A stretch of 64,000 nt of DNA. Source: an uncultured Gemmatimonadota bacterium (GTDB lineage Bacteria > Gemmatimonadota > Gemmatimonadetes > Gemmatimonadales > Gemmatimonadaceae). Of the stretch, positions 1 to 64,000 are shown piece by piece. A program made the position numbers and the translations under genes. A model generated the notes under the pieces. It searched no databases, had not been told where the DNA came from, and saw only the letters and a list, made by a program, of their open reading frames with translations. Position 1 is the first letter of the stretch. Every line of letters begins with the position of its first letter. The DNA is taken from NCBI GenBank assembly GCA_902825965.1, contig CADEDA010000008.1, positions 89,264 through 153,263 of the forward strand, in the 5' to 3' direction.

Positions 1-324
1 CACGGCTACACGGGCCGCATCCTCAACCTGCCGCAGGACGACAAGGAGTCGTACAAGAAGTCGTCGCCGATCTGGTTCGCGGAGGGCCTCAAGGACCCGC
101 TGCTCATCGCCCACGGCATGGTGGACGTGAACGTGCAGTTCCAGGACGTGGTGCACCTCTCGCAGCGGCTCATCGAGCTCGAGAAGACCGACTGGGAGAT
201 GGCCGTGTATCCGGTGGAGGACCACGGGTTCGTGCGGCCGAGCTCCTGGCACGACGAGTACCGTCGGATCCTCGAGCTGTTCGAGCGCACCATCGGTCCC
301 AACGGGACCAAGGCGCGGCGGTGA
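1..324 (+). CDS. C-terminal end of an S9 family (DPP IV-like) prolyl peptidase, 5' truncated
   Basis: The reading frame is open from the first base, so the window cuts into a longer gene and only about 107 C-terminal residues are visible. They carry the last two members of the prolyl oligopeptidase/dipeptidyl peptidase IV catalytic triad: the Asp in [10 protein letters not shown] and the His in EDHGF, in the spacing and context normal for family S9. The nucleophile Ser lies outside the window. Such enzymes remove dipeptides from peptides, usually in the periplasm. The stop codon overlaps the GTG start of the next gene (GTGA), so the two are probably translationally coupled. Confidence 0.85.
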
Positions 325-530
325 ACGTGGAGCTGCGCGTGGCATCGGCCAACCGGTGGTGGGCGCGGGTGGCCGCGACGGTGCGCCGGATCATCGGCGC
401 ACCGGACTACGCGGCGTACGTCGCGCACGTGCACGCACAGCACCCCGGCTGTGAGCCGATGTCGGAGCGCGAGTTCGTGCGCGAGCGGCTCTCGGCGCGC
501 TACGAGCGACCCGGCTCCCGTTGCTGCTAA
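321..530 (+). CDS. YbdD/YjiX family small protein (DUF466)
   Basis: This 69-residue protein has the family hallmarks: an [13 protein letters not shown] segment, a [15 protein letters not shown] segment and a C-terminal Cys-Cys pair. YbdD proteins normally sit next to the CstA/BtsT-type peptide or pyruvate transporters and are thought to assist them. Here the partner directly upstream is an S9 peptidase, whose TGA overlaps the GTG start. That fits a link between peptide breakdown and uptake, but no cstA is visible downstream within the window. The length and the CC ending match the family. The function here is inferred only from family and position. Confidence 0.8.
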
Positions 531-638
531 GCGGCGCGCGGGCCGCGTCCCGCCACCATCAAGTGCGTCCTGTCCCCAACGGCGATGCACGCACCCACGC
601 CGGACTAGCCTTCGTGTGTCTCCAACCAGGACACGCAC

Positions 639-1148
639 GTGCTCCGCACCGCAGCGAAGTGGGGTCTCGGGCTCGGCATCGCAACGTTCGTATGGACCAT
701 CGTCGTCCACCTGTTGGGGTTCTATACGCACCGGATCGCACATGCGGCCACCGTCGATCGGGTGGTCATCGTCTTGCCCGCAGTCTTCGTGTTCGCCGCC
801 GTGCTCGAGCGGCATCGCCTGGCTGAGCCGCGACTGTCCTTCGTTGGCGGGGTCGCGACTGGCACGCTGACCGGACTGATCGCCGCGCCCGTGACAGTCG
901 CGGCGATCGCGTTCTACCACGCGTTCATCAATCCGGAATGGCTCAGCATCCTCGTCGCCCATGAACGCTCGCTGCTCGAGGCCGCCGGGGCGTCAGCGGA
1001 GGCGATCGCGACACGCGTCGCGCAACTCCAGCAGCGCGCCGAAGGGCCCAGGCACCTCGTGAACGGGGTTGTCGGCGGCACGATGATGGGCCTTTTGCTC
1101 TCGCTGGTATTGACGCCCGTCGTGCGCCTGCTGCCGCGCGGCCGCTAA
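639..1148 (+). CDS. Membrane protein of the DUF4199 type
   Basis: This 169-residue protein has about four hydrophobic segments, near residues 7-28, 42-58, 68-95 and 145-163. The third loop contains a charged helix after FYHAFINPEW. The arrangement of four helices with the family-like N-terminal KWGLGLGI and FYH...INPEW region resembles DUF4199 proteins, which have no established function. The start is a GTG. The stop codon overlaps the stop of the convergent beta-propeller gene by three bases. No operon partner is evident. Confidence 0.6.
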   Translation: MLRTAAKWGLGLGIATFVWTIVVHLLGFYTHRIAHAATVDRVVIVLPAVFVFAAVLERHRLAEPRLSFVGGVATGTLTGLIAAPVTVAAIAFYHAFINPEWLSILVAHERSLLEAAGASAEAIATRVAQLQQRAEGPRHLVNGVVGGTMMGLLLSLVLTPVVRLLPRGR

Positions 1149-2317
1149 GGCTCGACGCGCGGCATCGGGTAGCGCTCGAGCCACTGCAGCCCGTCGTCAT
1201 CGACGCGCGCGAGCCAAACGCCGTTGCGCTCCAGCCCAACCAGTCGACGTCCATCAGGAAGATCGAGCTCGGCTCGTCGCCTGCCGTCCGCCCCGAGGAT
1301 GTCGATTCGCGCGCGGAGGCTGCCGTGCGGCATCGATCGAATCACCCAGAGCTGGCCGGTGGGCGCCCGGAGCATCCCGTTCTCGACGAACGGAGGCTTG
1401 TGCGACGGGAAGATCTCATCGGGATAGGCCTCGCGATTCCGCCGAATGGCCTCCGCGCTCGGGCGCGGCGCTTCGCCCGGAGTGGCGACGAGGCGACCCA
1501 TACCGGCCGGCTGCTCGAGCCGCAACTTTCGAAACGCGTCGCGATCGTCACTCGTGATCGGCACTGGCGTGTATGGGATCGCCGGTCCCTCGGCAACCAC
1601 CCGCCCGGCCTCGTACCAGCGCAGGCGATACGCGGCGGCGGACAGCACCGCGATCCGACCATCGGGAGCCACGGCCCACGCGTCACTCTCGGCGTATGGG
1701 AAGAATCGGTGCACGTGCATCGCTGGTGCGTGGTCGGCGACGGGCGCCACCGTGTCGATCGTCTCGGCGGGGGGCATCCAGCGACGAATGTTCTGGAACA
1801 GGTTCCGCTTGAACCCGCCCGCGATGGTCCCGACGACGTCGCCGGTCCAATAGAGCGCGCCGCGCGCGTCCGCGCCGCGCGGAGCCGCCAGACCGCCAGC
1901 CTGCATCACCGCGACCGGAACGGTGAGAGCATCGAGGAAGCTGCCGTCGGGGCTTACGCGCAGGAATCGCTGACTTCCGCCGTAGAGCGCGAGCGTGTCA
2001 CCGGGAAGACGCACGATGCCGAACGCGCCCGTGTACTCGTTGGGTCCACTGCCATTGCGCCCGAGGGGCGCCGCGGTCTTGCCGTCGCGCGACACCACGT
2101 AGAAGGTCCGCTCGCGCCGGTCGGCGACGAGCAGACGCCCGCCCGTCAGCTCCGCGACCGCGACGACCTCCGAGAACGGCTCTGCGACCGTGAGCGTTGC
2201 GGCACCCAGTCGCTGCGGCGTCGACGACCCGACCGACTGCGCGGCAAGCGAGGCACCACTCATCCAATGCGCCGCGGCGGCGAATACCAGAACACAACGA
2301 ACTTGAGCACGACGCAC
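1145..2317 (-). CDS. Exported six-bladed beta-propeller protein
   Basis: This 390-residue protein has a signal peptide (about residues 1-26, ending SLAAQ) and a run of blade-like repeats such as GGRLLVADRRERTFYVVSRDG, followed by GPNEYTGAFGIVRLPGDTLALY. That pattern is typical of the six-bladed propeller proteins common in Gemmatimonadota and Bacteroidota, where the DNG/SGPGEF-like motif recurs. The C-terminal 100 residues (EAYPDEIFPSHKPPF onward) are clearly related to the gene fragment at 60302-60647. There is no enzymatic motif. The protein is likely periplasmic or cell-surface and its ligand is unknown. Confidence 0.7.
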   Translation of the reverse strand: MRRAQVRCVLVFAAAAHWMSGASLAAQSVGSSTPQRLGAATLTVAEPFSEVVAVAELTGGRLLVADRRERTFYVVSRDGKTAAPLGRNGSGPNEYTGAFGIVRLPGDTLALYGGSQRFLRVSPDGSFLDALTVPVAVMQAGGLAAPRGADARGALYWTGDVVGTIAGGFKRNLFQNIRRWMPPAETIDTVAPVADHAPAMHVHRFFPYAESDAWAVAPDGRIAVLSAAAYRLRWYEAGRVVAEGPAIPYTPVPITSDDRDAFRKLRLEQPAGMGRLVATPGEAPRPSAEAIRRNREAYPDEIFPSHKPPFVENGMLRAPTGQLWVIRSMPHGSLRARIDILGADGRRRAELDLPDGRRLVGLERNGVWLARVDDDGLQWLERYPMPRVEP

Positions 2318-2384
2318 GGGAACGCTCCGTTGAGGGGGTGTCGTCCGTTAGTGTCGCACGCGTCGCAAACCGTTGTCGCGACGA

Positions 2385-2855
2385 TCAGCGTCGCGCCGAG
2401 ACTGTGACCAACGGTCCGTCCCCGCACAACACGACCTCTGCCGGCTCATTCGCGCCCTCGGCGTGCGTCAGTCCCGCGGGCACGATGAAACTGGATCCGG
2501 CTTCGACTTCGATCACGGCCGCGCTGTCCGCTGACACCTCAAACAGCAGCCGACCGCGCCGCACCGTCACCGTCTTGGCCGTGGTGTGATGGTGCCAAAG
2601 GATTCGTCCGCCCGCGGAGAATCGAAGCAGCACCGTGTAGCGCCCCTCGCGTCGATGGTCACCCGCGACCGGCGTGAGCGTCACGCCCGGCGCCACGGGG
2701 ATCTCCGGTCGCCCACCCGCCGAATCCGCGCTGCATCCGAAGCGAGTCACGGGCGACCCCGGCTCGGCAGAGCTGGCTCTGGCGAGCGCGGTGGCGGCGA
2801 ACGCGGCTGACCCGCTGGCGAGCACGAGCCAGAAATAGAGCGCCTTCACTTGCAT
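2385..2855 (-). CDS. Exported cupin-domain protein
   Basis: This 156-residue protein starts with a hydrophobic signal sequence (residues 4-27). The mature part is a single cupin barrel: the first motif is visible as ILWHHHTTAKTVTVRRG, with the His cluster, Glu/Lys and Gly expected of cupin motif 1, and the second as FIVPAGLTHAEGA, with the metal-binding His. Stand-alone exported cupins of this type may bind a metal and a small substrate, but no reaction can be named. The gene lies 67 bp upstream of the beta-propeller gene on the same strand, so cotranscription is possible. Confidence 0.7.
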   Translation of the reverse strand: MQVKALYFWLVLASGSAAFAATALARASSAEPGSPVTRFGCSADSAGGRPEIPVAPGVTLTPVAGDHRREGRYTVLLRFSAGGRILWHHHTTAKTVTVRRGRLLFEVSADSAAVIEVEAGSSFIVPAGLTHAEGANEPAEVVLCGDGPLVTVSARR

Positions 2856-3087
2856 GTCTGTCCGTCCCCCGAGAGGAGTGTCGTGCGTGTCGCCACACGG
2901 ACAATCTTGCGATCTGCGTACCGCGATGACGCTTCCATGGGATGAGGCGACCCAAACGCGTCTGAGACGTTCCAGTCACCCCGCCGTTGCGCCGCTCACC
3001 CGAATGGAATGCGCGTGGTCACCGGCGGCGCGAGCCGACCATACGTGCCTGGGTAGGCTCAGCCGCACTCCTCTTGGACAGGCGATC

Positions 3088-4359
3088 ATGGCGATTGCAC
3101 CTGGCGTTGCGTCTGCGCCCAGTTTCCGACTGCTGTTCGCGACTGTCGGCACGACGCTGGCCGCGGCAGCCGGCGCCTGCGCGTCCACGCCGTCGGGCCT
3201 CGCACCGGCGGCCGGCGAATGGTCCGCGGCCCGCATCGACTCCGTGTCGATCCTCGACGACGCAAGTACGCAGTGGCTCCCCCTTCGCAGCCTGCTCGTC
3301 GAGGGCGGCCGCATCGCGTGGATCGGCCATGTCGACTCGGTTCCAGAGGGTCCGGAAGTCCCACGCATCGCTGGTCGCGGGGCCTACCTCGTGCCCGCAC
3401 TGATCGACGCACACGCCCACGATGCCGCGAACGATCGATTCCTCCACCTCGGCAACGGGGTCACCACCGTCCGGGTCATGTGGGGTACTCCCGGTCAGCT
3501 CGCCCACCAGCGCGAGGTCACTCAAGGACGCCGCGAGGGACCGCGGCTCGTGCTGGCGAGCCCGGGGCACGACGGGCAACCACCCTCGTGGCCCCTGACG
3601 CGCGAAGTCCTCAGCATCGACGCCGTGCCCGCCGCGCTCGATCGCGTCGCCAGCGAGGACTGGGCCTTCGTCAAGGTGTATGATCACCTCCCCCGCAGCG
3701 TCTACCGGGAGATGCTACGCGAGGGCGCGAACCGCAGACTGCGCATCGTCGGCCACGTGCCCTTCGGCGCGACGCTCACCGACGCGCTCGACGGACGACA
3801 GGCCAGCATCGAACACTTCACGGGCTACGATCGGGCACTCGCTGGCGCGGGCGGCTGGAGTGCCCCCGACTCACTCCAGATCGACGCGCTCGCGCGTGCG
3901 ACCGCGGAGGCCGGGACGTGGAACTGCCCCACGCTCGGCATCCTCCGCCGATTCGCCGTGAGTCGATCGGGCGCGGTGGGCGCCGAGCGTGAAATGCGCG
4001 GCCGCGCGATGCTCCTCCGGCGACTGCACGCGTCCGGCGCCCGCCTCCTGATCGGCACCGATGCGGGCATCGGCATCATCGCGGCCGGTGCGGGTCTGAT
4101 CGACGAGATGGAGGAGTTCGTCGCGGCCGGTCTCCCGCGTGCGACGGTGTTGCAACTCGCCACCCGGGATGCGGCCGAGTTCCTCGGCGACAGCCGGGAG
4201 CTCGGCCGGGTTGCTGTCGGCTACCGAGCGGAGCTGTTGCTGCTCCCGCAGGATCCGCTCGAGAGTTTCTCCGGGCTTCGGGCTCCAAGCGGCTTGCTGA
4301 CGGCCGACCGGTACTTCGATCGCGCGCAGCTGGCGAGGTTCCGTGACGCGCGGCCTTAA
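3088..4359 (+). CDS. Exported metal-dependent amidohydrolase
   Basis: The 423-residue product belongs to the amidohydrolase superfamily (imidazolonepropionase/prolidase-like branch). It shows the metal-site motifs in order: DAHAH, the KVYD segment that may supply the bridging residue, GHVPFG, SIEHF and GTDAG. The ATG at 3088 gives a plausible signal sequence with an AGACAS lipobox-like segment near residue 30, so I prefer it to the open frame reaching back to 2854. Related exported enzymes hydrolyse dipeptides or cyclic amides, but the substrate is not evident. The upstream gap from 2856 holds nothing else I can recognise. Confidence 0.75.
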   Translation: MAIAPGVASAPSFRLLFATVGTTLAAAAGACASTPSGLAPAAGEWSAARIDSVSILDDASTQWLPLRSLLVEGGRIAWIGHVDSVPEGPEVPRIAGRGAYLVPALIDAHAHDAANDRFLHLGNGVTTVRVMWGTPGQLAHQREVTQGRREGPRLVLASPGHDGQPPSWPLTREVLSIDAVPAALDRVASEDWAFVKVYDHLPRSVYREMLREGANRRLRIVGHVPFGATLTDALDGRQASIEHFTGYDRALAGAGGWSAPDSLQIDALARATAEAGTWNCPTLGILRRFAVSRSGAVGAEREMRGRAMLLRRLHASGARLLIGTDAGIGIIAAGAGLIDEMEEFVAAGLPRATVLQLATRDAAEFLGDSRELGRVAVGYRAELLLLPQDPLESFSGLRAPSGLLTADRYFDRAQLARFRDARP

Positions 4360-4401
4360 GCTGACGCCCGCGGAGGCGGTGTCACGCCATCGCCTCGACG
4401 C

Positions 4402-5421
4402 TCAACGCACGTGAGGAAGCCACGCGGCGATCGCCGCCGCGATGGCCGCCGGCGACTGTTCCTGCACGTAGTGGTTCCCACGGACCTCCGCCTCGGTGGT
4501 GTTCGGCCAACTCCGACAGATCGCCTTCCGTCGTGGGTCGGCGAGCAGTGCACCCGGCGTGACGTTGATGAAGAGCTTCGGCACCGCCGACGTCGCCAAC
4601 CAGCCGCGGGTCTCCAGGACGACCGATTCCACCTCGGGTGGCGCACCATCGACCGGCACCTGCTGCGGCCACGTGAGGGTGGCGCGTCGCCCTTCGCCCG
4701 GCTCGCGGAACGGTCGCCGATACTCCTCGCGATCCTCGTCCGTGAGCGCGTCCCCCAGTCCGCGAATCAGCACGCGCTCGACGAACTGATTCTCCTGCAG
4801 CACCTCGCGTTCGCCGGCCGGCGTCCGATACCGCAGGAAGAAGTCCGCGACGCCGGGAGGCGCGGTCACGGTGGACAGGCCGTCCATGACGGTCTCCATG
4901 TGCGCGATGCCGGCCACGCGCTCCTCGTGTCGCCGCGCCCAGTCGAACCCGAGCATCCCGCCCCAGTCGTGCAGCACCAGCACCACCCGCGAGCCGACCC
5001 CCAGCGCATCCAGCAGGCCATCGAGATGGTCGCGCTGCACCGCGTAGCGATACCGCTGCGGATCGAGCCCGGCGAGCTTATCGGAGTCCCCGAAGCCGAT
5101 GAGGTCCGGCGCGACGCAGCGATGGCCGCGACCCAGCGGGTCGATGATGTTGCGCCAGAGATACGACGACGTGGGATTGCCGTGCAGGAACACCAACGTC
5201 GGTCGCTCGATGGAGCCGTCGCTCAACCCGGTGTCGACCGCCGCCATGCGCGCGCCCCGCACCTGCACGAAGCGCTTCTTCATCGGGCCGGTGCTTGTGG
5301 CGCCATCGCGACGTGCGCCCGCCGGCTCGCCGCGTGACCGCGCTGCGCCTTCGTGTGGCGCCAACGCCGCCGCGAACGTTCCGGCCGTCAGGGTTCGTAC
5401 GAACTCCCGTCGTCTCACCAT
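4402..5421 (-). CDS. Haloalkane dehalogenase-like alpha/beta hydrolase with Tat signal
   Basis: The 339-residue protein opens with a twin-arginine-type sequence (RRREFVRTLT, residues 3-12). The body matches haloalkane dehalogenases: HGNPTSSYLWRNII with the halide-stabilising Asn (about residue 82), the nucleophile elbow HDWGG with Asp 152 and adjacent Trp 153, the acid in AHMET (Glu 176, the subfamily II position), and a catalytic His in GNHYVQE near residue 317. The expected reaction is hydrolysis of carbon-halogen bonds in haloalkanes. Most characterised members are cytoplasmic, so the Tat leader is unusual. Epoxide hydrolase is the main alternative, but the Asn/Trp pair favours dehalogenase. 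Confidence 0.8.
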   Translation of the reverse strand: MVRRREFVRTLTAGTFAAALAPHEGAARSRGEPAGARRDGATSTGPMKKRFVQVRGARMAAVDTGLSDGSIERPTLVFLHGNPTSSYLWRNIIDPLGRGHRCVAPDLIGFGDSDKLAGLDPQRYRYAVQRDHLDGLLDALGVGSRVVLVLHDWGGMLGFDWARRHEERVAGIAHMETVMDGLSTVTAPPGVADFFLRYRTPAGEREVLQENQFVERVLIRGLGDALTDEDREEYRRPFREPGEGRRATLTWPQQVPVDGAPPEVESVVLETRGWLATSAVPKLFINVTPGALLADPRRKAICRSWPNTTEAEVRGNHYVQEQSPAAIAAAIAAWLPHVR

Positions 5422-5727
5422 GGTCTCGTGTCTCCTAGGGTCCTTCGGGGTCCCGGGCGCTTGATCACGATTGATCCTGCATTGCCCTCTACCAACGAGC
5501 CCGGCGGCGCGTCACATGGCGCGATTGGCACTCCGCTCGCGGCAAGTGCCTCTGGCATGAGGCCGACGGCTCGACGCCGCCGGGCGCGCTTCACCGCAGG
5601 ATGTCACGGGTCGGCACGACGTAGCCTCTCACGTTCGCGCAACCACGCATCGTGCCTGCGCGTGCCTGCGCGTGCCTCGCGCGCGCGTCGGAGCGCCCCC
5701 CCCATCCACCGACTGGAGCATCTCCGC
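5422..5727. other. Divergent intergenic region with a short tandem repeat
   Basis: This 306-bp gap separates the dehalogenase from the DUF1579-like lipoprotein gene and must hold both promoters. The only structure seen is a 10-bp unit, CGTGCCTGCG, repeated three times at 5651-5680 with changes in the third copy. No RNA gene or small reading frame with coding character was found. Confidence 0.5.
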
Positions 5728-6738
5728 ATGCGGCAGCTCGCTCGCCCCCTTCTGATCCTCTGCGTGGCGCTGCTGCCAGCCTGCGCCCTCCTTCCGCGGT
5801 CCGTCACGCGATCGGGTTCGCCTGCAGGGGAACCGGGTGGCTGCCCGGCGGCGGCGTATCGTGAGCTCGACTTCCTCGTGGGGCACTGGACGGTCGCGGG
5901 TGCCGGCGGCGGCCCCCCCGGCACGAGCAGCATCACCCGTGCACTCGGGGGCTGCGCACTTCAGGAACACTATCGCGACGGCGAAGGACGCAGCTTGTCC
6001 ATCCGCGACCCCCTCACCGGCGAGTGGACGCAGGACTACGTCGATCACACGGGACTGACGCTGCGCTTGCGCGGCCGACTCGGCGCGGACAGCCTGCTGA
6101 TGCAGGACTCCTTGCGCGTCACACGGAACGGCATCGGGCTGCGGAGCGTCTTCTCCTGGACTCCGGACGAGGCGCCGTACCGTCCCGGCCGCGGCTTCCG
6201 TCAGCGCTGGTGGTTCAGCACGGACTCGGGTCGTACGATGCGGCTGAACTTCGACGGACACTACACGCCCACCGAGTCGCGGATGGTACCGCCACCGGAG
6301 GGCAAGGTCTGTCTCGAACGCGCCGCCTACCGGGCATTGGACCAGTTCATCGGCACCTGGATCGTCACGGGTCCAAGGGGCCACGGCAGCGGGACGCTGA
6401 CGATCCAACGCGCGGCCGGCGGCTGCCTGCTCGAGGAGGACTTCACGGGACGCGACGGCACCCGCGCGATTGCGATGCTCTACTACGATCGCTACATCGA
6501 ACGCTGGTTCCGCGTCGCGGTCGACCAGCGCGGGCGCGTCACCCGCACGGAGGGCAGCGTCGCGGACGGCCTGCTCCTGATGCGCGGCAGCATCCGTCAC
6601 GCCGCCGGTGCCTCCGCCGTCGCGCTGCGGTGGGGAACGGGCGGTGACGAGTTGACGCAGGTCTGGCAGGACCTTGATCCCGCCCGTGCCCCGTCCACGC
6701 TCACGCTACGGCGTGATCGACGCCTGCAGCTGCCGTAG
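5728..6738 (+). CDS. Lipoprotein with two tandem DUF1579-like domains
   Basis: The ATG at 5728 gives a 336-residue product with a clear lipobox (LLPAC, Cys about residue 19). Two repeats follow. The first starts at AAYRELDFLVGHWTV and includes GGCALQEHYRDGEG. The second starts at AAYRALDQFIGTWIV and includes GGCLLEEDFTGRDG. These match the DUF1579-like pattern seen in three other genes in the window (21432, 37061 and 41343). The fold is expected to be a small beta barrel, and no enzyme activity is established. The 3' end overlaps the convergent cytochrome-fusion gene by 33 bp. Confidence 0.75.
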   Translation: MRQLARPLLILCVALLPACALLPRSVTRSGSPAGEPGGCPAAAYRELDFLVGHWTVAGAGGGPPGTSSITRALGGCALQEHYRDGEGRSLSIRDPLTGEWTQDYVDHTGLTLRLRGRLGADSLLMQDSLRVTRNGIGLRSVFSWTPDEAPYRPGRGFRQRWWFSTDSGRTMRLNFDGHYTPTESRMVPPPEGKVCLERAAYRALDQFIGTWIVTGPRGHGSGTLTIQRAAGGCLLEEDFTGRDGTRAIAMLYYDRYIERWFRVAVDQRGRVTRTEGSVADGLLLMRGSIRHAAGASAVALRWGTGGDELTQVWQDLDPARAPSTLTLRRDRRLQLP

Positions 6739-8433
6739 GAATGCGCGCGTCGGGTTGATGGCGAGTCCGCGTGCAAATGCGTCGCGCGCGCGCACCGTGT
6801 CGGCGTCGAGCAGGTACAGCTGCCCCATCTGCTGGTACGTGAACCAGGACTGGGGATGGAACTCGAGGTTCAGGCGCATGAGCGCGAGCGCGTCCGCGCG
6901 CTGCGCCGGCGTGGCACCGATGAGGTCCGCCACGGTCGGCAGTGTCACGTCGCTGAAGTCGTACGCATCGCTGCCGAAGTATTGGTCGCGCAGCCGGCGG
7001 TACAGGCGCTCCGTCTCGGCGAGTCCCTCCTTCTGATATGCAGACCGGAGCACGGACTCCAGCGGGCGCGGACGTGCCAGTCCCCGGTGACAGGTCGCGC
7101 AGGTCACCCTCTCCGGCGTCGCGCCGACGAGCCGCGCGGAGGGGAGATGCCGACCGTTGATGTCCTCCACCATGCGCAGCATCGCGCGAGCGATGGCCTT
7201 CGTCGGGTTCTCGTCCGATGCGTACTCGTCGGCCGCCGGGCGCACGCCGTTCCGGGCCGCGTGGCAGTGGACGCAGCGCACGCCGAGCGCACGCGTGAAC
7301 CCACCCATCACCGCCAGCACGCTGTCGTCCGCGAGGTCCGGCGGCAGGACCTGCAGGTTCCGAAGTGCCTGCGCCAGCGCATCCGTGGGCGACGGCATGC
7401 TCGGCGTCAGCAACGCGGACTTCCAGTCCGCCACGAACCGGTCGATGACCAGGAACAGAGCCAGACCCTCGTCCTGCGACCAATAGGGCTTCGGGCCCCG
7501 GAGGAAGTTGAGCAGCGCGACGTGCGAGCCGAGATCCCCGCGCCGACGATGCAGGTCGTACCGCACCCACTCGGCGGAGCCCTCCATGGTCAGGAACAGG
7601 TCCTCGAGTCGAGAGTAGGCGGCTAGCGAGTCGACATACGCGCGCGCGCGCCGGGCGCGCAGCACCGCGACGGCCTGCCGCGCGAGGGCGCGGGCGCGGT
7701 CCTCGTCCGGCTCCGCAGCCGCCGCGAACAAGAGCGCGCGCTCCTCCGCGACCTCCCTGGCGAAAGCCGAGTCGCCCTCGAACCGCGTCTGCACCATGTC
7801 GTCATTGATCCCCCCGGGCAAGGGCATGCGGCGGCCGAGGGCACTGAGCGCCGACACCAGGTCGCGCAACTGCGTGGTGTGGACGATCTCGTGGCTCATG
7901 ACACTGCGCATGAACAGGTCGAGCTGTGGGTCGGCCGCGTTGGCGGAGTCCTGCCGGAACACGCTGGGCAAGGCGAGCACGAAGTATGGCGGCTGGCCAT
8001 CCGATGAAGCCCGCGCGCTGGCGATCGGTCGCGCCGGGACTGAATCGCCCGACGGCAGCGGCACCCACCCGGTGTGTCGGCTCGTCCAGACAGTGACCTC
8101 GCGGCCATCGTAACGAAGTGCACTAGCGCGCTGGCTGGCGCGCTGGCTGGCTTGTCGGTCGCCGCCCCGCGGCACGCCGGGTTCGATGATCGGAGATTGT
8201 CGCAGCGGGTCCGCGAGGTGCCACACACAACTGGAGTCGAACACGACCATCCGCGGCAGCGTGCGCGCAGCCGAGGGAAGAATTTCGCGCGTGACCACCG
8301 CCCAGTCGGCGATCGCCGACTGCAGCCACGCACGTTCGGCCGCGCTGATCTCGCATGGGACCATCGGCCTCCCTGCTGCGGTCGCCTGGGCCCGGAGTCC
8401 AGTGGACAGCAGTCCCGACAGCGCGCAGAGCAC
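6706..8433 (-). CDS. Exported HExxH metallopeptidase-like protein fused to a di-haem reaction-centre-type cytochrome c domain
   Basis: The likely GTG start at 8433 gives about 575 residues beginning with a short signal sequence cleaved near LRAQA. The N-terminal half has HEIVH at residues 181-185 and a downstream MEGSAEW (Glu near 284-288) that could be the third zinc ligand, as in gluzincin peptidases. The C-terminal half matches the small CytoC_RC domain: LRNLQVLPPDL, then CVHCH (387-391), the axial-Met-type segment AMLRMVEDIN, and CATCHRG (from 445). A short helical repeat tail follows. The start is uncertain because no ATG precedes the signal sequence. The combination of the two domains is unusual. 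Confidence 0.75.
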   Translation of the reverse strand: MLCALSGLLSTGLRAQATAAGRPMVPCEISAAERAWLQSAIADWAVVTREILPSAARTLPRMVVFDSSCVWHLADPLRQSPIIEPGVPRGGDRQASQRASQRASALRYDGREVTVWTSRHTGWVPLPSGDSVPARPIASARASSDGQPPYFVLALPSVFRQDSANAADPQLDLFMRSVMSHEIVHTTQLRDLVSALSALGRRMPLPGGINDDMVQTRFEGDSAFAREVAEERALLFAAAAEPDEDRARALARQAVAVLRARRARAYVDSLAAYSRLEDLFLTMEGSAEWVRYDLHRRRGDLGSHVALLNFLRGPKPYWSQDEGLALFLVIDRFVADWKSALLTPSMPSPTDALAQALRNLQVLPPDLADDSVLAVMGGFTRALGVRCVHCHAARNGVRPAADEYASDENPTKAIARAMLRMVEDINGRHLPSARLVGATPERVTCATCHRGLARPRPLESVLRSAYQKEGLAETERLYRRLRDQYFGSDAYDFSDVTLPTVADLIGATPAQRADALALMRLNLEFHPQSWFTYQQMGQLYLLDADTVRARDAFARGLAINPTRAFLRQLQASITP

Positions 8434-8529
8434 GAAGAGGATCCGTGAGCCCAGCGGTCCATCCCATCCCGTGACGCCTTGCCACGGGAAGGGTCCACGG
8501 CCAAGCCGGCGACGCCACTCTCCACTTCG

Positions 8530-9312
8530 ATGCGAAACGCCCTCGTTCGACCTGCCGTCGCGTGGCAGGACCTGCGTCGCCTCGCACCATGGGAGCGCGC
8601 GACCGAGATCCTCCTGCCGGTGCTGCTCGTGGCACTGGAGCTCACCGCGCTCGTCGACGGGCAGGCCTGGCTGGCGCTTGCGGCCAGCGCGTACTTCTAT
8701 CTGGCCGGCCTGCGCGTCGTCCACGATGTGTTCCACAAGAACCTCGGATTGCCGCGATGGGGGAATACGGCGGTGCTGAGCGGGCTCAGCGCCCTCATGC
8801 TCTGTTCGCTCCACGCTGTGCGCTCCACTCACCTGCGGCACCATCAGGCGCCACTCGGTCCGGAGGACGTCGAAGGCCACACGGCACGGAGCAGCGCGTG
8901 GGAGGCGATCTTCGCAGGCGTCCTGTTCCCGCTGCGACTGCACAGTGCCGCCTGGCGCGGCGGCGACCGTACACTGCGGTCCTGGATCGTCATCGAGCTC
9001 GGGGTCGTCGCGATCCTGCTGGCCGTGGCGTCGCAGGCGCCGCACGGCCTGCTGGCGTCCCACGTCCTCCTGATGGCGGTGGCGCAGAGCCTCACCGGCT
9101 TCTTCGCCGTCTGGACCGTCCATCACGATACGGTCCCGCCGATGCAACCCGGCCGCACCGTTCGCAGCCGCCTCAAGAGCGCGCTCGCGCTCGACATGTT
9201 CTTCCATCTGGAGCATCACCTGTACCCCAGGGTGCCGACGCGGCGACTGCCCGAACTGGCGCGTCGGCTCGACACCGTGCGCCCCGAGCTGAACCGCGAT
9301 CGGGTCTACTGA
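8530..9312 (+). CDS. Membrane fatty acid desaturase family protein
   Basis: The ATG at 8530 gives 260 residues with four or more hydrophobic segments and the three histidine boxes of integral-membrane di-iron desaturases and hydroxylases: HDVFH (65-69), HLRHH (101-105) and HLEHH (226-230). A VHHD segment near 198 is an additional His pair. The protein is shorter than most acyl-CoA or acyl-lipid desaturases, like the carotene hydroxylase/ketolase or short desaturase branches. The substrate could therefore be a fatty acyl chain or a carotenoid. It is transcribed divergently from the cytochrome fusion with about 96 bp between starts. Confidence 0.8.
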   Translation: MRNALVRPAVAWQDLRRLAPWERATEILLPVLLVALELTALVDGQAWLALAASAYFYLAGLRVVHDVFHKNLGLPRWGNTAVLSGLSALMLCSLHAVRSTHLRHHQAPLGPEDVEGHTARSSAWEAIFAGVLFPLRLHSAAWRGGDRTLRSWIVIELGVVAILLAVASQAPHGLLASHVLLMAVAQSLTGFFAVWTVHHDTVPPMQPGRTVRSRLKSALALDMFFHLEHHLYPRVPTRRLPELARRLDTVRPELNRDRVY

Positions 9313-9344
9313 GTGCCGGTGCGACTCGACACGCGCCATCGTGA

Positions 9345-10139
9345 TCAAAGCAGCGGCTGGATCAACTGGTCGCGGAACGTGCGGCTCATCCGCAGCTTCC
9401 GGCCGTCCGTCAGCAAGACCACGCAGTCGCCGGCGAACCATGGCTGGATCTCCTTGATCGCATTCAGGTTCACGATGTACGAGCGGTGGATTCGGCGGAA
9501 CACCGCCGGATCGAGCTGCGGCAGCAGGGCACGCATCGTCATGCGCACGCTGCGCGTCCCCTTGACCGTATGGAAGACCAGATTGTTGCCGTCGGCTTCG
9601 ATGGACAGCACTTCGTCGAGTCGCACGTACCGGAAGTGCTCGTCCGAGTCCCGCACCAGGACCCGACGCGCGAAGCCGCGACCGGCCGGACGCGGGAGTT
9701 CGGCCGCCACCGAGGGGGCCAGGTCCTCGAGCAGCGCGGCCAGCGTCTGCCGCGTCTCCGTCCACCGTCCGTGCTCGATGCGCGAGCGGGCCTCCTGCAC
9801 GGCACGCTGGAGCCGCGCGTCGTCGTAGGGCTTGAGGACGTAGTCCACCGCGTGCACCTCGAAGGCGCGCACGGCGTACTGATCGTACGCCGTCGTGAAG
9901 ATCACCATCGGCAGTTGATCGGGCGAAAGGGCCGCGAGCACGCCGAAGCCATCGAGCCCCGGCATTTGCACATCGAGGAAGACGAGCTCCGGCTGGATGG
10001 CGCGGATGCCGTCGACCGCCGAGAGTCCATCCCCGAACTCTGCGACGATGTCCAGGCGGTCCTCGGGTCGAAGCGACGCCCGGACGGCCGCGCGGGCCAA
10101 CGGTTCGTCGTCGACGATGATGGTCTTGAGGGCGCGCAT
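9345..10139 (-). CDS. LytTR-family response regulator
   Basis: The 264-residue protein has an N-terminal receiver (VDDEPLAR, phospho-acceptor Asp in LVFLDVQMPG, the conserved Thr in IFTTAYD and Lys in YVLKPYD). Its C-terminal half is a LytTR DNA-binding domain (RVLVRDSDEHFRYV, IEADGNNLVFH, FRRIHRSYIVNLNAI). The ATG at 10139 overlaps the TGA of the upstream kinase gene (TGATG), so the pair is translationally coupled. It is expected to be phosphorylated by that kinase and to bind tandem LytTR sites. Its targets are unknown. Confidence 0.95.
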   Translation of the reverse strand: MRALKTIIVDDEPLARAAVRASLRPEDRLDIVAEFGDGLSAVDGIRAIQPELVFLDVQMPGLDGFGVLAALSPDQLPMVIFTTAYDQYAVRAFEVHAVDYVLKPYDDARLQRAVQEARSRIEHGRWTETRQTLAALLEDLAPSVAAELPRPAGRGFARRVLVRDSDEHFRYVRLDEVLSIEADGNNLVFHTVKGTRSVRMTMRALLPQLDPAVFRRIHRSYIVNLNAIKEIQPWFAGDCVVLLTDGRKLRMSRTFRDQLIQPLL

Positions 10140-11320
10140 CAACGGCGGATCGGCAGTACGAGGGTCACAGTGGCTCCGCGTCCTGGAGTGGAGTGGATCT
10201 CGACGCGCCCCTGCGCGCCATACAGCTGTGTGAGACGAGCCTGCGTGTTGCTGAGCCCGATGCCGACACCCACCGTGCCGCCGACCGGGAAGCCCGGCCC
10301 ATCATCCTCCACGGCGATGCGGAGTTCTGCGCGGTCGTCGCGCGCCGCCGCCCGCACGCGCAGTGACGCTGGGCCCGGGCGCGCCGCCAGGCCGTGCCGC
10401 AGCGCGTTCTCCGCCAGCGGTTGCAGGCAGAGGATCGGGACCAGGCAACTCCGCGCCTCTTCCGCGATCTCGTAGTCGACGCTGAGTCGGTCACCGAAGC
10501 GTTCCCGCTCGATGTCGAGATAGAGCGCCAGGTGCGCGAGTTCCGTCGCGAGCGGGACCTCGGGCGCCGCTGCACTCGTCAGGCTCACGCGCAGGAGATC
10601 GCCGAGCCGGGCCAGCGCGACCACCGCCGGTTGCAGCTGTTGGCCCCGCACGAGCGCCGAGATCGTGTTGAGCGCGTTGAACAGGAAGTGCGGGGAGACT
10701 TGCAGGCGCAGGGCATCGAGGCGGGCGGCGCTGGCGGCCGCCTCGGACTGCGCCACCCGTGCCGCCAGCCGGACGGCCGCCAGCTCGCGCCAGTGCAGCC
10801 GCCGATGCGTGTCGAATGCGTAGAACAACCCCACCGTCGCAGAGAAGGTGAGGATCTCCAGGAGCAGCGCCGCACTCGCGTTGTTGCGCATCGTGACCAC
10901 GTACCCCTGCAGACGCACCTGTGGCAGCGGATTCGTGAAGTACCACAGCGTCAACGCCAACGGGATGTGGATCGCGATGATCGCCACGCCTCCCGCCGCC
11001 ACGCCGCCCAGCCGGAGCCACCACCGCGGTCCATCGACACGCATGCGATCCGCGAGCGCGAACACCGCCGGCGTCAGGATCGCCCAGGCGAACCACCACG
11101 GGAAGTTCGCGAGCAGCGCGTACGCCCACGGAATCTCGGCGACGCCCATCCGCGCGGGATTGCTGATGACCCGCGCCGTCTCGAGTGCCCCGAGGAGACA
11201 CCACCCGATCAGGGTCGCGCGGCGCTGCAACACCCCGAGACCCCGCCAGCGGTAGGGCGGCAACGGGGCGTGCTCGTGCGTCGGCGACTCGAGGTCGGCG
11301 GAGGGGGAAGGCGCGGTCAC
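10139..11320 (-). CDS. LytS/YehU-type sensor histidine kinase
   Basis: The 393-residue protein has about four membrane segments in its first 170 residues, a short coiled linker, then the His_kinase domain signature SPHFLFNALNTISALV containing the phospho-accepting His. It is followed by an HATPase with CLQPLAENALRHG, DDGPGFP and GVGIGLSNTQARL. It starts with GTG, 13 bp after the stop of the lipoprotein gene at 11334 and overlaps the LytTR regulator at its 3' end. The three genes look like one operon, with the lipoprotein as a possible sensor partner or target. No extracellular sensor domain is visible. Confidence 0.92.
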   Translation of the reverse strand: MTAPSPSADLESPTHEHAPLPPYRWRGLGVLQRRATLIGWCLLGALETARVISNPARMGVAEIPWAYALLANFPWWFAWAILTPAVFALADRMRVDGPRWWLRLGGVAAGGVAIIAIHIPLALTLWYFTNPLPQVRLQGYVVTMRNNASAALLLEILTFSATVGLFYAFDTHRRLHWRELAAVRLAARVAQSEAAASAARLDALRLQVSPHFLFNALNTISALVRGQQLQPAVVALARLGDLLRVSLTSAAAPEVPLATELAHLALYLDIERERFGDRLSVDYEIAEEARSCLVPILCLQPLAENALRHGLAARPGPASLRVRAAARDDRAELRIAVEDDGPGFPVGGTVGVGIGLSNTQARLTQLYGAQGRVEIHSTPGRGATVTLVLPIRR

Positions 11321-11333
11321 GCGGTGCGAAGGC

Positions 11334-13484
11334 TCAGTCGGGAAGGCGGAGCAGGGCCAGCTCGATCGGACGGTTGCTGATCACCTCATATACCCCACCG
11401 ACCCCAGTGTCGTCGAGAATGACGTACCCGGCATGGCCGGAGGGAAGGCTCTCCAGCGATTGCACCCGCCCCGACCCTGCGCGGAGCTGCAGCGCCGTGA
11501 ACCACCGAGCACCGGCGAAAAGGTAGTGCGGGTTGTTGAAGTCCGCGTGGGCGGCCTGGTCGTCGGCGGCTTGGCTCAGGATGAAGCGCAGCAGCGACAC
11601 GGTGGGATCGAAATCCGGCGTGAACGTCCGCATGAGGGCGACGAGACCGCCGTCCGGACGACACGACGACTGGTAGCAGCCATACAGCCCGAACGGCGCC
11701 GAGCGCGCCAGGCGCTGCAAGGCTGACTCGATGCTCTCGCCGTGCCGCGCCGTGAGCTCCGTGACCAGGTCCCGCAGATACGTCACCCCCGCCTGGCTCA
11801 GCCCGCGCGAGAGCTGTCCCCCGCCGAGCAACTCCGTCAACGGATAGTTCCCGAACGGTCGCGTGCCGTCGGCCGCGGCAAAGTCGTAGTTCGAGGCCCA
11901 TGGCACGCCGGACGCGCGGCGGGCTGCCTCCGCGATAAGGAGGTCGACCGTGGCGTGATGCGCCCATTCCTGCAACCGCTGCGCGCCGGCCGGCCGCGGC
12001 TCGGCCGGGAGGAATCCGTTGGCCGCATCCACGTAGCGCGCCACGAGCGGCGACGCGATGGCGCGCAGCAGGGCGGTCGAGAGGGACGGGCTGACGAACG
12101 AGGTGCCCGCCGACACGATCATCTCCACATGGTCGAAGTACGCGAGCGCGACGAACATCGAGTTGGCGGACCCCGCACTCGCCTGCACATTCGTCATCAC
12201 CACCGGCGCATACCCGGACGCCGTGCCGAGCAGGGCGTCCACCGCCGTCCGCCGGAGCAAGGGGATGAGGATGGTGTCGATCACGGGGCCCACCACGTCC
12301 ATCGCCGGCAGAATGCGCTCCCGGATCACCGCCTCGGCGTCGCGCGGCCCGATGAATGGGACCCGACCGTACACGGCGTAGACCCGCCCCGCGAACGGCG
12401 CACTGGCCCCGAAGCGGTCCGGAAAGAACGTCAGCGTGTCGCCCACGACGAACGTGTCCCGTGCGATCAAGGCCGGCGCGCCAGACCGCGCGACGGACGC
12501 CACGAACGACGTCCGCATGAGCGACGACGTCGCGTCGGGGGCGGGTACAGGCGTCTCGCCGGCCAAGGGCCTGAGACGCTGCACCGCGCCCCCGGCGGCC
12601 GTGGGCGTGCCCCGCTCCGCAAACGTGATGCTGTGCGGCTCCGGCCGGCGATCGAACCCCACAGGGGCGAGGGCACCCGAATCGACCACGCCCGTTGGGT
12701 CCAACCATGCCAGGACGTAGCGAGAGCCCGTGGCCTCCAGCCGCAGGCAGCTCGCCTGCTGCGCCGTGAGGCGGCGCCACGCACCGGGATCCAAGCGTGT
12801 GCGCGGCATCGCGCGGGACAGCACCACCTGCGCCCCGTTGGCGACGCCCGTGACCGCGAACGGCAGTGTCGCCGTTGCCGCGCAGCCCGATTCGCGCGGC
12901 GCCAGCGCCAGGCTCGGCACGACGAAGCGCGCCGTCGCGCTGTCGACGGGGAGCAAGGCCGTGACGGTACCGGCCACGGCGACCTCAGTGGCCGCCGACG
13001 GCAGACGGAAGCCGCGCAGGTGCACCGTGTCACCCGGTTGCACGGGATCCCCGTTGACCACACGCAGAACCGTCGGCTGCGCCAGCACGGCCGTGAGAGA
13101 CAACTCCGCCGGCGTCGCGCCTTCGGCGGCGAACTCCACGCGGACCCGGCCCGGTGCTTGCGGCACGATCCGTCCGTCGGCCAGGGCCAGCGGATTCAGC
13201 ACCGGGTCCTCGGAGAGCCAGCGTGATTCGTCGCGCACGCGCACGCTGATCGGCGCGCTCGGTCGGCCCGGCACACGCGCATTGACCAGCACATTCGCGG
13301 AGCCGATCACCACCTCGCGCACGGGCGCATCGATGACCACTGCCGGCGTCACGGGCGGCTCCGTGGTCGAGTCAGCGCAACCCGCGAACCCCAGACAAGC
13401 GCCGAGCGTGATCGTTCGCACCGCACCGCTGCAGGCGACCCGGCAGGGCCAGATCTCGCGCGGGAGCCTCGCACCGACACGCAT
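11334..13484 (-). CDS. Large lipoprotein of unknown function, first gene of a LytS/LytTR operon
   Basis: The ATG at 13484 gives 716 residues with a lipobox (LGFAGC) after a long N-region. Residues 50-250 look like one or two Ig/TIG-like beta domains (for example VLRVVNGDPVQPGDTVHLRGFRLP). The rest is mixed alpha/beta, with segments such as LQEWAHHATVDLLIAEAARR and DFNNPHYLFAGARWFTALQL that resemble the architecture of secreted peptidase-like proteins. I see no complete HExxH or Ser triad. It is probably anchored in the outer or inner membrane. Its position immediately before the kinase gene suggests a shared regulatory or stress function. Confidence 0.65.
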   Translation of the reverse strand: MRVGARLPREIWPCRVACSGAVRTITLGACLGFAGCADSTTEPPVTPAVVIDAPVREVVIGSANVLVNARVPGRPSAPISVRVRDESRWLSEDPVLNPLALADGRIVPQAPGRVRVEFAAEGATPAELSLTAVLAQPTVLRVVNGDPVQPGDTVHLRGFRLPSAATEVAVAGTVTALLPVDSATARFVVPSLALAPRESGCAATATLPFAVTGVANGAQVVLSRAMPRTRLDPGAWRRLTAQQASCLRLEATGSRYVLAWLDPTGVVDSGALAPVGFDRRPEPHSITFAERGTPTAAGGAVQRLRPLAGETPVPAPDATSSLMRTSFVASVARSGAPALIARDTFVVGDTLTFFPDRFGASAPFAGRVYAVYGRVPFIGPRDAEAVIRERILPAMDVVGPVIDTILIPLLRRTAVDALLGTASGYAPVVMTNVQASAGSANSMFVALAYFDHVEMIVSAGTSFVSPSLSTALLRAIASPLVARYVDAANGFLPAEPRPAGAQRLQEWAHHATVDLLIAEAARRASGVPWASNYDFAAADGTRPFGNYPLTELLGGGQLSRGLSQAGVTYLRDLVTELTARHGESIESALQRLARSAPFGLYGCYQSSCRPDGGLVALMRTFTPDFDPTVSLLRFILSQAADDQAAHADFNNPHYLFAGARWFTALQLRAGSGRVQSLESLPSGHAGYVILDDTGVGGVYEVISNRPIELALLRLPD

Positions 13485-13849
13485 GGACGTCTCGCGACGC
13501 GCTGCGAGTCGACGAGGACCATCACACGGGGAAACCGCCCGCCTCGCATTCGCGGGTCTGTGGACCGGGAGCATTCGTCCTCCGCAAGAGTATGGAGCCG
13601 CACCGACCACCCGATTCGACCCCCGCCCAATGGAGATTGGCGAACCGGACCGCGAGTCGCCGGATCATGGGGCGAGGCGCATTCAGGCGTGATATGTCGT
13701 CCGGGTGCCACCGCAGGTCTCGAAGCCACGGCGTCTGCCGCGAACGGGATCCGAGACGGTCTGTCACACGGCGCAACGCGCCTCGTGGCGTCGATGTTAT
13801 GCTCTCGGAGGCCCATCATTCTCTCACCCGCCGCCACTTGAGGACCCAC
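13485..13849. other. Divergent intergenic region
   Basis: This 365-bp region separates the lipoprotein/LytS operon from the DinB gene. I see no convincing reading frame, hairpin or repeat. It should contain the two divergent promoters. Confidence 0.4.
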
Positions 13850-14398
13850 ATGCGGATCGTCCGTTCGGTTCTGTCGAGGGTCGCTGTTGCCGCGTTCTGC
13901 GTGCCCGCCACCGATACTGCGGCGCAAGAGGCAACCCGCACGCCGCCGAGCGTGCCGCCGACATACGAGTCCACCGTCCGGAGCGCCTGGCGCGGCCTGC
14001 ACAACAAGCTGCTCACCATGGCGAAGGACACCCTATTCCCGGTGGCACAGCTCGAGGCCCGTCCGCATCCGGAGTCCCGATCGGTGATCGACGAGCTTCG
14101 GCACGTCACGATCGGACTGGAGATGTCCACCGCCGGCCTCCGCGGCCAGAGGTTCGACTACGCCGCCCGCCTCCGCGCCGACCGAGAAAAACCGCGCACA
14201 CGAGAATCCGTCGTCGTGGAGATGGAGGCGGCCATGCGCGAGTCCTTTGCGGCATTGGACTCGGTGGTCACACCGAGCATGGTCGGCTGGCTCGAACACC
14301 AGGCCGAGCACTACGGCAAGATGGTGACCCAGTACCGCGTACTGGGGATCGTGCCGCCAATCAGCCGCCCGCGGCCCGCCGCTCGACCTGGCGCGTAG
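13850..14398 (+). CDS. Exported DinB-like four-helix protein
   Basis: The ATG at 13850 gives 182 residues with a signal sequence (to about residue 25, ending TAAQ). The mature part has the DinB/DUF664 layout: an initial YESTVRSAW helix, a LLTMAKDTLFPVAQL helix with the divergent first metal residue, ELRHVTIGLEM with a His, and the closing HQAEHYGKMVTQYRVLGIVPP motif with two His residues. DinB proteins are usually cytoplasmic, metal-binding, thiol-dependent enzymes, so an exported version is less common but recurs in this type of genome. The substrate is unknown. Confidence 0.75.
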   Translation: MRIVRSVLSRVAVAAFCVPATDTAAQEATRTPPSVPPTYESTVRSAWRGLHNKLLTMAKDTLFPVAQLEARPHPESRSVIDELRHVTIGLEMSTAGLRGQRFDYAARLRADREKPRTRESVVVEMEAAMRESFAALDSVVTPSMVGWLEHQAEHYGKMVTQYRVLGIVPPISRPRPAARPGA

Positions 14399-15609
14399 CA
14401 GAGGAGGTGGTGACCTTGCGCGCGCTTGCCCTGCACGGCCGCTCCCTGTGGTGCGCTTGCGTTGGCGTCGATGGGTTGTCGTCCCGCGGTGCCTTCCGCG
14501 CGGGGTCCACGGGTATCGCGTCGGGCTACGATGCACACGTTGACAGCACAGACCTCGACCGCGTCACCGCGATGCTGCTGCGACACGACACGATGGCAGA
14601 TACCGTTGAGGACCCGGGGGCGCGCGTCTGTCCGCGACATTCCGCGCTTCATCCGACACTCGACGATCCTGCGGCGCTAGTCGTGCACGCGACCGCACCC
14701 TGCAGGATCTTCGTCGGCGCACCGGTCACAAGAACCCGTATTCGTCAACCGCGCGCAGGCTCTGGAGGGAGGGACGGGGGATCTCCATGCGGAGCCCGCC
14801 TCGGGACGGCCCACCAACCGGGCGGCCCACGCATACCATGAGGAATCCGAGGCCGAACTCTGACCGCGCCTTCAGCCCGCACTGGAATCCGGTTCGGCGA
14901 CAGAGTTCCATCAACGTCCGGGAGCGGACCTTTCGGCAGCGCACGGATGCTTCATCGGTTGTCGTCTCGACCGGGTCGTACCACGCGCGTCGTGGAGCGT
15001 CGGCCGGCTCCGTGCGGGACATCGTGCACCTCGACGACGACCGCGTGTTCGCGGCGCGCAGCGGCCGTGCGCCCGGCGACGCAGGCCGCGCCTCTGGAGG
15101 ACTACGGATCACGACTGGTCGCGGGGCAGCCGCCCACGATGCGAAAGGAGCGGCTCGCTGCTGGATTCGATTCGAAACCACGGTTCACTCGAAGCCTTGG
15201 GAGGATCGTCGGCCCGCGCGTTCAGCTGCCGCTGGCACCTCGAAGACCGACGGCGGGCGCTCGTGCCTGCGCCGGTGGCGCGTTGCGGACCTGCGCGCGC
15301 GGTACGCCCGACCCGGACGGAAGGTACGAACCCGGCGGATTCGGAGGGCGCCTGTCCGCTCTCGCAGCGGACGCGTGCGGGTGCGTGGGAGCCGCCCCCA
15401 AGAATCGGGCCACCAACTCGCGACGACCGACTCCGTCCTTGGATCGAGCCGACCGGAATGCAGCGGGCAACGAACCGATCCGGGTCGTGCGGTTCATCCC
15501 GCTCGAATGCGGGTCGCGAGCTGCGACCGCAGTGTACCCCATTGGGGTCGCGCCGGACACCGACCACAGCCGAGGCTGTTCGGTCCACATCCTTTCGGAC
15601 CCTTCTTCG
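14399..15609. other. 1.2-kb region without a recognisable gene
   Basis: Open frames exist on both strands, as expected at this GC content. Their translations are Arg/Pro/Ser/Ala-rich and lack any motif or secondary-structure pattern of a real protein. The frame of the M28 peptidase stays open back to 14947, but the sequence before 15610 has the same low-quality character. The region may be decayed sequence, or it may contain promoter elements near its right end. Confidence 0.4.
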
Positions 15610-17322
15610 ATGCCTCCTCACGCGTTCTCGCCCTTCGCTCGATGGAGTCGCCGCATGCGAGCGGCGGCACCCGTGTGGCTCCTCATCTGCGGCTGCGCCC
15701 CGCGGTCACCCACGCCCGGTCCGCCGACGAAGCACGCACTGACCTCTCCCCAAGTCACCGCCGCTGATCTGCGGCGACGGCTGAGCGTCGTCGCCGACGA
15801 TTCGCTACAAGGACGCGGCACTGGATCCAGTGGACACGATGCCGCGACCGCGTATATCGTCACGGAACTGGCGCGACTGGGCGTGCGTCCGGCCGGGGAC
15901 CACGGCACCTACTTTCAAGAGGTTCCCGGATTCTATCGCTTCGTCGCCGACAGCCAGACGATGGCGACAGACGCCGGGCAGGCATTCGTCGCGATGCGGG
16001 ACTTCGTCGCGATCTATCCCAATGGCCGACCGCGGGAGTTCAGGGATGCCGAGGTGATCTTCGGCGGCGTCCTCGAGGATCCGGGTCGGCGCATCAGCGC
16101 CGCGGACGCGAACGGTCGCTTCGTGATCCTCATCTATGGCAACCCGCGCAACAACGCGGGCAACATCAGGACCGCGGAGTTCGACAGCAGCCTGGCCGGG
16201 GCAGCCGCCATCGCGACCGTCAATCCCCCGCGCGCCATGTCCGCTTGGATCGCATCGGAGCAACGGCCGTCCACGCAGCATGTACCGCAGCTGGCGCCTG
16301 ATCGCCTCGTGCCAGCCGCCATGGCCGTATCGGCCGCGACCGCCGCGGCGTTGCTCGGGCGCGTCGCGGATTCGACAGTGCCCATAGGCCACATCGGGCG
16401 ACGGGTCAGCGGTCGTACGCCGTATACGGTACGACCGGTCGTCGTGAGGAACGTCGTGGGCGTCCTCACCGGGTCGGACAGTACGCTGGCGGGTGAGATG
16501 GTGGCGCTCGGCGCGCATAGCGACCACCTCGACCCGTCCACGATCGCGTTCGACCACGACTCGGTTCGCACCTTCAATCGGCTCGCCCGTCGGGCACAGC
16601 AGGAGCTCGCTGCGGGAGCTGGCGCGCGCGCGGGCACGCTGCGCGTCGACGTCGACTCGCTCAGGCGCCTCCGGCCCGCGCGACCGGATTCCGTGTTCAA
16701 CGGCGCGGATGACGACGGCTCCGGCACCGTGGCGTTGCTGGAGATCGCCGAGGCGCTGGTCGCGACACCGGCGACTCGGCCGCGACGCTCGGTGCTGTTC
16801 GTGTGGCACGCCGCCGAGGAGCTCGGCCTGCTCGGCTCGACGCACTTCACCGATCACCCGACCGTCGCCCGCGAATCGATCATCGCGCAGCTCAACCTCG
16901 ACATGATCGGGAGAGGTACGGCGGACGACATCGCCGGCGGTGGGGCGGACTACCTTCAGGTCATCGGCTGGCGCCGTCGGACTCCGATGCTCGGTGACAT
17001 CATCGAAGAGGTCAATCGAGAGGCGCCCAAGCCGTTCCGATTCGACCTCACCTACGACGCCGCAGGCCACCGCGACCGCCTCTTCTGTCGCAGCGATCAC
17101 TTCAGTTACGCCCGCTTCGGCATTCCCGTGGCCTTCTTCACGACCGGTGCCCACGCAGACTATCACCGCGTCACGGATGAGGCCGAGTACATCGACTTCG
17201 ACAAGTTGACGCGAGTGACGGACTTCGTCCGGCGCGTGGCACTCGCTCTGGGCAACCGGACACACTGGGCACTCGATGACGGCGTCGGCACGTTCGATCC
17301 GCACGCCCCCTGTCGCCAGTAG
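15610..17322 (+). CDS. Exported M28 family metalloaminopeptidase
   Basis: The 570-residue protein (555 if the ATG at 15655 is used) has a leader ending in a LICGC lipobox-like motif, a PA-domain insert, and the complete co-catalytic zinc site of M28 peptidases. The ligands are His/Asp in GAHSDHLD, Asp in GADDDGSG, the catalytic Glu pair in HAAEELGLLGS, Asp in NLDMIGR and His in GAHADYHRVTDE. Such enzymes release N-terminal amino acids from peptides in the periplasm. The EAEYIDFDKL tail is typical. I list the first ATG that gives a charged N-region before the hydrophobic stretch. Confidence 0.88.
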   Translation: MPPHAFSPFARWSRRMRAAAPVWLLICGCAPRSPTPGPPTKHALTSPQVTAADLRRRLSVVADDSLQGRGTGSSGHDAATAYIVTELARLGVRPAGDHGTYFQEVPGFYRFVADSQTMATDAGQAFVAMRDFVAIYPNGRPREFRDAEVIFGGVLEDPGRRISAADANGRFVILIYGNPRNNAGNIRTAEFDSSLAGAAAIATVNPPRAMSAWIASEQRPSTQHVPQLAPDRLVPAAMAVSAATAAALLGRVADSTVPIGHIGRRVSGRTPYTVRPVVVRNVVGVLTGSDSTLAGEMVALGAHSDHLDPSTIAFDHDSVRTFNRLARRAQQELAAGAGARAGTLRVDVDSLRRLRPARPDSVFNGADDDGSGTVALLEIAEALVATPATRPRRSVLFVWHAAEELGLLGSTHFTDHPTVARESIIAQLNLDMIGRGTADDIAGGGADYLQVIGWRRRTPMLGDIIEEVNREAPKPFRFDLTYDAAGHRDRLFCRSDHFSYARFGIPVAFFTTGAHADYHRVTDEAEYIDFDKLTRVTDFVRRVALALGNRTHWALDDGVGTFDPHAPCRQ

Positions 17323-17665
17323 CACCCGTCACGGAGGGTCAGGGGCCGGTCCCGGGAACGAGCGACCGTTGCGTGGCGGCGACGACGCAGAGGATGCTGA
17401 CTGTCACAGCCCGACGGATGGATCCTGGACGCTCGTACTCGGCGCAGCATGCCAACGCTGAGTCGTGCCGCGCTGGTTGAGAATCGGATCGCCGACGCGA
17501 TTGCAGCCCGACGCGCGCGACCAAGCCGTTCACGGGTCCTGCTGTCACCGCCGTCCGCCTGGACGGACGCTGAACGCGACGCGGCAATCCTCGTGATCAC
17601 TGGGCACGTGCCAGCGCGCGACAGCACGACGTGCCCCCGCGCGGCTCGAGACGACGCGCGAAGGC
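17323..17665. other. Convergent intergenic region
   Basis: This 343-bp gap lies between the 3' ends of the M28 gene and the small lipoprotein gene. No coding-quality frame or strong hairpin with a T-tract was found. Confidence 0.4.
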
Positions 17666-18157
17666 CTAGACGCCGACCAAACGACCCTCGCGCAGCACGA
17701 AGCGGCGTCGGACGGGCACTCCCCTCGGTCCCTTCACGCCGAGCTCGAGCGACCCGCGAAGGATCCTCGGGCGTCCGTGGGACTCGTGCTGCAGAACGAG
17801 GACTCCTTGGGCGGTGGGATCGAGGATCTGTACCTGATAGTACGCCCCGCTCCCGGCATTTCGGGAGATGATGAGATACTCCCTGGCGTCATCCTGATCA
17901 AGTTGTCCGAAACCATGCTCGAAGAATGCGCTGTCGCGTTCCGTGCCCCAGATGCGGACGCGCATCTCGAAGAGCGATTCGTCTCGACCACGCGTAAACG
18001 TGATCCAGTCGCCCTCATGCGTGATCGTGCCGCCTGACACGCTGTCGACGCGCACGGTCGCCGAGCGGCCGGCTGGCGGGAAGGATACCGTCGCGCACGC
18101 GCTCAACAGTAGGAGGAGTCCGAGTCCAGCCCTCGTGGCGCGTAGGGGAGTCGACAT
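17666..18157 (-). CDS. Small lipoprotein of unknown function
   Basis: The ATG at 18157 gives 163 residues with a clear lipobox (LLLSAC, Cys about residue 19). The mature part is beta-rich, with segments VRVDSVSGGTITHEGDWITFTRG and DDAREYLIISRNAGSGAYYQVQILD. I recognise no family. It lies 85 bp downstream of the ADOP permease gene on the same strand and may be cotranscribed with it. Confidence 0.6.
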   Translation of the reverse strand: MSTPLRATRAGLGLLLLLSACATVSFPPAGRSATVRVDSVSGGTITHEGDWITFTRGRDESLFEMRVRIWGTERDSAFFEHGFGQLDQDDAREYLIISRNAGSGAYYQVQILDPTAQGVLVLQHESHGRPRILRGSLELGVKGPRGVPVRRRFVLREGRLVGV

Positions 18158-18242
18158 AGGGAATGGTTGCGATGCTGAGGCCGAGGACCAGCGCACGTTG
18201 CCGCCAGCGGTACATCGCCGTGACGAGCCGTGTCTCGTTGCG

Positions 18243-20879
18243 TCAGTCCGCACGCATCGCACGCAGCGGATCCACGCGCGTCGCCCGCAGTGCGGGCCAC
18301 CACGACGCCGCCGTCGCCACCGCGAACATCAGCAGGGCCACGCCGACGATCGTGATCGGGTCCCGCGCCGACACGCCGTACAGGACGGTCCGTAAGCCGC
18401 CAGAGATCAGCACGAACACGACGAGACCGGCCGACGTGCCCAGCGCCGTGAGTCGCAATCCCTCCATGAGCATCATCCGGCGGAGCTGGGTCGGCCACGC
18501 ACCGAGCGCCATGCGAATGCCCAACTCGCGCTCCTTCACGCGGACCAGTTGCGCGAGCAAGCCGAACAAGCCCACCGCGGTGAGCACAATCGCGATCGCC
18601 GCGAACGAGAGGAGCAGCAGCAGCGCGAATCGGCGCGGCGTCGACACGTCCCGCTGCAACGATTCGAGCTGCACGGTCTCGTTCAGCGCCACCGACGGCA
18701 ACAACTCACGCACCGCCGCCTGCACCGCGCCGAGCGCCGCGGTCACCTCACCGCGGTGCCGCGTCACGAAGTACAGCGAGCCCGTCGGGGACTGCGCGAA
18801 CGGCAGGTACACGCTGGCGTCATTCGCCGCCTCCATCGCCGTGAACCGCGCATCCGCCACGACGCCGACCACGCGACGGCGCGACTGCACTGCGCCGTTG
18901 TCTAGCAGGTCCACGTACGCGTCCAGCGGCGAAGCCTCACCGAACAGCCGGCGCGCCGCCAAACGGCTCAGCACGACCACGGGCTCGCTGCCCGAACCGT
19001 CGTCCTCCGAGAAACCGCGACCCGCCGCCCGCGTGATCCCGAGGGCGTCGAAGTAGCCCGGAGAAACGACGAGTCCGTGCAGTGTGATCGCCTCCGTGGC
19101 GTCCACGCGTCGGAGCTCCACCTCGGTGCCGCCGATATCCGGTGCCAACGGGAGGTCCGTCGCCACGGCGGCCGCGGCAACTCCGGGCACAGCGCGCAGC
19201 CGCTCGACCAACGCACGTCCGAACGCCTCCTGAGCGGCCGGCGTGCGATGGATGCTCCAGACGTGGTTCTCGATCGCGAGCACCCCTTGCGCCGAGTACC
19301 CTTGATCGCTGGAGGTCAAGGACACCCAACTGCGCAGGAGCAGTCCGCTCGACGCGAGGAGCAACACGGCGAGTGCCACCTGGGTGGCCACGAGCGCGGA
19401 GCGAAAGCGGCGGCCGCGGGGTCCACCGGAGCCATCGCTCGCGTGCCGGAGTGCGCGCTGCAGGTCCGAGGCGCCGGCAACCCGCGCGGAGGCCAGCCCC
19501 GTCATCGCCGCGAGCAGCGCCGTCAGCAGCGCTGCCATCACCGCGAGGCGTGGATCCGCGCGGAGTTCCTGCAGACGCGGCACAGAGCTCGGCGCCCACT
19601 CCCTGAAGAAGTGCAGGCCGACCACACCCAGCAGCAATCCGAGACTGCCCGCCGCGACCGCGAGCAACAACGCCTCCGTGCTCAGCTGCCGGGCGATGCG
19701 GGCGCGTCCGGCGCCGACGCTCGCGCGCACCGCCAACTCCCGCTGTCGGGCCATGGTGTCGGCGATCAGCAGGCTGGACGCATTGGCCGCCGCCATCACC
19801 AGCAACAGCAACGCCGCGAGCGCGAGCAAGGCGAGGCGCCCGCGCACCGGCCCGAGCAGGGCGTCGGAGAGCGGCACCACGTGCAGCCCTCGCGGGGCCG
19901 TGGCCGCCGGCGCACGGGCGTCGCTCCGCGCCGCGGCCACACGGAGCTCCGCCTCCGCTTCGCCTACCGAAACCCTCGGCGCAAGACGTGCGAACGCGGT
20001 CCAGAAATCCATGACCCGATTCTCGCGCGTCGCGCCGGTCATGGCCTGGATCGGCACGTAGAGCTGTCGCCCGTCGGCGAATGGGAACGCGGCCGGCAAC
20101 ACCGCCGCGATGCGGTGCGGGACACCGTTCAGGCGCTCGTACGCCCCGATCGCTGACGCGCGCCCGCCCAGCTGTTGCTGCCAGAAGTCGTGGCTGACGA
20201 CCACCCACGCGTCCGACGTCGGTGCGAAGTCGCTGCGGCCAGGAAGTCGTCCCGCCACCGGCGTCGCGCGCAGGACGTCGAAGAATCCCTCGGTCACGAG
20301 CCAACTGCCGATGGAGACCCGCGCGCCTTCCCGCTCGATCGTGTGGCTAAAGGGTCGTGCGACGGAGAGCGCCGAGAGACTGCGCACCTCCTCGGCCAAG
20401 TCCATGCCGGTCCCGGGTGCGAGTCCGCTGCGCTGCCCGGGATCGGCGATCGGACTGCGCCAGAGCGTCAGGATGCGATCGGGCTCGTGCAATGGCAGCG
20501 GACGAAGGAGGATCGCGTCCACGGCACCCGCGAACGTGAGTGCCGTGCCGATGCCCAAGGCAAGCGTGAGTACGGTGGCGAGTGCGAACAGGGGCCGGCG
20601 GCGCACCCGCCGCCACGCGAACCGGACGTCGACGACCAACTCCGAGAGTGCGGTCTGCATGCGTCTCCTCCTGACGGATCGATGGTCCAGACGGACGAGC
20701 GAGTCCCGCATCGCGTCCAAGTCCCCGAGGCGCGTGCGGGCCTCCGTCTGTGCCGCGGCGGGCGTGTACCCCTCGCGGACGAGCGCGTCCGCCAGCTCGG
20801 CGAGATGGTGGTCGAGTTCGTCACGCACGTCACGGCGGATCTGGTCCCGGCGCGGGAACGGATATCGGAAGAACGCCAC
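18243..20879 (-). CDS. ADOP-type ABC transporter permease (MacB-like/FtsX duplication)
   Basis: The 878-residue protein begins with the permease prefix domain (about residues 1-75, DQIRRDVRDELDHHLAELADALV), followed by two MacB-type periplasmic regions and two FtsX-type membrane units. The first membrane helix is at ALATVLTLALGIGTALTFAGAVDAILLRPLPL. Further groups lie near residues 370-460 and at the C-terminus. This is the layout of the acidobacterial duplicated orphan permease family, whose members usually lack a neighbouring ATPase. None is seen here either. It is preceded after 12 bp by a PadR gene, the standard partner. Confidence 0.92.
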   Translation of the reverse strand: MAFFRYPFPRRDQIRRDVRDELDHHLAELADALVREGYTPAAAQTEARTRLGDLDAMRDSLVRLDHRSVRRRRMQTALSELVVDVRFAWRRVRRRPLFALATVLTLALGIGTALTFAGAVDAILLRPLPLHEPDRILTLWRSPIADPGQRSGLAPGTGMDLAEEVRSLSALSVARPFSHTIEREGARVSIGSWLVTEGFFDVLRATPVAGRLPGRSDFAPTSDAWVVVSHDFWQQQLGGRASAIGAYERLNGVPHRIAAVLPAAFPFADGRQLYVPIQAMTGATRENRVMDFWTAFARLAPRVSVGEAEAELRVAAARSDARAPAATAPRGLHVVPLSDALLGPVRGRLALLALAALLLLVMAAANASSLLIADTMARQRELAVRASVGAGRARIARQLSTEALLLAVAAGSLGLLLGVVGLHFFREWAPSSVPRLQELRADPRLAVMAALLTALLAAMTGLASARVAGASDLQRALRHASDGSGGPRGRRFRSALVATQVALAVLLLASSGLLLRSWVSLTSSDQGYSAQGVLAIENHVWSIHRTPAAQEAFGRALVERLRAVPGVAAAAVATDLPLAPDIGGTEVELRRVDATEAITLHGLVVSPGYFDALGITRAAGRGFSEDDGSGSEPVVVLSRLAARRLFGEASPLDAYVDLLDNGAVQSRRRVVGVVADARFTAMEAANDASVYLPFAQSPTGSLYFVTRHRGEVTAALGAVQAAVRELLPSVALNETVQLESLQRDVSTPRRFALLLLLSFAAIAIVLTAVGLFGLLAQLVRVKERELGIRMALGAWPTQLRRMMLMEGLRLTALGTSAGLVVFVLISGGLRTVLYGVSARDPITIVGVALLMFAVATAASWWPALRATRVDPLRAMRAD

Positions 20880-20891
20880 GGGACGCAGCCC

Positions 20892-21221
20892 CTAGGCGCC
20901 GTCGAGGACGGTCGTGATCGCGACGGCGTAGCGGCGCCAGGCCGAGGCCTCTTGGCGGAGTAGCTGTCGGCCCGCCGGCGTGAGCTGATAGAACTTCGCG
21001 CGCCGGCCGTTTGCCGATGTCCCCCACTCGGCGGCCAGCGCTCCGCGGTGTTCGAGACGGTGCAGCGCTTGGTAGAGGGCGCCTTCCTCGACCGACAGCG
21101 CCCCGTCCGACCGCTCCTCGATGCGGCGCGCGATTCCGTAGCCGTGCTCGGCGTGGAACGACGCCGCCTTGAGGACCAGCAGGTCGAGGGTGCCGGGTAA
21201 CAATGGCAGTGGCTGCATCAT
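20892..21221 (-). CDS. PadR family transcriptional regulator
   Basis: The 109-residue protein has the PadR winged helix: LLPGTLDLLVLKAASFHAEHGYGIARRIEERS, then LSVEEGALYQALHRLEHRGALAAEWG, and the C-terminal helix KFYQLTPAGRQLLRQEASAWRRY. The ATG pair at 21221/21218 follows an AGGGGA ribosome site. It is the first gene of an operon with the ADOP permease and is expected to repress it in response to a ligand of unknown identity. It is the short PadR-s1 type without a long C-terminal dimerisation domain. Confidence 0.95.
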   Translation of the reverse strand: MMQPLPLLPGTLDLLVLKAASFHAEHGYGIARRIEERSDGALSVEEGALYQALHRLEHRGALAAEWGTSANGRRAKFYQLTPAGRQLLRQEASAWRRYAVAITTVLDGA

Positions 21222-21431
21222 CTTCCCCTGAGTGTCTAAGGGGAAACTGGCGCCGCCCCCCGGTGCGGTCAAGGGGCGACGGTGCACCGTGACGCCGGAC
21301 CGGCGCCGCGCCGCTGCTCGGCACCACCGCGCTCCGTTCGCCCGCCCGCAATGCGCATGGTCACATGCCGCGCAAGATCGCCGCGCATCCGCGGGTACTC
21401 TGCGCGAACCCTTTCCACAGGAGTCCCTCTG

Positions 21432-22517
21432 ATGTCTCGTTCGCCCCGATGGTTCCTCACCTCCACCGCCCTGCTCGGCGCGGTGCTGACGGCCTGCGCG
21501 CCCGACGCTCCCCTGGGCCTGGAGCAGAGCACCGCGCACCGCCTCATGACGGACGACGCCAGCAGTCTCCCCGTTCGCGGCATCTACGGTCTGGGCGCCA
21601 GCGCCTACGGCTGCGCCAACATCGACGACCAAGCATTCGGCTTCTGGGCCGGCAAGTGGACGCTCGCCAATCCGTCCGGCCCGATCTCCGCGGTGAGCTA
21701 CATCGCGCCCGCGCTGGATCGTTGCGCCCTCATCGAGAACTTCAACGGCGACCGCGGCTACAGCATCACGCGGTACGATCGCGTCTCGGGCCAGTGGCTC
21801 CAGGACTACATGGACAACACGGGACTCTCCCTGCGGCTGTTCGGGAATCTCGACGCGGGCGGTGTGATGCGCATGCAGGACGCCATCCGTCAGATACCCG
21901 GCGGTCCGGCGCTCAAGAGCACCATCGCGTGGACGCCCAATGCCGATGGCAGCGTGCACCAACTCTGGCTGCTGAGCTTCGATGGCGGCAACAACTTCAC
22001 CACCAGCGGCAATCTCACCTATTCGCGCACGGAGTCCTTCACCGCGCCCGCCACCGCGCCGGCCGGCGCCTGCGCCACGCGGCAGGCCGCGCGTGCGCTC
22101 GATGGGTTGCTCGATGATTGGGTGGTCCGCGACGAAGCCGGGCGCCGCCTCGGCATCGTCTTCCTCAGTCTGCGGGCCGGCTCCTGCGCGATCGAGGAGC
22201 TGTTCAAGAGCGACGACGGGGCACTGCAGCATACGATGCTGTACCACGACCGCTTCGTCGGCCGCTGGTTCCGCATGAGCACGGACAACGCCGGGCACAC
22301 CTTCCGTGTCGGCGGCAGTGTCGTCAACGGTGTCTACACCGCGACCGGGAACATCCCCTCGGCTGCGGGCACGGCGCAACCCGTCCGGCTGGTCTGGGAC
22401 TTCAGCAACTTGAGCGCGCCGGTGCAGCGCTGGGAGCAGCAGGACGGCCTCGGAGGCTGGACCACCATCAAGACCCTCACCTGGTCGCGCCGCACGTACG
22501 ACTCCAGGGACCTCTAA
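21432..22517 (+). CDS. Lipoprotein with two tandem DUF1579-like domains
   Basis: The ATG at 21432 gives 361 residues with a lipobox (AVLTAC). Two repeats follow. The first includes AFGFWAGKWTL, ALIENFNGDRGYS, QWLQDYMDNTGLSLRLFGNL. The second includes LDGLLDDWVV, AIEELFKSDDG, MLYHDRFVGRWFRMSTDN. The two-domain layout matches the gene at 5728. It is probably a periplasmic or surface lipoprotein of unknown function. It is divergent from the PadR/ADOP operon with about 210 bp between starts. Confidence 0.72.
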   Translation: MSRSPRWFLTSTALLGAVLTACAPDAPLGLEQSTAHRLMTDDASSLPVRGIYGLGASAYGCANIDDQAFGFWAGKWTLANPSGPISAVSYIAPALDRCALIENFNGDRGYSITRYDRVSGQWLQDYMDNTGLSLRLFGNLDAGGVMRMQDAIRQIPGGPALKSTIAWTPNADGSVHQLWLLSFDGGNNFTTSGNLTYSRTESFTAPATAPAGACATRQAARALDGLLDDWVVRDEAGRRLGIVFLSLRAGSCAIEELFKSDDGALQHTMLYHDRFVGRWFRMSTDNAGHTFRVGGSVVNGVYTATGNIPSAAGTAQPVRLVWDFSNLSAPVQRWEQQDGLGGWTTIKTLTWSRRTYDSRDL

Positions 22518-22598
22518 CCGCCGTGCTCGGTACGTGCACCCCGCGCGATGGGCTCGCGCGGTGTGCGCGTACGGAGCGCGCTTGGGTGTGCCATCGCG

Positions 22599-23267
22599 AT
22601 GTTCTACCGCTTCCTCTCCTCGCTCCGGGCCAACGCGCCGCTGGCCGGCCTCGTAGGGCTAGTGGCCTTGGCGACCCTTGTGACCGCCACGACCGTCGAG
22701 GTTCCTCGCACCACGAACCGAGTCGTCGCCGATGGCCAGGTCGGTGAGTCTGAATGGGCTGGCGCCCTGACCTTCCCCTCGGAGGGCCAGCCCCTAAGTC
22801 GGTGGCAGCACGATGGCGCGCTCCTGGCCATCGCGACGTCTGTGCCGAACAGTCTCACCTTCGCTACAGTCTGTCTCCTGCGGGGCGACACCGTCTCGGT
22901 GCTGCACGCCTCCGCCGCCGTCGGCTCGGCGGCGTACGGGCGTGCTGGGCCGTCGACCTGGACACGGGTGCGTCCGTTCACCTTCCGCCGCATCGACACG
23001 CCCGTAGCGCGCGACTCGGTGCTGGCATCGGACGGCTGGGTCGCGTCATTGCAACCCGGTACGTCTATCTGGCGCGAGCATCTGCTCCGCATGGCGACCA
23101 ACGACACCCTGCGCCTCGCGATCGGGCGGCCCACGCCGTTCGGCGCCGGGCCCGCCAGCGCACTCGGCCCGGACGACGACTGTCAGTCCCCGCGATTCGC
23201 GCTCGGCGATGCACCCGCGACCGCGACGTTTCGCGTCGCCGAGTGGGTGGACGTCCGGCTTCGCTGA
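22599..23267 (+). CDS. Exported protein of unknown function
   Basis: The ATG at 22599 gives 222 residues with a signal sequence or N-terminal anchor (APLAGLVGLVALATLVTAT). The mature part has the start of a carbohydrate-binding-like domain (VVADGQVGESEWAGALTFP is reminiscent of CBM9/DOMON-type proteins that begin with DG...EWA). The family call is weak. It lies 80 bp after the DUF1579-like gene and ends three bases before the stop of the convergent MFS gene. Confidence 0.55.
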   Translation: MFYRFLSSLRANAPLAGLVGLVALATLVTATTVEVPRTTNRVVADGQVGESEWAGALTFPSEGQPLSRWQHDGALLAIATSVPNSLTFATVCLLRGDTVSVLHASAAVGSAAYGRAGPSTWTRVRPFTFRRIDTPVARDSVLASDGWVASLQPGTSIWREHLLRMATNDTLRLAIGRPTPFGAGPASALGPDDDCQSPRFALGDAPATATFRVAEWVDVRLR

Positions 23268-24584
23268 CTAGCGCTGACGATTCGACTCGCTCGGCACCAG
23301 GAACACGAACAGCAACGTCGCCAACGCCGCCACACCGGCGCCCATCGAGAACGCGGCTGCCGCACCCGCCCGCGCCCACACCACACCGAACACCCACGAC
23401 GCCGGCAGTGCCCCGAGACCGAGCACCGCATTGAACCACCCGAACGCCACCCCACGCCGCGCGGCGGGCACCAGATCCGCCACCATCGCCTTCTCCGTGC
23501 CCTCCGTCATCCCGAAGTAGAGACCGTACACGACGAACAGGCTCCACACATGCCAGGCCTCACTCGCGAACGCGAAGCCGAGGTACACGCTCGCGTACAC
23601 CACCCAGCCGCCGAGGATGAGCGGACGACGCCCCACCCGATCGGACAAGCCCCCGCCCCACACCGACGACGACACCTTCACCACGTGCAGCATCGCCCAG
23701 AGGATGGGGATCGCGGCCGCACTCACCCCCAGCTGCGAGGCACGCAGCAGGGTGAACGCGTCGCTCGAGGCACTCAGCGTGAACACGAACAGCACCGCGA
23801 GATATCGCCAGAACGCGGTGCCCAGCGCGCGATGCGCGTGGTCCGGCTCCCGTCGTGCCGTCGCCGAGGCCATCGCCGAGGCCGGTGTCGTTTCCGGTGA
23901 CGCCTCCGGCGCCGCCCCGCCCGTGCTCGCGCCGGGTCGCGGCTCGTGCACCCAGGCCCAGAGCAGCAGCACCGACACCGCCCCAGGCACCGCGGCCCAC
24001 AGGAACAGCGCCCGTAACTCCACCCACTCGAACGTCAGCAGTACCCAGGCGAGCATCGGGCCGATCACGGCGCCGCTGTTGTCGGCTGCGCGGTGCAGCC
24101 CGTACGCGTAGCCTCGCTGGTCCGCCGGCACGGAGTCGGCGATGAGGGCATCGCGCGGCGCCGAACGGATGCCCTTGCCGAAGCGGTCCGACAGGCGGAT
24201 GACCAACACCTGCCCCACACTCGTCGCAAACGCGATCATCGGCCGCGCCGCGGCGGCGATCGCGTAGCCCAGCAGTACGAGTGGCTTCCGCCGCTTCACA
24301 CGGTCCGACCACCAGCCCGCCGGCAGCCGCAGCAGCGACGACACACTCTCCGCCGCCCCCTCGATCGCACCCAACGCCGCGGTAGACACCCCCACCACCG
24401 ACGAGAGAAAGATCGGCAGCAGCGGATAGATCATCTCGCTCGCGATGTCCGTGAAGAAGCTCACCGCAGCGAGCACCTTCACGTTGCGCGCGAGCGGTGG
24501 CCGTGCCGCGCGCGGCGCGCGATCGTGTTCGCGATCGCGTTCGCGTTCGCGGGCGCCCGTCGGACCTCCGGCGTTCAGGGCCAC
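23268..24584 (-). CDS. MFS transporter, last gene of the sugar operon
   Basis: The GTG start at 24584 overlaps the end of the kinase gene by 10 bp and gives 438 residues. A short Arg/Glu-rich N-terminus (RERERDREHDR) is followed by 12 predicted membrane helices and MFS motifs: LPAGWWSDRVKRRKP after helix 2 and a DRFGKGIRSAPRDALIADS segment in the middle region. The central loop is long and rich in Ala, Pro and Thr. The direction and substrate are not determined. Its place behind the sugar kinase suggests a sugar or sugar derivative. Confidence 0.85.
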   Translation of the reverse strand: MALNAGGPTGARERERDREHDRAPRAARPPLARNVKVLAAVSFFTDIASEMIYPLLPIFLSSVVGVSTAALGAIEGAAESVSSLLRLPAGWWSDRVKRRKPLVLLGYAIAAAARPMIAFATSVGQVLVIRLSDRFGKGIRSAPRDALIADSVPADQRGYAYGLHRAADNSGAVIGPMLAWVLLTFEWVELRALFLWAAVPGAVSVLLLWAWVHEPRPGASTGGAAPEASPETTPASAMASATARREPDHAHRALGTAFWRYLAVLFVFTLSASSDAFTLLRASQLGVSAAAIPILWAMLHVVKVSSSVWGGGLSDRVGRRPLILGGWVVYASVYLGFAFASEAWHVWSLFVVYGLYFGMTEGTEKAMVADLVPAARRGVAFGWFNAVLGLGALPASWVFGVVWARAGAAAAFSMGAGVAALATLLFVFLVPSESNRQR

Positions 24585-25786
24585 GTCACGCCCGGCCCCG
24601 GGCGCAGCACCAACCACTCCGCCTTGTGCGCCCGATGCGGGAACGCGGCGTCGTAGCTCTGCTTCCAGCGCGCCTTCACGTCGCGCGAGCGCTCGGTGTC
24701 CACCGCCGCCCACACCGCGCCACCGAAGCCCGCCCCGAACGCCGACGCGCCGTGCGCGCCGGCCGCCATCGCGGCGCGCGCAAGGAACATCGTCTCCGGG
24801 ATCTGGTTGTGCAGCGCCGTTTCCGCCGCCTGCTGGGATTCCACGCACAGCCGCCCCAACGCCGCCGCATCGGTGCTCGCGAACGCCTGCAACGCACCAG
24901 GGACGATGCGCTCCGTCTCGGCGCGGAACTGTGCGATCCGCGCGAGGAACCAGGGCGCGTCGTCCGCGTTGCGCGCCAACGCCGCGAGATGCGCCGCCGC
25001 CTCCGGCGACGAGCGCAGTGCCGATCCCAGCGACTGGTCCGCGCGGTGCGTCTCGCGGTTCCACAGGGCCAACATCGCACGGACGGTGTCCGAGGCGCGG
25101 TTGTAGTCGGCCAGCGCCCCGCCCGTCTTGGTCGCGCGCACACCGCTCACACCCACCAGCAGGCTCCAGTGTGCCGGGAACGTCGCGCGCCCCACCCGCT
25201 CGGCCGGCAGGTAGCGGTACGCCCCCACCGCATCCGCCTCGCTGCAGACGATGGCCACGTGGTCCTGCGCACCGCCGCGCGTGCCCACGCCCCGCTCACC
25301 CGAGAAGGGTCCGAACGGCCCGCCCATCTCGATCGCCCCGCAGTACTCCGCGAACGCCAGCGGCGATGACAGGTGGTCCTTCCACGCACGCCGCGCGCGC
25401 AGGTCGTTCACCTCGGCCACCGCCATGGTCAACATCGTGATGAACGCACTCGAGCTCGACAGTCCCGACGAGCGCGGCAGCGTGGACCGCGAGCGCACGC
25501 GGACGCCCACCTTGAGCGGCGCGAAGTCCCGCGCCAGGCGTCGCGCGACCGCCGAGGCGTAGGTCGCGCCGTGTGTGCCCTTGGGGCGCGCGTCCCGCCG
25601 CAGCGGCAACCGCACGCGCCGGCGTGTGGCGCTGTCCTCCACCTCCACGGCCGGTTCGTCGAGCGCCTCGAACTCGGCCGAGATCCCGAGTCCGATCGCG
25701 CACGTGAGCGACGGACCGCCACCGTAATCCACGTGTTTGCCGAAGAGCTCGATGCGCCCCGGGACGAAGAGGCTGCCCTGCTTCAT
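24575..25786 (-). CDS. Galactokinase-family GHMP kinase with altered signature
   Basis: The 403-residue protein has the three GHMP motifs: PGRIELFGKHVDYGGG near the N-terminus, SSGLSSSSAF (phosphate loop, about residue 110) and GAGFGGAVWA near residue 355. The galactokinase signature normally reads GEHTDY. Here the Glu is Lys and the Thr is Val (GKHVDY), as in a poorly characterised branch of the family. The substrate may therefore not be galactose. A GalNAc, arabinose or related kinase is possible. ATG/TGA overlap with the upstream nucleotidyltransferase gene indicates coupling. Confidence 0.85.
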   Translation of the reverse strand: MKQGSLFVPGRIELFGKHVDYGGGPSLTCAIGLGISAEFEALDEPAVEVEDSATRRRVRLPLRRDARPKGTHGATYASAVARRLARDFAPLKVGVRVRSRSTLPRSSGLSSSSAFITMLTMAVAEVNDLRARRAWKDHLSSPLAFAEYCGAIEMGGPFGPFSGERGVGTRGGAQDHVAIVCSEADAVGAYRYLPAERVGRATFPAHWSLLVGVSGVRATKTGGALADYNRASDTVRAMLALWNRETHRADQSLGSALRSSPEAAAHLAALARNADDAPWFLARIAQFRAETERIVPGALQAFASTDAAALGRLCVESQQAAETALHNQIPETMFLARAAMAAGAHGASAFGAGFGGAVWAAVDTERSRDVKARWKQSYDAAFPHRAHKAEWLVLRPGPGVTWP

Positions 25787-26664
25787 GGCTGCGGCGTGCG
25801 GCCGGCGAGCAATCGTTCCACCGCGGCCACGTCCGCACGACGCGAGAGGTCGAGCACCGGCAGGGCCTGGCGCACCGCGTGGAAGCGCACGCCCTGCGCG
25901 ACGAGCGCACGCACGGCGTCACCGAGTTCCAGCTCACCACGCACCGACGCCGTGACCGCGGCACAGGCGTCGAAGATCCGCGCATCGAATCGCCAGAGAT
26001 TCATCGACACCCAACGGGTGGGTGCCAGCGCCAGCGGATGGTCGGCCGGCGGCTTCTCCACGATCTCGCGCAGCGTGCCGTCGCCGTCCAGGTCGAGCAG
26101 GGCGAAGGCCATCACACGTTCGGCGTCGATGTTGCCCTTCGTGCGCAGCGCCGTCGCGTCGAACGCGACGAGTCCCGGCCCCTCGAGCTCCACGAGGGCC
26201 CGCACCGACTCGGCCGGGTAGAGGTTGTCCGCGTTGAGCATCAGGAACGGCAGTTCGCGCACCGACTCCCGCGTGGCCTCGAACCACACGTCGTACAGCG
26301 TGGCGCGCGCCGAGAGCAGTGCGTCGGCCGTGCCCAGGGGCTGGGCCTGCTCGGTGAAGTGCACGCGCAGCCGTTGCGGCACGGCCTCGCGCAGGTAGCG
26401 GCCGCTGATCGCCGTCTCACCTGGCGCCACCACGAACACGACATCGCGCACGCCAGCGTCCGCGAGCTCCGAGAGGACGTAGTCGAGCAATGGGTGGCCC
26501 GCGACGGGGATCAGCCCCTTCGCCCCCGCCGCCGCAGCCGCGCGCTGCGCTTCGCTCAGGGCGGCCCCGTCGTCCGCGCGCATGCGCGAGCCGAGGCCGC
26601 GCGCCAGGATCACAGCGATCGTCGCGCGCGAATCCGCGCGGGTCGGTGTGATGACGCGAGGCAC
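25783..26664 (-). CDS. Sugar nucleotidyltransferase (NTP_transferase family)
   Basis: The 293-residue protein has a nucleotidyltransferase fold. The N-terminal nucleotide loop reads LARGLGSRM, the Lys is in AKGLIPVAGHPLLDYVL, a PLGTADAL motif follows, and LNADN carries the metal-binding Asp. EKPPADHP matches the usual EKP motif. It has no left-handed helix domain, so it is not a GlmU fusion. Together with the following kinase it would convert a sugar to sugar 1-phosphate and then to NDP-sugar. The GTG start lies one base after the symporter stop. Confidence 0.85.
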   Translation of the reverse strand: MPRVITPTRADSRATIAVILARGLGSRMRADDGAALSEAQRAAAAAGAKGLIPVAGHPLLDYVLSELADAGVRDVVFVVAPGETAISGRYLREAVPQRLRVHFTEQAQPLGTADALLSARATLYDVWFEATRESVRELPFLMLNADNLYPAESVRALVELEGPGLVAFDATALRTKGNIDAERVMAFALLDLDGDGTLREIVEKPPADHPLALAPTRWVSMNLWRFDARIFDACAAVTASVRGELELGDAVRALVAQGVRFHAVRQALPVLDLSRRADVAAVERLLAGRTPQP

Positions 26665-26665
26665 G

Positions 26666-28435
26666 TCAGCCCTTGGCGGCCAGCCAGAACCCCTGCAGGA
26701 CCTTGAGGACCGTCGCGCCGCTCACCACGAACACCACCAACCAGATGAGCGCCAGCGTCGTGTTGCCGAACAGGAACGCGCCGACGCCGAACAGGGCCGC
26801 GTACACGAAGAGGATGCCCATCACCCAGCCCAGCATCGCCTGGGGCAACGAATCGGGCGAGGCCGCGAGGCCGGTCGCCTTCCGCACGTCCGCCCAACCC
26901 GGTCCGGCCGGGCGCACCAGGCGATAGAACCGCTCGAGCACCTGCGCGTCCGTCTTGGGGCCGACGAACGCCGCGACGATCCAGATGGCGGTCGTCGCGA
27001 ACACGGTCGTGAGCAGCGTGGTGGTGGCCGAGATCTGCATGCCGCTCTTCCCGGCGACGAAGAGCCCGATCGCGATCGCGAACGACCCCGCCATCGCGGC
27101 GATCTCGGCCGTGGCGTTGACGCGCCACCAGTACCAGCGCAGCAGGTAGAGCAGTCCCGTGCCGGCCCCGATCGAGAGTAGCAACTGGAAACCGGCCGAG
27201 GCGGTATCGAGTGCGTAGGTGACCGCACTCGCGGCCGCCATGAGCAGGGCCGTGACCACGCGCCCGACCAGCACATAGTGCTTCTCGTCGGCGTCGCCCT
27301 TCACGAATCGCCGGTAGAAGTCGTGCACCAGGTACGACGTGCCCCAGTTGAGGTGCGTGACGATGGTGGAGACGTAGGCCGAGAGCAGGCCGGCGATCAT
27401 CAGGCCCAGCCACCCGACGGGCAGGAACGTGAGCATCGCCGGATACGCGATGTCATGTCCGATCAGGTTGCGCGGCACGTTGGGGAAGGCGCGCGCGATG
27501 TCGTCGAGCTGCGGGAACACCAGCATGGACGAGAGCGCCACGAGGATCCAGGGCCAGGTGCGCATGCCGTAGTGGGCCACATTGAAGAACAAGGTCCCGA
27601 TCAATGCGTCCTTCTCGCTCTTGGAGGCCAGCATGCGCTGCGCGATGTAGCTGCCGCCCCCCGGCTCGGCGCCCGGGTACCACACCGACCACCACTGGAT
27701 GGTCAGCGGCAGGATCAGCACCGACATGAACACCGCCGCGTTCGACGCGTCCGGCAGGAAGGCCATCGTCTCGGTGGGGATCTTGGCGACCAGCCCCGCC
27801 AGGCCGCCGACCTCCGGACGCTGCAGCGCGAAGTACGCCGCGGCGAACGACCCCGTCATCGCGATGCCGAACTGCACGAGGTCGGCCACCAGCACACCCC
27901 AGAGGCCGGAGATCACCGCGAAGCCGATATTGAGACCCGCGCACCAGAGCAGCGTCTTGCCCATCGGCCATCCGAGCAGGATGGTCGCGATCTTCACCGC
28001 GGCGAGGTTGACCGTCGCCATGATGACGCAGTTGAAGATCAGGCCGAGGTAGATCGCGCGGAACCCGCGCACGAATCCAGCGGCCTTGCCCGAGTAGCGG
28101 ATCTCGTAGAACTCCAGGTCCGTGAGCACGCCCGATCGCCGCCACATGCGCGCGTAGAACATCACCGTGGCCATGCCCGTGAGCAGGAAGGCCCACCACA
28201 CCCAGTTGCCGGCGACGCCACCCTGCCGGACGAGGTCCGTGACGAGGTTCGGGGTGTCGGTGGAGAAGGTGGTGGCGACCATCGAGACGCCGATCAGCCA
28301 CCAGGGCGCTGCGCGTCCCGAGGTGAAGAACTCCGACGTGTTCTCCCCGGCGCGGCGCGCGAGCAGCAGCGCGGGGATGAACGCGGCAGCCAGCGAGAGG
28401 GCGACGATGATCCAATCCAGCGAGGTCAGAAGCAC
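26666..28435 (-). CDS. Sodium/solute symporter (SSS family)
   Basis: The GTG at 28435 gives 589 residues with about 14 membrane helices. SSS family features include FFTSGRAAPWWLIGVSMVATTFSTDTPNLVTDLVRQGG after the first helix, GLMIAGLLSAYVSTIVTHLNWGTSYLVHDFYRRF in the sodium/substrate region, and a C-terminal pair of helices. It resembles the SglT-like sugar branch. In this operon it most likely imports the monosaccharide released by the GH109 enzyme, whose gene ends 50 bp upstream. Confidence 0.88.
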   Translation of the reverse strand: MLLTSLDWIIVALSLAAAFIPALLLARRAGENTSEFFTSGRAAPWWLIGVSMVATTFSTDTPNLVTDLVRQGGVAGNWVWWAFLLTGMATVMFYARMWRRSGVLTDLEFYEIRYSGKAAGFVRGFRAIYLGLIFNCVIMATVNLAAVKIATILLGWPMGKTLLWCAGLNIGFAVISGLWGVLVADLVQFGIAMTGSFAAAYFALQRPEVGGLAGLVAKIPTETMAFLPDASNAAVFMSVLILPLTIQWWSVWYPGAEPGGGSYIAQRMLASKSEKDALIGTLFFNVAHYGMRTWPWILVALSSMLVFPQLDDIARAFPNVPRNLIGHDIAYPAMLTFLPVGWLGLMIAGLLSAYVSTIVTHLNWGTSYLVHDFYRRFVKGDADEKHYVLVGRVVTALLMAAASAVTYALDTASAGFQLLLSIGAGTGLLYLLRWYWWRVNATAEIAAMAGSFAIAIGLFVAGKSGMQISATTTLLTTVFATTAIWIVAAFVGPKTDAQVLERFYRLVRPAGPGWADVRKATGLAASPDSLPQAMLGWVMGILFVYAALFGVGAFLFGNTTLALIWLVVFVVSGATVLKVLQGFWLAAKG

Positions 28436-28485
28436 GGAGTAGAGGAGTGAGGTGTAAGGTGGGAGGTGTGAGGGGGGCCCTCCGC

Positions 28486-29865
28486 TCAACCCTTCTGCCA
28501 GCGCCCGCGTGTGAAGTCCGGGAACTTCATCGGCGCACTGCCTTTCGCCACCGACATCTGCGAGAGCGGCAGCGGTGCGCTCCAACTGGCGGCATCGTAC
28601 ACGTCGTAGTCCGGCACCAGGCCTTCGCGCATGCACTCCACCAGCCGGTAGGCCATGATGAAATCCATGCCGCCGTGGCCGCCCTTCTTGCGCGCGAGCT
28701 CGCCCACGCGCGTCCAGAGCGGGTGCTCGTGCGTTCGCTTCCACTCGTCGATCGGCTTGAAGCTGTGGCCGCCCGGCTGGCCTTCTATATAGATGCGCGC
28801 CGGGTAGTCCTCGAACACACCCTTGGTGCCCGCCACGCCGTTGAGCCGCGAGTACGGCCGCGGGCTCGACACATCGTGCACGAGGTGGATCATCCGGCCC
28901 TTCGCCGTGCGGATGAGCGAGGTGTTGAGGTCGCCCGTGACGTAGCGCTCCTGCCACTTCGGGTCGGACTTGTCCGGCACCGTCCGCTCGCGATGCAGCG
29001 AGAGGCCGCGCTCCTCGGTGCTCATCGACACCAGGTGCGTCATGCGGTCGCCGTTGTTCAGGTCCATGTACCAGGCCACCGGGCCGAGGCCGTGCGTGGG
29101 ATACAGGTTCCCGTTGATCCGCGTGTGCCAGCCGCGCCGCCAGAGCCCTTCGTCCTTGTTCTCGAACAGGATCGTGCGCAGGTCGTGGATGTAGGCGGCC
29201 GAGCCGTGCTGGACCTCGCCGAAGACGCCATCATGCACCATGCGGTTGATGAGCATCTCGTTGTAGCCGTAGTTGCAGTTCTCCAACTGCAGGCAGTGCC
29301 GCTGCGCCTTCTCGCTCGCATCCACCAGCGCCCAGAGGTCCTTGAGCGTGATCCCCACCGGGCACTCGGCGCCGCAGTGCTTGCCTGCCTTGAGCGCGGA
29401 GAGCAGCACCGGCACGTGCCACTCCCAGGGGGTCGCCGTGTAGACGAAATCCAGGTCGTCGCGGGCGACGAGTCGCTCGAAGTCGCGTTCGCCGTTGGTG
29501 TAGAGCTCCGGCGCCGGCTGCCCGGCATCGGTGCACATCTTGGCCGCGCGGACGGCCTTGTCGGGCACGATGTCATTGAGCGCGACGATGCGCACGCCGT
29601 CGATGGCGAGCAGTTCCCCCAGCACGCTGCGCCCGCGGAGCCCCGTGCCGACGATGCCGATGCGCACCTCGTCGCGGCGTTCGAAGGGCACACCCTTCAT
29701 GGACTTGGCGTCGGCCGGCGCCGGGGGCGCTTCCTCCGGGTGGTCGGCGGCCGTGATGTTCTCGGCCACCGCCGGGAGCGGGCTGAGCGCGGAGGCTGCG
29801 GCGATGCCGGCGCCGGTGGCGAGGGCCTGCTTGAGCAGGTCGCGGCGGTTCAGAGGGGAGGGCAT
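28486..29865 (-). CDS. GH109 family NAD-dependent glycosidase with Tat signal
   Basis: The ATG at 29865 gives 459 residues with a Tat leader (NRRDLLKQALATGAG). The body is Gfo/Idh/MocA-like: a Rossmann motif GIVGTGLRGRS, then EWHVPVL, AECPVGIT, and the GH109 stretches HGLGPVAWYMDLNNGD and HLVSMST. GH109 enzymes were first described as alpha-N-acetylgalactosaminidases with NAD-assisted oxidation-elimination chemistry. The cofactor is bound before Tat export. It is the first gene of a five-gene minus-strand operon and would supply the sugar for the following transporter and kinase. Confidence 0.85.
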   Translation of the reverse strand: MPSPLNRRDLLKQALATGAGIAAASALSPLPAVAENITAADHPEEAPPAPADAKSMKGVPFERRDEVRIGIVGTGLRGRSVLGELLAIDGVRIVALNDIVPDKAVRAAKMCTDAGQPAPELYTNGERDFERLVARDDLDFVYTATPWEWHVPVLLSALKAGKHCGAECPVGITLKDLWALVDASEKAQRHCLQLENCNYGYNEMLINRMVHDGVFGEVQHGSAAYIHDLRTILFENKDEGLWRRGWHTRINGNLYPTHGLGPVAWYMDLNNGDRMTHLVSMSTEERGLSLHRERTVPDKSDPKWQERYVTGDLNTSLIRTAKGRMIHLVHDVSSPRPYSRLNGVAGTKGVFEDYPARIYIEGQPGGHSFKPIDEWKRTHEHPLWTRVGELARKKGGHGGMDFIMAYRLVECMREGLVPDYDVYDAASWSAPLPLSQMSVAKGSAPMKFPDFTRGRWQKG

Positions 29866-30110
29866 CCGGCAAAGATGCGCCGGAATGGCGGGGGGCGCGA
29901 GGGTGCTCCCGACGCCCCTCGATTCGTCGAATCCGGACCGCGATCGGTCGTTCCGCAACGCCCCCAGTCGTCGGTGGGCTCGCCGAATCCCGCGGCATCC
30001 GCCCCCATGTTGGCATCTCGTTTGAGGTCGCCGCGCGCCCCTCCCACCGACCCTCGACTGAACTAACCTCGTAACTCCGGACGGTGCGCACGCTCCCCTT
30101 GGCTTGGTGC

Positions 30111-31274
30111 ATGACAATGTCGACAACTGGACTTCCTCTCAGGCACGCGAGCCTCCTACTCGTGCTGCTCGCGTGCCAGGGCGCCTCGGCGGCCGCGCCG
30201 CCGCCTCCGCCGCCACCGCCGCCGCCAGCCCCCACCGACCTCGCGAGCGAACTTCGAAGGGCCTTCGTCGACACGGCGACGAAGAGCGGCATGATCGGTG
30301 CTCAGGTTGCCGTCTCCATGCCGGGTGCGCCCCTTTGGAGCGCCGAGTTCGGTGTGGACGCGCCGGGCACACCCATGAGCGCCGATCGATTGCTGGGCAC
30401 CGGCAGCATCTCCAAGATGCTCGCGGCTGTTGCGGCCCTGAAGCTGGTCGATCTCGGCCAGCTCTCGCTATCCGACACGCTTGGTAGGTGGTTCGCCGGC
30501 ACCCCGAACGTGCCCCCCGGCATTACGCTGCGACAGGTCATGTGGCACCAGAGTGGACTAGCGGAGTACGGGGCGTCGCCCGCGTATGCACCCGCGGTAC
30601 TCGCCGACCTCAACCGGTCCTGGCAACCAGAAGAGCTCTTGGCCTTTCTGCCACCGCCAACCTTCGCCCCCGGCACTGCATGGGCTGCCAGCAACACGGA
30701 TCGGTTGATTCTCAGCATGATCGTAGCGCGCACGAGCGGGCTCCCCTACGGCGAGTACCTCCGCCAACGCCTGTTCTCCTCGGGCGAAGGGGGAAGCTGG
30801 ACGCCGGGACAGCTGTCGCCCGCGAGCAATCCGATTGGCACACACTGGGTGCTTGACGCCAACGGGCAGCCGGTGAACTACACCGCGCAGCTCTTCGGCG
30901 CTTCGCTGTTCACGTCGCGTCTCGAGACGTACTTGACGGCACGCGAAACGGCGCTCTTCGCCCGCCGCCTGTTCGATGGCGACCTCCTCTCTCCGGCAGC
31001 GCGCACGCACCTACTCACCATTGTCCCCGATGACGGACGCATCGCTGGGCAGACGGGGGGTGGCGTGGGAATCAGACGCTTCTTCTTCGGTGGACGGGTC
31101 ATGTACGGCAACAGCGGCGGAACCACGAACTCAGCCGCGATGTACCTCTACGACCCCGAGACCAAGGTGGTGGCGGCGGTGAGTACCAACCAAGGTGGGC
31201 CAGGCCACGGGAACGCGCACTTTCAGCTCGCGGCCGCCTTGGTGCTCATTGGCAACAGCTGGGTCGGGCGGTAG
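30111..31274 (+). CDS. Beta-lactamase-fold serine hydrolase lipoprotein with altered motifs
   Basis: The 387-residue protein has a lipobox (VLLAC, Cys 22), a run of ten prolines at about 30-39 and a class C beta-lactamase/esterase domain. SxxK is present as SISK (99-102). The YxN motif is replaced (AASNTDR) and the third motif reads GNSGG instead of GHSGG. The relative at 49698-50843 keeps all three motifs, so this copy may have altered or reduced activity. A weak half-site resembling the local heptamer lies at 30020-30026. It ends one base before the preferred GTG start of the next gene. Confidence 0.75.
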   Translation: MTMSTTGLPLRHASLLLVLLACQGASAAAPPPPPPPPPPAPTDLASELRRAFVDTATKSGMIGAQVAVSMPGAPLWSAEFGVDAPGTPMSADRLLGTGSISKMLAAVAALKLVDLGQLSLSDTLGRWFAGTPNVPPGITLRQVMWHQSGLAEYGASPAYAPAVLADLNRSWQPEELLAFLPPPTFAPGTAWAASNTDRLILSMIVARTSGLPYGEYLRQRLFSSGEGGSWTPGQLSPASNPIGTHWVLDANGQPVNYTAQLFGASLFTSRLETYLTARETALFARRLFDGDLLSPAARTHLLTIVPDDGRIAGQTGGGVGIRRFFFGGRVMYGNSGGTTNSAAMYLYDPETKVVAAVSTNQGGPGHGNAHFQLAAALVLIGNSWVGR

Positions 31275-31275
31275 G

Positions 31276-32829
31276 GTGTCGACTCCATGCAAGATTGTGG
31301 GTCAGCGCGCGACTCACATGGTCGCTGTGCTCCTGGCTTCCACACTCCTCGAGGCGCCCCTCGCGCGTTCCGCCGCAGCCCAGCGTCCAGTTGTCGGGAC
31401 ATTGGCCACCGCCTTGGTACGCGGCACATCACTCGAGAAGAACCTCGTTGGTGCGTCGCCGGATCGCGCGGTCTCCGTATACCTCCCACCTGGGTACTCC
31501 ACGACCGGGCGTCGGTATCCGGTGATTTACCTTCTCCATGGCATCATGGACACGCGCGAGACCTGGACTGTTGCATGGGACCACCGATTCCCCCAGTTCG
31601 CGACGATCCAGGACCTGATGGACAAGGGCATCGGGGCGGGTCTCCTCCCGGAGATGATCGTCGTCATTCCCGATGCGGACCAGACCTGCCACTACACAGA
31701 CTCCCCGGTAAAGGGCGGCTGGGGATCGTTCATCGCGCGCGATCTCGTGGACTATGTCGATCGCAACTACCGCACCATTGCGTCGCCAAGTGCCCGTGCG
31801 CTTCTGGGCCACTCCATGGGCGGGCACGGAGCGATCAAGCTCGCGATGACGCACCCGGGCATCTTCGGCAGTGTCTTCGCATTGAATCCCTCTTTGCTCG
31901 GGCTTGGCGGTGATGTGTCCGTCGCGAACAGCGAGATCGCGGCGGCGTCTCGTCTGCGCAGCGCGGCCGAAGTGCGCGGCGCCAGCTTCTACGCCCAGGC
32001 CGTCGTCGGCATCGGCCAGTGTTTCTCGCCGGACCCGCACGCTCCCCTCCTCACGAAACTGCCGTTCGCCGCGCGCGCCGATGGAGGGGCGGTTGCAGTG
32101 GACACCGTGCTCGAGGATTGGAAGCGCCAGATGCCGCTCTACATGGCGGCTTCCCACGCCGAGGAACTGAAGGCGCTGCGTGGACTTCGATTCGACTCCG
32201 CATTCGACGACGAGTTCGCCCACATCCCGCTGACCACGCGCGCATTCGCTCAAGTGCTTGACTCCTTGGGGGTGCCGTACACGTTTGAGATGTACAACGG
32301 CGATCATCGCCATCGCCTCTGGGGCGAGGAAGGGAGACTCTACGCACAGGCGCTCCCGTGGCTCGGCAGGCGTGTGCGCGCGACCGAGCACCCCGTCGCA
32401 TCGGCCTCCTCTGCGCGGAAGGTCCCACTCGAGGCTCAACGCAGGTTGTGGCGCGCCGCGCAAACGGGAGACATTCCTGCCGCCAAGTCCGCCCTCTCGG
32501 CTGGCGCAGACGTCAACGCAACGGACTTCTCGCTCTCGCGCACTGGGCGACGGGCGTTGAATTATGCTGCCGAAAACAATCTCCGGGCGATGATCCAGCT
32601 GCTGATCTCTGCTGGCGCGGACGTGCGCGCCACGAACTCGGCGGGCTTCACGGCGTTGCATCACGCGGCAGAGCAAGGTGCCGCTGACGCGACCAAGGCG
32701 TTGCTGGCAGCGGGTGCGAATCCACTCGCTTCCCTGCCCTCGGGCTCAACGCCGCTTCAGATCGCGCGCCAGCGCCGCAAGCTCGAGGTGGTGAAGATCC
32801 TTGAGGCGGCGACTCCGCGCTCACCGTAG
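31276..32829 (+). CDS. Exported esterase D-type hydrolase with C-terminal ankyrin repeats
   Basis: I chose the GTG at 31276, which gives a positively charged N-region, but the ATG at 31318 is also possible. A signal sequence ends near RSAAAQ. Residues 30-370 are an esterase-D/feruloyl-esterase-type alpha/beta hydrolase with YPVIYLLHG, the nucleophile elbow GHSMGG (Ser about 180) and an acid/His region ending NGDHRHRLW. From about 385 to the end there are three or four ankyrin repeats (RLWRAAQTGDI, RALNYAAENNLRAMIQLLISAGADV, ALHHAAEQGAADATKALLAAGANP). An ankyrin tail on an exported esterase is unusual. Confidence 0.82.
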   Translation: MSTPCKIVGQRATHMVAVLLASTLLEAPLARSAAAQRPVVGTLATALVRGTSLEKNLVGASPDRAVSVYLPPGYSTTGRRYPVIYLLHGIMDTRETWTVAWDHRFPQFATIQDLMDKGIGAGLLPEMIVVIPDADQTCHYTDSPVKGGWGSFIARDLVDYVDRNYRTIASPSARALLGHSMGGHGAIKLAMTHPGIFGSVFALNPSLLGLGGDVSVANSEIAAASRLRSAAEVRGASFYAQAVVGIGQCFSPDPHAPLLTKLPFAARADGGAVAVDTVLEDWKRQMPLYMAASHAEELKALRGLRFDSAFDDEFAHIPLTTRAFAQVLDSLGVPYTFEMYNGDHRHRLWGEEGRLYAQALPWLGRRVRATEHPVASASSARKVPLEAQRRLWRAAQTGDIPAAKSALSAGADVNATDFSLSRTGRRALNYAAENNLRAMIQLLISAGADVRATNSAGFTALHHAAEQGAADATKALLAAGANPLASLPSGSTPLQIARQRRKLEVVKILEAATPRSP

Positions 32830-32857
32830 CCTGGCGCTGCCGAGCAACCGCGGTCAG

Positions 32858-32875
32858 CTCACACAGTTCTCACAC
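32858..32875 (-). promoter_or_regulatory. Tandem heptamer site a, before the HK/RR operon
   Basis: On the plus strand the site reads CTCACAC-AGTT-CTCACAC, two perfect heptamers 11 bp apart. It ends 64 bp before the kinase ATG. If the neighbouring regulator binds it, the operon is autoregulated. Confidence 0.7.
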
Positions 32876-32939
32876 ACAAGCCTTCGTGCCCCAAGTGAGG
32901 TGGTTTAGCGGGTTTGACCGAACCGAGTATGTTTGTTGA

Positions 32940-34661
32940 ATGATCCGTGAGCGACTCAGCCAGCGAATCGTCGGCGGAATTGTGCAAGTGCTGGGAGCCC
33001 GTCCGAGCCGACTCGGCCCGGAGCGACTCACCGTGGTCGCGAGTGCACTCATCGTTCTCCTGACGATCACCGCCGGTGCGCTGGGGGTGAGCTATGCCAT
33101 GGATGCCCGAAAGGACCACGAACGCGCGCGCGCGAGTGCCTCCGCGCTTGCGACGGGGCTGATCCGCCGGCTGCTCTCCGAGTCCGTGCAGTCAGGCTGG
33201 AGGATCGTCCTTGAGTCCATGCTGCCCGTCCTGTCGGCCGACGTGCGCGGGCTCCCGGTGACGACGCGCGCGATGGACCGACGCGCTCGCGATTTCGCCG
33301 CGAGCTGTCGGTGCGCGACCATGACGCCGAGCGCGATCTTTGTCGCCGACCTTCACACCGGGGCGGTAGAGGAGTCGGGCGGGCCCGACCGCACACCACT
33401 TTCAGTGGGAGCCCGCAAGGCCATCCTGGCATTCGCTGACACCGCAACGCCCGAAGTCCGACGCATCAGTGCGCTCCTGATCGACGACGCGACGGGACCC
33501 GCCATGGCCTTCGTCCGCGTGGCAACGCTCAGCGAAGATCGCCGAATCGCTGGAGCGTTTGTCGTGCCGCTCTCGCAGTTGGGTCCCAAGGTGTTCGCGC
33601 CGGCCACGAGGACGGTGCTCGACGCGGTCTACGGTGACCTCCCACAGCGTGATTCGGTCTTCTCCCTCCTGATCACGCTGCGCGACTCGACCCCCGTCTT
33701 CCGGTCACCGTGGCAGGGCGACGGCATCGGCAGCACCCTTGAGTTCTGGCCGGACGACAGTCCACTCCTCCGGGCCACGCTGGAACTCAATCCTGCGCTG
33801 CTTCACCTCGTACTGCCGAGCGGCGTCCCTGACTTTCCTGCCGGAATCGCGTTCGTTGCCGCCCTGCTCCTGGTCTCGGCGGCAGCGGCGAGCCTGTTCG
33901 CGCTCCATCGGGCGCGTCATCTCATCGCCGCCCGCACGCTCTTCCTGAGCGGTGTCAGTCATGAGCTGCGCACACCGCTCACACAGATTCTTCTCTACAC
34001 CGAGCTGCTCGAGGACCCCAAGGCCGATGACGATCGGCGGACTCGAGCAATCGAGGTGATCGGCCGGGAGACCCGCCGACTCATTCACATGATCGAGAAC
34101 GTCCTGCTGTTCGCGCGAAGCGCGCGCCGCGACCTTCCGCTGAACCTCCGCGACCAGGAGTTGGCACCACTCGTGCGCGATATCATCGCGGACCTCGGTC
34201 CGTTGGTCGGTCGCGCCGGGGTGCGCGTCGCGCTTGCGCTCCATTCCGATCGCAAGGTCCGCATCGATCTCGGGGCGGTCCGACAGATCGTGGTCAACCT
34301 CCTCGACAACGCCATGAGATACGGACCAGCGGGACAACGTGTGCGGCTCTCGGTGCGCGACTGCGGCGAGCGCGTCGAGCTCGTCGTCGAGGACGAAGGC
34401 CCCGGCATCCCACGGGAGGTACGCGAGCGTCTGCGGGCGGCGGCACCCGGCGTGGCGACACCGGGGCATGGAACCGGAGCAGGACTCGGGCTCTCGTTGG
34501 TGAAGGTGCTCGCGCGCGCGATGGAGGCTTCACTCACCATCGACGACGGACAGGACGGAGGGGCGCGTGTCGCGATCAGCTTCCCTGCACTCGGTTCGCG
34601 GGAGCAAAGGCGTGACACGGACACGGTGCCGGCGGAGCTACCGGGGGAGGAGTTCGCGTGA
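32940..34661 (+). CDS. Membrane sensor histidine kinase
   Basis: The 573-residue protein has a first membrane helix at about 31-53, an extracytoplasmic domain of about 240 residues, a second helix at about 300-322 and a HisKA/HATPase core. The phospho-accepting His is in SGVSHELRTPLTQ (about residue 341). The ATPase has the N box NLLDNAMRYG, DEGPGIP and GTGAGLGLSLV. There is no HAMP domain of normal length. The sensor domain matches nothing I recognise. The TGA overlaps the GTG start of the response regulator. A tandem heptamer site lies 64 bp upstream. Confidence 0.93.
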   Translation: MIRERLSQRIVGGIVQVLGARPSRLGPERLTVVASALIVLLTITAGALGVSYAMDARKDHERARASASALATGLIRRLLSESVQSGWRIVLESMLPVLSADVRGLPVTTRAMDRRARDFAASCRCATMTPSAIFVADLHTGAVEESGGPDRTPLSVGARKAILAFADTATPEVRRISALLIDDATGPAMAFVRVATLSEDRRIAGAFVVPLSQLGPKVFAPATRTVLDAVYGDLPQRDSVFSLLITLRDSTPVFRSPWQGDGIGSTLEFWPDDSPLLRATLELNPALLHLVLPSGVPDFPAGIAFVAALLLVSAAAASLFALHRARHLIAARTLFLSGVSHELRTPLTQILLYTELLEDPKADDDRRTRAIEVIGRETRRLIHMIENVLLFARSARRDLPLNLRDQELAPLVRDIIADLGPLVGRAGVRVALALHSDRKVRIDLGAVRQIVVNLLDNAMRYGPAGQRVRLSVRDCGERVELVVEDEGPGIPREVRERLRAAAPGVATPGHGTGAGLGLSLVKVLARAMEASLTIDDGQDGGARVAISFPALGSREQRRDTDTVPAELPGEEFA

Positions 34662-35344
34662 TTCGGGTACTGATCGTAGAGGACACGTCGGACATCGCGC
34701 TGGGTGTGAGGGACTATCTCGTGCAGCAAGGCTGCGAGGTCCGCATCGCAGTCTCCGGCGAGGAGGCGCTTCCGGCCATCCGCGAGTGGATACCTGATGT
34801 CGTGCTCCTCGATCTCATGTTGCCGGGCATGAGTGGCTACGAGGTACTTCGACAGATCAGGTTGCAGGGTATCGAAGCACCGGTGTTGATCCTCTCGGCG
34901 AAGAGCGACGAAATGGCGAAGATTCGGGGCTTCCGTGTCGGGGCAGATGACTACGTGACCAAGCCCTTTAGCTTGCGCGAACTTGCCGCTCGGGTCCGCG
35001 CCCTCGGTCGACGCGTAGTGCAACCGAAACCTACCCCGGAGGTGCTTCGCTTCGGCGACATCGAGATTCGTCCGCTCGCGCGAAGAGTGCTCCGCGCCGG
35101 CGTCGAGATCGGCCTGCGACCGAAGGAGTACGACCTGCTGATGGCGTTGCTTGGGCATCCGAACGAGGTGGTGTCGCGGACGTTCCTTCTGGCGCAGGTG
35201 TGGTCGTACGAACCCGGCGTGGAGTCCCGCACCGTCGACTGGCACGTCGCGGAGCTTCGGAGGAAGCTCGCCGACGATGCGACGGCCCCGCGTCTCATCG
35301 AAACCGTTCGCAAGGCCGGGTATCGTTGGAACGGCGAGGCCTGA
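34658..35344 (+). CDS. OmpR/PhoB-family response regulator
   Basis: The 228-residue protein has a receiver (residues 1-115, acid pocket Glu 8/Asp 9, phospho-acceptor Asp 52 in LLDLML, Lys 102 in TKPF) and an OmpR-type winged helix (about 128-226). The recognition helix (about 189-204) reads SRTVDWHVAELRRKL. OmpR-family regulators bind direct repeats about 11 bp apart, which is the form of the heptamer sites in this window. The same helix, with four changes in 15 residues, occurs in the ChrB-like fusion at 45552-46337. It is coupled to the kinase by GTGA overlap. Confidence 0.95.
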   Translation: MIRVLIVEDTSDIALGVRDYLVQQGCEVRIAVSGEEALPAIREWIPDVVLLDLMLPGMSGYEVLRQIRLQGIEAPVLILSAKSDEMAKIRGFRVGADDYVTKPFSLRELAARVRALGRRVVQPKPTPEVLRFGDIEIRPLARRVLRAGVEIGLRPKEYDLLMALLGHPNEVVSRTFLLAQVWSYEPGVESRTVDWHVAELRRKLADDATAPRLIETVRKAGYRWNGEA

Positions 35345-35348
35345 CTCC

Positions 35349-36959
35349 GTGCGACGGGACTGCTGGACCGTGGCGCTACTCGCGCTCGGGGTGCTGGTGT
35401 CGGGGTCGACCGACGCCCAGGGGCTCAATCACATCTACGTCTTCGTGGACTCGGCGTCTTACGACCGCCTCGCGTCGTCGCGCCTGCTCCACGACAGCGT
35501 CGCCGTTGTTCGGGAGGGCGTCGTGTCGGACGCCATGTCCTCCTGGTCCGCGCTGTATTTGTTCGGGCGCAGCACTTACCTCGAGATCTTTCGCGCGGCA
35601 CGCGGGACCCCGCCGGCGGGAACCATGGCAATCGCGTTCGGGACGGACACGCCTGCCGAGTTTGCGGCGCTGACGAATCGCCTGCGCGCGGCGTTCGGCG
35701 CCGACCTTACAGAGCGTCGCCGCGAGAGAGTTGTGGATGGCGATACGCTCCCATGGTTTGAGCAACTGGAGCTCGTGCCCGAGGCGACGGCAAGCCCCTG
35801 GGTGCGGTGGTGGGTCATGCAGTATGACTCGACGCACAACGCCCGGCGCTGGCCGACGTTCCCGGAGATCGCTGGACGCAGCGACCGGCGGTCGTATCTC
35901 CTGCCGCTGCAGCAACCGCGCGCCATGGCGGACATCGCGCGCGTTCGTGTCGCGCTCCCGGCGGCGGAGCGTCGAGCACTGGTGCGTCAGCTGGAACGGT
36001 TGGGTCTCCGTACAACCTTCGCGGGTGATGCGACGCGGATTGAGGGCAACGCGATTGAGCTGGACGTCGTCGGCGTGAGCGAGGAGCAGACGCCCGGCTT
36101 CGCGGACGCCATCCTACGCACCGAGGGGTCGATCGCTCCAGGTGTCCTCGTCGAGGGAGCGTTTGAAGTCGAGGCACGGGAGCGCGACCTCCGCTTCGGA
36201 CGCTCCCTCCGCTGCGCGACTGCCGTGGAGACGGTGGAAACCGAGGATGGCCACCTCTCGATCTGTCGCCGGGGAAGCACCGCACCTGTCGTCGTCTTCG
36301 AGAGCGGACTCGGCGAGGGCATGATGGCTTGGCGCACCGTGACGGACAGCCTCGCTGCCACCGCAACGACGATCGCATATGCGCGGTCTAACTTGCGCCG
36401 GACCGCGAAGACGCCACCCGACTCCTTCGACGCGTCGCGGTCGGCAGACTTGCTGGCGACGGCGCTGGATCGCCTCGGGGTCCGCGGCCGCATCATCCTC
36501 GTCGGACACTCGCTCGGGGGCGCCTACGCGCAGGTCTTTGCGGCACGTTTCCCTGCTCGGGTGCGCGCGCTCGTTCTGGTGGATCCGACGCCGTCCGGCT
36601 TCTTCGCCGAACAGCGCAAGATCGTCGGGACGGAACGATATCTTGCGCAACAGGCACGTATTGAGGCCGGCCTCTCCTCTGGAGCGTTGGCTGAGTGGCG
36701 GGCGATCGACACGAGCCTCCGCTTGGCCGCACGACTTCGCGCCATACCCGGTGTCCGGGTCGTGATTCTGTCAGCGGGTGCGGTGCAGAATCCCGACCCC
36801 GTGCAGGGACCGCGCTTGAAGCGACTTTGGCTCGAGCTGCACGCGGGACTCGCGCGACGGCTCGGCGGCCGTCATGAGGTAGTCAGTGGCGCGGGTCATC
36901 GAATCCAGGATGAGCGGCCGGACCGCGTCCTCGCGGCCATCCGCGAGGTGATGCCGTAG
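35349..36959 (+). CDS. Exported alpha/beta hydrolase with N-terminal DUF5829-like domain
   Basis: The GTG at 35349, four bases after the regulator stop, gives 536 residues with a signal sequence ending TDAQ. Residues 25-290 resemble DUF5829 (LNHIYVFVDSASYDRLASSRLL, LYLFGRSTYLEIF). The remainder is an alpha/beta hydrolase with VVVFESGLGEG, the nucleophile elbow GHSLGG, an acid in LVDPTPSGFF and a His in SGAGHRIQDERP. It is the third gene of the kinase/regulator operon and so a likely member of the regulated set. The fusion of these two domains is not one I know. Confidence 0.78.
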   Translation: MRRDCWTVALLALGVLVSGSTDAQGLNHIYVFVDSASYDRLASSRLLHDSVAVVREGVVSDAMSSWSALYLFGRSTYLEIFRAARGTPPAGTMAIAFGTDTPAEFAALTNRLRAAFGADLTERRRERVVDGDTLPWFEQLELVPEATASPWVRWWVMQYDSTHNARRWPTFPEIAGRSDRRSYLLPLQQPRAMADIARVRVALPAAERRALVRQLERLGLRTTFAGDATRIEGNAIELDVVGVSEEQTPGFADAILRTEGSIAPGVLVEGAFEVEARERDLRFGRSLRCATAVETVETEDGHLSICRRGSTAPVVVFESGLGEGMMAWRTVTDSLAATATTIAYARSNLRRTAKTPPDSFDASRSADLLATALDRLGVRGRIILVGHSLGGAYAQVFAARFPARVRALVLVDPTPSGFFAEQRKIVGTERYLAQQARIEAGLSSGALAEWRAIDTSLRLAARLRAIPGVRVVILSAGAVQNPDPVQGPRLKRLWLELHAGLARRLGGRHEVVSGAGHRIQDERPDRVLAAIREVMP

Positions 36960-37060
36960 CCCAGCCAGACAAGTCTTTCAGGACGCAAACGCATACGGAC
37001 CGGAGACCGTCAGCGCGCGTGGGTATGATGGGACGAGACCCTACTCCGGAGTGAGCAGCC

Positions 37061-38227
37061 GTGTTCCAGCAACTTTCGAAGCGCGCCCACGTGACCCTCG
37101 CCCTCGTGCTCGGTGCTGTTCTGGCTTGTGCCGGTGGTGGCACCGAACCCCCGACGGGGAACGCCCGTGAGACGATCGAGGTCAGCCTCTCAGCGAATGC
37201 GCTGGTGCCGGGCCAGCCGGCGACGGCGACGGCAGTGGTGCGCGACGATGCGGGCGCGGTCATCCCGGATGCCGCAGTCACATGGGGCTCAACGAACGGC
37301 ATGGCCGCCAGCGTCGCCGCCGATGGGGGAGTGACGGCACTGGCTCCGGGTGGGTCGACCATTGTCGCGACTCGCCCGGGAGGAGCGAGCGGGAGTGCGG
37401 CAGTCTCCGTGGCCGAAGGGGCTTGGGCGACTCCTGCGGGAGGCACCTTTGCCGGCTTCGGCGGACTGATCGAGCTCCAGATCCCGCCCGCAGCCGTCTC
37501 CGCCCCTCGAGCCCTGCATTTCAACAGAGCGTCAACAGCGCTGCCAGACCCGACCGGAGTCGAGCGGGCGCAGTTCACCGTCGGCACTTCGGCAGACGTG
37601 TTCCTGGTACCGGCGACCCTTCGACTCCGGTTCACCGCAGACTCCGCACCGTATGGCCTTCCGCGATCGTCGCTCGGGATCCGAGTCCTGCAGTCGGACA
37701 CGTGGTCGAACGTCCCGGGCAGCGCGATCGCTTCGGGAGTCGACCGCGCCGAGGCACCGATATCCGCCGGTGGCCACTACGGGGTCGGTCGGCTCATCCC
37801 GACGATGCCATGCACTGACGCCGCATATCGTGCGTTCGACTTCTGGCTGGGAGACTGGGACGTGAGTAGCGGCGGCACTCTGGTGGGGCGCAATCGGGTC
37901 ACGTTGGAGCCCGGTGGCTGCGCGGTCTTCGAGGACTATACGTCTGGCCCGGGCGGTGGGCGCAGCATCTCGTTCTACGAGCCAACGTCGGATGCCTGGT
38001 ACCAGACGTACCTTGACTACTCGGGTGCGCGACTTGAGATCAGTGGACCGGTGGGCACTCCGGGATCACTCAGGATGCGCACGGTGGGCTTGCCTCCACT
38101 CTATGACCGCTGGGAATGGACCTTGCTGCCATCGGGCGAGGTTACGCAGGTCGCCTCGCGGACGCTCAACAATGGCGTGAGCTTCGGAGCGCCGTACTGG
38201 AACGGACTCTACCGTCGGCGCCCGTAA
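37061..38227 (+). CDS. Lipoprotein with Big2-like Ig domain and C-terminal DUF1579-like domain
   Basis: The GTG start gives 388 residues with a lipobox-like LACAG. A bacterial Ig-like domain (Big2) follows: SLSANALVPGQPATATAVVRDDAGAVIPDAAVTW and VTALAPGGSTIVA. The middle part resembles a ZU5/Ig-like beta domain with FGGLIELQIPPAAV. The C-terminal 130 residues are DUF1579-like (AAYRAFDFWLGDWDV, GGCAVFEDYTSGPGGGRSISFYEP, WYQTYLDYSG). No heptamer site is evident in its short upstream region. The function is unknown, and the Ig region suggests surface display. Confidence 0.75.
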   Translation: MFQQLSKRAHVTLALVLGAVLACAGGGTEPPTGNARETIEVSLSANALVPGQPATATAVVRDDAGAVIPDAAVTWGSTNGMAASVAADGGVTALAPGGSTIVATRPGGASGSAAVSVAEGAWATPAGGTFAGFGGLIELQIPPAAVSAPRALHFNRASTALPDPTGVERAQFTVGTSADVFLVPATLRLRFTADSAPYGLPRSSLGIRVLQSDTWSNVPGSAIASGVDRAEAPISAGGHYGVGRLIPTMPCTDAAYRAFDFWLGDWDVSSGGTLVGRNRVTLEPGGCAVFEDYTSGPGGGRSISFYEPTSDAWYQTYLDYSGARLEISGPVGTPGSLRMRTVGLPPLYDRWEWTLLPSGEVTQVASRTLNNGVSFGAPYWNGLYRRRP

Positions 38228-39624
38228 GACGGTCCCGGGCCGCGGCGCACAGGCAACTCACTCGGCGGCCCCGCGCGGCCGGAAGGGGCCGCCGCCGAGG
38301 TGACCCTGAGCAACCACTCGAGCATCGTGGCGTGGACGGCCGGATGGAATCCGTGGGCGCTGCCAGGCCCGCAGGTGAGTAGCAGACTGTGATCGGCACA
38401 CGGTAGGATCCGGACCTCAAGACGCCCCTCGACGCGCTCGTCTATCCGCCTGAGCGCGGAGTCCTGCTTGCGGGCGATGACCCGATCATCGTCGCCGCCA
38501 AGCAGATACAGCACGTCGAGTGCGCGCGCAGGATAGAGTTCTGCTGGTTCGCCCTCGAGGACGGCGCGATACGCATCCCAGAAGGGAGCGGTGTTGGGAT
38601 GCGTGGTGAGCTGCTGTGCCGTGTAGTGACGTCGCCACGTAGCGCCCGCGGCTAGGCTGCGCGCCTCGATTTCCGCGACGGTTGACTTCGCCCGCAGCCC
38701 GAGCGCCGCCTCACCTCGCGCCCGGAGCCACTCGCTGGCCGCGAGCCACTCTCCGGCCGAGGCGCTCGCCTTGCGCAATCGGGTCTCCTCCTGGTCGAGC
38801 ACTGCCTCCAAGTGAGGTCGTGCTGAACACACCCGGCAGAGCACGAACGCAATTCGGCTGTCGGCAGCCGCCACCCGCGGCGCGATGAATCCTCCTTCAC
38901 TACCGGCCACCAGTCCGAGCCGAGAGGTGTCGACCCGCGGGTGTGCCGCGAACTTCTGCACCGCGCTTCGCACGTCCGCGGCCCAGTCTGCATGCCCAAG
39001 CACCCCAGGAGGTCCCTCTGAGCGACCGGCACCCGGCTTGTCATACGCCAAGACCGTGAACCCCTTGGCGGCAAGCCAGTCCGCCGTGTACCTCGTACTG
39101 CGGCGCGTCAAGGGCCCTGATCCGGCGATCATCACGATCGCGGGGTAGCGTCCGGCTGCGGCGGGGGACACCAGCGTGCCGTGAAGGGAAAGATCGCGCG
39201 AGCGCCACGTGAACTCTTCTTCGTGAAGGGCGACGCGGGTCAATCGCCGGGAGCCGGTCTCCGACGAATCGATGAGCGCCGTGACTTCTGCGCCACGGAA
39301 CTCCACCACACGCAGGTGACCGACCGACGGCGTCGGCGCCGGCCAGCTACCACCGTACGACCACCCGGTGCCAGATGTCGCCAGAATGCGAGCCCAGCCA
39401 TCCGACATCCGGACGAGCGCCAGGGTCGTCCGGCCGGCGGTCTGGTCACTCAGGTCCATCACGGTGAACTCGGCGCCGCCTACGTCCCGGTAAAGTCCAG
39501 CCACCGGATGACGCAGAGAGGCTACCGCCGGCGGCTGGGTGGCGGCGACGCGCGCTGCCGGTACACCGGGCGTGCCCCAGATACCGAACAGCGTTCCTGC
39601 CAAGGCAATCACTCGCAGCGGCAT
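38209..39624 (-). CDS. Exported S9-like alpha/beta hydrolase
   Basis: The ATG at 39624 gives 471 residues with a signal sequence (ALAGTLFGIWGTPGVPAA). An N-terminal propeller-like or beta region of about 120 residues precedes an alpha/beta hydrolase domain: LHGTLVSPAAAGRYPAIVMIAGSGP, VLAYDKPGAGRSEG, the nucleophile elbow GSEGG, GGDDDRV with the acid and PCADHSLLL with the His. This is the layout of the acyl-CoA thioester hydrolase/BAAT-like and S15/S9-type exported hydrolases. A heptamer site lies 172 bp upstream, inside the 3' end of the neighbouring S41 gene. The 3' end overlaps the convergent gene at 37061 by 19 bp. Confidence 0.78.
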   Translation of the reverse strand: MPLRVIALAGTLFGIWGTPGVPAARVAATQPPAVASLRHPVAGLYRDVGGAEFTVMDLSDQTAGRTTLALVRMSDGWARILATSGTGWSYGGSWPAPTPSVGHLRVVEFRGAEVTALIDSSETGSRRLTRVALHEEEFTWRSRDLSLHGTLVSPAAAGRYPAIVMIAGSGPLTRRSTRYTADWLAAKGFTVLAYDKPGAGRSEGPPGVLGHADWAADVRSAVQKFAAHPRVDTSRLGLVAGSEGGFIAPRVAAADSRIAFVLCRVCSARPHLEAVLDQEETRLRKASASAGEWLAASEWLRARGEAALGLRAKSTVAEIEARSLAAGATWRRHYTAQQLTTHPNTAPFWDAYRAVLEGEPAELYPARALDVLYLLGGDDDRVIARKQDSALRRIDERVEGRLEVRILPCADHSLLLTCGPGSAHGFHPAVHATMLEWLLRVTSAAAPSGRAGPPSELPVRRGPGPSYGRRR

Positions 39625-39782
39625 TGTGGTGCGGTGAAGGACGTCCAGAGCGTGAGCGTTGCCGCGCGGCATGGACCCCCGAAGCCGTTGCGGCGGCATT
39701 GAGAGTACCTTCGACCCACCACAGGTCCCATGCCGCGACGGCGACGCTCTGACGCGAACTATGCTCGCTCGCGCATCGCAAG

Positions 39783-41132
39783 TCAGCGCTTCGCGGGTGT
39801 GAGTCCCGTGTGAGCTCCGCGCGCGGCGGCGCGAGCACTACGAATCCATGCGAGTGCGGCCTCGAACGCCGGGTCGCGGTTCGCGAAATAGTCGCTCGCC
39901 AAGACGGGCACCACGATGTCCGGTGCAATCCAGTCGCGCGTGTCGCCGATGTCGGCGTCGCGATGCCACACCGACGCTACGGCCACCTTCAGGCGGCTAT
40001 ACGGCAGCTGCGTCTCCGAGACGTCGCCGATGTGGTTGGGACGCGAGCCGGTCGGCTCGCCCACGAACGTCGCGTGGGTGCGTTGTTCGATCCGTGTCGC
40101 GAAGTTCTGTCCCGCCGAGAACGTGCCACGCCCCGTGATCACGACGATCCGATGCGCGCTCGCCGCGTCCTCGAACGCCTCGAACGCCTCGATCAGCGGG
40201 GGAAGCAGAAATCCGTTCCCGCCGTTGTTGCCGCGCACCTCCACGAGAACGCTCGTGAAGCGACCTGAGAGCAGGAGGCCGCGCACCCGGGCTGCGAAGG
40301 CAGCGAGCGTCTCGTGCGCTTCGTCACGGACGGCCTGAAACGACACGTAGAGCACTGAATCCGCCGGGAGAGAGTCGAGCCAGAAGGCGGTCTCACGGCG
40401 GCGCAGATACCACGGGGTCGCCACGCCCTCGCCTCCTGGCGGATACAGCCGCTGCATCGCGGCGCGCGCGTGGGACCCCACACGGACGGTCGATGTGGTG
40501 CCGCTGGCGAGCACGAGTCCCAAGGTCGTGGCGGAGTCGGTTGCACTGCCCCCGGCAGCGCGCACCACCGCTGGATACTGCATCAACTGCGCGCCGAACC
40601 ATCGCGCGCTCATCTCGTTGTCTCGCGGAACCAGTGGCGCCATGCGCGTGAGAAACTCGTCGATCGCAAGTCCGCCGATCGACGTCACGCGAGCACCGAG
40701 CAGGCCGCCGAGCCCGGGCCGCACGCTCGCGATGTGGACGCCGTCGTCGAACCAGTAGAAGTCCACCATCAGCGCATTGAAGCGCACGCTCCCTACATCA
40801 TCGGGAACGATCGACGTGTGCGCGTCCCCGAGTGCCACCAGCGCGCGCTGGATGCCCGCTACTACCGCCTCGTCGGGGAGCGCCGGGACCTCGGCAGACA
40901 GCGCACTGATCGCCGCCTCGAACCCGCGGAAGTCTGGGTCGCTCGGCGCTGGCGGATGCACCCTGAGGACCGCCGTTCGCAGTGCCTCAATGTCCCCACG
41001 CCAGCCGTTCACGCGGTCGTCCGGGTCAACCGCACCGTCACGAGAACAACCGAGCACTCCAACGATTGTGCAGAGCACGAGCGTCCGGGCGCGTATGCCC
41101 TGCGTGCGCAGCGTGGGGGATTGGGTAGGCAT
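39783..41132 (-). CDS. S41 family (C-terminal processing/tricorn-type) peptidase lipoprotein
   Basis: The ATG at 41132 gives 449 residues with a lipobox (GVLGC). A small N-terminal helical region, a PDZ-like segment (FNALMVDFYWFDDGVHIASVRPGLGG, GARVTSIGGLAIDEFL) and an S41 core follow. LVEVRGNNGGNGFLLPPL matches the conserved DxRxNxGG strand, and the catalytic Ser lies in GRGTFSAGQNFA. SRPNHIGD is the usual downstream motif. The enzyme probably cleaves peptides or misfolded proteins in the periplasm. A heptamer site lies 65 bp upstream. The last codons also contain site b. Confidence 0.85.
   Translation of the reverse strand: MPTQSPTLRTQGIRARTLVLCTIVGVLGCSRDGAVDPDDRVNGWRGDIEALRTAVLRVHPPAPSDPDFRGFEAAISALSAEVPALPDEAVVAGIQRALVALGDAHTSIVPDDVGSVRFNALMVDFYWFDDGVHIASVRPGLGGLLGARVTSIGGLAIDEFLTRMAPLVPRDNEMSARWFGAQLMQYPAVVRAAGGSATDSATTLGLVLASGTTSTVRVGSHARAAMQRLYPPGGEGVATPWYLRRRETAFWLDSLPADSVLYVSFQAVRDEAHETLAAFAARVRGLLLSGRFTSVLVEVRGNNGGNGFLLPPLIEAFEAFEDAASAHRIVVITGRGTFSAGQNFATRIEQRTHATFVGEPTGSRPNHIGDVSETQLPYSRLKVAVASVWHRDADIGDTRDWIAPDIVVPVLASDYFANRDPAFEAALAWIRSARAAARGAHTGLTPAKR
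39797..39814 (+). promoter_or_regulatory. Tandem heptamer site b, before the S9-like hydrolase gene
   Basis: The plus strand reads GTGTGAG-TCCC-GTGTGAG, a perfect pair 11 bp apart. It lies within the last codons of the S41 peptidase gene and 172 bp upstream of the ATG at 39624, farther than the other sites. Confidence 0.55.
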
Positions 41133-41197
41133 CACGGCAAGGGAAAGAGGTTCGGGTGCAATTTCTCGCGTCCGCCAGTCGCCCGTGTCCGAGTGAC

Positions 41198-41215
41198 GTT
41201 TGATCTGTGTGTGAG
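41198..41215 (+). promoter_or_regulatory. Tandem heptamer site c, before the S41 peptidase gene
   Basis: The plus strand reads GTTTGAT-CTGT-GTGTGAG. The second heptamer is perfect and the first has two changes. It lies 65 bp from the S41 ATG at 41132 and 127 bp from the divergent DUF1579-like gene at 41343. Confidence 0.6.
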
Positions 41216-41228
41216 GTTCGCGACGCCC

Positions 41229-41249
41229 GTATGCACACCGTTTGCATAC
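41229..41249. promoter_or_regulatory. Perfect inverted repeat in the divergent S41/DUF1579 promoter region
   Basis: GTATGCA and TGCATAC form perfect 7-bp arms separated by 7 bp. The site is between two divergent starts and next to heptamer site c. The dyad form suggests an operator for a dimeric repressor rather than an OmpR-type site. Confidence 0.4.
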
Positions 41250-41342
41250 ACGCCCGGAGCAGCCCCGGATGGGCAGGCACCGTATCTCTCCACTGTCCAC
41301 GCAATCCGCTCCCCCTCCCCCACCGTCCAGTCGCTCCCGCTC

Positions 41343-41948
41343 ATGAGTGCGATCTCCTGGTTGCAGAGGGTCGTCCGGCTCCATCCTCCATCGCGCATTC
41401 TTCGCGCATCGGTGGTGGTCGCCGCGCTCGGCTTCACCTTGGCCTCGCCGCTCGCCTTCGCCCAGTCAGCGGCGCCGGCGCGCCCGCTGACCGCCCCCAC
41501 CTGTGCGGAGCCCGAGTTCGGGCAATTCGACTTCTGGGTCGGTGAGTGGATCGTCTTCGACACGCTCGGGCAGGAGGTGGGCCGTAACACCGTCGAGCGC
41601 GTGCTCGGCGGCTGCGTGCTGACTGAGAGCTGGATTGGTGCCAGCGGCTCGCGGGGTAGGAGTCTCAACATCTACGATCGCTTCGCCAAGCGCTGGCATC
41701 AGTCGTGGGTCGACGATCAAGGGCTGCTCCTCCAACTGGATGGGGGCCTGCACGAGGGCAGCATGGTGCTCCAGGGAGACCGACAGCGCCCTGACGGCGG
41801 GCGGGCCCGTCACCGCATCGCCTTCGCGCCGCTTCCTGACGGTTCCGTGCGACAACACTGGCAACGCAGCCTTGATGAGGGCCGCTCATGGACCACGGCG
41901 TTTCTCGGCATCTATCGGAGAACGGCCCCTCGGCAGACCCCTCAATAG
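41343..41948 (+). CDS. Exported single-domain DUF1579-like protein
   Basis: The ATG at 41343 gives 201 residues. A signal sequence with a long N-region ends near PLAFAQ. One DUF1579-like domain follows: FGQFDFWVGEWIVFD, GGCVLTESWIGASGSRGRSLNIYDRFAKRWHQSWVDDQG, SMVLQGDR. It is the cleanest and shortest of the four family members in the window. The function is not established. It is divergent from the S41 peptidase and sits just upstream of the metallo-beta-lactamase-fold gene. Confidence 0.78.
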   Translation: MSAISWLQRVVRLHPPSRILRASVVVAALGFTLASPLAFAQSAAPARPLTAPTCAEPEFGQFDFWVGEWIVFDTLGQEVGRNTVERVLGGCVLTESWIGASGSRGRSLNIYDRFAKRWHQSWVDDQGLLLQLDGGLHEGSMVLQGDRQRPDGGRARHRIAFAPLPDGSVRQHWQRSLDEGRSWTTAFLGIYRRTAPRQTPQ

Positions 41949-41971
41949 CTCCCGTCTCCGCGGAAGCGTTC

Positions 41972-41989
41972 GTGTGCGTACCGTGTGAG
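41972..41989 (+). promoter_or_regulatory. Tandem heptamer site e, before the MBL-fold lipoprotein gene
   Basis: The plus strand reads GTGTGCG-TACC-GTGTGAG, with one change in the first heptamer. It ends 67 bp before the ATG at 42057. Confidence 0.65.
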
Positions 41990-42056
41990 CGAGCCGGAAA
42001 CCGCCTTGCGTGCCCCGCAGGCAGGGTATCTCTGCCGGACCCGATTCGGAGCTGCC

Positions 42057-43523
42057 ATGCGTCGCAACACGCTCGCTGTACTATCGATCGTCACTCTGTG
42101 CCTGGATTCGGCCTGTTCCGGCAAGTCGACGGCACCTCCCACACCGACGCTGACCTCCATCGAGATCACCGGTTCGACGACCTTCACACTGGGCAGCGCC
42201 GCAAGCCTGCAGTACAGTGCAACGGGGCGCGATCAGTCAGGCCGGCCCTTTCCGACGACGTTCTCCTGGAGTTCGTCCGAGGTCGCCCGAGCCACTGTCG
42301 ATGCCATGGGACTCGTGACACCCGTCAGCGTGGGAACAGTGGAGATTCGCGCCACCTCCATGGGCGTGACTGCTGCGCGCACCTTGCAGGTACTGCCGGC
42401 CCCGCCGGCACCGACGGCGACCGCAGTCGAACTGGACGACGTGACGAACGTCGGGAATGCCAGCGACTTCGTGGTGCGCTTCACGCGCGCTGGCGATGAG
42501 ACTCGGCTCGCCGAGTATCGAGTGATCCTCGTCAAGAGCGCAGCCCAGTCTACGTTCTCGCTGGCAGCCGCCGCGGCACTGCCCGCCGCGCGCTACACCG
42601 TGGTGGCGCGCGGTGCTGGCCTCGCCGTAGTCCCGCTTGCCGCGGCTCTCCGGGATAGTGACGGTGATGAGATCGCGACGCACACGGAGTACACCGCCGT
42701 CGTGCTCTCGATCGCCGACGGCGCCCGCGCCACCCAGCATGCGCTCTCCAGCGCCTCCAACACGATGGCGCTCACGCCCTCGACGATAAAGATCACGTTC
42801 ATCGCCGATGACGGCGTGGCGATCACCGATGGCACGAAGACGGTGCTGATCGATGCACTGCCGCAGACCTCCTCCGTGCTGGTGAACGGGCAAGCGATCA
42901 TTTGGCACTCAGCCGCACCCGGGTTGCTCGCCCGCATCCGGGACGGTGACCCGCCGTTCGACAACGTCGCCGCCTTGCTCATCACGCATGATCATCCGGA
43001 TCACTGGGAGGCCAGCAGCACCACGACCTTCCTCAACGCCCACCCGGCGACGACGGTCGTGGCACCGACCAGCGTCGCGGCCGCCTTCGCTGGACACGCA
43101 CGGGTCCGTGCGTTGAGCCCCGTGCTCTTCCACGCGGAGACCACGGTGGTCGACGGCATCACGATCGAAGCGCTACGGATGGTGCACTTCAGCAACTTCG
43201 GCGTCGACTTCTCAGGGGTGGAGAACATCGCCTTTGTTGTGACCATGGGAGGAAAGCGCATCCTGCATCTCGCGGACTCCGACTTTACAGCGGCGAACTA
43301 CACGCCGTTCGCCTTGACTGCCCGCAATATCGATGTGGCCATCTTGCCGGCGGCGGAGTTCAAGCTCACGCCGGCGAGCATCGGCTTCGTTCGCACGCAC
43401 ATCGCCCCCGCCGCGATCATCGCCTCCCATCTCGAGACGAAGACCAGCGAGGCGACCGTCAAGTCGATCTGGGGCAGCGACGTAAAGGTGTTCACCTCCT
43501 CTCTGCAGTTCTTCCGGTTCTAG
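42057..43523 (+). CDS. Exported Big2 plus metallo-beta-lactamase-fold protein (UlaG-like)
   Basis: The ATG at 42057 gives 488 residues with a signal sequence, probably a lipoprotein (Cys in DSACSG). A Big2 Ig-like domain follows (TSIEITGSTTFTLGSAASLQYSATG, GLVTPVSVGTVEIRA), then a linker and a metallo-beta-lactamase domain of the UlaG/lactonase type with THDHPDHW, HADSDF-like HLADSDF and IASHLE. The hydrolase part may act on phosphodiesters or lactones. The Ig module suggests attachment to a surface. The heptamer site 67 bp upstream puts it in the putative regulon. Confidence 0.78.
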   Translation: MRRNTLAVLSIVTLCLDSACSGKSTAPPTPTLTSIEITGSTTFTLGSAASLQYSATGRDQSGRPFPTTFSWSSSEVARATVDAMGLVTPVSVGTVEIRATSMGVTAARTLQVLPAPPAPTATAVELDDVTNVGNASDFVVRFTRAGDETRLAEYRVILVKSAAQSTFSLAAAAALPAARYTVVARGAGLAVVPLAAALRDSDGDEIATHTEYTAVVLSIADGARATQHALSSASNTMALTPSTIKITFIADDGVAITDGTKTVLIDALPQTSSVLVNGQAIIWHSAAPGLLARIRDGDPPFDNVAALLITHDHPDHWEASSTTTFLNAHPATTVVAPTSVAAAFAGHARVRALSPVLFHAETTVVDGITIEALRMVHFSNFGVDFSGVENIAFVVTMGGKRILHLADSDFTAANYTPFALTARNIDVAILPAAEFKLTPASIGFVRTHIAPAAIIASHLETKTSEATVKSIWGSDVKVFTSSLQFFRF

Positions 43524-43547
43524 CGTCAGCTCCTGCGGCTCCCGGTG

Positions 43548-44792
43548 TCAGCCATCACGTATCCGTTGCCACACGACCCGCAGAAGCACATTGGCACCGT
43601 CAACCAACTGCTCCGCCGGCGTGTACTCTCCCGGGCAGTGGCTGAGTCCGTCGGCGCTCGGCACAAAGATCATGGCGGTGGGCACGATCTTCGCCATGAG
43701 GCCGGCGTCGTGTCCTGCCCCGGACACCAGTCTCATCGTCGAGCACCCGAGTGCTGCCGCCGCGGACTCCACTTGGGTCGTCAGTGATTCGTCGAACCGT
43801 ATCGGGGGCAAGTGTACCGTGCGCCTTGCCGTCACCTCGACACCTGTTGCGCGCACCACCGCAGCGATCGCCGCGTCCACGCGCGCCGCGATCGTGCCGA
43901 ATCGCTCCGGCCGCGGCTCGCGCAGGTCGAGTGACATGCGCACGACCCCGGGGACGACGTTCACCTCCCCCGGTCCTACGATCAGGGACCCCACGGTGGC
44001 GGCGGAGATCGCCGCTGCACCGACCGTGAGCTGCCTCACGGCCAGCACGAGCTCGGCCGCAGCGACGAGCGCGTCCCGGCGGTTGGACATCGGAGTGGTC
44101 CCCGCGTGGTTCGCCTCGCCGCGCAGTTCGACCTCGTACCACGCGATCCCTTGTATTCCGCTCACGACACCGATCCCGGCACCGGCCGCATTGAGGACGG
44201 GTCCCTGCTCGATGTGCAGTTCGAGGAAGGCACTGGTGCGTACCGATCCGATCTTCGTCTCCCCGCGATAGCCGATGCGAGCGAGTGCGGAAGCGACCGT
44301 GCACCCACTGGCGTCGCGGCTGGCGAGGGCCTCCTCTAGCGACAGCGCCCCCGCGTGGACCGCCGACCCCATCATGTCGGGAGCGAAGCGCACGCCTTCC
44401 TCGTTGGTGAATGCGACCACTCCGATCGTGCGTCGCGGGTGTACGCCCGCGGCGCGGAGTGCCGCCACGCACTCCAGCGCCGCGATGACGCCGTACGCAC
44501 CGTCGTAGGTGCCGGCATTCGTGACCGTGTCGATGTGCGAACCCATCAACAGCTCGCAGTGGTCGCATTCTCGCAGCCCTCTCCACAGGCCGAAGACGTT
44601 CCCGATCTGGTCCACTTGGACCTCCAGTCCCTCTTCGCGCATCCAACACACCAACTGCCGTCGACCCTCCCCATCGGCCGCGGTCAACGCAAGACGGGAC
44701 AGACTGCCGTCAGGTCCGCGTCCGATTCGTCCCAGATGCAGCAGACGGCGGACGAGGCGTTCTCCATCGATCTTGGGTAGTGGACTCTCCAT
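43548..44792 (-). CDS. M20-family hydantoinase/carbamoylase-type amidohydrolase
   Basis: The ATG at 44792 gives 414 residues with no signal sequence. The zinc-site motifs of the AllC/HyuC group are complete: GSHIDTVTNAGTYDGAYGV, FTNEEGVRFAPDMMGS, HIEQGPVL, the dimerisation motif ELRGEANHAGTTPMSNRRDALVAAAE and GAGHDA near the C-terminus. Members hydrolyse N-carbamoyl-L-amino acids, ureidoglycolate or allantoate. The exact substrate cannot be decided from sequence. It is one of the few cytoplasmic proteins behind a heptamer site (57 bp upstream). Confidence 0.88.
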   Translation of the reverse strand: MESPLPKIDGERLVRRLLHLGRIGRGPDGSLSRLALTAADGEGRRQLVCWMREEGLEVQVDQIGNVFGLWRGLRECDHCELLMGSHIDTVTNAGTYDGAYGVIAALECVAALRAAGVHPRRTIGVVAFTNEEGVRFAPDMMGSAVHAGALSLEEALASRDASGCTVASALARIGYRGETKIGSVRTSAFLELHIEQGPVLNAAGAGIGVVSGIQGIAWYEVELRGEANHAGTTPMSNRRDALVAAAELVLAVRQLTVGAAAISAATVGSLIVGPGEVNVVPGVVRMSLDLREPRPERFGTIAARVDAAIAAVVRATGVEVTARRTVHLPPIRFDESLTTQVESAAAALGCSTMRLVSGAGHDAGLMAKIVPTAMIFVPSADGLSHCPGEYTPAEQLVDGANVLLRVVWQRIRDG

Positions 44793-45551
44793 GTAGCCCG
44801 TACGCACGGCCCCCGGACCGCGATGCACGCGCGATGCGGCGCCTCGAGGCTCACACACCTCTCACACCAATGCGCCACACGGCTCCCCGCACCCACCTGT
44901 GAAGGGACCGGGTTCCGATCCGGAGAGCGTGCGGCCAGTGTCAGCGCGCCGGGCCGTCGCCCGGTCGCGTGCCTGTGGCACGTCGCCGCTCCTCCAAGAC
45001 CGAAGAGTCCGCACGGAAGCTGCCGCCCCTTCGGCGAGACGGTCGTCGCGTCGCCCGCAGCGGCTGTTGCGGTCGCTGCTCCACCTGGAGGCTTCGTGGT
45101 TCGGCTCGGGCGGGACACGAGGCCCGTGGAGCGTTTCACTCGCGGCGGCGATCACATCACCTCCGTGGTGGCGGGACGTGTGCCGACCGCGCGTTTCGCT
45201 CGCTACCACGATTGGGCGATACTAGTGGGCGAGTGACGCGGTTCTCGATGCGCGCGACCGCCGGCGATGGACTCCCGCTAAGCGACCACCCGGACGTGTC
45301 CCTCACTTGACTTCGCTTCCGAGTCGGACACGCGCCTAATCGATCGCCACTATGACGACCCGTTGGTGCAGCGGAGCGCAACAACGGCGGCCGCATTCCC
45401 ACGCCTGGCCATTCCGTGCGCCTCGGAAGCGCGCGCTGGCGTCGCCGAATGACGGCCGAGCACCTTGTCATTGAGTGGGCCGCTCGGCAGTGGTCGGTCT
45501 CGGTGGGGCGGGCGCGGGAAGCCGCTCTTCGCTGACGTGGAGCTTCTCACG
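44793..45551. other. 760-bp gap without a recognisable gene
   Basis: The left 75 bp contain heptamer site f. The remainder has only low-quality Arg/Ser/Pro-rich frames on both strands and no hairpin or repeat that I can support. Confidence 0.4.
44850..44867 (-). promoter_or_regulatory. Tandem heptamer site f, before the M20 amidohydrolase gene
   Basis: The minus (coding) strand reads GTGTGAG-AGGT-GTGTGAG, two perfect heptamers. It ends 57 bp before the ATG at 44792. Confidence 0.7.
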
Positions 45552-46337
45552 TCATCCCGACCGATCATCCTCGCGCCAGCGATAGCCCGCTCCTCTGATC
45601 GTCTCGAGAGCCTCCCCGGTTGGTCCCAGCTGCTTGCGCAGGGCCGCGATGTGCCAGTCTACGGTTCGCGACGTGACACCGGACTGATAGTCCCACACGT
45701 GCTGCAGCAAGAAGCCCCGGCTGAGTATGCGTCCGCTCCTCGCGACCAGTGCCACCAGCAGTGAGAACTCCTTCGGCTTGAGAGGCACGACCTGCCCTCG
45801 CACCAGCGCGCGGCGCGCGGATACGTGCAGTTCGACATCGTGCGAACACAGTCGGTCCCACGACGGTTCACCGGGGTCCGTCACGCGAAGGGGATCCCAC
45901 CCGTGCACCTCGTTTCTTGCGTGCTGCAACCACTCGTAGAGGGCGTCGTAGACGACGAATCCGGTCGTGAGCATTCGCTGATCGTCATCCATGCACAGCC
46001 GCGAGAGTCCCAGGGAGATCGCTAACAGTCCCGCTGCCTGGGGCGCGAGCTCCAGGCGCGCGGTGTCGGCACTCCGCACGATGTCAGCCAGGTCCCGGAG
46101 CGCGGGTGTCTGAAGTCGGTACCGGTGGAGGAACGCATCGAAGGAGCAGCGGTCGTCGTGGTGCCCGAGCTCCGCACCCTCCACATCGAACGGCGTCGCG
46201 CCCAGCACCCGCGCGCGCTCCCACACCTCATCTGCGGGCACAAAGAAGAACCTGGGTGCGCGGTCGATGAACCGTGCGATGAGCCACGGACAGGCGACGC
46301 GATCGATCTTTGGACGCTCCCGAGTGATCCATTTCAC
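45552..46337 (-). CDS. ChrB-like domain fused to an OmpR-type winged-helix DNA-binding domain
   Basis: The GTG at 46337 gives 261 residues. Residues 2-137 match the C-terminal domain of chromate-resistance protein ChrB (WITRERPKIDRVACPWLIARFID, FDVEGAELGHHDDRCSFDAFL, GFVVYDALYEWL). Residues about 165-256 are an OmpR/PhoB-type winged helix whose recognition helix SRTVDWHIAALRKQL is 11/15 identical to that of the response regulator at 34658. There is no receiver domain. The protein may therefore sense a metal oxyanion or redox ligand directly and bind the same heptamer sites. It lies 37 bp after the aminotransferase gene in the same operon. No chrA is visible. Confidence 0.82.
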   Translation of the reverse strand: MKWITRERPKIDRVACPWLIARFIDRAPRFFFVPADEVWERARVLGATPFDVEGAELGHHDDRCSFDAFLHRYRLQTPALRDLADIVRSADTARLELAPQAAGLLAISLGLSRLCMDDDQRMLTTGFVVYDALYEWLQHARNEVHGWDPLRVTDPGEPSWDRLCSHDVELHVSARRALVRGQVVPLKPKEFSLLVALVARSGRILSRGFLLQHVWDYQSGVTSRTVDWHIAALRKQLGPTGEALETIRGAGYRWREDDRSG

Positions 46338-46374
46338 CGGCTGCCCCGATGACCTGCGGGTGCACAGCCCGGTG

Positions 46375-47679
46375 TCACGAGTGGCGCACGGCGCTCGCGA
46401 GCGCGTCCCCGAAGCGGTCGATGTCGGCTTCGTTCGTGTACAAGTAGCACGATGCCCGCGCAGCCCTCGTTGTACCGAACCGCTCGAGGAGCGGCAGTGC
46501 CGCGAGGTCGCCACCCCGGATGGCCACACCAGCCTCATCGAGCGCCGCTACCACCTGTGCCGGAGTGCGCCCTTGCACCACAAAGGCGAACACACCGACT
46601 CTCGCGCGTGCATCAGGCGCCCCAATCAAACGGACGGTCGGAAGTGCCGCCAAGCGTTCGAGCATTCGGACGTTGATCCGCTCCTGATGCTGGCGGATCG
46701 CCGCGAAACCGATGCTGCGCAGGTAGCGCAGCGCAGCGGCGAGACCGATCGCTCCCGAGACGTTTGGCGTCCCGGCACCGAACTTGAGCGCCCCAGCGGA
46801 GAGTTCGGCGTGTTCCAACCCCACGTCGTGCGCCATGTTCGAGCCGTGATGCCACGCCGGCATGGACTCGAGCAACTCGCGCCTTCCCCACAAGACGCCA
46901 GCCCCCATCGGACCGAGGAGCTTGTGGCTGGAGAGCGCAAGGAAGTCGCACCCGATCGTCCGCACCTCGGTCGCCAGATGCGGCGCCGACTGCGCCGCAT
47001 CGACGACCACGATCCGATTGGGCCCGCGAGCGATTGAACAGATCTCTGCGATGGGGTTGATCAACCCGAGAACGTTGCTCACGTGGCTTACGGCGACGAT
47101 GCGTGTGCGCGGCCCGATCTTGGCTGCGAGATCTGCGAGGTCGGGGTAGCCGGCGTCCGTCAGGCCGAAGTACACCATGCGGGCCCCGGTACGCGCTGCC
47201 AACGCCCGCCACGGGAGCATGTTCGAGGAGTGTTCACCGACGCCGACGAGGATCTCGTCTCCTGATCGTACGTTTGCCGTTCCCCAGGTCGCGGCCACCA
47301 GATTCAGGCCCTCGGTGGTGCCACGGGTGAACACGACCTCCAGTGGATCCGTGGCGCCGACAAACTCTGCGGCGGTGCGTCGGGCCTCATCGAACGAGGC
47401 GGACGCGCGCCGCGCGAGCGTATGGAGCGCGGCGCCTGGATTCGCGTTGTCTGTCGCGTCGAACTGCCCCAAGGCGTCAATCACAACCTGGGGTCGCAGC
47501 GACGTCGCAGCCGTGTCGAGATACGTGAGGGGATGTCCGTTCACACGCTGCCGTAAGGCGGGGAACTGTGAACGCCAGTCGCTTCCGGCCTGGTGAACGG
47601 CCTCATTTCCGACGCGAGTCGCCAACTGCGATGCCGCCACCGCTCCCGCGACCTGCCCGATGAACTCTCGCCGAAACAT
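46375..47679 (-). CDS. Class V aminotransferase (SufS-like) with Tat-type leader and no catalytic Cys
   Basis: The 434-residue protein starts with FRREFIGQVAGAVAAS, a Tat-like leader. It has the PLP site of cysteine desulfurases (VVVDAAQSAPH, SSHKLLGP with Lys 253, the His in GEHSSNML). In SufS the catalytic loop reads RTGHHCAQP. Here the aligned segment is RGGDLAALP (388-396), so the Cys is an Ala and the enzyme cannot be an ordinary desulfurase. It may be an epimerase or lyase such as isopenicillin-N-epimerase-like members. An AGGAGG ribosome site precedes the ATG. Heptamer site g lies 70 bp upstream. Confidence 0.85.
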   Translation of the reverse strand: MFRREFIGQVAGAVAASQLATRVGNEAVHQAGSDWRSQFPALRQRVNGHPLTYLDTAATSLRPQVVIDALGQFDATDNANPGAALHTLARRASASFDEARRTAAEFVGATDPLEVVFTRGTTEGLNLVAATWGTANVRSGDEILVGVGEHSSNMLPWRALAARTGARMVYFGLTDAGYPDLADLAAKIGPRTRIVAVSHVSNVLGLINPIAEICSIARGPNRIVVVDAAQSAPHLATEVRTIGCDFLALSSHKLLGPMGAGVLWGRRELLESMPAWHHGSNMAHDVGLEHAELSAGALKFGAGTPNVSGAIGLAAALRYLRSIGFAAIRQHQERINVRMLERLAALPTVRLIGAPDARARVGVFAFVVQGRTPAQVVAALDEAGVAIRGGDLAALPLLERFGTTRAARASCYLYTNEADIDRFGDALASAVRHS

Positions 47680-47698
47680 GCATGCCTCCTATTGGGGG

Positions 47699-47721
47699 AC
47701 CCGGGATAACCTATCCGGGGT
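47699..47721. promoter_or_regulatory. Inverted repeat in the leader of the aminotransferase/ChrB-fusion operon
   Basis: ACCCGGGATA and TATCCGGGGT pair over 10 bp with one mismatch around a 3-bp spacer. It lies between heptamer site g and the ribosome site, 19 bp upstream of the ATG. It could be an operator or an mRNA hairpin. Confidence 0.35.
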
Positions 47722-47749
47722 TCCTTCAGCCACCACGGGGCACGCACGA

Positions 47750-47767
47750 CCCACACGTTCGCCACAC
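47750..47767 (-). promoter_or_regulatory. Tandem heptamer site g, before the aminotransferase/ChrB-fusion operon
   Basis: The minus (coding) strand reads GTGTGGC-GAAC-GTGTGGG, a variant with GTGTGG cores at the same 11-bp spacing. It ends 70 bp before the ATG at 47679. Confidence 0.5.
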
Positions 47768-47897
47768 AATGGAGTCCCCCGCCCCACAATGCACAATCGG
47801 CTTCTGCGTCGGCGGGGGCCCCGAATAACACCCGAGTCACCCTGCGCGACCACCTATGGCGCTCACCGGAGCGAGGCGAGTGCGCCTGGCGAGCTGG

Positions 47898-48854
47898 TCA
47901 TGGCCGGGGGTCTCGTCGACGAGTGGCGATCCACGCCTCAAAGCGCTCATTGAGCGCGTCGACCTCCGACGGCAGACAGAGCTCCCGCGCCGCGTCAGCC
48001 GGCCAAAGCACCTTTGGCTCATGTGACAATGCGGCCGCAAGACTCCCCCATGGTGCCGTGCCGCACGCGTTCGATTCAACGAAGCGAGTGAACAATCGCA
48101 CCTGCCGATAGAACGTCGCGAGATCGGTCAGACCACCCTGCGAGCGCATGTCGAGCTGCATCGTGCTCACCGACTCGCCACTCGCTCGGCGGCGGGCGAC
48201 CTCGGCGTGGATCGCGGCCACCAGCGAATCGCGCGCGATCGCCGGATGAGACATCGAAAAGAACGTCCGCAGCGGAATCGCTGCGCGGTGGGCTCGTGCG
48301 AGCGAATCGGCCGCGAGCCGATCGTCGAACTCAAGGCTCGCGGCCGCGACCTCGTCGAGCCAGTCCGGTGCCGACGTCGCGTACTGTCGCGTCGCCAGTC
48401 CGCCCCCGCTGGGCGCGGTCCACACATGCCGGGCAAATAGGAGGTGGCCGATCTCGTGCGCCATGGCAGACGTCGCCCGGGTCAAGTCCGTCGTGCCATC
48501 CGCGTTCCGCGCGACCTCCAGCAGCGGCCACGGGAAGACCCACGCCACACCCTGCGAGCGAAGCGCCGCAGAAAGTGCTCCGTTGACGCCGCTGCTGTCA
48601 ACCACAGCACCGCGCGATGGTCGCGTTCCCCACGCAGACTCGAACCGTGCGCTGGCCGCTTCGATGGTACGCAGAATCTGCCTTCGGACCTCGAGGTCCG
48701 CGGACACTGCGACAGCGCTGCTCGTTTCGTCGCACCCGAGGTCGGACCGAACGGCAAGGGCTGCGGGACACACCGAGACTGACAGCTGTGCAACAATTGC
48801 GAACGCAATCATGGCACGTGTTCTCCTGCCGCACCGCCAGCGGCTGCCGTTCAT
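47898..48854 (-). CDS. Exported HExxH metallopeptidase-like protein
   Basis: The 318-residue protein has a leader (an Arg-rich N-region then MIAFAIVAQLSVSVCPAALA) and a zinc-site motif MAHEIGHLLF near residue 133. A conserved acidic segment DWLDEVAAASLEF follows about 30 residues later and could give the third ligand. The layout matches small secreted gluzincin-like proteins. I prefer the ATG at 48854 because heptamer site h then lies 77 bp upstream, in line with the other sites. The ATG at 48812 is also possible. The substrate is unknown. Confidence 0.7.
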   Translation of the reverse strand: MNGSRWRCGRRTRAMIAFAIVAQLSVSVCPAALAVRSDLGCDETSSAVAVSADLEVRRQILRTIEAASARFESAWGTRPSRGAVVDSSGVNGALSAALRSQGVAWVFPWPLLEVARNADGTTDLTRATSAMAHEIGHLLFARHVWTAPSGGGLATRQYATSAPDWLDEVAAASLEFDDRLAADSLARAHRAAIPLRTFFSMSHPAIARDSLVAAIHAEVARRRASGESVSTMQLDMRSQGGLTDLATFYRQVRLFTRFVESNACGTAPWGSLAAALSHEPKVLWPADAARELCLPSEVDALNERFEAWIATRRRDPRP

Positions 48855-48931
48855 CGGTGGTAGGCCAACCTTCTCTCACCCTGCCGCAGATGTGGGTCAC
48901 GCGCCGAGCGCGCATCGATTCCCATCGTTGC

Positions 48932-48949
48932 GTGTGAGTCTTGTGTGAT
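48932..48949 (+). promoter_or_regulatory. Tandem heptamer site h, before the HExxH protein gene
   Basis: The plus strand reads GTGTGAG-TCTT-GTGTGAT, with one change. It lies 77 bp from the ATG at 48854. Confidence 0.62.
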
Positions 48950-49132
48950 CCACCGCCCACGCCCGCAAGTCGGCGTGTCGCAGCGGAGTCGGAGCCTTGG
49001 GATCAACACCCTCCCAGTAGGACCGATTCTGGGTGGTCCTGACCCCATGCGGAAGCCACTCGGTGCGTGCGAGCGTCCGTCGCTCGGCGCGCTCAGCGGG
49101 CGCTCCCTACCCGCTCACCCGCCTGCGACCGT

Positions 49133-49150
49133 GTGTGAGTTCCGTTTGAG
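49133..49150 (+). promoter_or_regulatory. Tandem heptamer site i, before the repeat lipoprotein gene
   Basis: The plus strand reads GTGTGAG-TTCC-GTTTGAG. It ends 91 bp before the ATG near 49242, the same distance as site l. Confidence 0.68.
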
Positions 49151-49241
49151 TGCCGCTCCTGTGGAGCGACCGACGTGACGCGAATCAGGACCTCGTGGTT
49201 GTTGGACGGCGCAAGACCCACTTCAATATGGAGGGATCAAC

Positions 49242-49598
49242 ATGCGCAGCCGCTCAACCGTACTCTTGGTATTCGCACTGATTGCAGTCGTGGTCGCTTG
49301 CGCCGACCACCCATCCACGGCGCCGGTGTCCATCACTGACAGTTCGGCGGGATCAGGGCCGCTGCACCGCGGCGCGCAGCCCGACACTGGCTCAGCACCT
49401 GACACGCTCACGCCGCCAGACACCCTGAGTCCACCCGACACGTTGATGCCCCCGGACACGTTATCACCGCCGGATACTCTGAGCCCTCCGGACACCCTCA
49501 CGCCGCCGGATACCGCTCGGCCGAGACCTCCCCGCCCACGCCCGCCTCGTCCCGGGCACTGCGGTCGTTGGCCGCGGTGGCGCTGGTTCTGTCGCTGA
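49242..49598 (+). CDS. Small lipoprotein with DTLxPP hexapeptide repeats
   Basis: The 118-residue protein is preceded by a strong GGAGGG ribosome site. It has a lipobox (VVVAC) at about residue 20, a short Ser/Gly-rich segment and six tandem copies of the hexapeptide DTLxPP (x is Thr, Ser or Met). A Pro/Arg-rich tail follows (RPRPPRPRPP) and the end is Trp-, Arg- and Cys-containing. It looks like an envelope-spanning, extended spacer lipoprotein whose cationic tail may bind an anionic polymer. I know no homologous family. A likely terminator follows. Confidence 0.75.
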   Translation: MRSRSTVLLVFALIAVVVACADHPSTAPVSITDSSAGSGPLHRGAQPDTGSAPDTLTPPDTLSPPDTLMPPDTLSPPDTLSPPDTLTPPDTARPRPPRPRPPRPGHCGRWPRWRWFCR

Positions 49599-49610
49599 TC
49601 GCACCCGCGT

Positions 49611-49637
49611 CTCGGTGAGCCCCACCGGCTCACCGAG
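49611..49637 (+). terminator. Strong hairpin after the repeat lipoprotein gene
   Basis: CTCGGTGAGCC and GGCTCACCGAG form a perfect 11-bp stem with a 5-base loop 12 bp after the stop codon. There is no T-tract, which is common in high-GC genomes. It may also serve the convergent gene at 49698. Confidence 0.65.
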
Positions 49638-49697
49638 CCGCGGGCCTTCAAGCCGCAGCGAAGACGGCCCGGCGAACCGCCACGCCAAGACCGACTC

Positions 49698-50843
49698 TCA
49701 CCGCCCGCCCGATGCGATCTCGAGCAGTCTGGGGGTCAACTGAAAGTGGCTCGCCCCGGCGCCGCTTTGATTCATCAGCACCGCAACCGTGATGCCCGTC
49801 GAGGGATCGAAGAGCATCAGGCTAGTTCCGTGCGTCGAGCCTCCGCTGTGCCCGAACTGCGTTCGTCCGAGGTACTGGTAGCTGCGAATGCCGAGCCCAG
49901 CGCCGGACTCGCCCGGGATGTTTCCGGCCGCAGGGCGCAGGGACCGCATGGCACTCTGCATCGCGGGCGAGAGGATACGGTCCGTGCCAAACAGCTGGTG
50001 CCCCCACGCCGCCACCGCACGTGCGGTCGCCAGTACGCCCATCGCCCCGTGACCGATACTCAGCAACGCGATGTGCCCTCGCGGGTCCACAACACGGCCG
50101 CCCACCTGCGACCACGCCACAGGTCCTGGAGCTTCTCGCGTTCCGGGAAGGTACAGCTCCTCGCTGGGAATCCGACTCCATAGGCGATTTCGGTAGAGCT
50201 GCTCGATCGGTTCGCCAGTAGCGCGCTCGGCGATCTGCCCGAGGAGCAGGAATGCGGTGTTCGTGTACTCGGTGCGCGTTCCAGCCGGAAACCGAGTGGG
50301 GCCTACGAATCCGAGCAGATCCTCAGGAGTGAACCAGCGGAGGCTGTCAGTCGCGATTGCCTCGCGGAGTCCCGGGGTCCCGGTATAGTTCGCCAGTCCA
50401 CTTGAATGGTCAAGCAGCTGGCGGATGGTGATGGAGCCTGGAACGTGCGCCCGCGCTCGGACCCAGCTCCCGATCGTATCCTGGAGTGAAAGCCGACGCT
50501 CTTCCGTCAGCTGCAGGATGACCGCCGCTGTCATTGTCTTCGTGATGCTCGCGATGGGAATCAACTGCGCCGGATTCATCTTCACTCCAGGTGCAGCCGA
50601 CCCGGCCGCGCCCTCCCACCGGCGCCCGTCAGGCCACACCACCGCGGCTGAGACACCGAAGCGCCCCTCCACAGCCGCCCATTCGTCGAGCGCCTGCTGG
50701 AGCGCGCTCTCTGAACGATCAGAACTCGATACGCGCTGCGCGGTAGCGTTCACCGGCACGACAAGGAGCAGGAGAAGCTGGACGATCGGGGGGCACGACC
50801 GCCCGAGCCAGCGCACATGTGCATGTCTTGGCATGCGTTCCAA
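49698..50843 (-). CDS. Exported class C beta-lactamase-fold serine hydrolase
   Basis: The 381-residue protein has a signal sequence (IVQLLLLLVVPVNATAQ) and all three active-site motifs of the beta-lactamase/DD-peptidase fold: SITK (99-102), YTN in TRTEYTNTAF and GHSGG near residue 333. Such proteins act as esterases, D-amino-acid amidases or peptidases. True beta-lactamase activity cannot be assumed. It is a relative of the gene at 30111, which has lost two of the motifs. A weak heptamer-like site lies 54 bp upstream. Confidence 0.85.
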   Translation of the reverse strand: MERMPRHAHVRWLGRSCPPIVQLLLLLVVPVNATAQRVSSSDRSESALQQALDEWAAVEGRFGVSAAVVWPDGRRWEGAAGSAAPGVKMNPAQLIPIASITKTMTAAVILQLTEERRLSLQDTIGSWVRARAHVPGSITIRQLLDHSSGLANYTGTPGLREAIATDSLRWFTPEDLLGFVGPTRFPAGTRTEYTNTAFLLLGQIAERATGEPIEQLYRNRLWSRIPSEELYLPGTREAPGPVAWSQVGGRVVDPRGHIALLSIGHGAMGVLATARAVAAWGHQLFGTDRILSPAMQSAMRSLRPAAGNIPGESGAGLGIRSYQYLGRTQFGHSGGSTHGTSLMLFDPSTGITVAVLMNQSGAGASHFQLTPRLLEIASGGR

Positions 50844-50897
50844 ACTACGTGGAGGAGGTGCGAACGAAACGCTCGTGAGCGACTTGCTCGCATCGCT

Positions 50898-50915
50898 CTA
50901 ACGCAATGCAAACAC
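50898..50915 (-). promoter_or_regulatory. Weak tandem heptamer-like site j, before the serine hydrolase gene
   Basis: The plus strand reads CTAACGC-AATG-CAAACAC. Each heptamer matches CTCACAC at five of seven positions with the correct spacing. It lies 54 bp upstream of the ATG at 50843. It is only a candidate because of the mismatches. Confidence 0.3.
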
Positions 50916-50985
50916 AGTGACGCGGGTAACATGCTCCAGTGGAGCTCGATGTGCGCCAGACGTTCGGCGCCCGCATGGCCGCGTG

Positions 50986-51834
50986 CTACCAGCGCTCGAG
51001 CGGCTGGCTCCGCGGGGGCTCATCAAGCACGCTCTCTCGCTCGTCCACGCCGCGCCCGGCGCGATACCGAACGACCCACGCCGGCAGCGCTTCATGATTC
51101 GGCAAGAAGATTCCTTCGTCCAATCGCGCACCGACGAGCACTGACGTGTATTCCTCATCCATGGTTTCGCGACCATCGGAGAAGAAGCGGATCCGCCGCT
51201 CCAGGTACCCGGACTCAGTGCGTTCGTATTCGCCGATCCGAGTATCGGTTCGCGCACCGTTCGCACCAGTCGAGACCACGCGGACGACCACACCGCGTTC
51301 TGCGTCGACCCAGAACTGTCGCGAGGTGGAGTCTTCCGCCGTCGCACCTACGATCGTGACCGAGCGGCCTTCCCACGTACCGGTGCTCGTCTTACTCAGA
51401 TCGAACCCGCGCGCCCGCAACCCTGCCAAGACGCGGTCGATATCGCCGACGTGGAGGTCGTGCAGCAGGAGCAGCAGCTCGTGGATGAGCGGCCGCGCGA
51501 CCGCAGGCCTGCCGACCGTCCATTGGTACAGCGAGTCGCTTCGGAACAGCATTCGTCCCACGATCGTGCCGTCCCGTTCGATATCGATCCGGAGACGGCC
51601 AGGACGCGACATCGACTCATACCAAGTCTCCTCTCGCGGCGACGCTCCGTGGAATCGCGTGCGCTGCACGAACGTCAGTGACCGGAACCACGAGTCTCGA
51701 TGCGCCTGATTGATCTCGCGCAGCAGACGCTCACCTGACGGGGTGTTGGACGACGACTGCTGTTGCACCGCAGAGTGCTCCGTCGCACCGAGAAGGGCGA
51801 GCAACGAAAGGGACGCAAGGAGAGCATGGCGCAT
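50986..51834 (-). CDS. Exported LolA/LppX-like outer-membrane lipoprotein-sorting type protein
   Basis: The ATG at 51834 gives 282 residues with a signal sequence (LLASLSLLALLGA, cleaved near HSAVQQQ). The mature protein has the open beta-barrel pattern of LolA-like proteins: NQAHRDSWFRSLTFVQRTRF, YESMSRPGRLRIDIERDG, RMLFRSDSLYQWTVGRP, then VWVDAERGVVVRVV-like FWVDAERGVVVRVVSTG and DTRIGEYERTESGYLERRI. This is consistent with binding a lipid or lipoprotein. It shares heptamer site k with the divergent gene at 52091. Confidence 0.65.
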   Translation of the reverse strand: MRHALLASLSLLALLGATEHSAVQQQSSSNTPSGERLLREINQAHRDSWFRSLTFVQRTRFHGASPREETWYESMSRPGRLRIDIERDGTIVGRMLFRSDSLYQWTVGRPAVARPLIHELLLLLHDLHVGDIDRVLAGLRARGFDLSKTSTGTWEGRSVTIVGATAEDSTSRQFWVDAERGVVVRVVSTGANGARTDTRIGEYERTESGYLERRIRFFSDGRETMDEEYTSVLVGARLDEGIFLPNHEALPAWVVRYRAGRGVDERESVLDEPPRSQPLERW

Positions 51835-51942
51835 GGCGACTTTTCCGTTCGGATGTTGTTGGGTATGCAGTGACAACTCTGACGAGTATCCACATTGCCG
51901 AAAGCTCAACGCCGAGCCGGTCTGCTGGAACCGAATCGCATG

Positions 51943-51960
51943 CTCACATCGTTCTCACAC
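51943..51960 (-). promoter_or_regulatory. Tandem heptamer site k, between divergent genes
   Basis: The plus strand reads CTCACAT-CGTT-CTCACAC. It lies 108 bp from the ATG at 51834 and 130 bp from the ATG at 52091, so it could serve both genes. Confidence 0.62.
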
Positions 51961-52090
51961 ACGATTCCGGTGGCCCTCGGGCAACCGCGCTCGCGCCACC
52001 AGCGTCGGAACGATGCAGAATCCTGCCGGCGGCGGCGCAATCGCTCCCGCACCTGACTGGCGCCCCACTCGTACGCGAAACCACATCCCC

Positions 52091-53110
52091 ATGCCCGCAT
52101 CCGGAGATCGCAAGTCACTGCCAGGCATTCGCGTGCTTTCGCTTGTCGCCGCGATTGGACTGTTCACCCCGCCGGTCGCCAGCCAGTCGGCACCGGTGTT
52201 CAGCCATCGATCAGGCACGGAAGTGCGCCGAGATGGTGGCCCTCTCGCTGTCGCGCGAGTCGGGACCGGGTCGGTGCACGTGGTTGCAATCACCGGCCAC
52301 TCACACGGGCCGGAGTACTTCGCCGCGCTCACCGAGCGTCTCGGCGGGGCCTTCACGTTTCACGTCGTCACCCCCCCAGGGATGGATGGGACTGCGGCGT
52401 ATCCTTGGCCGACGAATGCCGATGACCTTAGGGGCGAGGAGTGGACGACGCGATTCGTCGCCGATCTGCTGAAGTATGTGACTACGACGTTCGTCAGCGA
52501 GCGTCCCCTCCTCCTCGCCGGCTGGGACGCTGCGCTCGGGCAGGCACTTCGTGCGCTCGCTCTGGCGCCGAAACGGTGGCGAGGTGCCGTCCTGGTCGGC
52601 TCGTCACCCTACTATCAGTGGTATCGTTCCGCCGAAACCGATGCCGAGTCTGACCTAGCGCTGCAGCGCACGCAACGGCTTCCGGGAACCATGCGTTTCT
52701 GGGGAACCGTTCCCGAGTCCACGTGGCATCGAAACACGTATCCCGCGTGGTTCTATACCGCCGACGCAGCGCTTGGGCAGCGCCTGAAGGCGGCTGAGCG
52801 TTCGCGCCCGTTCGAAATCGTCTTGCGATACTTCGCGGAGTTCCTCCACGGCGACCACGTGACGCCGCTCAGAAGTCTGGAGGTGCCGGTTGTGGCCATC
52901 GCGACCGTCAACGAGTGGCTTCCGGGAGCAGCCGACCGAGCGCGCGCCGCGTGGCAAGTCTCGAACAACTCCTGCGTCGAAGTGCATCTTGCGCCTTCGG
53001 AGCGATACATGACCTGGGTGGACCACCCCATGTTCTTCGACTCACTTCTGATCCGCGCGGCCGAACGCCCGGCGTGCCGGCCCCACCCGGAGGCTGCCCT
53101 CAGGCCGTGA
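52091..53110 (+). CDS. Exported alpha/beta-hydrolase-like protein with divergent nucleophile site
   Basis: The ATG at 52091 gives 339 residues with a signal sequence (VLSLVAAIGLFTPPVASQ). The fold pattern is alpha/beta hydrolase: VHVVAITGHSHGPEYFAAL, FTFHVVTPPGMDGT, LLLAGWDAALGQALRALALAPKRWRGAVLVGSSP and a terminal WVDHPMFFDSLLI with His. The elbow normally reads GxSxG; here it is GWDAA with Asp in place of Ser. The protein may use Asp as nucleophile, as dehalogenases do, or be inactive. Confidence 0.65.
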   Translation: MPASGDRKSLPGIRVLSLVAAIGLFTPPVASQSAPVFSHRSGTEVRRDGGPLAVARVGTGSVHVVAITGHSHGPEYFAALTERLGGAFTFHVVTPPGMDGTAAYPWPTNADDLRGEEWTTRFVADLLKYVTTTFVSERPLLLAGWDAALGQALRALALAPKRWRGAVLVGSSPYYQWYRSAETDAESDLALQRTQRLPGTMRFWGTVPESTWHRNTYPAWFYTADAALGQRLKAAERSRPFEIVLRYFAEFLHGDHVTPLRSLEVPVVAIATVNEWLPGAADRARAAWQVSNNSCVEVHLAPSERYMTWVDHPMFFDSLLIRAAERPACRPHPEAALRP

Positions 53111-53225
53111 GCGCCACTCATGCCGCACGCGCTGCTGGATCCTTCCCTCTCGCGTTGCCTAAGCCCGAACACGCGCGCAGTGGGGTAAGCGCGGGCTGCC
53201 TGATTCAACCGCACGCCTGTCCCGT

Positions 53226-53243
53226 GTGTGAGAACCGTGTGAC
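53226..53243 (+). promoter_or_regulatory. Tandem heptamer site l, before the DUF1259 gene
   Basis: The plus strand reads GTGTGAG-AACC-GTGTGAC, with one change. It ends 91 bp before the ATG at 53335. Confidence 0.68.
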
Positions 53244-53334
53244 GGCCGTTCGCGCGCGGCTGATGAGAGTAGAGTACTTCCGACGCGACAGCGGTAAACC
53301 ACAAGCTCGATCGATTGCCACCCCCTTCCTGTTC

Positions 53335-54267
53335 ATGACCGCGATTGTCTCGCGCATCCTGCTCGCCGCTGCGGTTGTGGCGACAGTCGCCTGCGGTGCC
53401 CCGCGCCCCGATCTCGCGCCGCTCGACACGGCGGCGCTCGAACGCATCCTGGGAGTACCCGGAGTTACAGAAGCAGGCGAGTACAAGGTGACCGTCCCCC
53501 AGAACGACCTCGACGTTCGCGTCGATGGCTTCTCCATTGTGCCGCCAATGGGACTCGGTTCGTGGGCGGCGTTCACGCCCGGCCCGAAAGGCGCGGTGCT
53601 GATGGGTGATCTCGTACTGCGGGATGCCGAGGTGGCGTCCGTGCAGTCGGTGCTCGTTGGGCACGGCCTCACGGTCACCGGCCTGCACAACCACTTCGCG
53701 CGCGAGTCGCCGAGCGTCCTGTTCATGCACATCGGCGGCGAGGGTCCCGCAGACTCGCTGGCGGTCGGCGTGCGCGCAGTCCTCAATCGCATCGCTACGG
53801 TCCGGGGCGCTGATCCGGCCGCCGCAGTCGCGCGCGCCGTGAGCAGCGCGCTCGACACAGCGTCCATCGCCCGAGGCCTGGGCGCAGCTGGGCAGTCAGC
53901 ACGCGGCGTCTACCGCGTCACGTTGGGACGGCCCGAGGTCGCGCTCGAGGCGCACGGAGCGAACGTGTCGTCATTTCTCGGCTTCAACAGTTGGGCCGCG
54001 TGGCAAGGCACTGCAGCGCGCGCCGCGGTCGCTGGCGATTTCGCGCTGCTTGCCCACGAGGTAGCACCGGTGGTGGAGACGCTCGTCACGCGCGGTATCG
54101 AAGTAGTCGCGCTGCACAATCACCTAACGCACGAGCAACCGACCGTCTACTTCCTCCACTACTGGGGCGTCGGGAGTCAGGCCGATCTCCTCGCCGCGCT
54201 CAAGGCGGCTCTCGCCCACCTCGGGCCCGTGCGTGACTGTGAGAGGAGGAGCCAGACGCCGTGCTGA
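53335..54267 (+). CDS. Lipoprotein with two DUF1259 (LppY/LpqO-type) domains
   Basis: The ATG at 53335 gives 310 residues with a lipobox (ATVAC). Two related domains follow, each with a central FxxWxA-type motif and a histidine pair. The first has PPMGLGSWAAFTPG, GHGLTVTGLHNHFARESPSVLFMHIGG. The second has FNSWAAWQGT, GIEVVALHNHLTHEQPTVYFLHYWG. DUF1259 has no assigned activity. The conserved HNH and LHYWG motifs suggest metal or ligand binding. The upstream ATG at 53262 is less likely because heptamer site l would then be only 19 bp away. Confidence 0.8.
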   Translation: MTAIVSRILLAAAVVATVACGAPRPDLAPLDTAALERILGVPGVTEAGEYKVTVPQNDLDVRVDGFSIVPPMGLGSWAAFTPGPKGAVLMGDLVLRDAEVASVQSVLVGHGLTVTGLHNHFARESPSVLFMHIGGEGPADSLAVGVRAVLNRIATVRGADPAAAVARAVSSALDTASIARGLGAAGQSARGVYRVTLGRPEVALEAHGANVSSFLGFNSWAAWQGTAARAAVAGDFALLAHEVAPVVETLVTRGIEVVALHNHLTHEQPTVYFLHYWGVGSQADLLAALKAALAHLGPVRDCERRSQTPC

Positions 54268-54468
54268 CGCCCCTCGCCCTGACTCCCGTTGGCTCGCATC
54301 GACTCCTTCGCCAGGACGGAGAGACGGAGCGAACGGAGCATCCTTGACGGCGCGAGGACACACGACTGCAGGAACTTGTCGCAGAGGTGCGCCACAACGG
54401 CACGCTACCGGCCCATCGCGCGACATCGGTCGGTCTACTCGCGGCAGGAGCTTGCGTCCTGCCCACGG

Positions 54469-55650
54469 TCAGGGCGGTACCAGCTCTGAGAGCCCCGCTC
54501 GGAGGGCTGAGGGCGCCTCACCGATGAGGTGCGCGAAGAAGAAGTCTCTCAGCAGCCCGCTGACGACACGATGCGTGTCCGCCGCAGTCCGCGACGCGCC
54601 AACGCCTGCCACCAGCGACGGCAGGACGAACGGGGCATCGCTGAAGCTCATGTGCCCAGTGCCGACGATCTTCACGACGAAGTGCTGGCTCACAGAGTCA
54701 AGCGCGCCGATGGCTCGCCACATGCTGTCCCGCGCCGCACCAATGCGCTCCATGTTGGCGCGTCGCGCGATCTCGACAGAATCCGTCGCGGGAGGTCGCG
54801 ACCGAGTGTCCGGCTGGCTCAGCAGTACCAGGAACGGTCGCCCGACTCCCTGCGTCTCGACGGCACCCCACGGGTCGCCGTCCATGTCGGCGCATGCGCG
54901 CACGATTCGAATGACGCGGCAGCTCTCGAGGGCCGCGGCGCCGCCCAGAGAATGACCGAAGGCTCCGATGGCCGCGGTGTCGATCTGCGGCCAGACACCA
55001 TTCGCTGGCCTGAGGTCTGCGCGGCCGATGACGCGACGAACGACGAACTCAATGTCCCGCGCCCAGTCACCCACCACGAATGGCATCACATCTGCGGACT
55101 CGTAGTGCAGCGAATCCACGCCGGGCCGTAGCACTTCACCGCGCTCCGTCTCGGTGAATCCGCCCATGGGGTGGTCGAGTGCCACCACTACGAACCCGTG
55201 GCTTGCGAGGTCCGCACTGAGGGCACTGTACTGCGCCCTCGCGACGCCGAGTCCGTGGCTCAGCACCAGCAGGGGCCATCCGCGTCCATCGGACCGCTCG
55301 AGTGGAGCGGCAGCGGGCGTCACCGCAACGCGGAGCGCCCCCAGTGCCTCGAGCTCGCCGCCCGTCGCGTCGAGATAGCTGAGCGCCCGCATCGAGTCGA
55401 GCAGTGCCGGCTCGATGTACGCGGCCCCAGCTCCGCCCGAACGAGCGGCAGGATACCACAACTGGGCCGTCAGCGGCCGGGACCGCAGCCTTCGCGAAGT
55501 CCATCGGGTCGAGTCCGTAACACGCAACGTAATCGTTCCCACCAAGTGGGTACCGCTCGGCGCTGGCAGCGGACCCTCCGCGGCGGATGAGCATCCTGCC
55601 GCCGTGGCGGCAACGACTATGGCAAGTAGCAGCGAAGGTCCACGCGGCAT
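54469..55650 (-). CDS. Lipoprotein alpha/beta hydrolase, platelet-activating-factor acetylhydrolase-like
   Basis: The 393-residue protein has a lipobox (TAAGC) and a PAF-AH/dienelactone-hydrolase-like layout: LTAQLWYPAARSG, WPLLVLSHGLGVARAQYSALSADLASHGFVVVALDHP, the nucleophile elbow GHSLGGAAAL, ADMDG with the acid and GTGHMSFSD with the His. Such enzymes cleave short acyl esters from phospholipids or related substrates. It lies 34 bp after the CPBP protease gene in the same direction. It has no own heptamer site. Confidence 0.82.
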   Translation of the reverse strand: MPRGPSLLLAIVVAATAAGCSSAAEGPLPAPSGTHLVGTITLRVTDSTRWTSRRLRSRPLTAQLWYPAARSGGAGAAYIEPALLDSMRALSYLDATGGELEALGALRVAVTPAAAPLERSDGRGWPLLVLSHGLGVARAQYSALSADLASHGFVVVALDHPMGGFTETERGEVLRPGVDSLHYESADVMPFVVGDWARDIEFVVRRVIGRADLRPANGVWPQIDTAAIGAFGHSLGGAAALESCRVIRIVRACADMDGDPWGAVETQGVGRPFLVLLSQPDTRSRPPATDSVEIARRANMERIGAARDSMWRAIGALDSVSQHFVVKIVGTGHMSFSDAPFVLPSLVAGVGASRTAADTHRVVSGLLRDFFFAHLIGEAPSALRAGLSELVPP

Positions 55651-55684
55651 GAGTCAGGAACCAGAAGGGAGGAAGGCAGGGTTG

Positions 55685-56608
55685 TCAGGAGAGCAGCATG
55701 AGAGGGACGAGGGTCGCCACCACGACGGCAACACCCGCGAGGATCGCGCCGCGATCGCTTCTCTGCCAAGCCGACGCAAAGTCCCTGAAGTTCTCTCTGA
55801 CCGGGCGCCACGCCCAGACGATCAGGCCCACTTGCAGCAGCATGAGTGCGCTCATGAACATCACATCCGCGCGCGGCCATGGCATGTTCCCTAGCGCGTG
55901 CGCAACGACTGCGGGCAAGATGGAACCGGTCCGCAAGGTGACCCAGGCCCAGGCGATCGCGCCGTAGATCAAGACGAGCAACGAAGCAATCTTCGTGGCG
56001 TCTGCCGCATAGAAGTGGCCGTGCATCAGCATGAAGATGAACGACACCACGATGACCGCGCCGAAGTCACCGTACACCTCCGCCAGGCGTGTGCGCGCGT
56101 AGCCCCGGAAGAAGATCTCCTCCAGGATGGGCGGTAGCACAACCGCTCCCGCGAGCCAGATGGCCCAGAAGTCGGCACGGGGAAGCAACGTATAGATGTT
56201 CTCGAAGAGCTCGAATCCCTCGCCGAAGGGCACCACGGCGTTGACGACAAAGATCATGGTGAACGGAAGCGCCGCCACCGCCCATGTAATCACGCCGGTG
56301 CCGATCAACGTCCGCGCCGAGCGCCCGGCGAGCGTCACCCCCGCGTCGCGCATGCGCGTCTTGCGGCGCCAGTAGAGGAGCGCGAATCCGATGGCGATGC
56401 CGACTCCGAAGCGCAACAGCATTCGCACCGCGCCCACCGCTGCGCCTGGATAGAGATTCGTTTGTGCGAAGTCCTGATCCAACGCCAGAATCTCTGGCGG
56501 AACGAACTGCCTGAGCAGTGCCGCGGCGATTACGTTGAAGGCAAGCACGACCGCGAGCACTTCGAGATACGCTGCGGCACGGGCTAGAAACGTGGATTCA
56601 CGACGCAT
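55685..56608 (-). CDS. CPBP family intramembrane metalloprotease (CAAX protease-like)
   Basis: The 307-residue protein has about eight membrane helices and the glutamic-type intramembrane protease motifs: PPILEEIFFRGYARTRL (EExxxR), FIFMLMHGHFY (FxxxH-type His) and VAHALGN. Bacterial members cleave membrane proteins or act in peptide maturation and immunity; the substrate is not evident. It may form an operon with the lipoprotein hydrolase downstream. No heptamer site is visible in its upstream 100 bp. Confidence 0.88.
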   Translation of the reverse strand: MRRESTFLARAAAYLEVLAVVLAFNVIAAALLRQFVPPEILALDQDFAQTNLYPGAAVGAVRMLLRFGVGIAIGFALLYWRRKTRMRDAGVTLAGRSARTLIGTGVITWAVAALPFTMIFVVNAVVPFGEGFELFENIYTLLPRADFWAIWLAGAVVLPPILEEIFFRGYARTRLAEVYGDFGAVIVVSFIFMLMHGHFYAADATKIASLLVLIYGAIAWAWVTLRTGSILPAVVAHALGNMPWPRADVMFMSALMLLQVGLIVWAWRPVRENFRDFASAWQRSDRGAILAGVAVVVATLVPLMLLS

Positions 56609-57119
56609 GGCATCTGCTACGCGTTAGGTTGGGACTGGGGTTCACGGCGCATCTGCACTCCAGGATGGCGACTGCGGACTTCCATCGCTCGGTGCGTTGG
56701 TGATGCGCATCGCACGTATCTGACATCAGCGGCGCGGTACCTCGCGGAACACCAATAGCGCCCACCGCGTCGCCATCGCGTCGCACCCCGCGATCTCCGA
56801 TGCGCTGCGAGGCGGCATCGAACGCGGCTGCCACGGCAGCAGAGTCGTTGTGATGCGTCAGGCGCGGTGGGGCCGAGTACGACACGAGGGGCGCAGTGGC
56901 TCACACAGCGGGGTGCGGACGCATGGCTCGGTTCGGGACGTGTGTCGGACCGGAACCGCGGACCTCGGGAGGATGGCGCCTGCCGCACAGACTGCACAGC
57001 GGCTACGATCGCCCTGACACGTCTCATACGTTCGTCGCTCCGCGACAGCGCGGCGCCAAGCCAGGACTGAATCTCCCGGCTTCACCGACGACCGGGGGTG
57101 TTGACTCCGCGGCCGGCGA
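56609..57119. other. Gap without a recognisable gene
   Basis: About 500 bp upstream of the CPBP gene. Only a single CTCACAC half-site (56898-56904) was seen, with no partner 11 bp away. No coding-quality frame was found. Confidence 0.4.
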
Positions 57120-57218
57120 CTACCTCTCATCCAGCGCACGCACCAAGGCGCGCCACTCTACAGCGATGTCCGTTGCGCCGAACGATTCGAACATCTGCGC
57201 GCGAGCCTCGCTCTGCTC
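57120..57218 (-). pseudogene. Possible C-terminal extension cut off by an in-frame TGA
   Basis: Directly after the TGA of the hydrolase gene at 57219 the same frame stays open for 32 codons to a TAG at 57120-57122. The translation (EQSEARAQMFES and WRALVRALDER) looks like a real amphipathic helix. A CGA-to-TGA change would explain the truncation. The alternatives are a chance open frame or readthrough. Confidence 0.35.
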
Positions 57219-58622
57219 TCACACTCGGATCGCGTTGGGTGCCCGCGCATTCAGTGCGGCGAGGACCCCGCGGGCCCGAACTGCGTCGCCGCGTCGGATC
57301 GCATCAACGATCAGCATCATGACGACCGCGTCCGAGGCGACCTGCGGATCGGCCTGTCGTGCCTTCAACGCGCGGTCCGCGAACTCCGTGACCGACGCGG
57401 ACCAGAAGAGGTGTCGCAGCTGCCGCGCGGACGTCGGCACGGCAGGAATGGCGTCTGGCCGGCTGCTCCCCACGGGCACAGTCAGGACCGCTGTGACGGC
57501 CTCGGCGGAACGGTCGATGGAGGCCTCAGCGCCCGACCCGCGACCGTGGAACTCGTCAAGCCAGCGCAGCGTGAAGGCGTTGAGCGCATGGTACCCACGC
57601 TCCGCCGCGTGCCTTGCGGTCGAGTCATCATCGCTGAAGCCGGCGCGCAGCCGGCGCTGGACGATCCCCTGGGAGATGTAGTCGTTGTGCCGCATTCCGC
57701 GCATCGTGACGAGCGTTCGGGGACTCTCGCTCAACGAGTCGGCGAGCTCGAAGAGCGCCTCCGGCCCAGCGACGAATACGAGCGGACGCGTCACCTGGCG
57801 TCGCTCCGCCACTGCGCGATCCGTGAAATAGGACCACGAGTGGTCCGTGAGGCCCGCGTAGTCCTGCGTCGTGTCGAAAGCCAGCACGCCATCGATGGGT
57901 GCGCTTGGGTCAGTGGCCATCAGCAGCATTGCCTGCGCGCCGGCGCTATGCCCGATCACGACCGCGCGCCCGGTGCTTCTCCCGGTCAGCCGCTCGACCT
58001 CCTGCAAGAGACGGCGAATGTCGCGCCGCCGTGACTCATCGCTGGCGTCGGTCGAGAACCGATCGTTCGCCTCGGCCGGATAGGCGCTGCCGATGACCGC
58101 ATAGCCTCGACTCGCGAGCAACTCGCAGAGCACGACGTTGTCGTCGAGCGACGACCCCGCACCTTGCGTGTACACAACGACCGGGAGGTCGCCAGGTTGC
58201 ATCGGTGCGTCACGCACCGCGCCGCTGAGAGACGCAAAGTGCGCATCGACCACGCGCCGCCGCTCGGGCAGGGTCGAGTCGGGCGCCGTGCCCGCGACTT
58301 CCTTCCACGCGACACTCCACTGGTATGCGAGCAGCGCATCCACATAGCGAGGCATAGCCGACGCGCCGCTCGCGGACCTGAGGCCATCGAGATACCCACG
58401 GACAGGCATGCGTGCGCCGCCCGCCGCCACAGTCGGATACCAGAGGTTCAAGAGCACCGGACGATACCGTAGCTCGTACGTCTCGCCGTTCGGCAGGCGA
58501 CGCGTGGAGTCGATGACCCAGCGCTGGAGGAAGCCCACAGGCTGATTCGGCGCGGCGGCTCGGGACGGACCGGTGGGGGCCGCGGTGGCCTGCAACACGA
58601 CGGCGAGCGCGAGAGCGAACAT
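57219..58622 (-). CDS. Exported alpha/beta hydrolase, possibly truncated at its C-terminus
   Basis: The ATG at 58622 gives 467 residues with a signal sequence (ALALAVVLQATA). The domain is PAF-AH/lipase-like: LRYRPVLLNLWYPTVAAG, LPVVVYTQGAGSSLDDNVVLCELLASRGYAVIGSAYP, nucleophile elbow GHSAGAQAML, FVAGPEALFEL and MRGMRHNDYIS with the His. About 100 residues of a helical tail follow. The start is chosen because heptamer site m then lies 85 bp upstream. The longer frame back to 58841 covers the site itself. The frame continues past the stop (57120-57218). Confidence 0.78.
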   Translation of the reverse strand: MFALALAVVLQATAAPTGPSRAAAPNQPVGFLQRWVIDSTRRLPNGETYELRYRPVLLNLWYPTVAAGGARMPVRGYLDGLRSASGASAMPRYVDALLAYQWSVAWKEVAGTAPDSTLPERRRVVDAHFASLSGAVRDAPMQPGDLPVVVYTQGAGSSLDDNVVLCELLASRGYAVIGSAYPAEANDRFSTDASDESRRRDIRRLLQEVERLTGRSTGRAVVIGHSAGAQAMLLMATDPSAPIDGVLAFDTTQDYAGLTDHSWSYFTDRAVAERRQVTRPLVFVAGPEALFELADSLSESPRTLVTMRGMRHNDYISQGIVQRRLRAGFSDDDSTARHAAERGYHALNAFTLRWLDEFHGRGSGAEASIDRSAEAVTAVLTVPVGSSRPDAIPAVPTSARQLRHLFWSASVTEFADRALKARQADPQVASDAVVMMLIVDAIRRGDAVRARGVLAALNARAPNAIRV

Positions 58623-58707
58623 CAATCCCCGGCCGTGTGCGGTTGCGTCGGATGCGGACGACGAAAGGTACCCGAGAGCCCCTCGAGTGAGACACCGCAT
58701 ACCGAGG

Positions 58708-58725
58708 CTCACACACGGCTCATAC
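58708..58725 (-). promoter_or_regulatory. Tandem heptamer site m, before the hydrolase gene at 57219
   Basis: The minus (coding) strand reads GTATGAG-CCGT-GTGTGAG, with one change. It ends 85 bp before the ATG at 58622. Confidence 0.65.
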
Positions 58726-58761
58726 ACGGCTTCGGCGCCCGATCTCTCACGCGATACGAAA

Positions 58762-60301
58762 TTCAATCGGGGTGGCTGGAGTCTAGGCTCTGGTCCGCTG
58801 CCTCGGGAGCAGCGGGGAGCGGGCTTCGGCGCGACCGCCACAGCGCCGGTGCGCTTCGCGGGCTGTTTGGCCTGCGGGCCGGACGGGTGACCCGGGGTCG
58901 GCGGGAGCCGGTGGGGACCGTGGGGTCGCTGCGGTGGGACCGCCGCGCACGCCGAACTGCCCCGCGCGGTCGTGGGGCGTCGGGGGGCGCGTGCTCAGGG
59001 GGGAGTCGGGGCGTCGGCGGACGGGCGTGAGGCGCGTGACGTGCCCCGGCTCGGGCGGGCCCGCGTCGATGGGGGGCTCCGAGCGCCGGCGTGGGCCGCG
59101 GTTGCCGCGCGGGTGCGGAGGTGGGTGAGGATTTGGTCTATCACCGCCGTCTGGGTGATGAAGGCGACGATGCGCATCGCGCCGTGGCAGGACGGACACG
59201 CCAGCGGGTCGACCTCGAAGATTTGTTGGAGGAGGGCCGCCCACCGGCGGCTGGCCTCGGTCGGCGCGAGTCGGGGCGCGGGGACGATGGCGGGTGGCCC
59301 GTCCGCGGCGGCGGGCGCCGCCTTGTCCCGCATGCCACGGGGGCGGTTGGCATACCAGCCATGGTATCGGGTCGTGACATGCCCCTTGTCCGGAATGTGC
59401 ACGAGTACCCGGGCCAGGAACTCGAGCGGGTCGGCGGTCTCGGTCCCCGCCGTCGGCCCCTCGGACTTGTCGGAGCGATACGTCACCGCCTGCGCGGTCC
59501 GGTCATACGTCAGCCGCTCCAGCGCGACGGGATTCCGGGCGCAGTACCGGGCGAGCCGGGTCGCGAACGCGCGATCGTCCTCGGGCACCCTCACAGCGGT
59601 GTGCGCGTGGAACCCCGAGTGCGGCCACGTGAGCATGCCGGCGGCTTGGTCCTCGTCGAACAACTCCAGGCGCACGAAAAGCCGGAGCACCGCGCGGCGG
59701 AACGCCTCGGTCAACCGGGCAGTGTCATGCACGGGCCATGCGACGAACGTCCCGTCGGGCCGAAAGCCGCCGTCGGTGATGAGCAGGTGCAGGTGCGGAT
59801 GCCAGTTGGCGCGCGAGCCGTGCGTCTGCAAACACGCGGCGATGCCGACCGCGAGCTCGCGCTCCCCCGTCAGCGCACGAATGGCGGCCGTGACGGTGCG
59901 GGCGGCGATGCGGGCGATGTCGCCGAGCAGGCGTCGGCGGTACAGACAGTACGCGCGGAGCCGCTTGGGGATGGTGAGCACCACCTGGCGGTGCGGCACC
60001 GGCGCGAGGAGTGTCGTGTCCAGCCACTGCGTCCAGATTGCGACGCGCTTCGCGTGGCAACTCGGACAGAAGTAGCGGCACTTGCACGAGAACGCGAGCA
60101 GGTATTCGTGCGTGCACGCGTCGCAGCGGATGCGGGCGAAGCCGTGCTCGAGCACGCCGCAGGCGAGGAACTTGTCGGCCACGTCGCCAACCACCGGACG
60201 CCACGGGCCATACTCGCGCGCGAAGCGCTCGTCGTAGACCGTCTGCAGCCGGTGCAGATGGTCCGTCGCGCGCGCGCGGCACAACCCGCAGCTGGAATGA
60301 G
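58762..60301 (-). mobile_element. IS91-family insertion element
   Basis: The element holds one transposase gene. The left end is placed at TTCAATCGGGGTGG (58762-58775) because the same string starts the partial copy at 62403. The right end is placed at about 60301, where the neighbouring gene fragment begins. IS91 elements have no inverted repeats and make no target duplications, and none are seen. Both ends are inferred. Confidence 0.7.
58995..60284 (-). CDS. IS91-family (Y2-type) transposase
   Basis: With the TTG at 60284 the product is 429 residues. The N-terminal zinc-binding domain shows FLACGVLEHGFARIRCDAC and FSCKCRYFCPSCHAKRVA. The catalytic rolling-circle core follows with HPHLHLLITDGGF (the HUH-like His region), RLARYCARNP, LTYD and the family motif DPLEFLARVLVHIPDKGHVTTRYHGWYANR. 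The C-terminus has CPSCHGAMRIVAFI and a long Arg/Pro/Ala-rich tail. The exact start is uncertain because no ATG precedes the conserved region. The gene appears intact. Confidence 0.88.
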   Translation of the reverse strand: MCRARATDHLHRLQTVYDERFAREYGPWRPVVGDVADKFLACGVLEHGFARIRCDACTHEYLLAFSCKCRYFCPSCHAKRVAIWTQWLDTTLLAPVPHRQVVLTIPKRLRAYCLYRRRLLGDIARIAARTVTAAIRALTGERELAVGIAACLQTHGSRANWHPHLHLLITDGGFRPDGTFVAWPVHDTARLTEAFRRAVLRLFVRLELFDEDQAAGMLTWPHSGFHAHTAVRVPEDDRAFATRLARYCARNPVALERLTYDRTAQAVTYRSDKSEGPTAGTETADPLEFLARVLVHIPDKGHVTTRYHGWYANRPRGMRDKAAPAAADGPPAIVPAPRLAPTEASRRWAALLQQIFEVDPLACPSCHGAMRIVAFITQTAVIDQILTHLRTRAATAAHAGARSPPSTRARPSRGTSRASRPSADAPTPP

Positions 60302-60647
60302 CAGCCTCGGCGGGAGCACTCGCGACGAGCCGAGTCCTCAGGCGCTGCGGCGGATGGACGACGCGTATCCCGACGCCCTGTTTCCTAACGAGCTTCCGCC
60401 GTTCGACGCAGATGCAGTGCGGCGCTCCCCCGGCGGCGATATCTGGGCGACGCTGTCCGCTCCGGCAGGCGCGACCGGTTTCGCGGTAGACGTCCTCCGC
60501 GAGGATGGGACTCGCCGCGGCGTGATCCGATTGCCGCTCGGCCGCCGGTTGGTGGCCTTGACCTCGGACGGCGTGTTCCTCGCGCGTGTGGACGAGGACG
60601 GGCTGGAGTGGCTGGAGCGGTATGCGTATCCGGCGGGGCTGCGGTGA
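60302..60647 (+). pseudogene. 3' fragment of a beta-propeller gene, paralogue of the gene at 1145-2317
   Basis: The last about 110 codons of a gene related to the beta-propeller protein at 1145-2317. Corresponding segments are ALRRMDDAYPDALFPNELPPF versus AIRRNREAYPDEIFPSHKPPF, and RVDEDGLEWLERYAYP versus RVDDDGLQWLERYPMP. About 280 upstream codons, including the signal peptide, are missing. The fragment abuts the IS element, which probably replaced the 5' part. I see no 5' part on the far side of the element. Confidence 0.8.
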
Positions 60648-60657
60648 TGCGCGACCG

Positions 60658-62091
60658 CTACCGCTCGCTCGAACCAACGCGAACATCGACCACGCGCTCT
60701 GCGATGGGCACTCCTTCAGCGCTGGTCATCGCCGACAACAGCACAAACTGGTAGTCTCGCCCGCGTTCGAGATGGGCTCGGACCTTAAGCTCCGTGGCGG
60801 AGGAATCCCACGCGTAAGACGTGAGGCGTGGCACTGCGGTCATCCCTGCGGGCCCGACGCCCAAGGCGATACCGCGCGTCATTGGGCGGTCGAACTTCAG
60901 GCGTATTTCACCAGGACCCGCCGAATCCGCCGAGTTCACGAGCACTGCTTCAACGCCAAGAAACCGAGGCCGACGAGCCTCGAACGCCCGGCTGAGCTCG
61001 GGAACACGCGGGCCGACCTCGCTGAAGAGCGAGAGGACCTCCGGCACGAATCGCGAGAATGCGGGAAACGAGGTGCGACTCTCGGAGTACAGCCGCAGGC
61101 GTTGCACGAGCTCAGGCAGCCAAACGAACCCGAGCGCCTGCTGGGCAAAGAGCTCGCGATCGGCGGCTGACTGTCCCGAATTGCCAGCCAAGTAAAGCAC
61201 GACCGCGGCGCGAACGAGCGATTCGTTGAGCATCGTGAGTTCGCTTTGGACCGCTTGCGCGGTCAGCTGCGAGCGTGTGGCTTCGAACGCGGCAGAGGCC
61301 GCAGCCGTAGCCGCGGAAGGTTGCGCGTCGAGGTGCGGATTGACGAAGGAGTGAACGAACTCGTGCACGATGACCGGGAGGTCGTCGGTCGAGAATCGAG
61401 GCACGCCGGAAGAGTCGGGCCGCGCGATCGCAAGAATCGCGAAGTACTCTTCGCGCCCGTCTGCACCTACAACCCGCGGACCGGTGTTGCGTGTGCCGTG
61501 ACAGAGCCCCGGAACAACGGTGAACTGCCCCGGGTTCTCGCCGAAGAAGTCGACCAACCATTGCACTTTCACGTGGCGTTCGACGAAATCGCTCATTCTT
61601 TGTCGCACGACCTCGCCGAGGGCGGACTGCTCTGCCCAGAAGGCCGCGAACCGCGAATCACGCACGAAGGTGTCGAGCTCGCGTACGAAGCCATCGACGT
61701 CCGCCGCCCCCCAACGTCGCCGCACCTGCGAGTCGGGACTGGCGAGACGCACGCGTCCGCGGGCGAGCTCGGCGCGATCCAGACCAAGTGCAAGCACATC
61801 AATTGCATCGTAGCCAATGCCGTGCTCGCTGCGGGCGGCCTGCGCCGTCCGAATGGCACTGTGCTCGAGGTACGCGCCAAACCAGCGATTCTGGGCCTCG
61901 AGGTACGCTGGGTAGCCACAGAACTGTTGCTCCGGATTTCCCGCGAGGCGGAACACCAGATTCACCAGCTCTATGCGCTGATCGACCACGACTCGCGGTG
62001 ACTGCGCGCGAGCACTACTGGGCGTCGCGAGCGTCAAGCAGAGGGCAAGTCCGAGCGCTAGGGATCTCCTAGCCACTGTTTTCGTCATCAC
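60658..62091 (-). CDS. Exported DUF4932 metallopeptidase-like protein with C-terminal Ig-like domain
   Basis: The 477-residue protein has a signal sequence (SLALGLALCLTLATPSSARAQ). The DUF4932 domain is recognised from DDLPVIVHEFVHSFVNPHLD with the HExxH zinc motif and a following LNESLVRAAVVLYLAG that may supply the third ligand. The C-terminal 100 residues are an SbsA/Ig-like beta domain (GEIRLKFDRPMTRGIALGVGP). The substrate is unknown. Heptamer site n lies 112 bp upstream. It converges with the gene fragment at 60302. Confidence 0.82.
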   Translation of the reverse strand: MMTKTVARRSLALGLALCLTLATPSSARAQSPRVVVDQRIELVNLVFRLAGNPEQQFCGYPAYLEAQNRWFGAYLEHSAIRTAQAARSEHGIGYDAIDVLALGLDRAELARGRVRLASPDSQVRRRWGAADVDGFVRELDTFVRDSRFAAFWAEQSALGEVVRQRMSDFVERHVKVQWLVDFFGENPGQFTVVPGLCHGTRNTGPRVVGADGREEYFAILAIARPDSSGVPRFSTDDLPVIVHEFVHSFVNPHLDAQPSAATAAASAAFEATRSQLTAQAVQSELTMLNESLVRAAVVLYLAGNSGQSAADRELFAQQALGFVWLPELVQRLRLYSESRTSFPAFSRFVPEVLSLFSEVGPRVPELSRAFEARRPRFLGVEAVLVNSADSAGPGEIRLKFDRPMTRGIALGVGPAGMTAVPRLTSYAWDSSATELKVRAHLERGRDYQFVLLSAMTSAEGVPIAERVVDVRVGSSER

Positions 62092-62402
62092 TGTGAAATG
62101 TCAGGAGTTCGACGTCCTGCGAAGCGCGTAGAGACCTCGAGTACGGGAACAAGCCGCGCACCTGTTTGGACGCACCTAGCGCGCACGACGTTGGCGGAGT
62201 CGTGTGTGCGTTCCGTTTGACGAGGCTACCGCCTACCGTCGCTGCAAGAGATTGTCGTGGCGGAAGTCGCCCCAACAGCCCGCAGCGCGAGCGCATACGC
62301 CGAGTCCAACGCCGCCGGCTCCGAAACTTCCACATTCGGAACGACCCCAACGCCATTCCACCCCGCATTTGTTCGCGGATGCGTCACGCGCAGGATAGGA
62401 AT
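62092..62402. other. Intergenic region with heptamer site n
   Basis: This gap of about 310 bp holds heptamer site n at its centre. Otherwise only low-quality frames are present. Confidence 0.45.
62204..62221 (+). promoter_or_regulatory. Tandem heptamer site n, before the DUF4932 gene
   Basis: The plus strand reads GTGTGCG-TTCC-GTTTGAC, with the TTCC spacer of site i. It lies 112 bp from the ATG at 62091. Confidence 0.5.
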
Positions 62403-62778
62403 TTCAATCGGGGTGGGTCGACTATCCGTCGAGTATAGGGCGCGATCGCCGACCGCGCGAGCACCGTCTGGCGGGTGTCTGGCGGGCAGCGGCGTGCCCG
62501 CCGACTCGTTCGCGCGCCTCGAGGACCGTGGGAACGGCGGTCACCGTGGGGGGAGCGATGCCGGCGGGGCCCCATCCGTCGCGCCGGTGGGACGGCCGCC
62601 CACGCCGAAGGTCCCCGCGTCGTGGCGGAGCGTCGGGGCCGTATTCAGGTGACCGGCGGAGCGTCGGCGGACGGGCGTGGGGCGCGTGACGCGCCCCGGC
62701 TCGCGAGGGCCCGCGTCGAAGGGGGGCTCCGCGCGCCGGCGTGGGCCGCGCGCGCCGCGCGGGTGCGGAGGTGGGTGA
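62403..62778 (-). mobile_element. Solo terminal fragment of the IS91-family element
   Basis: The fragment begins with the same TTCAATCGGGGTGG and ends with the same GGTGCGGAGGTGGGTGA as 58762-59128. In between, blocks such as GCGTCGGCGGACGGGCGTG and GGGGGCTCCG are shared. It holds the element end and the last about 35 transposase codons. It is more diverged in the middle. It marks a second, older insertion or a one-ended transposition event. Confidence 0.7.
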
Positions 62779-62852
62779 CTCAACAAGGCGCTCGCGCGCC
62801 TGCGCAAGCATCCCGAACTCAATTCCCTCTGGCGAGACAGCGCCTAGATGCT

Positions 62853-63509
62853 ATGTTCGAATCCTCCACACCATTTCAGATGAACAGTTCAGTCGAGTTC
62901 GTCAAACTGGAGATGGTCGCCGCGCAGCGAACGGCGGGCAATGTCGACATCGTCGATTGGGTGAACAGGTACCCACAGTTTCGAGCGGAGCTGCTGGAGT
63001 TCTGGTCCTGGCTCGTCGGCACAGACGATGACGCGGCGTCTACTGCGGTAGCAGAAGCACACGTTGCGCTTTCGCCAGAAGATCTCGCCAGCTACGCGGA
63101 CGCGGTCCGCGATGCGTGCCTCGCGGTCAGCTTCGGCCCACAGATGATTCTGCGTGAGGCCCCGCCGGAGCTTGAGCGGCTCGGTGCCGACCTCGAGTAC
63201 GCACGCCGAGGTAGCCCGGTACGACCGCCACAGTCGAAGGAGTTCTCGAGGGCCGTCGTGTACACCTGGATTGTCCGATCGCTGGCGGAGAAGCGGCCAA
63301 GAGTCACGCGGCTCGCTTCGCAGAAGGTGTCCTTCCTGCTTGAGTGCTCGCTCGAACTCGGCTTGTTCGATGGTCACCAGCGCAATCGGTTGGGGCCGTA
63401 CGACTCGGCTGCGAAGTACCGTGATGCGGAACCGATCGCCAAAAGGACATGGATGGCTTCGCGTGGAGGGTGCTACACTTTCGGTGACCGAGAAGGCAAA
63501 GGCGATTGA
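62853..63509 (+). CDS. Protein of unknown function, first of an overlapping pair
   Basis: The ATG at 62853 gives 218 residues (the ATG at 62880 is an alternative). The protein is cytoplasmic and mostly helical. The N-terminal segment (VDIVDWVNRYPQFRAELLEFWSWL) and YTWIVRSLAEKRPRVTRLASQKVSFLLECSLELGLF look like DNA-binding or adaptor helices. I recognise no family. The 3' end overlaps the next gene, so they probably form one unit. The position just past the IS fragment suggests accessory DNA. Confidence 0.55.
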   Translation: MFESSTPFQMNSSVEFVKLEMVAAQRTAGNVDIVDWVNRYPQFRAELLEFWSWLVGTDDDAASTAVAEAHVALSPEDLASYADAVRDACLAVSFGPQMILREAPPELERLGADLEYARRGSPVRPPQSKEFSRAVVYTWIVRSLAEKRPRVTRLASQKVSFLLECSLELGLFDGHQRNRLGPYDSAAKYRDAEPIAKRTWMASRGGCYTFGDREGKGD

Positions 63510-63804
63510 TGCGGACTACACACGCTATCTGCGCAGTGTCGACGCGGCGGCGCGGCTCGTGACTGTGCTGGCCGAGGTTGACGACAGTGCCCTTGAGGTC
63601 CTTGCGACAGTGCTTCCGCTCGCGCGCGAGATTCAGGATGCGGGAGGGGACGCCTCGACCGAGGCCGTGCTCGTTGCGATCGGGGAGTCAGTGGAATGGC
63701 GGTCCAAACTGGGAAGGGCGCACTTTGCGCCGGTGCGGGTGCAACACGCGCTAGTGATGTTGCGGTCGCTCCGGCTTGTTGGGTCGCATCCGGCTGCGCC
63801 CTGA
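63463..63804 (+). CDS. Small protein of unknown function, second of an overlapping pair
   Basis: With the GTG at 63463 the product is 113 residues (107 with the GTG at 63484). It is helical, with segments YTRYLRSVDAAARLVTVLAEVDDSALEVLATVLPLAREIQ and FAPVRVQHALVMLRSLRLVG. It overlaps the upstream gene by about 45 bp. No family is recognised. A toxin-antitoxin or similar pair is possible from the layout only. Confidence 0.45.
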   Translation: MEGATLSVTEKAKAIDADYTRYLRSVDAAARLVTVLAEVDDSALEVLATVLPLAREIQDAGGDASTEAVLVAIGESVEWRSKLGRAHFAPVRVQHALVMLRSLRLVGSHPAAP

Positions 63805-64000
63805 CGCGAGCGCCGCGCTGGGAGGTGCGGACCCCCGCACACGGACCGCGCACACTTCGCAGTGCGGAACATGTGCTGTGTGCGGCGCATGGTGGGGGTA
63901 CCTACTGGGGTGCAGCGCTGCTCAGGTGAGTAGCGATAGCACAGCGGTGGACGGATACCGACGATGTCAGTGATCGTTCTCTAGCCGCGCGCTTACGCAA

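Follow-up and report, generated by a model that had tools for sequence, protein, structure and literature searches.

An in-frame fusion of an exported HExxH domain family to a two-haem reaction-centre-type cytochrome in a Gemmatimonadota genome

The fused gene and its surroundings

The window, by which we mean the whole 64,000-nucleotide stretch of DNA that was analysed, carries on its minus strand a gene running from 8433 to 6706, with a GTG start and a single unbroken frame of 575 codons followed by a stop. An earlier note, made from the letters of the sequence, had placed a gene at these coordinates, which were exactly reproduced. Residues are given in the P0001 numbering, in which residue 1 lies at window position 8475 and the GTG start is residue 15; position 8475 was itself ruled out as a start, the codon there being GTC. 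The features of the gene and its product are as follows.

6706..8433, minus strand: the whole CDS, with a GTG start; starting instead from CTG 8454 would give a better signal peptide
8383..8454, minus strand: predicted signal peptide, ending ...ILFVLCALSGLLSTGLRAQA before TA; a by-eye call, with a helix at residues 7-22 in the model
7366..8355, minus strand: HExxH domain, residues 41-370, an undescribed exported family of gluzincin-like putative metallopeptidases
7879..7893, minus strand: HEIVH, residues 195-199, the putative zinc-binding and catalytic motif, with H195, E196 and H199 invariant in 45/45 members
7741..7743, minus strand: E245, invariant in 45/45 members, alternative candidate for the third metal ligand
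7582..7584, minus strand: E298 in FLTMEGSAEWVRY, invariant in 45/45 members, favoured candidate for the third metal ligand
7360..7368, minus strand: junction, residues 370-372, where the HExxH domain ends and the cytochrome starts, with zero linker
7066..7362, minus strand: dihaem cytochrome domain of the NF033196 / CytoC_RC type, residues 372-470, from HMM matches and homologue alignment
7261..7275, minus strand: haem site 1, CVHCH, residues 401-405, invariant in 45 homologues
7087..7101, minus strand: haem site 2, CATCH, residues 459-463, invariant in 45 homologues
6709..7065, minus strand: C-terminal helical TPR-like tail, residues 471-589, typical of stand-alone cytochromes of this type

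The exact start of the gene is uncertain, although either choice leaves the fusion intact. Going upstream, no in-frame ATG, GTG or TTG occurs up to 8715, and the next one falls within a plus-strand gene for a fatty-acid desaturase; hence the start is either GTG 8433 or CTG 8454, a rarer start codon. The former produces a short signal peptide, the hydrophobic core of which has no preceding basic residue, whilst the latter (MGSRILFVLCALSGLLSTGLRAQA) produces one closer to that of the stand-alone orthologue. A larger frame, reaching 9765, was rejected as spurious, as it overlaps the desaturase gene on the opposite strand. The predicted signal peptide aligns with that of the stand-alone HExxH orthologue, and export of the fused protein, proposed in the earlier note, appears probable from its signal-like N-terminus.

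The third-position GC content keeps to around 0.80-0.93 between residue 150 and the end of the gene and is about 0.85-0.93 over the domain junction, where it shows no break, and the GC content of the surrounding region is around 0.70 throughout. Given the composition of the protein itself, approximately 0.009 HExxH motifs and 0.0016 CxxCH motifs would be expected by chance.

At its 3' end the fused gene has a convergent overlap of 33 bases (6706-6738) with a plus-strand gene ending at 6738. Further along the window, an alpha/beta hydrolase at 4402-5421 (minus strand), which by eye is haloalkane-dehalogenase-like, has a possible twin-arginine signal peptide (MVRRREFVRTLTAGTFAAALA). Upstream of the fused gene, and on the same strand, are a sensor kinase (His_kinase, HATPase_c) and a LytTR response regulator (9345-11320), separated from it by the plus-strand desaturase gene; beyond these, at 11334-13610 (minus strand), is a 758 aa probable exported protein that matches no Pfam family.

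The HExxH domain and its family

The HExxH domain matched no family in Pfam or NCBIfam, and had no sequence relative in the PDB. A contig scan using the full-length fused protein as the query found zero loci; the same type of scan using a four-row alignment, with one genome per species, revealed 50 loci of the HExxH family, spanning the Acidobacteriota, Alphaproteobacteria, Bacteroidota, Planctomycetota and Gemmatimonadota. Apart from the window protein and a few fragments, the members are stand-alone proteins of around 280-380 aa, many of which have signal-like or lipoprotein-like starts, and at none of the 50 loci does a CxxCH motif occur in the same protein as the HExxH domain. The nearest stand-alone homologue (L049, on the same contig as G171) is 347 aa long and shares 46% identity with the window protein, the N-terminal domain of which is placed as its sister in the tree with support of 100/99.

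Ten residues are invariant in all 45 of the aligned members (the window protein and 44 stand-alone sequences): H195, E196, H199, E245, R275, E298, G299, W332, Q334 and G337. The motif that the earlier note had read as zinc-peptidase-like is thus fixed across the family, and its plausible downstream glutamate has become two invariant candidates, E245 and E298. The combination of HExxH with a downstream invariant glutamate that characterises the gluzincin clan MA(E) is present in 45/45 members, and E298 follows HExxH by 95-99 residues in every one of them, and by 98 in the window protein. As judged from these alignments, this unnamed exported HExxH family, with its strictly conserved active-site signature, is a real family. 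Two cysteines, C41 and C83, are both present in 27 members, both absent from 15 and found singly in three, a pattern that suggests a periplasmic disulphide.

No conservation of gene neighbourhood was seen across the phyla, and no match to the domain was found on plasmids. In five Acidobacteriota (L050, L053, L054, L060 and L061, of the Pyrinomonadaceae and Blastocatellia), the stand-alone gene lies in a conserved run that reads as ileS - lspA - lgt - HExxH - pseudouridine synthase, adjoining genes of lipoprotein maturation (names assigned by eye); the ileS - lspA - lgt - HExxH arrangement is not kept in other phyla.

An AlphaFold model of residues 1-370 had a pLDDT of 88.9 and a pTM of 0.85. 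Foldseek found no match to this model in the PDB at an E value of 0.001 or better. The best 18 rows returned by VIA-align comprised 17 M1 aminopeptidases, IRAP, ERAP1 and ERAP2 being amongst the M1 rows, and one putative lipoprotein (3o0y); these were followed by ACE2 (M2), M61 and lethal-factor folds, and the absence of a family from this list was not counted as evidence. The top row, 2gtq, had a Z score of 8.8 and an rmsd of 3.7 over 166 aligned residues, which could represent nothing more than a common arrangement. Whilst a Z score of about 8 could be coincidental, one enzyme class that shares the HExxH motif takes up nearly all of the highest rows. The modelled domain resembles the gluzincin zinc peptidases, with M1 the best match, at a modest Z score.

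Membership of two known families was considered, and the sequence does not support either. The domain has no Pfam match to M1 (PF01433), and hhalign gave the family a probability of 4.6% against M1, aligning only the HExxH helix; nor is the HExxH-18x-E spacing of M1 found, there being 45 residues to E245 and 98 to E298. None of the 45 members matches Peptidase_MA_2 (PF13485), for which the hhalign probability was 2.8%; the positive control, M1 against PF13485, scored 86.7%. Of the two candidates for the third metal ligand, E298 is favoured over E245 because FLTMEGSAEWVRY resembles the third-ligand motif of M1, WLNEGFA; on the alignment, E245 in this role is possible.

The cytochrome half, the junction and the host genome

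The C-terminal half, which the earlier note had recognised as a CytoC_RC-type domain with two CxxCH sites, exceeds the cut-offs of both relevant models: it scores 90.7 bits (cut-off 70; E value 5e-26) against NF033196, 'c_type_nonphoto', with residues 372-469 matching positions 1-97 of 98, and 35.7 bits (cut-off 22.4; E value 8e-9) against PF02276. Against the PufC equivalog NF040706 it reaches 45.5 bits, compared with a cut-off of 150, and it has two CxxCH motifs rather than four haem sites. Its sequence relatives in the PDB are reaction-centre cytochrome subunits. Across 45 stand-alone homologues, both CxxCH motifs, M390, M432, M435, D421, K426, R430 and N440 are invariant, and at every column conserved to 95% or more in this set the fused cytochrome has the conserved residue, despite sharing around 43% identity with its nearest relatives. 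From this conservation we infer that M390, eleven residues upstream of haem site 1, is an axial ligand, and that M432 or M435 is likely to serve as the axial ligand of haem site 2. The tail matches TPR_12 weakly (E value 0.63); since homology with the stand-alone cytochromes runs to around residue 583, it belongs to the normal cytochrome family. The full-length model has low pLDDT in this half, reflecting an input alignment that contained no rows of cytochrome homologues.

The cytochrome family is common: 161 of the 395 sampled Gemmatimonadota have matches at an E value of 0.001 or better, some of them PufC-like, and 123 exceed the NF033196 cut-off, mostly through open frames of 200-400 codons. 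Hence the statement in the earlier note that non-photosynthetic bacteria often have stand-alone domains of this type holds for the family. It fails for the host, which encodes on contig C44 (L048; matches at 5714-8498) two Photo_RC proteins (PufL and PufM; PF00124) together with a cytochrome of the PufC type, and hence carries the reaction-centre genes of a phototroph. The assembly is a draft of 73 contigs, that with the fused gene being 157 kb long, and the puf genes are on a different one; searches of the host found each domain once, the PufC-type cytochrome excepted.

At the junction, A370 is the last invariant column of the peptidase alignment and N373 the first of the cytochrome alignment, with two residues between them. 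The stand-alone relative G171/L049 ends in ...ASPVEVLEQALAG and a stop codon (...VLEQALAG, then stop); at the same point the window protein has ...PSPTDALAQALRNLQVLPPDLADD and continues into the cytochrome. In most stand-alone cytochromes, 27-60 residues that include a signal peptide precede the position equivalent to N373, and in the fused protein the cytochrome's own signal peptide has been lost. Removal of a stop codon, intergenic DNA and a signal peptide, with the frame kept, is not something that a misjoin or a simple sequencing indel would achieve. A frameshift or a start that would separate the two domains, the refuting condition set in the earlier note, was looked for, and neither was found; nor is there any stop or frame change between them in the minus-strand frame.

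No second fusion was detected among 60 relatives, among 395 Gemmatimonadota (in searches with both the N-terminal domain and NF033196), among 396 Acidobacteriota (with the whole protein as the query), or among the 34 other carriers of the N-terminal domain. A 45-row profile identified four carriers in 288 genomes of the order, of which only the window protein is fused. Long open frames around the cytochromes of G229 and G071 were rejected as fusions, being the result of spurious upstream read-through; the gene in G031 was seen with its own N-terminus, and G189, with an open frame of 943, did not come up as a carrier in the N-domain searches. The fused locus showed no synteny within the genus, and no literature on a fusion of an HExxH domain with a dihaem cytochrome was found. 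At the level of the assembled sequence, the fusion is confirmed as real, and is known from one genome only.

In genomes that have both families (e.g. G400, G402, G419 and G429), the two genes are on different contigs. Many genomes with the HExxH family, above all those of Alphaproteobacteria, lack the cytochrome; hence no general functional link between the two families is apparent.

Readings of the fusion and likeness to known systems

The reading that we prefer, with a probability of roughly 55%, is the end-to-end fusion of the genes for a separately exported gluzincin-like metallopeptidase (residues ~41-370) and a two-haem cytochrome with a TPR-like tail (372-589), producing a tethered two-module periplasmic enzyme. 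The signal peptide of the peptidase would take the protein to the periplasm, where the ordinary machinery of cytochrome c maturation would attach haem. The zinc ligands would be H195, H199 and probably E298, and E196 would act as the general base. The cytochrome would then dock to the redox partner or membrane complex that is usual for it, carrying electrons as its stand-alone relatives presumably do, whilst the tethered peptidase would cleave envelope proteins or peptides at the docking site. The gain from fusion would be co-localisation and equal dosage, and electron transfer and hydrolysis may run independently of each other.

That the join is instead neutral, or a recent accident in which the halves keep their old, unrelated jobs, is unlikely, but must be treated as a serious rival because there is a single example. 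Its restriction to one genome, and absence from the other genomes of the genus and order that were searched, would be expected of such an accident, as would the failure to acquire a linker or any other new element; however, both halves have long diverged from their relatives (at 46% and around 43% identity), and yet retain nearly all of the conserved residues.

It is rather less probable that the HExxH domain is not a peptidase at all, but a metal-binding or structural module, or an enzyme with a non-peptide substrate. Activity is not known for any member of the family, nor does sequence link it to a named peptidase family. Against this, the HExxH motif, two glutamates and an arginine show no variation across five phyla, and zinc peptidases come out as the best neighbours in fold.

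A tighter coupling of the halves, as suggested in the earlier note, can also be envisaged, in which the peptidase changes its conformation or its docking with the redox state of the haems, so that cleavage is switched on or off. The zero-length junction between A370 and N373 would favour rigid coupling, and both active centres are intact. However, a single fused sequence offers no detectable conserved interface, the fused cytochrome is the same as its stand-alone relatives at conserved positions, and the peptidase family occurs without the cytochrome in dozens of genomes, making such redox-controlled proteolysis improbable. Its more specific form, a haem-gated periplasmic protease in which the dihaem cytochrome would act as a sensor or donor of electrons and the adjoining, linker-free zinc peptidase would be switched by the redox state of the cytochrome, is distinctly improbable, the whole case for gating being the shortness of the junction.

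The presence of PufL, PufM and a PufC-type cytochrome in the host might suggest that the cytochrome half works in photosynthetic electron transport; this is very improbable, as the domain is of the non-photosynthetic NF033196 type and falls far below the PufC cut-off (45.5 against 150 bits), the gene is not on the puf contig, and the fused cytochrome is missing from other members of the genus that do have PufC-like matches. An artefact that joined two genes in a single draft assembly of 73 contigs is the least credible alternative of all, given a 157 kb contig, an in-frame join of two complete domains from which exactly the second signal peptide and the intergenic DNA are gone, and a genome with no other copy of either domain beyond the PufC-type cytochrome.

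The fusion draws attention to two families that have received little study: a widespread exported HExxH family, unnamed in the family libraries that were searched, and the common family of dihaem cytochromes, with no assigned role found for it. As a natural fusion, it provides the concrete hypothesis of a peptidase acting beside a cytochrome complex, and the protein represents a single chain in which zinc, haem and any cross-talk between them could be assayed jointly.

The stand-alone NF033196 cytochromes of Gemmatimonadota and Acidobacteriota have the same two CxxCH motifs, invariant Met, Asp, Lys, Arg and Asn residues and TPR-like tail as the fused half; however, they are around 250-290 aa long with their own signal peptide, whereas the window cytochrome is the C-terminal half of a 575 aa protein and has no signal peptide of its own. 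PufC, the tetrahaem subunit of the reaction centre, contains a related haem domain (PF02276, positions 91-140), but has four haem sites where the window cytochrome, which has no linkage to puf, has two. On the other side of the junction, the HExxH proteins of L049/G171, L055 (Sphingomonas colocasiae) and L073 (Chitinophaga) are homologous to the window domain over their full length and share all of its invariant residues, although they and the other members of the family all stand alone, the window protein being the only one that is fused. More distantly, the M1 aminopeptidases (2gtq), and the MA(E) gluzincins more widely, share the HExxH helix, a modest similarity of fold and an EG motif like that of WLNEGFA; this motif follows HExxH by 18 residues in M1 and by around 98 in the window protein, and homology between the two is not detectable in sequence.

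Follow-up and report, generated by a model that had tools for sequence, protein, structure and literature searches.

The window analysed here is a 64,000-nucleotide stretch (C8:89264-153263) of the 4.07-Mb genome of an uncultured Gemmatimonadota bacterium (G000, 73 contigs). From 32,858 onwards it holds an island of genes that includes a histidine kinase-response regulator pair, a class V aminotransferase followed by a second protein with an OmpR-type winged helix, and a series of mostly exported hydrolases and lipoproteins, with copies of the tandem heptamer GTGTGAG-N4-GTGTGAG in front of them (Table 1). Start codons were refined using signal peptides and gene context. An IS91-type transposase (Y2_Tnp, Zn_Tnp_IS91; 58995-60686) lies between the hydrolase at 57219 and the DUF4932 gene. 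The initial annotation had described an aminotransferase/ChrB fusion in the island; these are really two adjacent genes, the aminotransferase stopping at 46375 and a separate ChrB protein starting at about 46337. No known RNA families were found at 32-64 kb of the window. Just outside the island lies an esterase with C-terminal ankyrin repeats (31195-32829), which has no operator.

Table 1. Genes and candidate operators of the island (window coordinates; operators are predictions)
Feature	Position	Strand	Remarks
Predicted operator GTGTGAGAACTGTGTGAG	32858..32875	-	Perfect copy; 64 bp before HK-RR operon
Sensor histidine kinase (HK)	32940..34661	+	Almost orphan sensor in the periplasm, with a conserved CxC; model dCache-like
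OmpR-family response regulator (RR), PF00072+PF00486	34658..35344	+	Recognition helix SRTVDWHVAELRRKL at 35228-35259
Exported DUF5829 + alpha/beta hydrolase	35345..36959	+	After RR in operon
Tentative operator GTCTCCGGTCCGTATGCG	36990..37007	-	Before Big_2 lipoprotein; one mismatch to relaxed consensus
Big_2-type lipoprotein	37061..38227	+	
Predicted operator GTGTGAGTCCCGTGTGAG	39797..39814	+	At most one mismatch; before S33-type hydrolase (38209-39699, -)
Predicted operator GTTTGATCTGTGTGTGAG	41198..41215	+	Two or more mismatches; before S41-like lipoprotein (39783-41132, -)
Tentative near-palindromic second site, GTATGCA-N4-GTTTGCA / GTATGCA-N4-GTGTGCA	41229..41249		S41 promoter
Predicted operator GTGTGCGTACCGTGTGAG	41972..41989	+	At most one mismatch; before MBL-fold lipoprotein (42057-43523, +)
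Predicted operator GTGTGAGAGGTGTGTGAG	44850..44867	-	At most one mismatch; before M20 amidohydrolase (43548-44792, -)
ChrB_C sensor domain + OmpR-type wHTH fusion	45552..46337	-	Recognition helix SRTVDWHIAALRKQL at 45637-45668
Aminotransferase class V, Tat-type, SufS-like (cysteine desulfurase family)	46375..47679	-	First gene of the fusion's operon
Predicted operator GTGTGGCGAACGTGTGGG	47750..47767	-	Two or more mismatches; before aminotransferase-fusion operon; conserved in G211, G448
Predicted operator GTGTGAGTCTTGTGTGAT	48932..48949	+	At most one mismatch; before exported HExxH protein (47898-48854, -)
Predicted operator GTGTGAGTTCCGTTTGAG	49133..49150	+	At most one mismatch; before PPDTL-repeat lipoprotein (49242-49598, +)
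Tentative operator GTTTGCATTGCGTTAGAG	50896..50913	-	Before beta-lactamase-family protein (49698-50834, -); resembles G215 sites
Predicted operator GTGTGAGAACGATGTGAG	51943..51960	-	At most one mismatch; before LolA-like exported protein (50986-51834, -)
Predicted operator GTGTGAGAACCGTGTGAC	53226..53243	+	At most one mismatch; before DUF1259 lipoprotein (~53335-54267, +)
Predicted operator GTATGAGCCGTGTGTGAG	58708..58725	-	At most one mismatch; before exported hydrolase-like protein (57219-58622, -)
Weaker predicted operator GTGTGCGTTCCGTTTGAC	62204..62221	+	Two or more mismatches; before exported DUF4932 protein (60658-62091, -)

With at most one mismatch allowed, the genome contains nine copies of the tandem heptamer, all of them in the window between 32858 and 58725 (C8:122121-147988). 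The reversed pattern, used as a control, gave a single match in the whole genome at the same stringency, and a chance model for the 29.7-kb cluster expects 0.02 copies (p 4e-22). GTGTGAG/CTCACAC is by a wide margin the top tandem heptamer of the region, and at exactly two mismatches the genome outside the window is at control level. A search of the window added three copies with at least two mismatches (41198, 47750 and 62204), giving twelve in all, probably the twelve clear copies counted previously. We also scored sites with a fixed weight matrix pooled from 18 heptamers, iterative refinement having been abandoned because of drift towards low-complexity matches. Eleven sites in the cluster reach a score of at least 15.7, compared with none in the first 32.7 kb of the window and none in 201 kb sampled elsewhere in the genome; the site at 47750 scores 8.9, yet is conserved in two other genera. 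The first half of the window does contain one two-mismatch copy, at 25135, with a score of 14.7. Nothing comparable in strength lies outside the cluster, either in the genome scan or in the background sample, and the observation of a local, clustered motif is confirmed as right and far beyond chance.

A relaxed consensus, GTNTGMR-N4-GTNTGMR, whose form was chosen after seeing sites in relatives, gives 16 sites in the cluster at up to one mismatch versus 1.7 expected. It adds three places, 36990, 50896 and 41229/41232, which are tentative because of this choice. A weak two-mismatch copy at 57207 was not counted because it coincides with a gene's 3' end. Further upstream on the island's contig, about 34 kb before it, there are three consecutive 11-bp units of GTGTGCG/GTTTGCG (L068 18226-18254). 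No comparable cluster was found in samples of 394 genomes of the class or 178 of the family, and nothing like a local tandem-heptamer regulon was seen near the genome's paralogs that lack the tryptophan helix described below (C12, C28) or near homologs of the kinase sensor in G015, G392, G270, G391 and G025.

Each of the eleven strong sites is followed by a start codon some 57-112 bp further on (55-115 bp for nearly all copies in the initial annotation). Upstream zones of this kind cover about 6% of the region; by a strict count nine of the eleven sites fall inside them (p 3e-10); the other two miss because the start of the DUF1259 gene was mis-set (it is really at about 53335) and by a single base, respectively. 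In all, about 14 transcription units have a site upstream. Nearly all targets are exported, with lipoprotein, Sec or Tat-like N-termini in their translations, the M20 amidohydrolase being an exception. One of the strong operators precedes a short lipoprotein (49242-49598) that consists mostly of PPDTL repeats. Two similar 7-mers arranged as a direct repeat 11 bp apart are the form of an OmpR/PhoB-family operator. Orientation relative to the gene is nevertheless mixed among the twelve sites (47750 included), GTGTGAG reading towards the gene at seven and CTCACAC at five, unlike the single fixed orientation of PhoB-type activation geometry. No significant fixed distance between site and sigma-70-like promoter emerged across all 12 units.

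Two candidate readers are encoded within the island. The first is a receiver-domain regulator with a Trans_reg_C winged helix, as belongs to this operator family, adjoining a HisKA/HATPase kinase with which it forms a two-component system. The sensor domain of the kinase (32940-33917) has almost no relatives, and a CxC that never varies is common to three remote homologs; a structure model (pLDDT 69, weak fold scores) suggests that it is probably of dCache type. In G015 (L100 18044-19270) a homolog of this sensor has lost the kinase part. A BTAD domain following Trans_reg_C, as in Streptomyces SARP regulators, was matched by none of the island proteins. The second candidate starts with the ChrB_C domain of the chromate regulator ChrB (PF09828, E 5.6e-47), lacks the N-terminal DNA-binding half of ChrB and ends with PF00486; its structure model (pLDDT 52.5) was too poor for use. 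Our literature search found no described precedent for such a fusion of ChrB_C to a winged helix. Four are present in the family sample (G000, G211, G435 and G448), each in a different genus, the other three being 63-66% identical to that of the window. In G000, G211 and G448 the gene immediately before the fusion is the same SufS-like aminotransferase, while the G435 contig ends inside the aminotransferase. None of the ChrB_C-only homologs has a neighbouring aminotransferase, and they are therefore unusable as a promoter control.

Response regulator and fusion have the same recognition helix, SRTVDWH, and match at five of six base-contact positions. They are two of the eight OmpR-type winged helices above cut-off in the genome, and both place a tryptophan where, on our reading of the alignment, M. 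tuberculosis PhoP has the base-contacting Ser216 (PMC4832192). Among the remaining six, T, M, L or V occupies that position in five, and C3 differs in the helix itself. The other residues of the helix occur in regulators without the tryptophan too, so tryptophan alone need not set specificity. Searches with back-translated RTVDWH gave six matches in the 394 class genomes, two of them in the island, and in the 178 family genomes only five proteins, namely the island regulator and the four fusions. In a winged-helix tree the four fusions cluster together (100/99), and this group is sister to the island regulator with moderate support (82/85), and the DNA-binding domains of the two proteins are probably sisters. 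The initial annotation was right about the kind of protein likely to read the sites, an OmpR/PhoB-type regulator, and missed the second regulator with the same helix, as well as the fact that the sites face both ways relative to their genes.

Conservation in other genera extends to the operator of the aminotransferase-fusion operon, but not to the entire cluster. G211 and G448 have GTGTGATGTACGTGTGAA and GTGTGACGAGTGTGTGGC, respectively, before the aminotransferase, in the same place and orientation as the site at 47750. A three-way alignment with the window gives ATTGTGTG..G....GTGTG as the main conserved block before this operon, followed 37-38 bp downstream by TANGTT in all three genera. 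Near the G211 fusion operon, a strong GTGTCATGAGTGTGTGAG lies over the start codon of an outer-membrane-type protein (L124 10004-10021) and could be chance. An exact site in G448 (C384) is part of a GC-rich inverted repeat, with ftsK on one side and the recA region on the other, and looks like chance. G215 and G244, which belong to another family, have kinase-regulator pairs with the tryptophan helix. In G244, GTATGCGAACGGTATGCA precedes this operon, between the kinase and a divergent class V aminotransferase, and 16 of 18 bases of this intergenic site recur in the near-palindromic double site at 41229-41249. G215 has TTGTGCATTTCGTTTGAG 44 bp upstream of the regulator, and its ortholog (39%) of the island's Big_2 lipoprotein is preceded by GTTTGCGTTGGGTGAGAG. 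These relaxed sites were recognised after inspection, on contigs of 7.5 and 10 kb, and only suggest that tryptophan-helix systems of that family have variant sites before their own operons. In a further genome, G400, an OmpR-type regulator with a threonine helix (52% to the island regulator) is followed 60 bp downstream by GTGTGAGTTCCGTGCGAG (L143 1084-1101).

From the sites, their locality and position, the shared helix, the related domains and the cross-genus footprint, all read in the sequences, we infer that the tandem heptamers are operators of OmpR/PhoB type. We consider it likely that together they mark out a self-contained regulon, some 14 promoters confined to the island, in which response regulator and fusion read the same operator; the presence within the island of two regulators whose DNA-reading helices match suggests such a circuit. 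Each heptamer would take one monomer of a head-to-tail dimer, the two lying one helical turn apart. The response regulator would be driven by the adjacent membrane histidine kinase, with the fusion acting as a one-component reader, and dimers of the phosphorylated regulator and of the fusion on the same boxes would switch on the exported hydrolases and lipoproteins as well as their own operons. Both the kinase-regulator and the aminotransferase-fusion operon carry the operator and so are probably autoregulated. Activation from upstream sites appears most likely from the position of the boxes, with repression as the alternative. Such a circuit would join an outside signal, sensed by the kinase through its probable dCache-type domain, to an inside signal sensed by ChrB_C. 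We give an even chance to a more specific scenario, in which a cytoplasmic ChrB_C sensor gained a copy of the DNA-binding domain of the regulator, so that the roughly 14 private operators would be shared by a membrane kinase and a one-component sensor of metal, oxyanion or redox state, the fusion and its cysteine-desulfurase-like partner also standing alone in other genera.

The two-component regulator could instead control the island by itself, the fusion sharing its ancestry and binding elsewhere or only at its own promoter. The location of the kinase-regulator operon at one island edge, with a perfect operator, would fit this, as would the presence in G215 and G244 of tryptophan-helix regulators and sites with no fusion found alongside. 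We regard it as unlikely, however, given the near-identity of the base-contact positions and given G211, where the RTVDWH search found no tryptophan-helix response regulator and the fusion operon still keeps its operator. Co-occurrence of fusion and operator in three genera would suit the converse arrangement, with the fusion as sole reader and the kinase-regulator pair merely one target, but the regulator has the same helix and the systems of G215 and G244 have related sites nearby without a fusion, which makes this less probable still. It is highly improbable that the repeats are not operators but were left behind by a mobile or cassette-type recombination element: the cluster is island-like in its GC content (66.8% versus about 69-71% elsewhere) and its IS91-type transposase, but the sites share no similarity beyond 18 bp, are mixed in orientation, keep a constant promoter-proximal position and are conserved at one operon across genera. 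It is equally improbable that the sites belong to an unrelated regulator from another part of the genome, since, although other families use direct repeats too, the strong sites are confined to the island that encodes matching regulators.

The reading as a local regulon is supported by the genome-wide motif scan and the cross-genus conservation of one operator, and is enlarged by the fusion as a second likely reader of the box. The island itself looks acquired or assembled in this lineage, because of its GC content, the transposase, the absence of the cluster from the class and family samples and the DUF4932 gene, for which no good match was found in 16 other genomes of the genus. Here raw sequence is enough to read a whole regulon, operators and two candidate readers together in a single island. 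Since hardly any other proteins have tryptophan at that base-contact position of the helix, the connection of helix and operator can be tested directly. In the fusion, a stress sensor would be coupled in a new manner to the operators of a two-component system.

The Pho box of E. coli is built of CTGTCAT heptamers. The island shares with the PhoB system an OmpR/PhoB-type domain, 7-mers 11 bp apart and an RTVD.H helix, but PhoB has valine where the island proteins have tryptophan, the island heptamer is GTGTGAG, site orientation is mixed, unlike in classical PhoB activation, and no phosphate-uptake genes were found in the island. In the PhoP box of M. tuberculosis, TCACAGC-N4-TCACAGC (PMC4832192), two 7-bp direct repeats are likewise separated by strictly 4 bp, and the TCACA core is shared with the island box, read as CTCACAC-N4-CTCACAC; the island regulator is also similar to PhoP over the whole chain (3r0j, E 6.8e-44). 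The last bases of the heptamer differ, however, as do the contact residues (N, V, E, S, Y, Y in PhoP; R, T, D, W, H, E in the island), and the PhoP regulon is global whereas that of the island is local. For Ochrobactrum tritici ChrB, binding to an inverted repeat has been proposed for the N-terminal half and chromate sensing for ChrB_C, which carries residues needed for the chromate response (PMC3817168); the island fusion has ChrB_C in common with it, lacks the N-terminal half and has an OmpR-type winged helix after ChrB_C. AgrR of Cupriavidus metallidurans is also an OmpR-family regulator, autoregulated and with several operators near metal-resistance genes, but its box is mainly an inverted repeat (6-4-6) rather than a direct one (PMC7380067). 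Direct-repeat control of the OmpR/PhoB type is known; new here is the ChrB_C-winged helix fusion of a sensor to a DNA-binding domain.

Follow-up and report, generated by a model that had tools for sequence, protein, structure and literature searches.

The window analysed here, a 64,000-nucleotide stretch from an uncultured Gemmatimonadota bacterium, encodes two regulators with a PhoB-type DNA-binding domain. The first is an OmpR/PhoB-type response regulator (RR, with Trp195; 34658-35344, plus strand), which follows the sensor histidine kinase gene (HisKA and HATPase_c; 32940-34661, plus strand) that opens their common operon. With its Response_reg (E 1e-27) and Trans_reg_C (E 5e-25) domains and the kinase upstream it is a two-component regulator of the OmpR/PhoB family. 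The second (45552-46337, minus strand, GTG start, with Trp228) joins a ChrB_C sensor domain (PF09828) to a PhoB-type winged helix-turn-helix (wHTH, PF00486). Its upstream partner in the same operon is a gene for a SufS/CsdA-like PLP cysteine-desulfurase-family protein (46375-47679, minus strand; Aminotran_5, SufS family E 3e-128), and this gene order is kept in the related genomes G076 and G172.

At the promoter of the RR operon heptamers with an 11-bp period are found, as in other members of the family. This pair, CTCACACagttCTCACAC (32858-32875, plus strand), is a perfect direct repeat of the form CTCACAC-agtt-CTCACAC, located 64 bp before the histidine kinase gene begins, and we propose it as an autoregulatory site of the RR. 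Searching the whole 4.07-Mb genome for CTCACAC-N4-CTCACAC with at most one mismatch gave nine sites, every one of them within 26 kb of the window (32858-58725), and the perfect matches in the genome are just the three at 32858, 39797 and 44850. According to our gene call eight of the nine are intergenic, compared to 20% of the stretch (p 2e-5), the exception being site 39797, which reaches into the end of one gene and is upstream of the following gene; if two mismatches are allowed, 9 of 11 sites are intergenic. The next two sites of this island are the perfect CTCACACgggaCTCACAC (39797-39814, minus strand) upstream of an alpha/beta hydrolase gene (38209-39699) and a site with two mismatches (41198-41215, minus strand) upstream of an S41-like gene (39783-41132). 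They are followed by a site with one mismatch (41972-41989, minus strand) upstream of a metallo-beta-lactamase-fold gene (42057-43523) and by the perfect CTCACACacctCTCACAC (44850-44867, plus strand) upstream of an M20 amidohydrolase gene (43548-44792), both in reverse orientation. The remaining sites have one mismatch each and are located upstream of the gene 47898-48812 (48932-48949, minus strand), in an intergenic region (49133-49150, minus strand), between the divergent genes 50986-51834 and 52091-53110 (51943-51960, plus strand) and, again in reverse orientation, upstream of a DUF1259-domain gene at 53335-54267 (53226-53243, minus strand) and of the gene 57219-58622 (58708-58725, plus strand). 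The genes nearest to the sites encode hydrolases or peptidases of the four kinds named and proteins without assigned function. Relative to the genes the sites may point in either direction, and T stands at position 2 of the heptamer in nearly all of their half-sites. No CTCAC-type site was found around the chrA locus of the source genome.

The fusion is genuine, as ChrB_C covers residues 3-136 (E 3e-47) and Trans_reg_C residues 181-253 (E 4e-22). It lacks an N-terminal receiver domain and the phosphorylatable Asp of such a domain, with ChrB_C in the place of Response_reg, and is not a two-component RR, while its PF00486 domain is a wHTH of the OmpR/PhoB type that matches response regulators in the PDB. 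In an AlphaFold model residues 161-257 are confident and show a helix at 223-243 and a two-strand wing; the ChrB_C half has a mean pLDDT of 50 with 4 sequences and is not confident, and we draw no inference from the model of the sensor half. ChrB from Ochrobactrum tritici 5bvl1, which has the same ChrB_C family domain, needs R180, R187 and H229 for its chromate response (PMC3817168), and by spacing and by alignment to a full-length ChrB these correspond to R6, R13 and H59 of the fusion. ChrB binds DNA through its N-terminal half and works at an imperfect inverted repeat (PMC3817168); this half is absent from the fusion, where ChrB_C begins at residue 3, a wHTH follows at the C-terminal side and the proposed operator is an 11-bp direct repeat. 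Also the operon partner differs, being the desulfurase-like gene for the fusion and chrA for ChrB. Stand-alone ChrB_C proteins without wHTH from plasmid chromate operons are ~60% identical to the sensor half; the operon of Acidovorax sp. T1, for example, also encodes a chromate transporter and an Fe-Mn superoxide dismutase. There is no chrA within the fusion operon; the source genome has one elsewhere (contig C46), and searches of G076 and G086 yielded none. Because the chromate transporter gene is located outside the fusion operon we do not settle on chromate as the ligand, and given the desulfurase partner a sulfur-related signal is just as thinkable. From its sequence the fusion appears to be a one-component regulator in which a ChrB-type sensor is joined to a DNA reader of the PhoB type, an arrangement for which the literature searched holds no description.

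For the fusion operon, an alignment of the three orthologous promoters from the source genome (G000), G076 and G172 revealed one conserved block only, which we propose as the operator (in G086, the fourth genome with such a fusion, the contig stops before the promoter, within the upstream gene). In the window it reads CCCACACgttcGCCACAC followed by AAT (47750-47767, plus strand), and the sequences before the desulfurase-like gene are CCCACACgttcGCCACACAAT (window, 47750), TTCACACgtacATCACACAAT (G076) and GCCACACactcGTCACACAAT (G172), giving the consensus (C/T)CACAC-N5-(C/T)CACAC-AAT. As these operators deviate from strict CTCAC at positions 1 and 2, the looser YCACAC was used for genome-wide searches. 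The paired word (C/T)CACAC-N5-(C/T)CACAC has a single match in the 3.8 Mb of G076, which is the operator, and four in G172 with the operator among them. Since neither G076 nor G172 (sequence 95% and 74% complete) has an RR with the RTVDWH motif described below, the fusion is the likely reader of the block, and the G076 operator in particular is likely to be read by the fusion rather than by an RR. That a third factor instead of the fusion reads 47750 would be conceivable, as fusion autoregulation is deduced from position and conservation only, but paired CACAC words with an 11-bp period are the format of the PhoB family and the block is kept in all three genomes with a readable fusion-operon promoter, so that we regard such a factor as very improbable.

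Both proteins and their recognition helices are present as described in the initial annotation, SRTVDWHVAELRRKL in the RR (nt 35225-35269) and SRTVDWHIAALRKQL in the fusion (nt 45671-45627), and the claimed identity of 11/15 is correct. Eight convincing Trans_reg_C domains are encoded in the genome (95% complete), and among these paralogues L004 (SRTVDTHVVELRRKL) with 13/15 and L007 (TRTVDLHVAELRRKI) with 12/15 identical positions are nearer to the RR than the fusion is, so the helix similarity says little: by itself the resemblance between RR and fusion is not diagnostic and not beyond chance. We also considered helix identity as proof of a common specificity and rejected it, as both paralogues resemble the RR more than the fusion does, and yet the L004 promoter has CTGAC repeats. 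The initial annotation had named a helix common to most OmpR-type regulators of this genome as evidence against its idea; for the helix as such this is half the case. The uncommon Trp, also pointed out there, is indeed beyond chance, as it occurs in just two of the eight wHTH domains of the genome, less than 11 kb apart.

A codon-pattern search for RTVDWH in 454 Gemmatimonadota genomes identified nine instances, two of them in the source genome. They belong to four ChrB fusions (G000, G076, G086 and G172), four RRs (G000, G124, G130 and G134) and an RR fragment in G393, which runs into unrelated sequence and was not counted as an intact regulator. G000 is the only genome with two instances, within 11 kb of each other. 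Under independence the probability that chance brings the fusion and an intact RR, both with Trp, together in one genome is ~0.035, a post hoc value that ignores relatedness, and it is lower still if the two are to lie within 11 kb. No RTVDWH RR was found in G076, G086 and G172, the other genomes with a fusion, and a scan of the named genomes for further fusions returned the three already seen together with ordinary RR-type domains only.

In PhoB four residues make base-specific contacts, namely T194, V197, R201 and R219 (PMC3264566). The Trp of both proteins aligns with V197, a base-contacting position. RR and fusion are the same at the positions of T194, V197 and R219 (Thr, Trp and Arg) and differ at that of R201, which is Glu in the RR and Ala in the fusion. 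Compared to E. coli PhoB with its site CTGTCAT-N4-CTGTCAT, the wHTH, the tandem heptamers with 11-bp period and the equivalents of T194 and R219 are alike in both proteins, whereas Trp replaces V197, Glu or Ala replaces R201 and the fusion lacks the receiver domain.

In order to relate the residue at the V197 position to the DNA we compared CTxyC repeats with 11-bp period upstream of operons that encode such RRs in related genomes. CTGAC was seen for 20/36 regulators with Thr at this position and for 0/28 with another residue (p 4e-7). The counts for CTTAC are 6/11 with Ile and 1/53 without (p 4e-5), and those for CTCAC are 2/7 with Trp and 1/57 without (p 0.03), the Trp class being weak when taken by itself. 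Common descent confounds the association, most of all in the case of Ile. The genome G134 encodes a Trp RR and lacks a Trp fusion; its lone CTCACAC pair with at most one mismatch in 5.4 Mb is found 149 bp upstream of the Trp RR. In G124 ATCTCAC-ctaa-CGCAAAC precedes the Trp RR and CTCTCAC-ccaa-CGCAAAC a neighbouring gene. For the Trp RR of G130 no CTCAC site was found. Mycobacterium tuberculosis PhoP reads TCACAGC-N4-TCACAGC, with nearly the same core (TCACA) and the same 11-bp format, using Ser216 at the V197 position of a different helix (PMC4832192), and because it does so with Ser, Trp is not required for the TCACA core. We offer the link between residue and base as a hypothesis for this group and not as a general code. 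The helix match could also be mere family resemblance with a coincidental Trp that has no effect on DNA reading, as the 13/15 and 12/15 identity of L004 and L007 to the RR would suggest; we find this quite improbable, as in each of the two lineages Trp is accompanied by a distinct base, even where a genome has just one of the two proteins.

It had been supposed that both regulators read the same heptamer. This is supported for the CACAC core, which is found in the RR sites and in the fusion operators of three genomes and differs from the words of the Thr and Ile paralogues; the sites as such are similar and not identical. A common heptamer core of RR and fusion at the level of CACAC is thus a well supported prediction. 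At 47750 heptamer position 2 is C in both half-sites, in contrast to the T of nearly all RR half-sites, the AAT flank occurs in all three fusion operators and in no RR site, and Glu stands against Ala at the R201 position. These differences at position 2, flank and residue 201 might insulate the regulators from each other, with their nearness on the chromosome being incidental. When scored with the RR matrix the fusion site of the window reaches 10.7 bits, a level attained by 16 of 157 control regions. However, the G076 fusion site (TTCACAC/ATCACAC) reaches 18.7 bits, above all but one of the 157 controls, and because of this score the specificities overlap. Insulation seems to us to have slightly less than an even chance.

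The initial annotation went further and suggested one regulon with two inputs, in which the fusion would bind and regulate the RR island sites in vivo, so that a direct ligand signal would join the phosphorelay. The rare Trp and the CACAC core common to both proteins fit this idea, the 26-kb cluster of sites encloses the fusion operon, and TCACAC, the RR word, is one form of the fusion consensus (C/T)CACAC. But the only clear fusion site in the genome is that of its own operon, with C instead of T at position 2 and with the AAT flank, which among the island sites is present at 47750 only. The pairing of the two proteins is not conserved either, because three genomes have the fusion without a Trp RR and three have a Trp RR without the fusion; in no other genome examined do they occur together. 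A single regulon therefore appears rather unlikely to us, even if it is plausible that the fusion signal might reach the RR island through partial cross-binding at the CACAC core.

When the tree of wHTH domains is calculated with the helix columns left out, the four fusions are located among PhoB-like domains (branch 99/94), apart from the Trp RRs. A tree in which the eight Trp domains are constrained to one group scores 11.7 log units worse, with an AU p of 0.075 for this short domain. A recent common origin of the wHTHs of RR and fusion, which we had considered, is unsupported without the helix columns but keeps some probability at this AU p. Convergence on the Trp and the heptamer core is probable and favoured over a single origin, the wHTH of the fusion being PhoB-like.

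Taken together, we consider it fairly probable that two regulators with different inputs converged on the same DNA-reading solution and that each chiefly serves its own sites. The RR would be the output of a two-component system, autoregulating its operon and acting on the hydrolase-gene island via CTCACAC-N4-CTCACAC. The fusion, with a ChrB_C sensor in the place of the receiver before the wHTH, would autoregulate its operon with the desulfurase-like gene via (C/T)CACAC-N5-(C/T)CACAC-AAT. In both, Trp at the V197 position goes along with C at heptamer position 3, where Thr relatives have G and Ile relatives T, and each regulator would act mainly at its own sites with some plausible cross-binding at the CACAC core. 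This explanation is built on sequences, site distribution, conservation and the residue-motif association, from which we infer binding, direction of regulation and ligand. Against it stand the RR helix being nearer to two non-Trp paralogues, the difference at one of the four base-contacting positions (Glu versus Ala), the modest RR-matrix score of 47750, the G130 Trp RR without a CTCAC site, the AU p of 0.075, which falls short of rejecting a single Trp origin, the confounding by descent with p 0.03 for the Trp class and the TCACA core of PhoP with Ser.

DNA specificity in the largest family of response regulators is hard to predict from sequence. The locus may be seen as a natural experiment, in which near-identical helices with one changed base-contacting residue would go along with one changed operator base, and the rare Trp recurs in a second lineage with apparently the same outcome. 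More speculatively, and with clear doubt on our side, two wHTH lineages might have gained the rare Trp and the same word independently, a one-component regulator with a ChrB sensor might in this way have become connected to the cluster of sites that serves a two-component system, and within this group heptamer base 3 might be switched by a single residue, the one at the V197 position, with Thr for G, Ile for T and Trp for C.

Using a whole-genome search, we found that all sequences matching CTCACAC-N4-CTCACAC, the predicted heptamer site of the response regulator, with at most one mismatch fall within a 26-kb island (window 32858–58725), where most of these sites precede genes for hydrolase, peptidase or beta-lactamase-fold proteins. 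The gene immediately 3' of the regulator (35370–36959) encodes a DUF5829 domain joined to an alpha/beta hydrolase domain. For the gap of about 760 bp between the M20 amidohydrolase gene and the ChrB_C–wHTH fusion gene (44793–45551), gene calling gave no convincing gene, and the heptamer site at 44850 sits inside it.

The proposed operator of the fusion operon (47750–47767) is overlapped by the first copy of a further near-repeat, CGCCACACAATG / CGCCCCACAATG, with a spacing of 20 bp (47760–47791). The SufS-like protein of this operon (46375–47679) begins with MFRREFIGQVAGAVAAS, which resembles a twin-arginine export signal, a type uncommon in cysteine desulfurases. The model for periplasmic PvdN-type proteins also hits this protein, scoring far under its cut-off.

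Response regulators with the RTVDWH helix are also encoded in other Gemmatimonadota. In G124 (L083, 5635–8365) ATCTCACctaaCGCAAAC and CTCTCACccaaCGCAAAC, identical at 16 of 18 positions, are located upstream of such a regulator and within a nearby divergent promoter. In G393 (L196, around 5104–5133) a response regulator fragment with RTVDWHVAELRRC is followed by unrelated sequence and is a broken or frameshifted regulator of this type.
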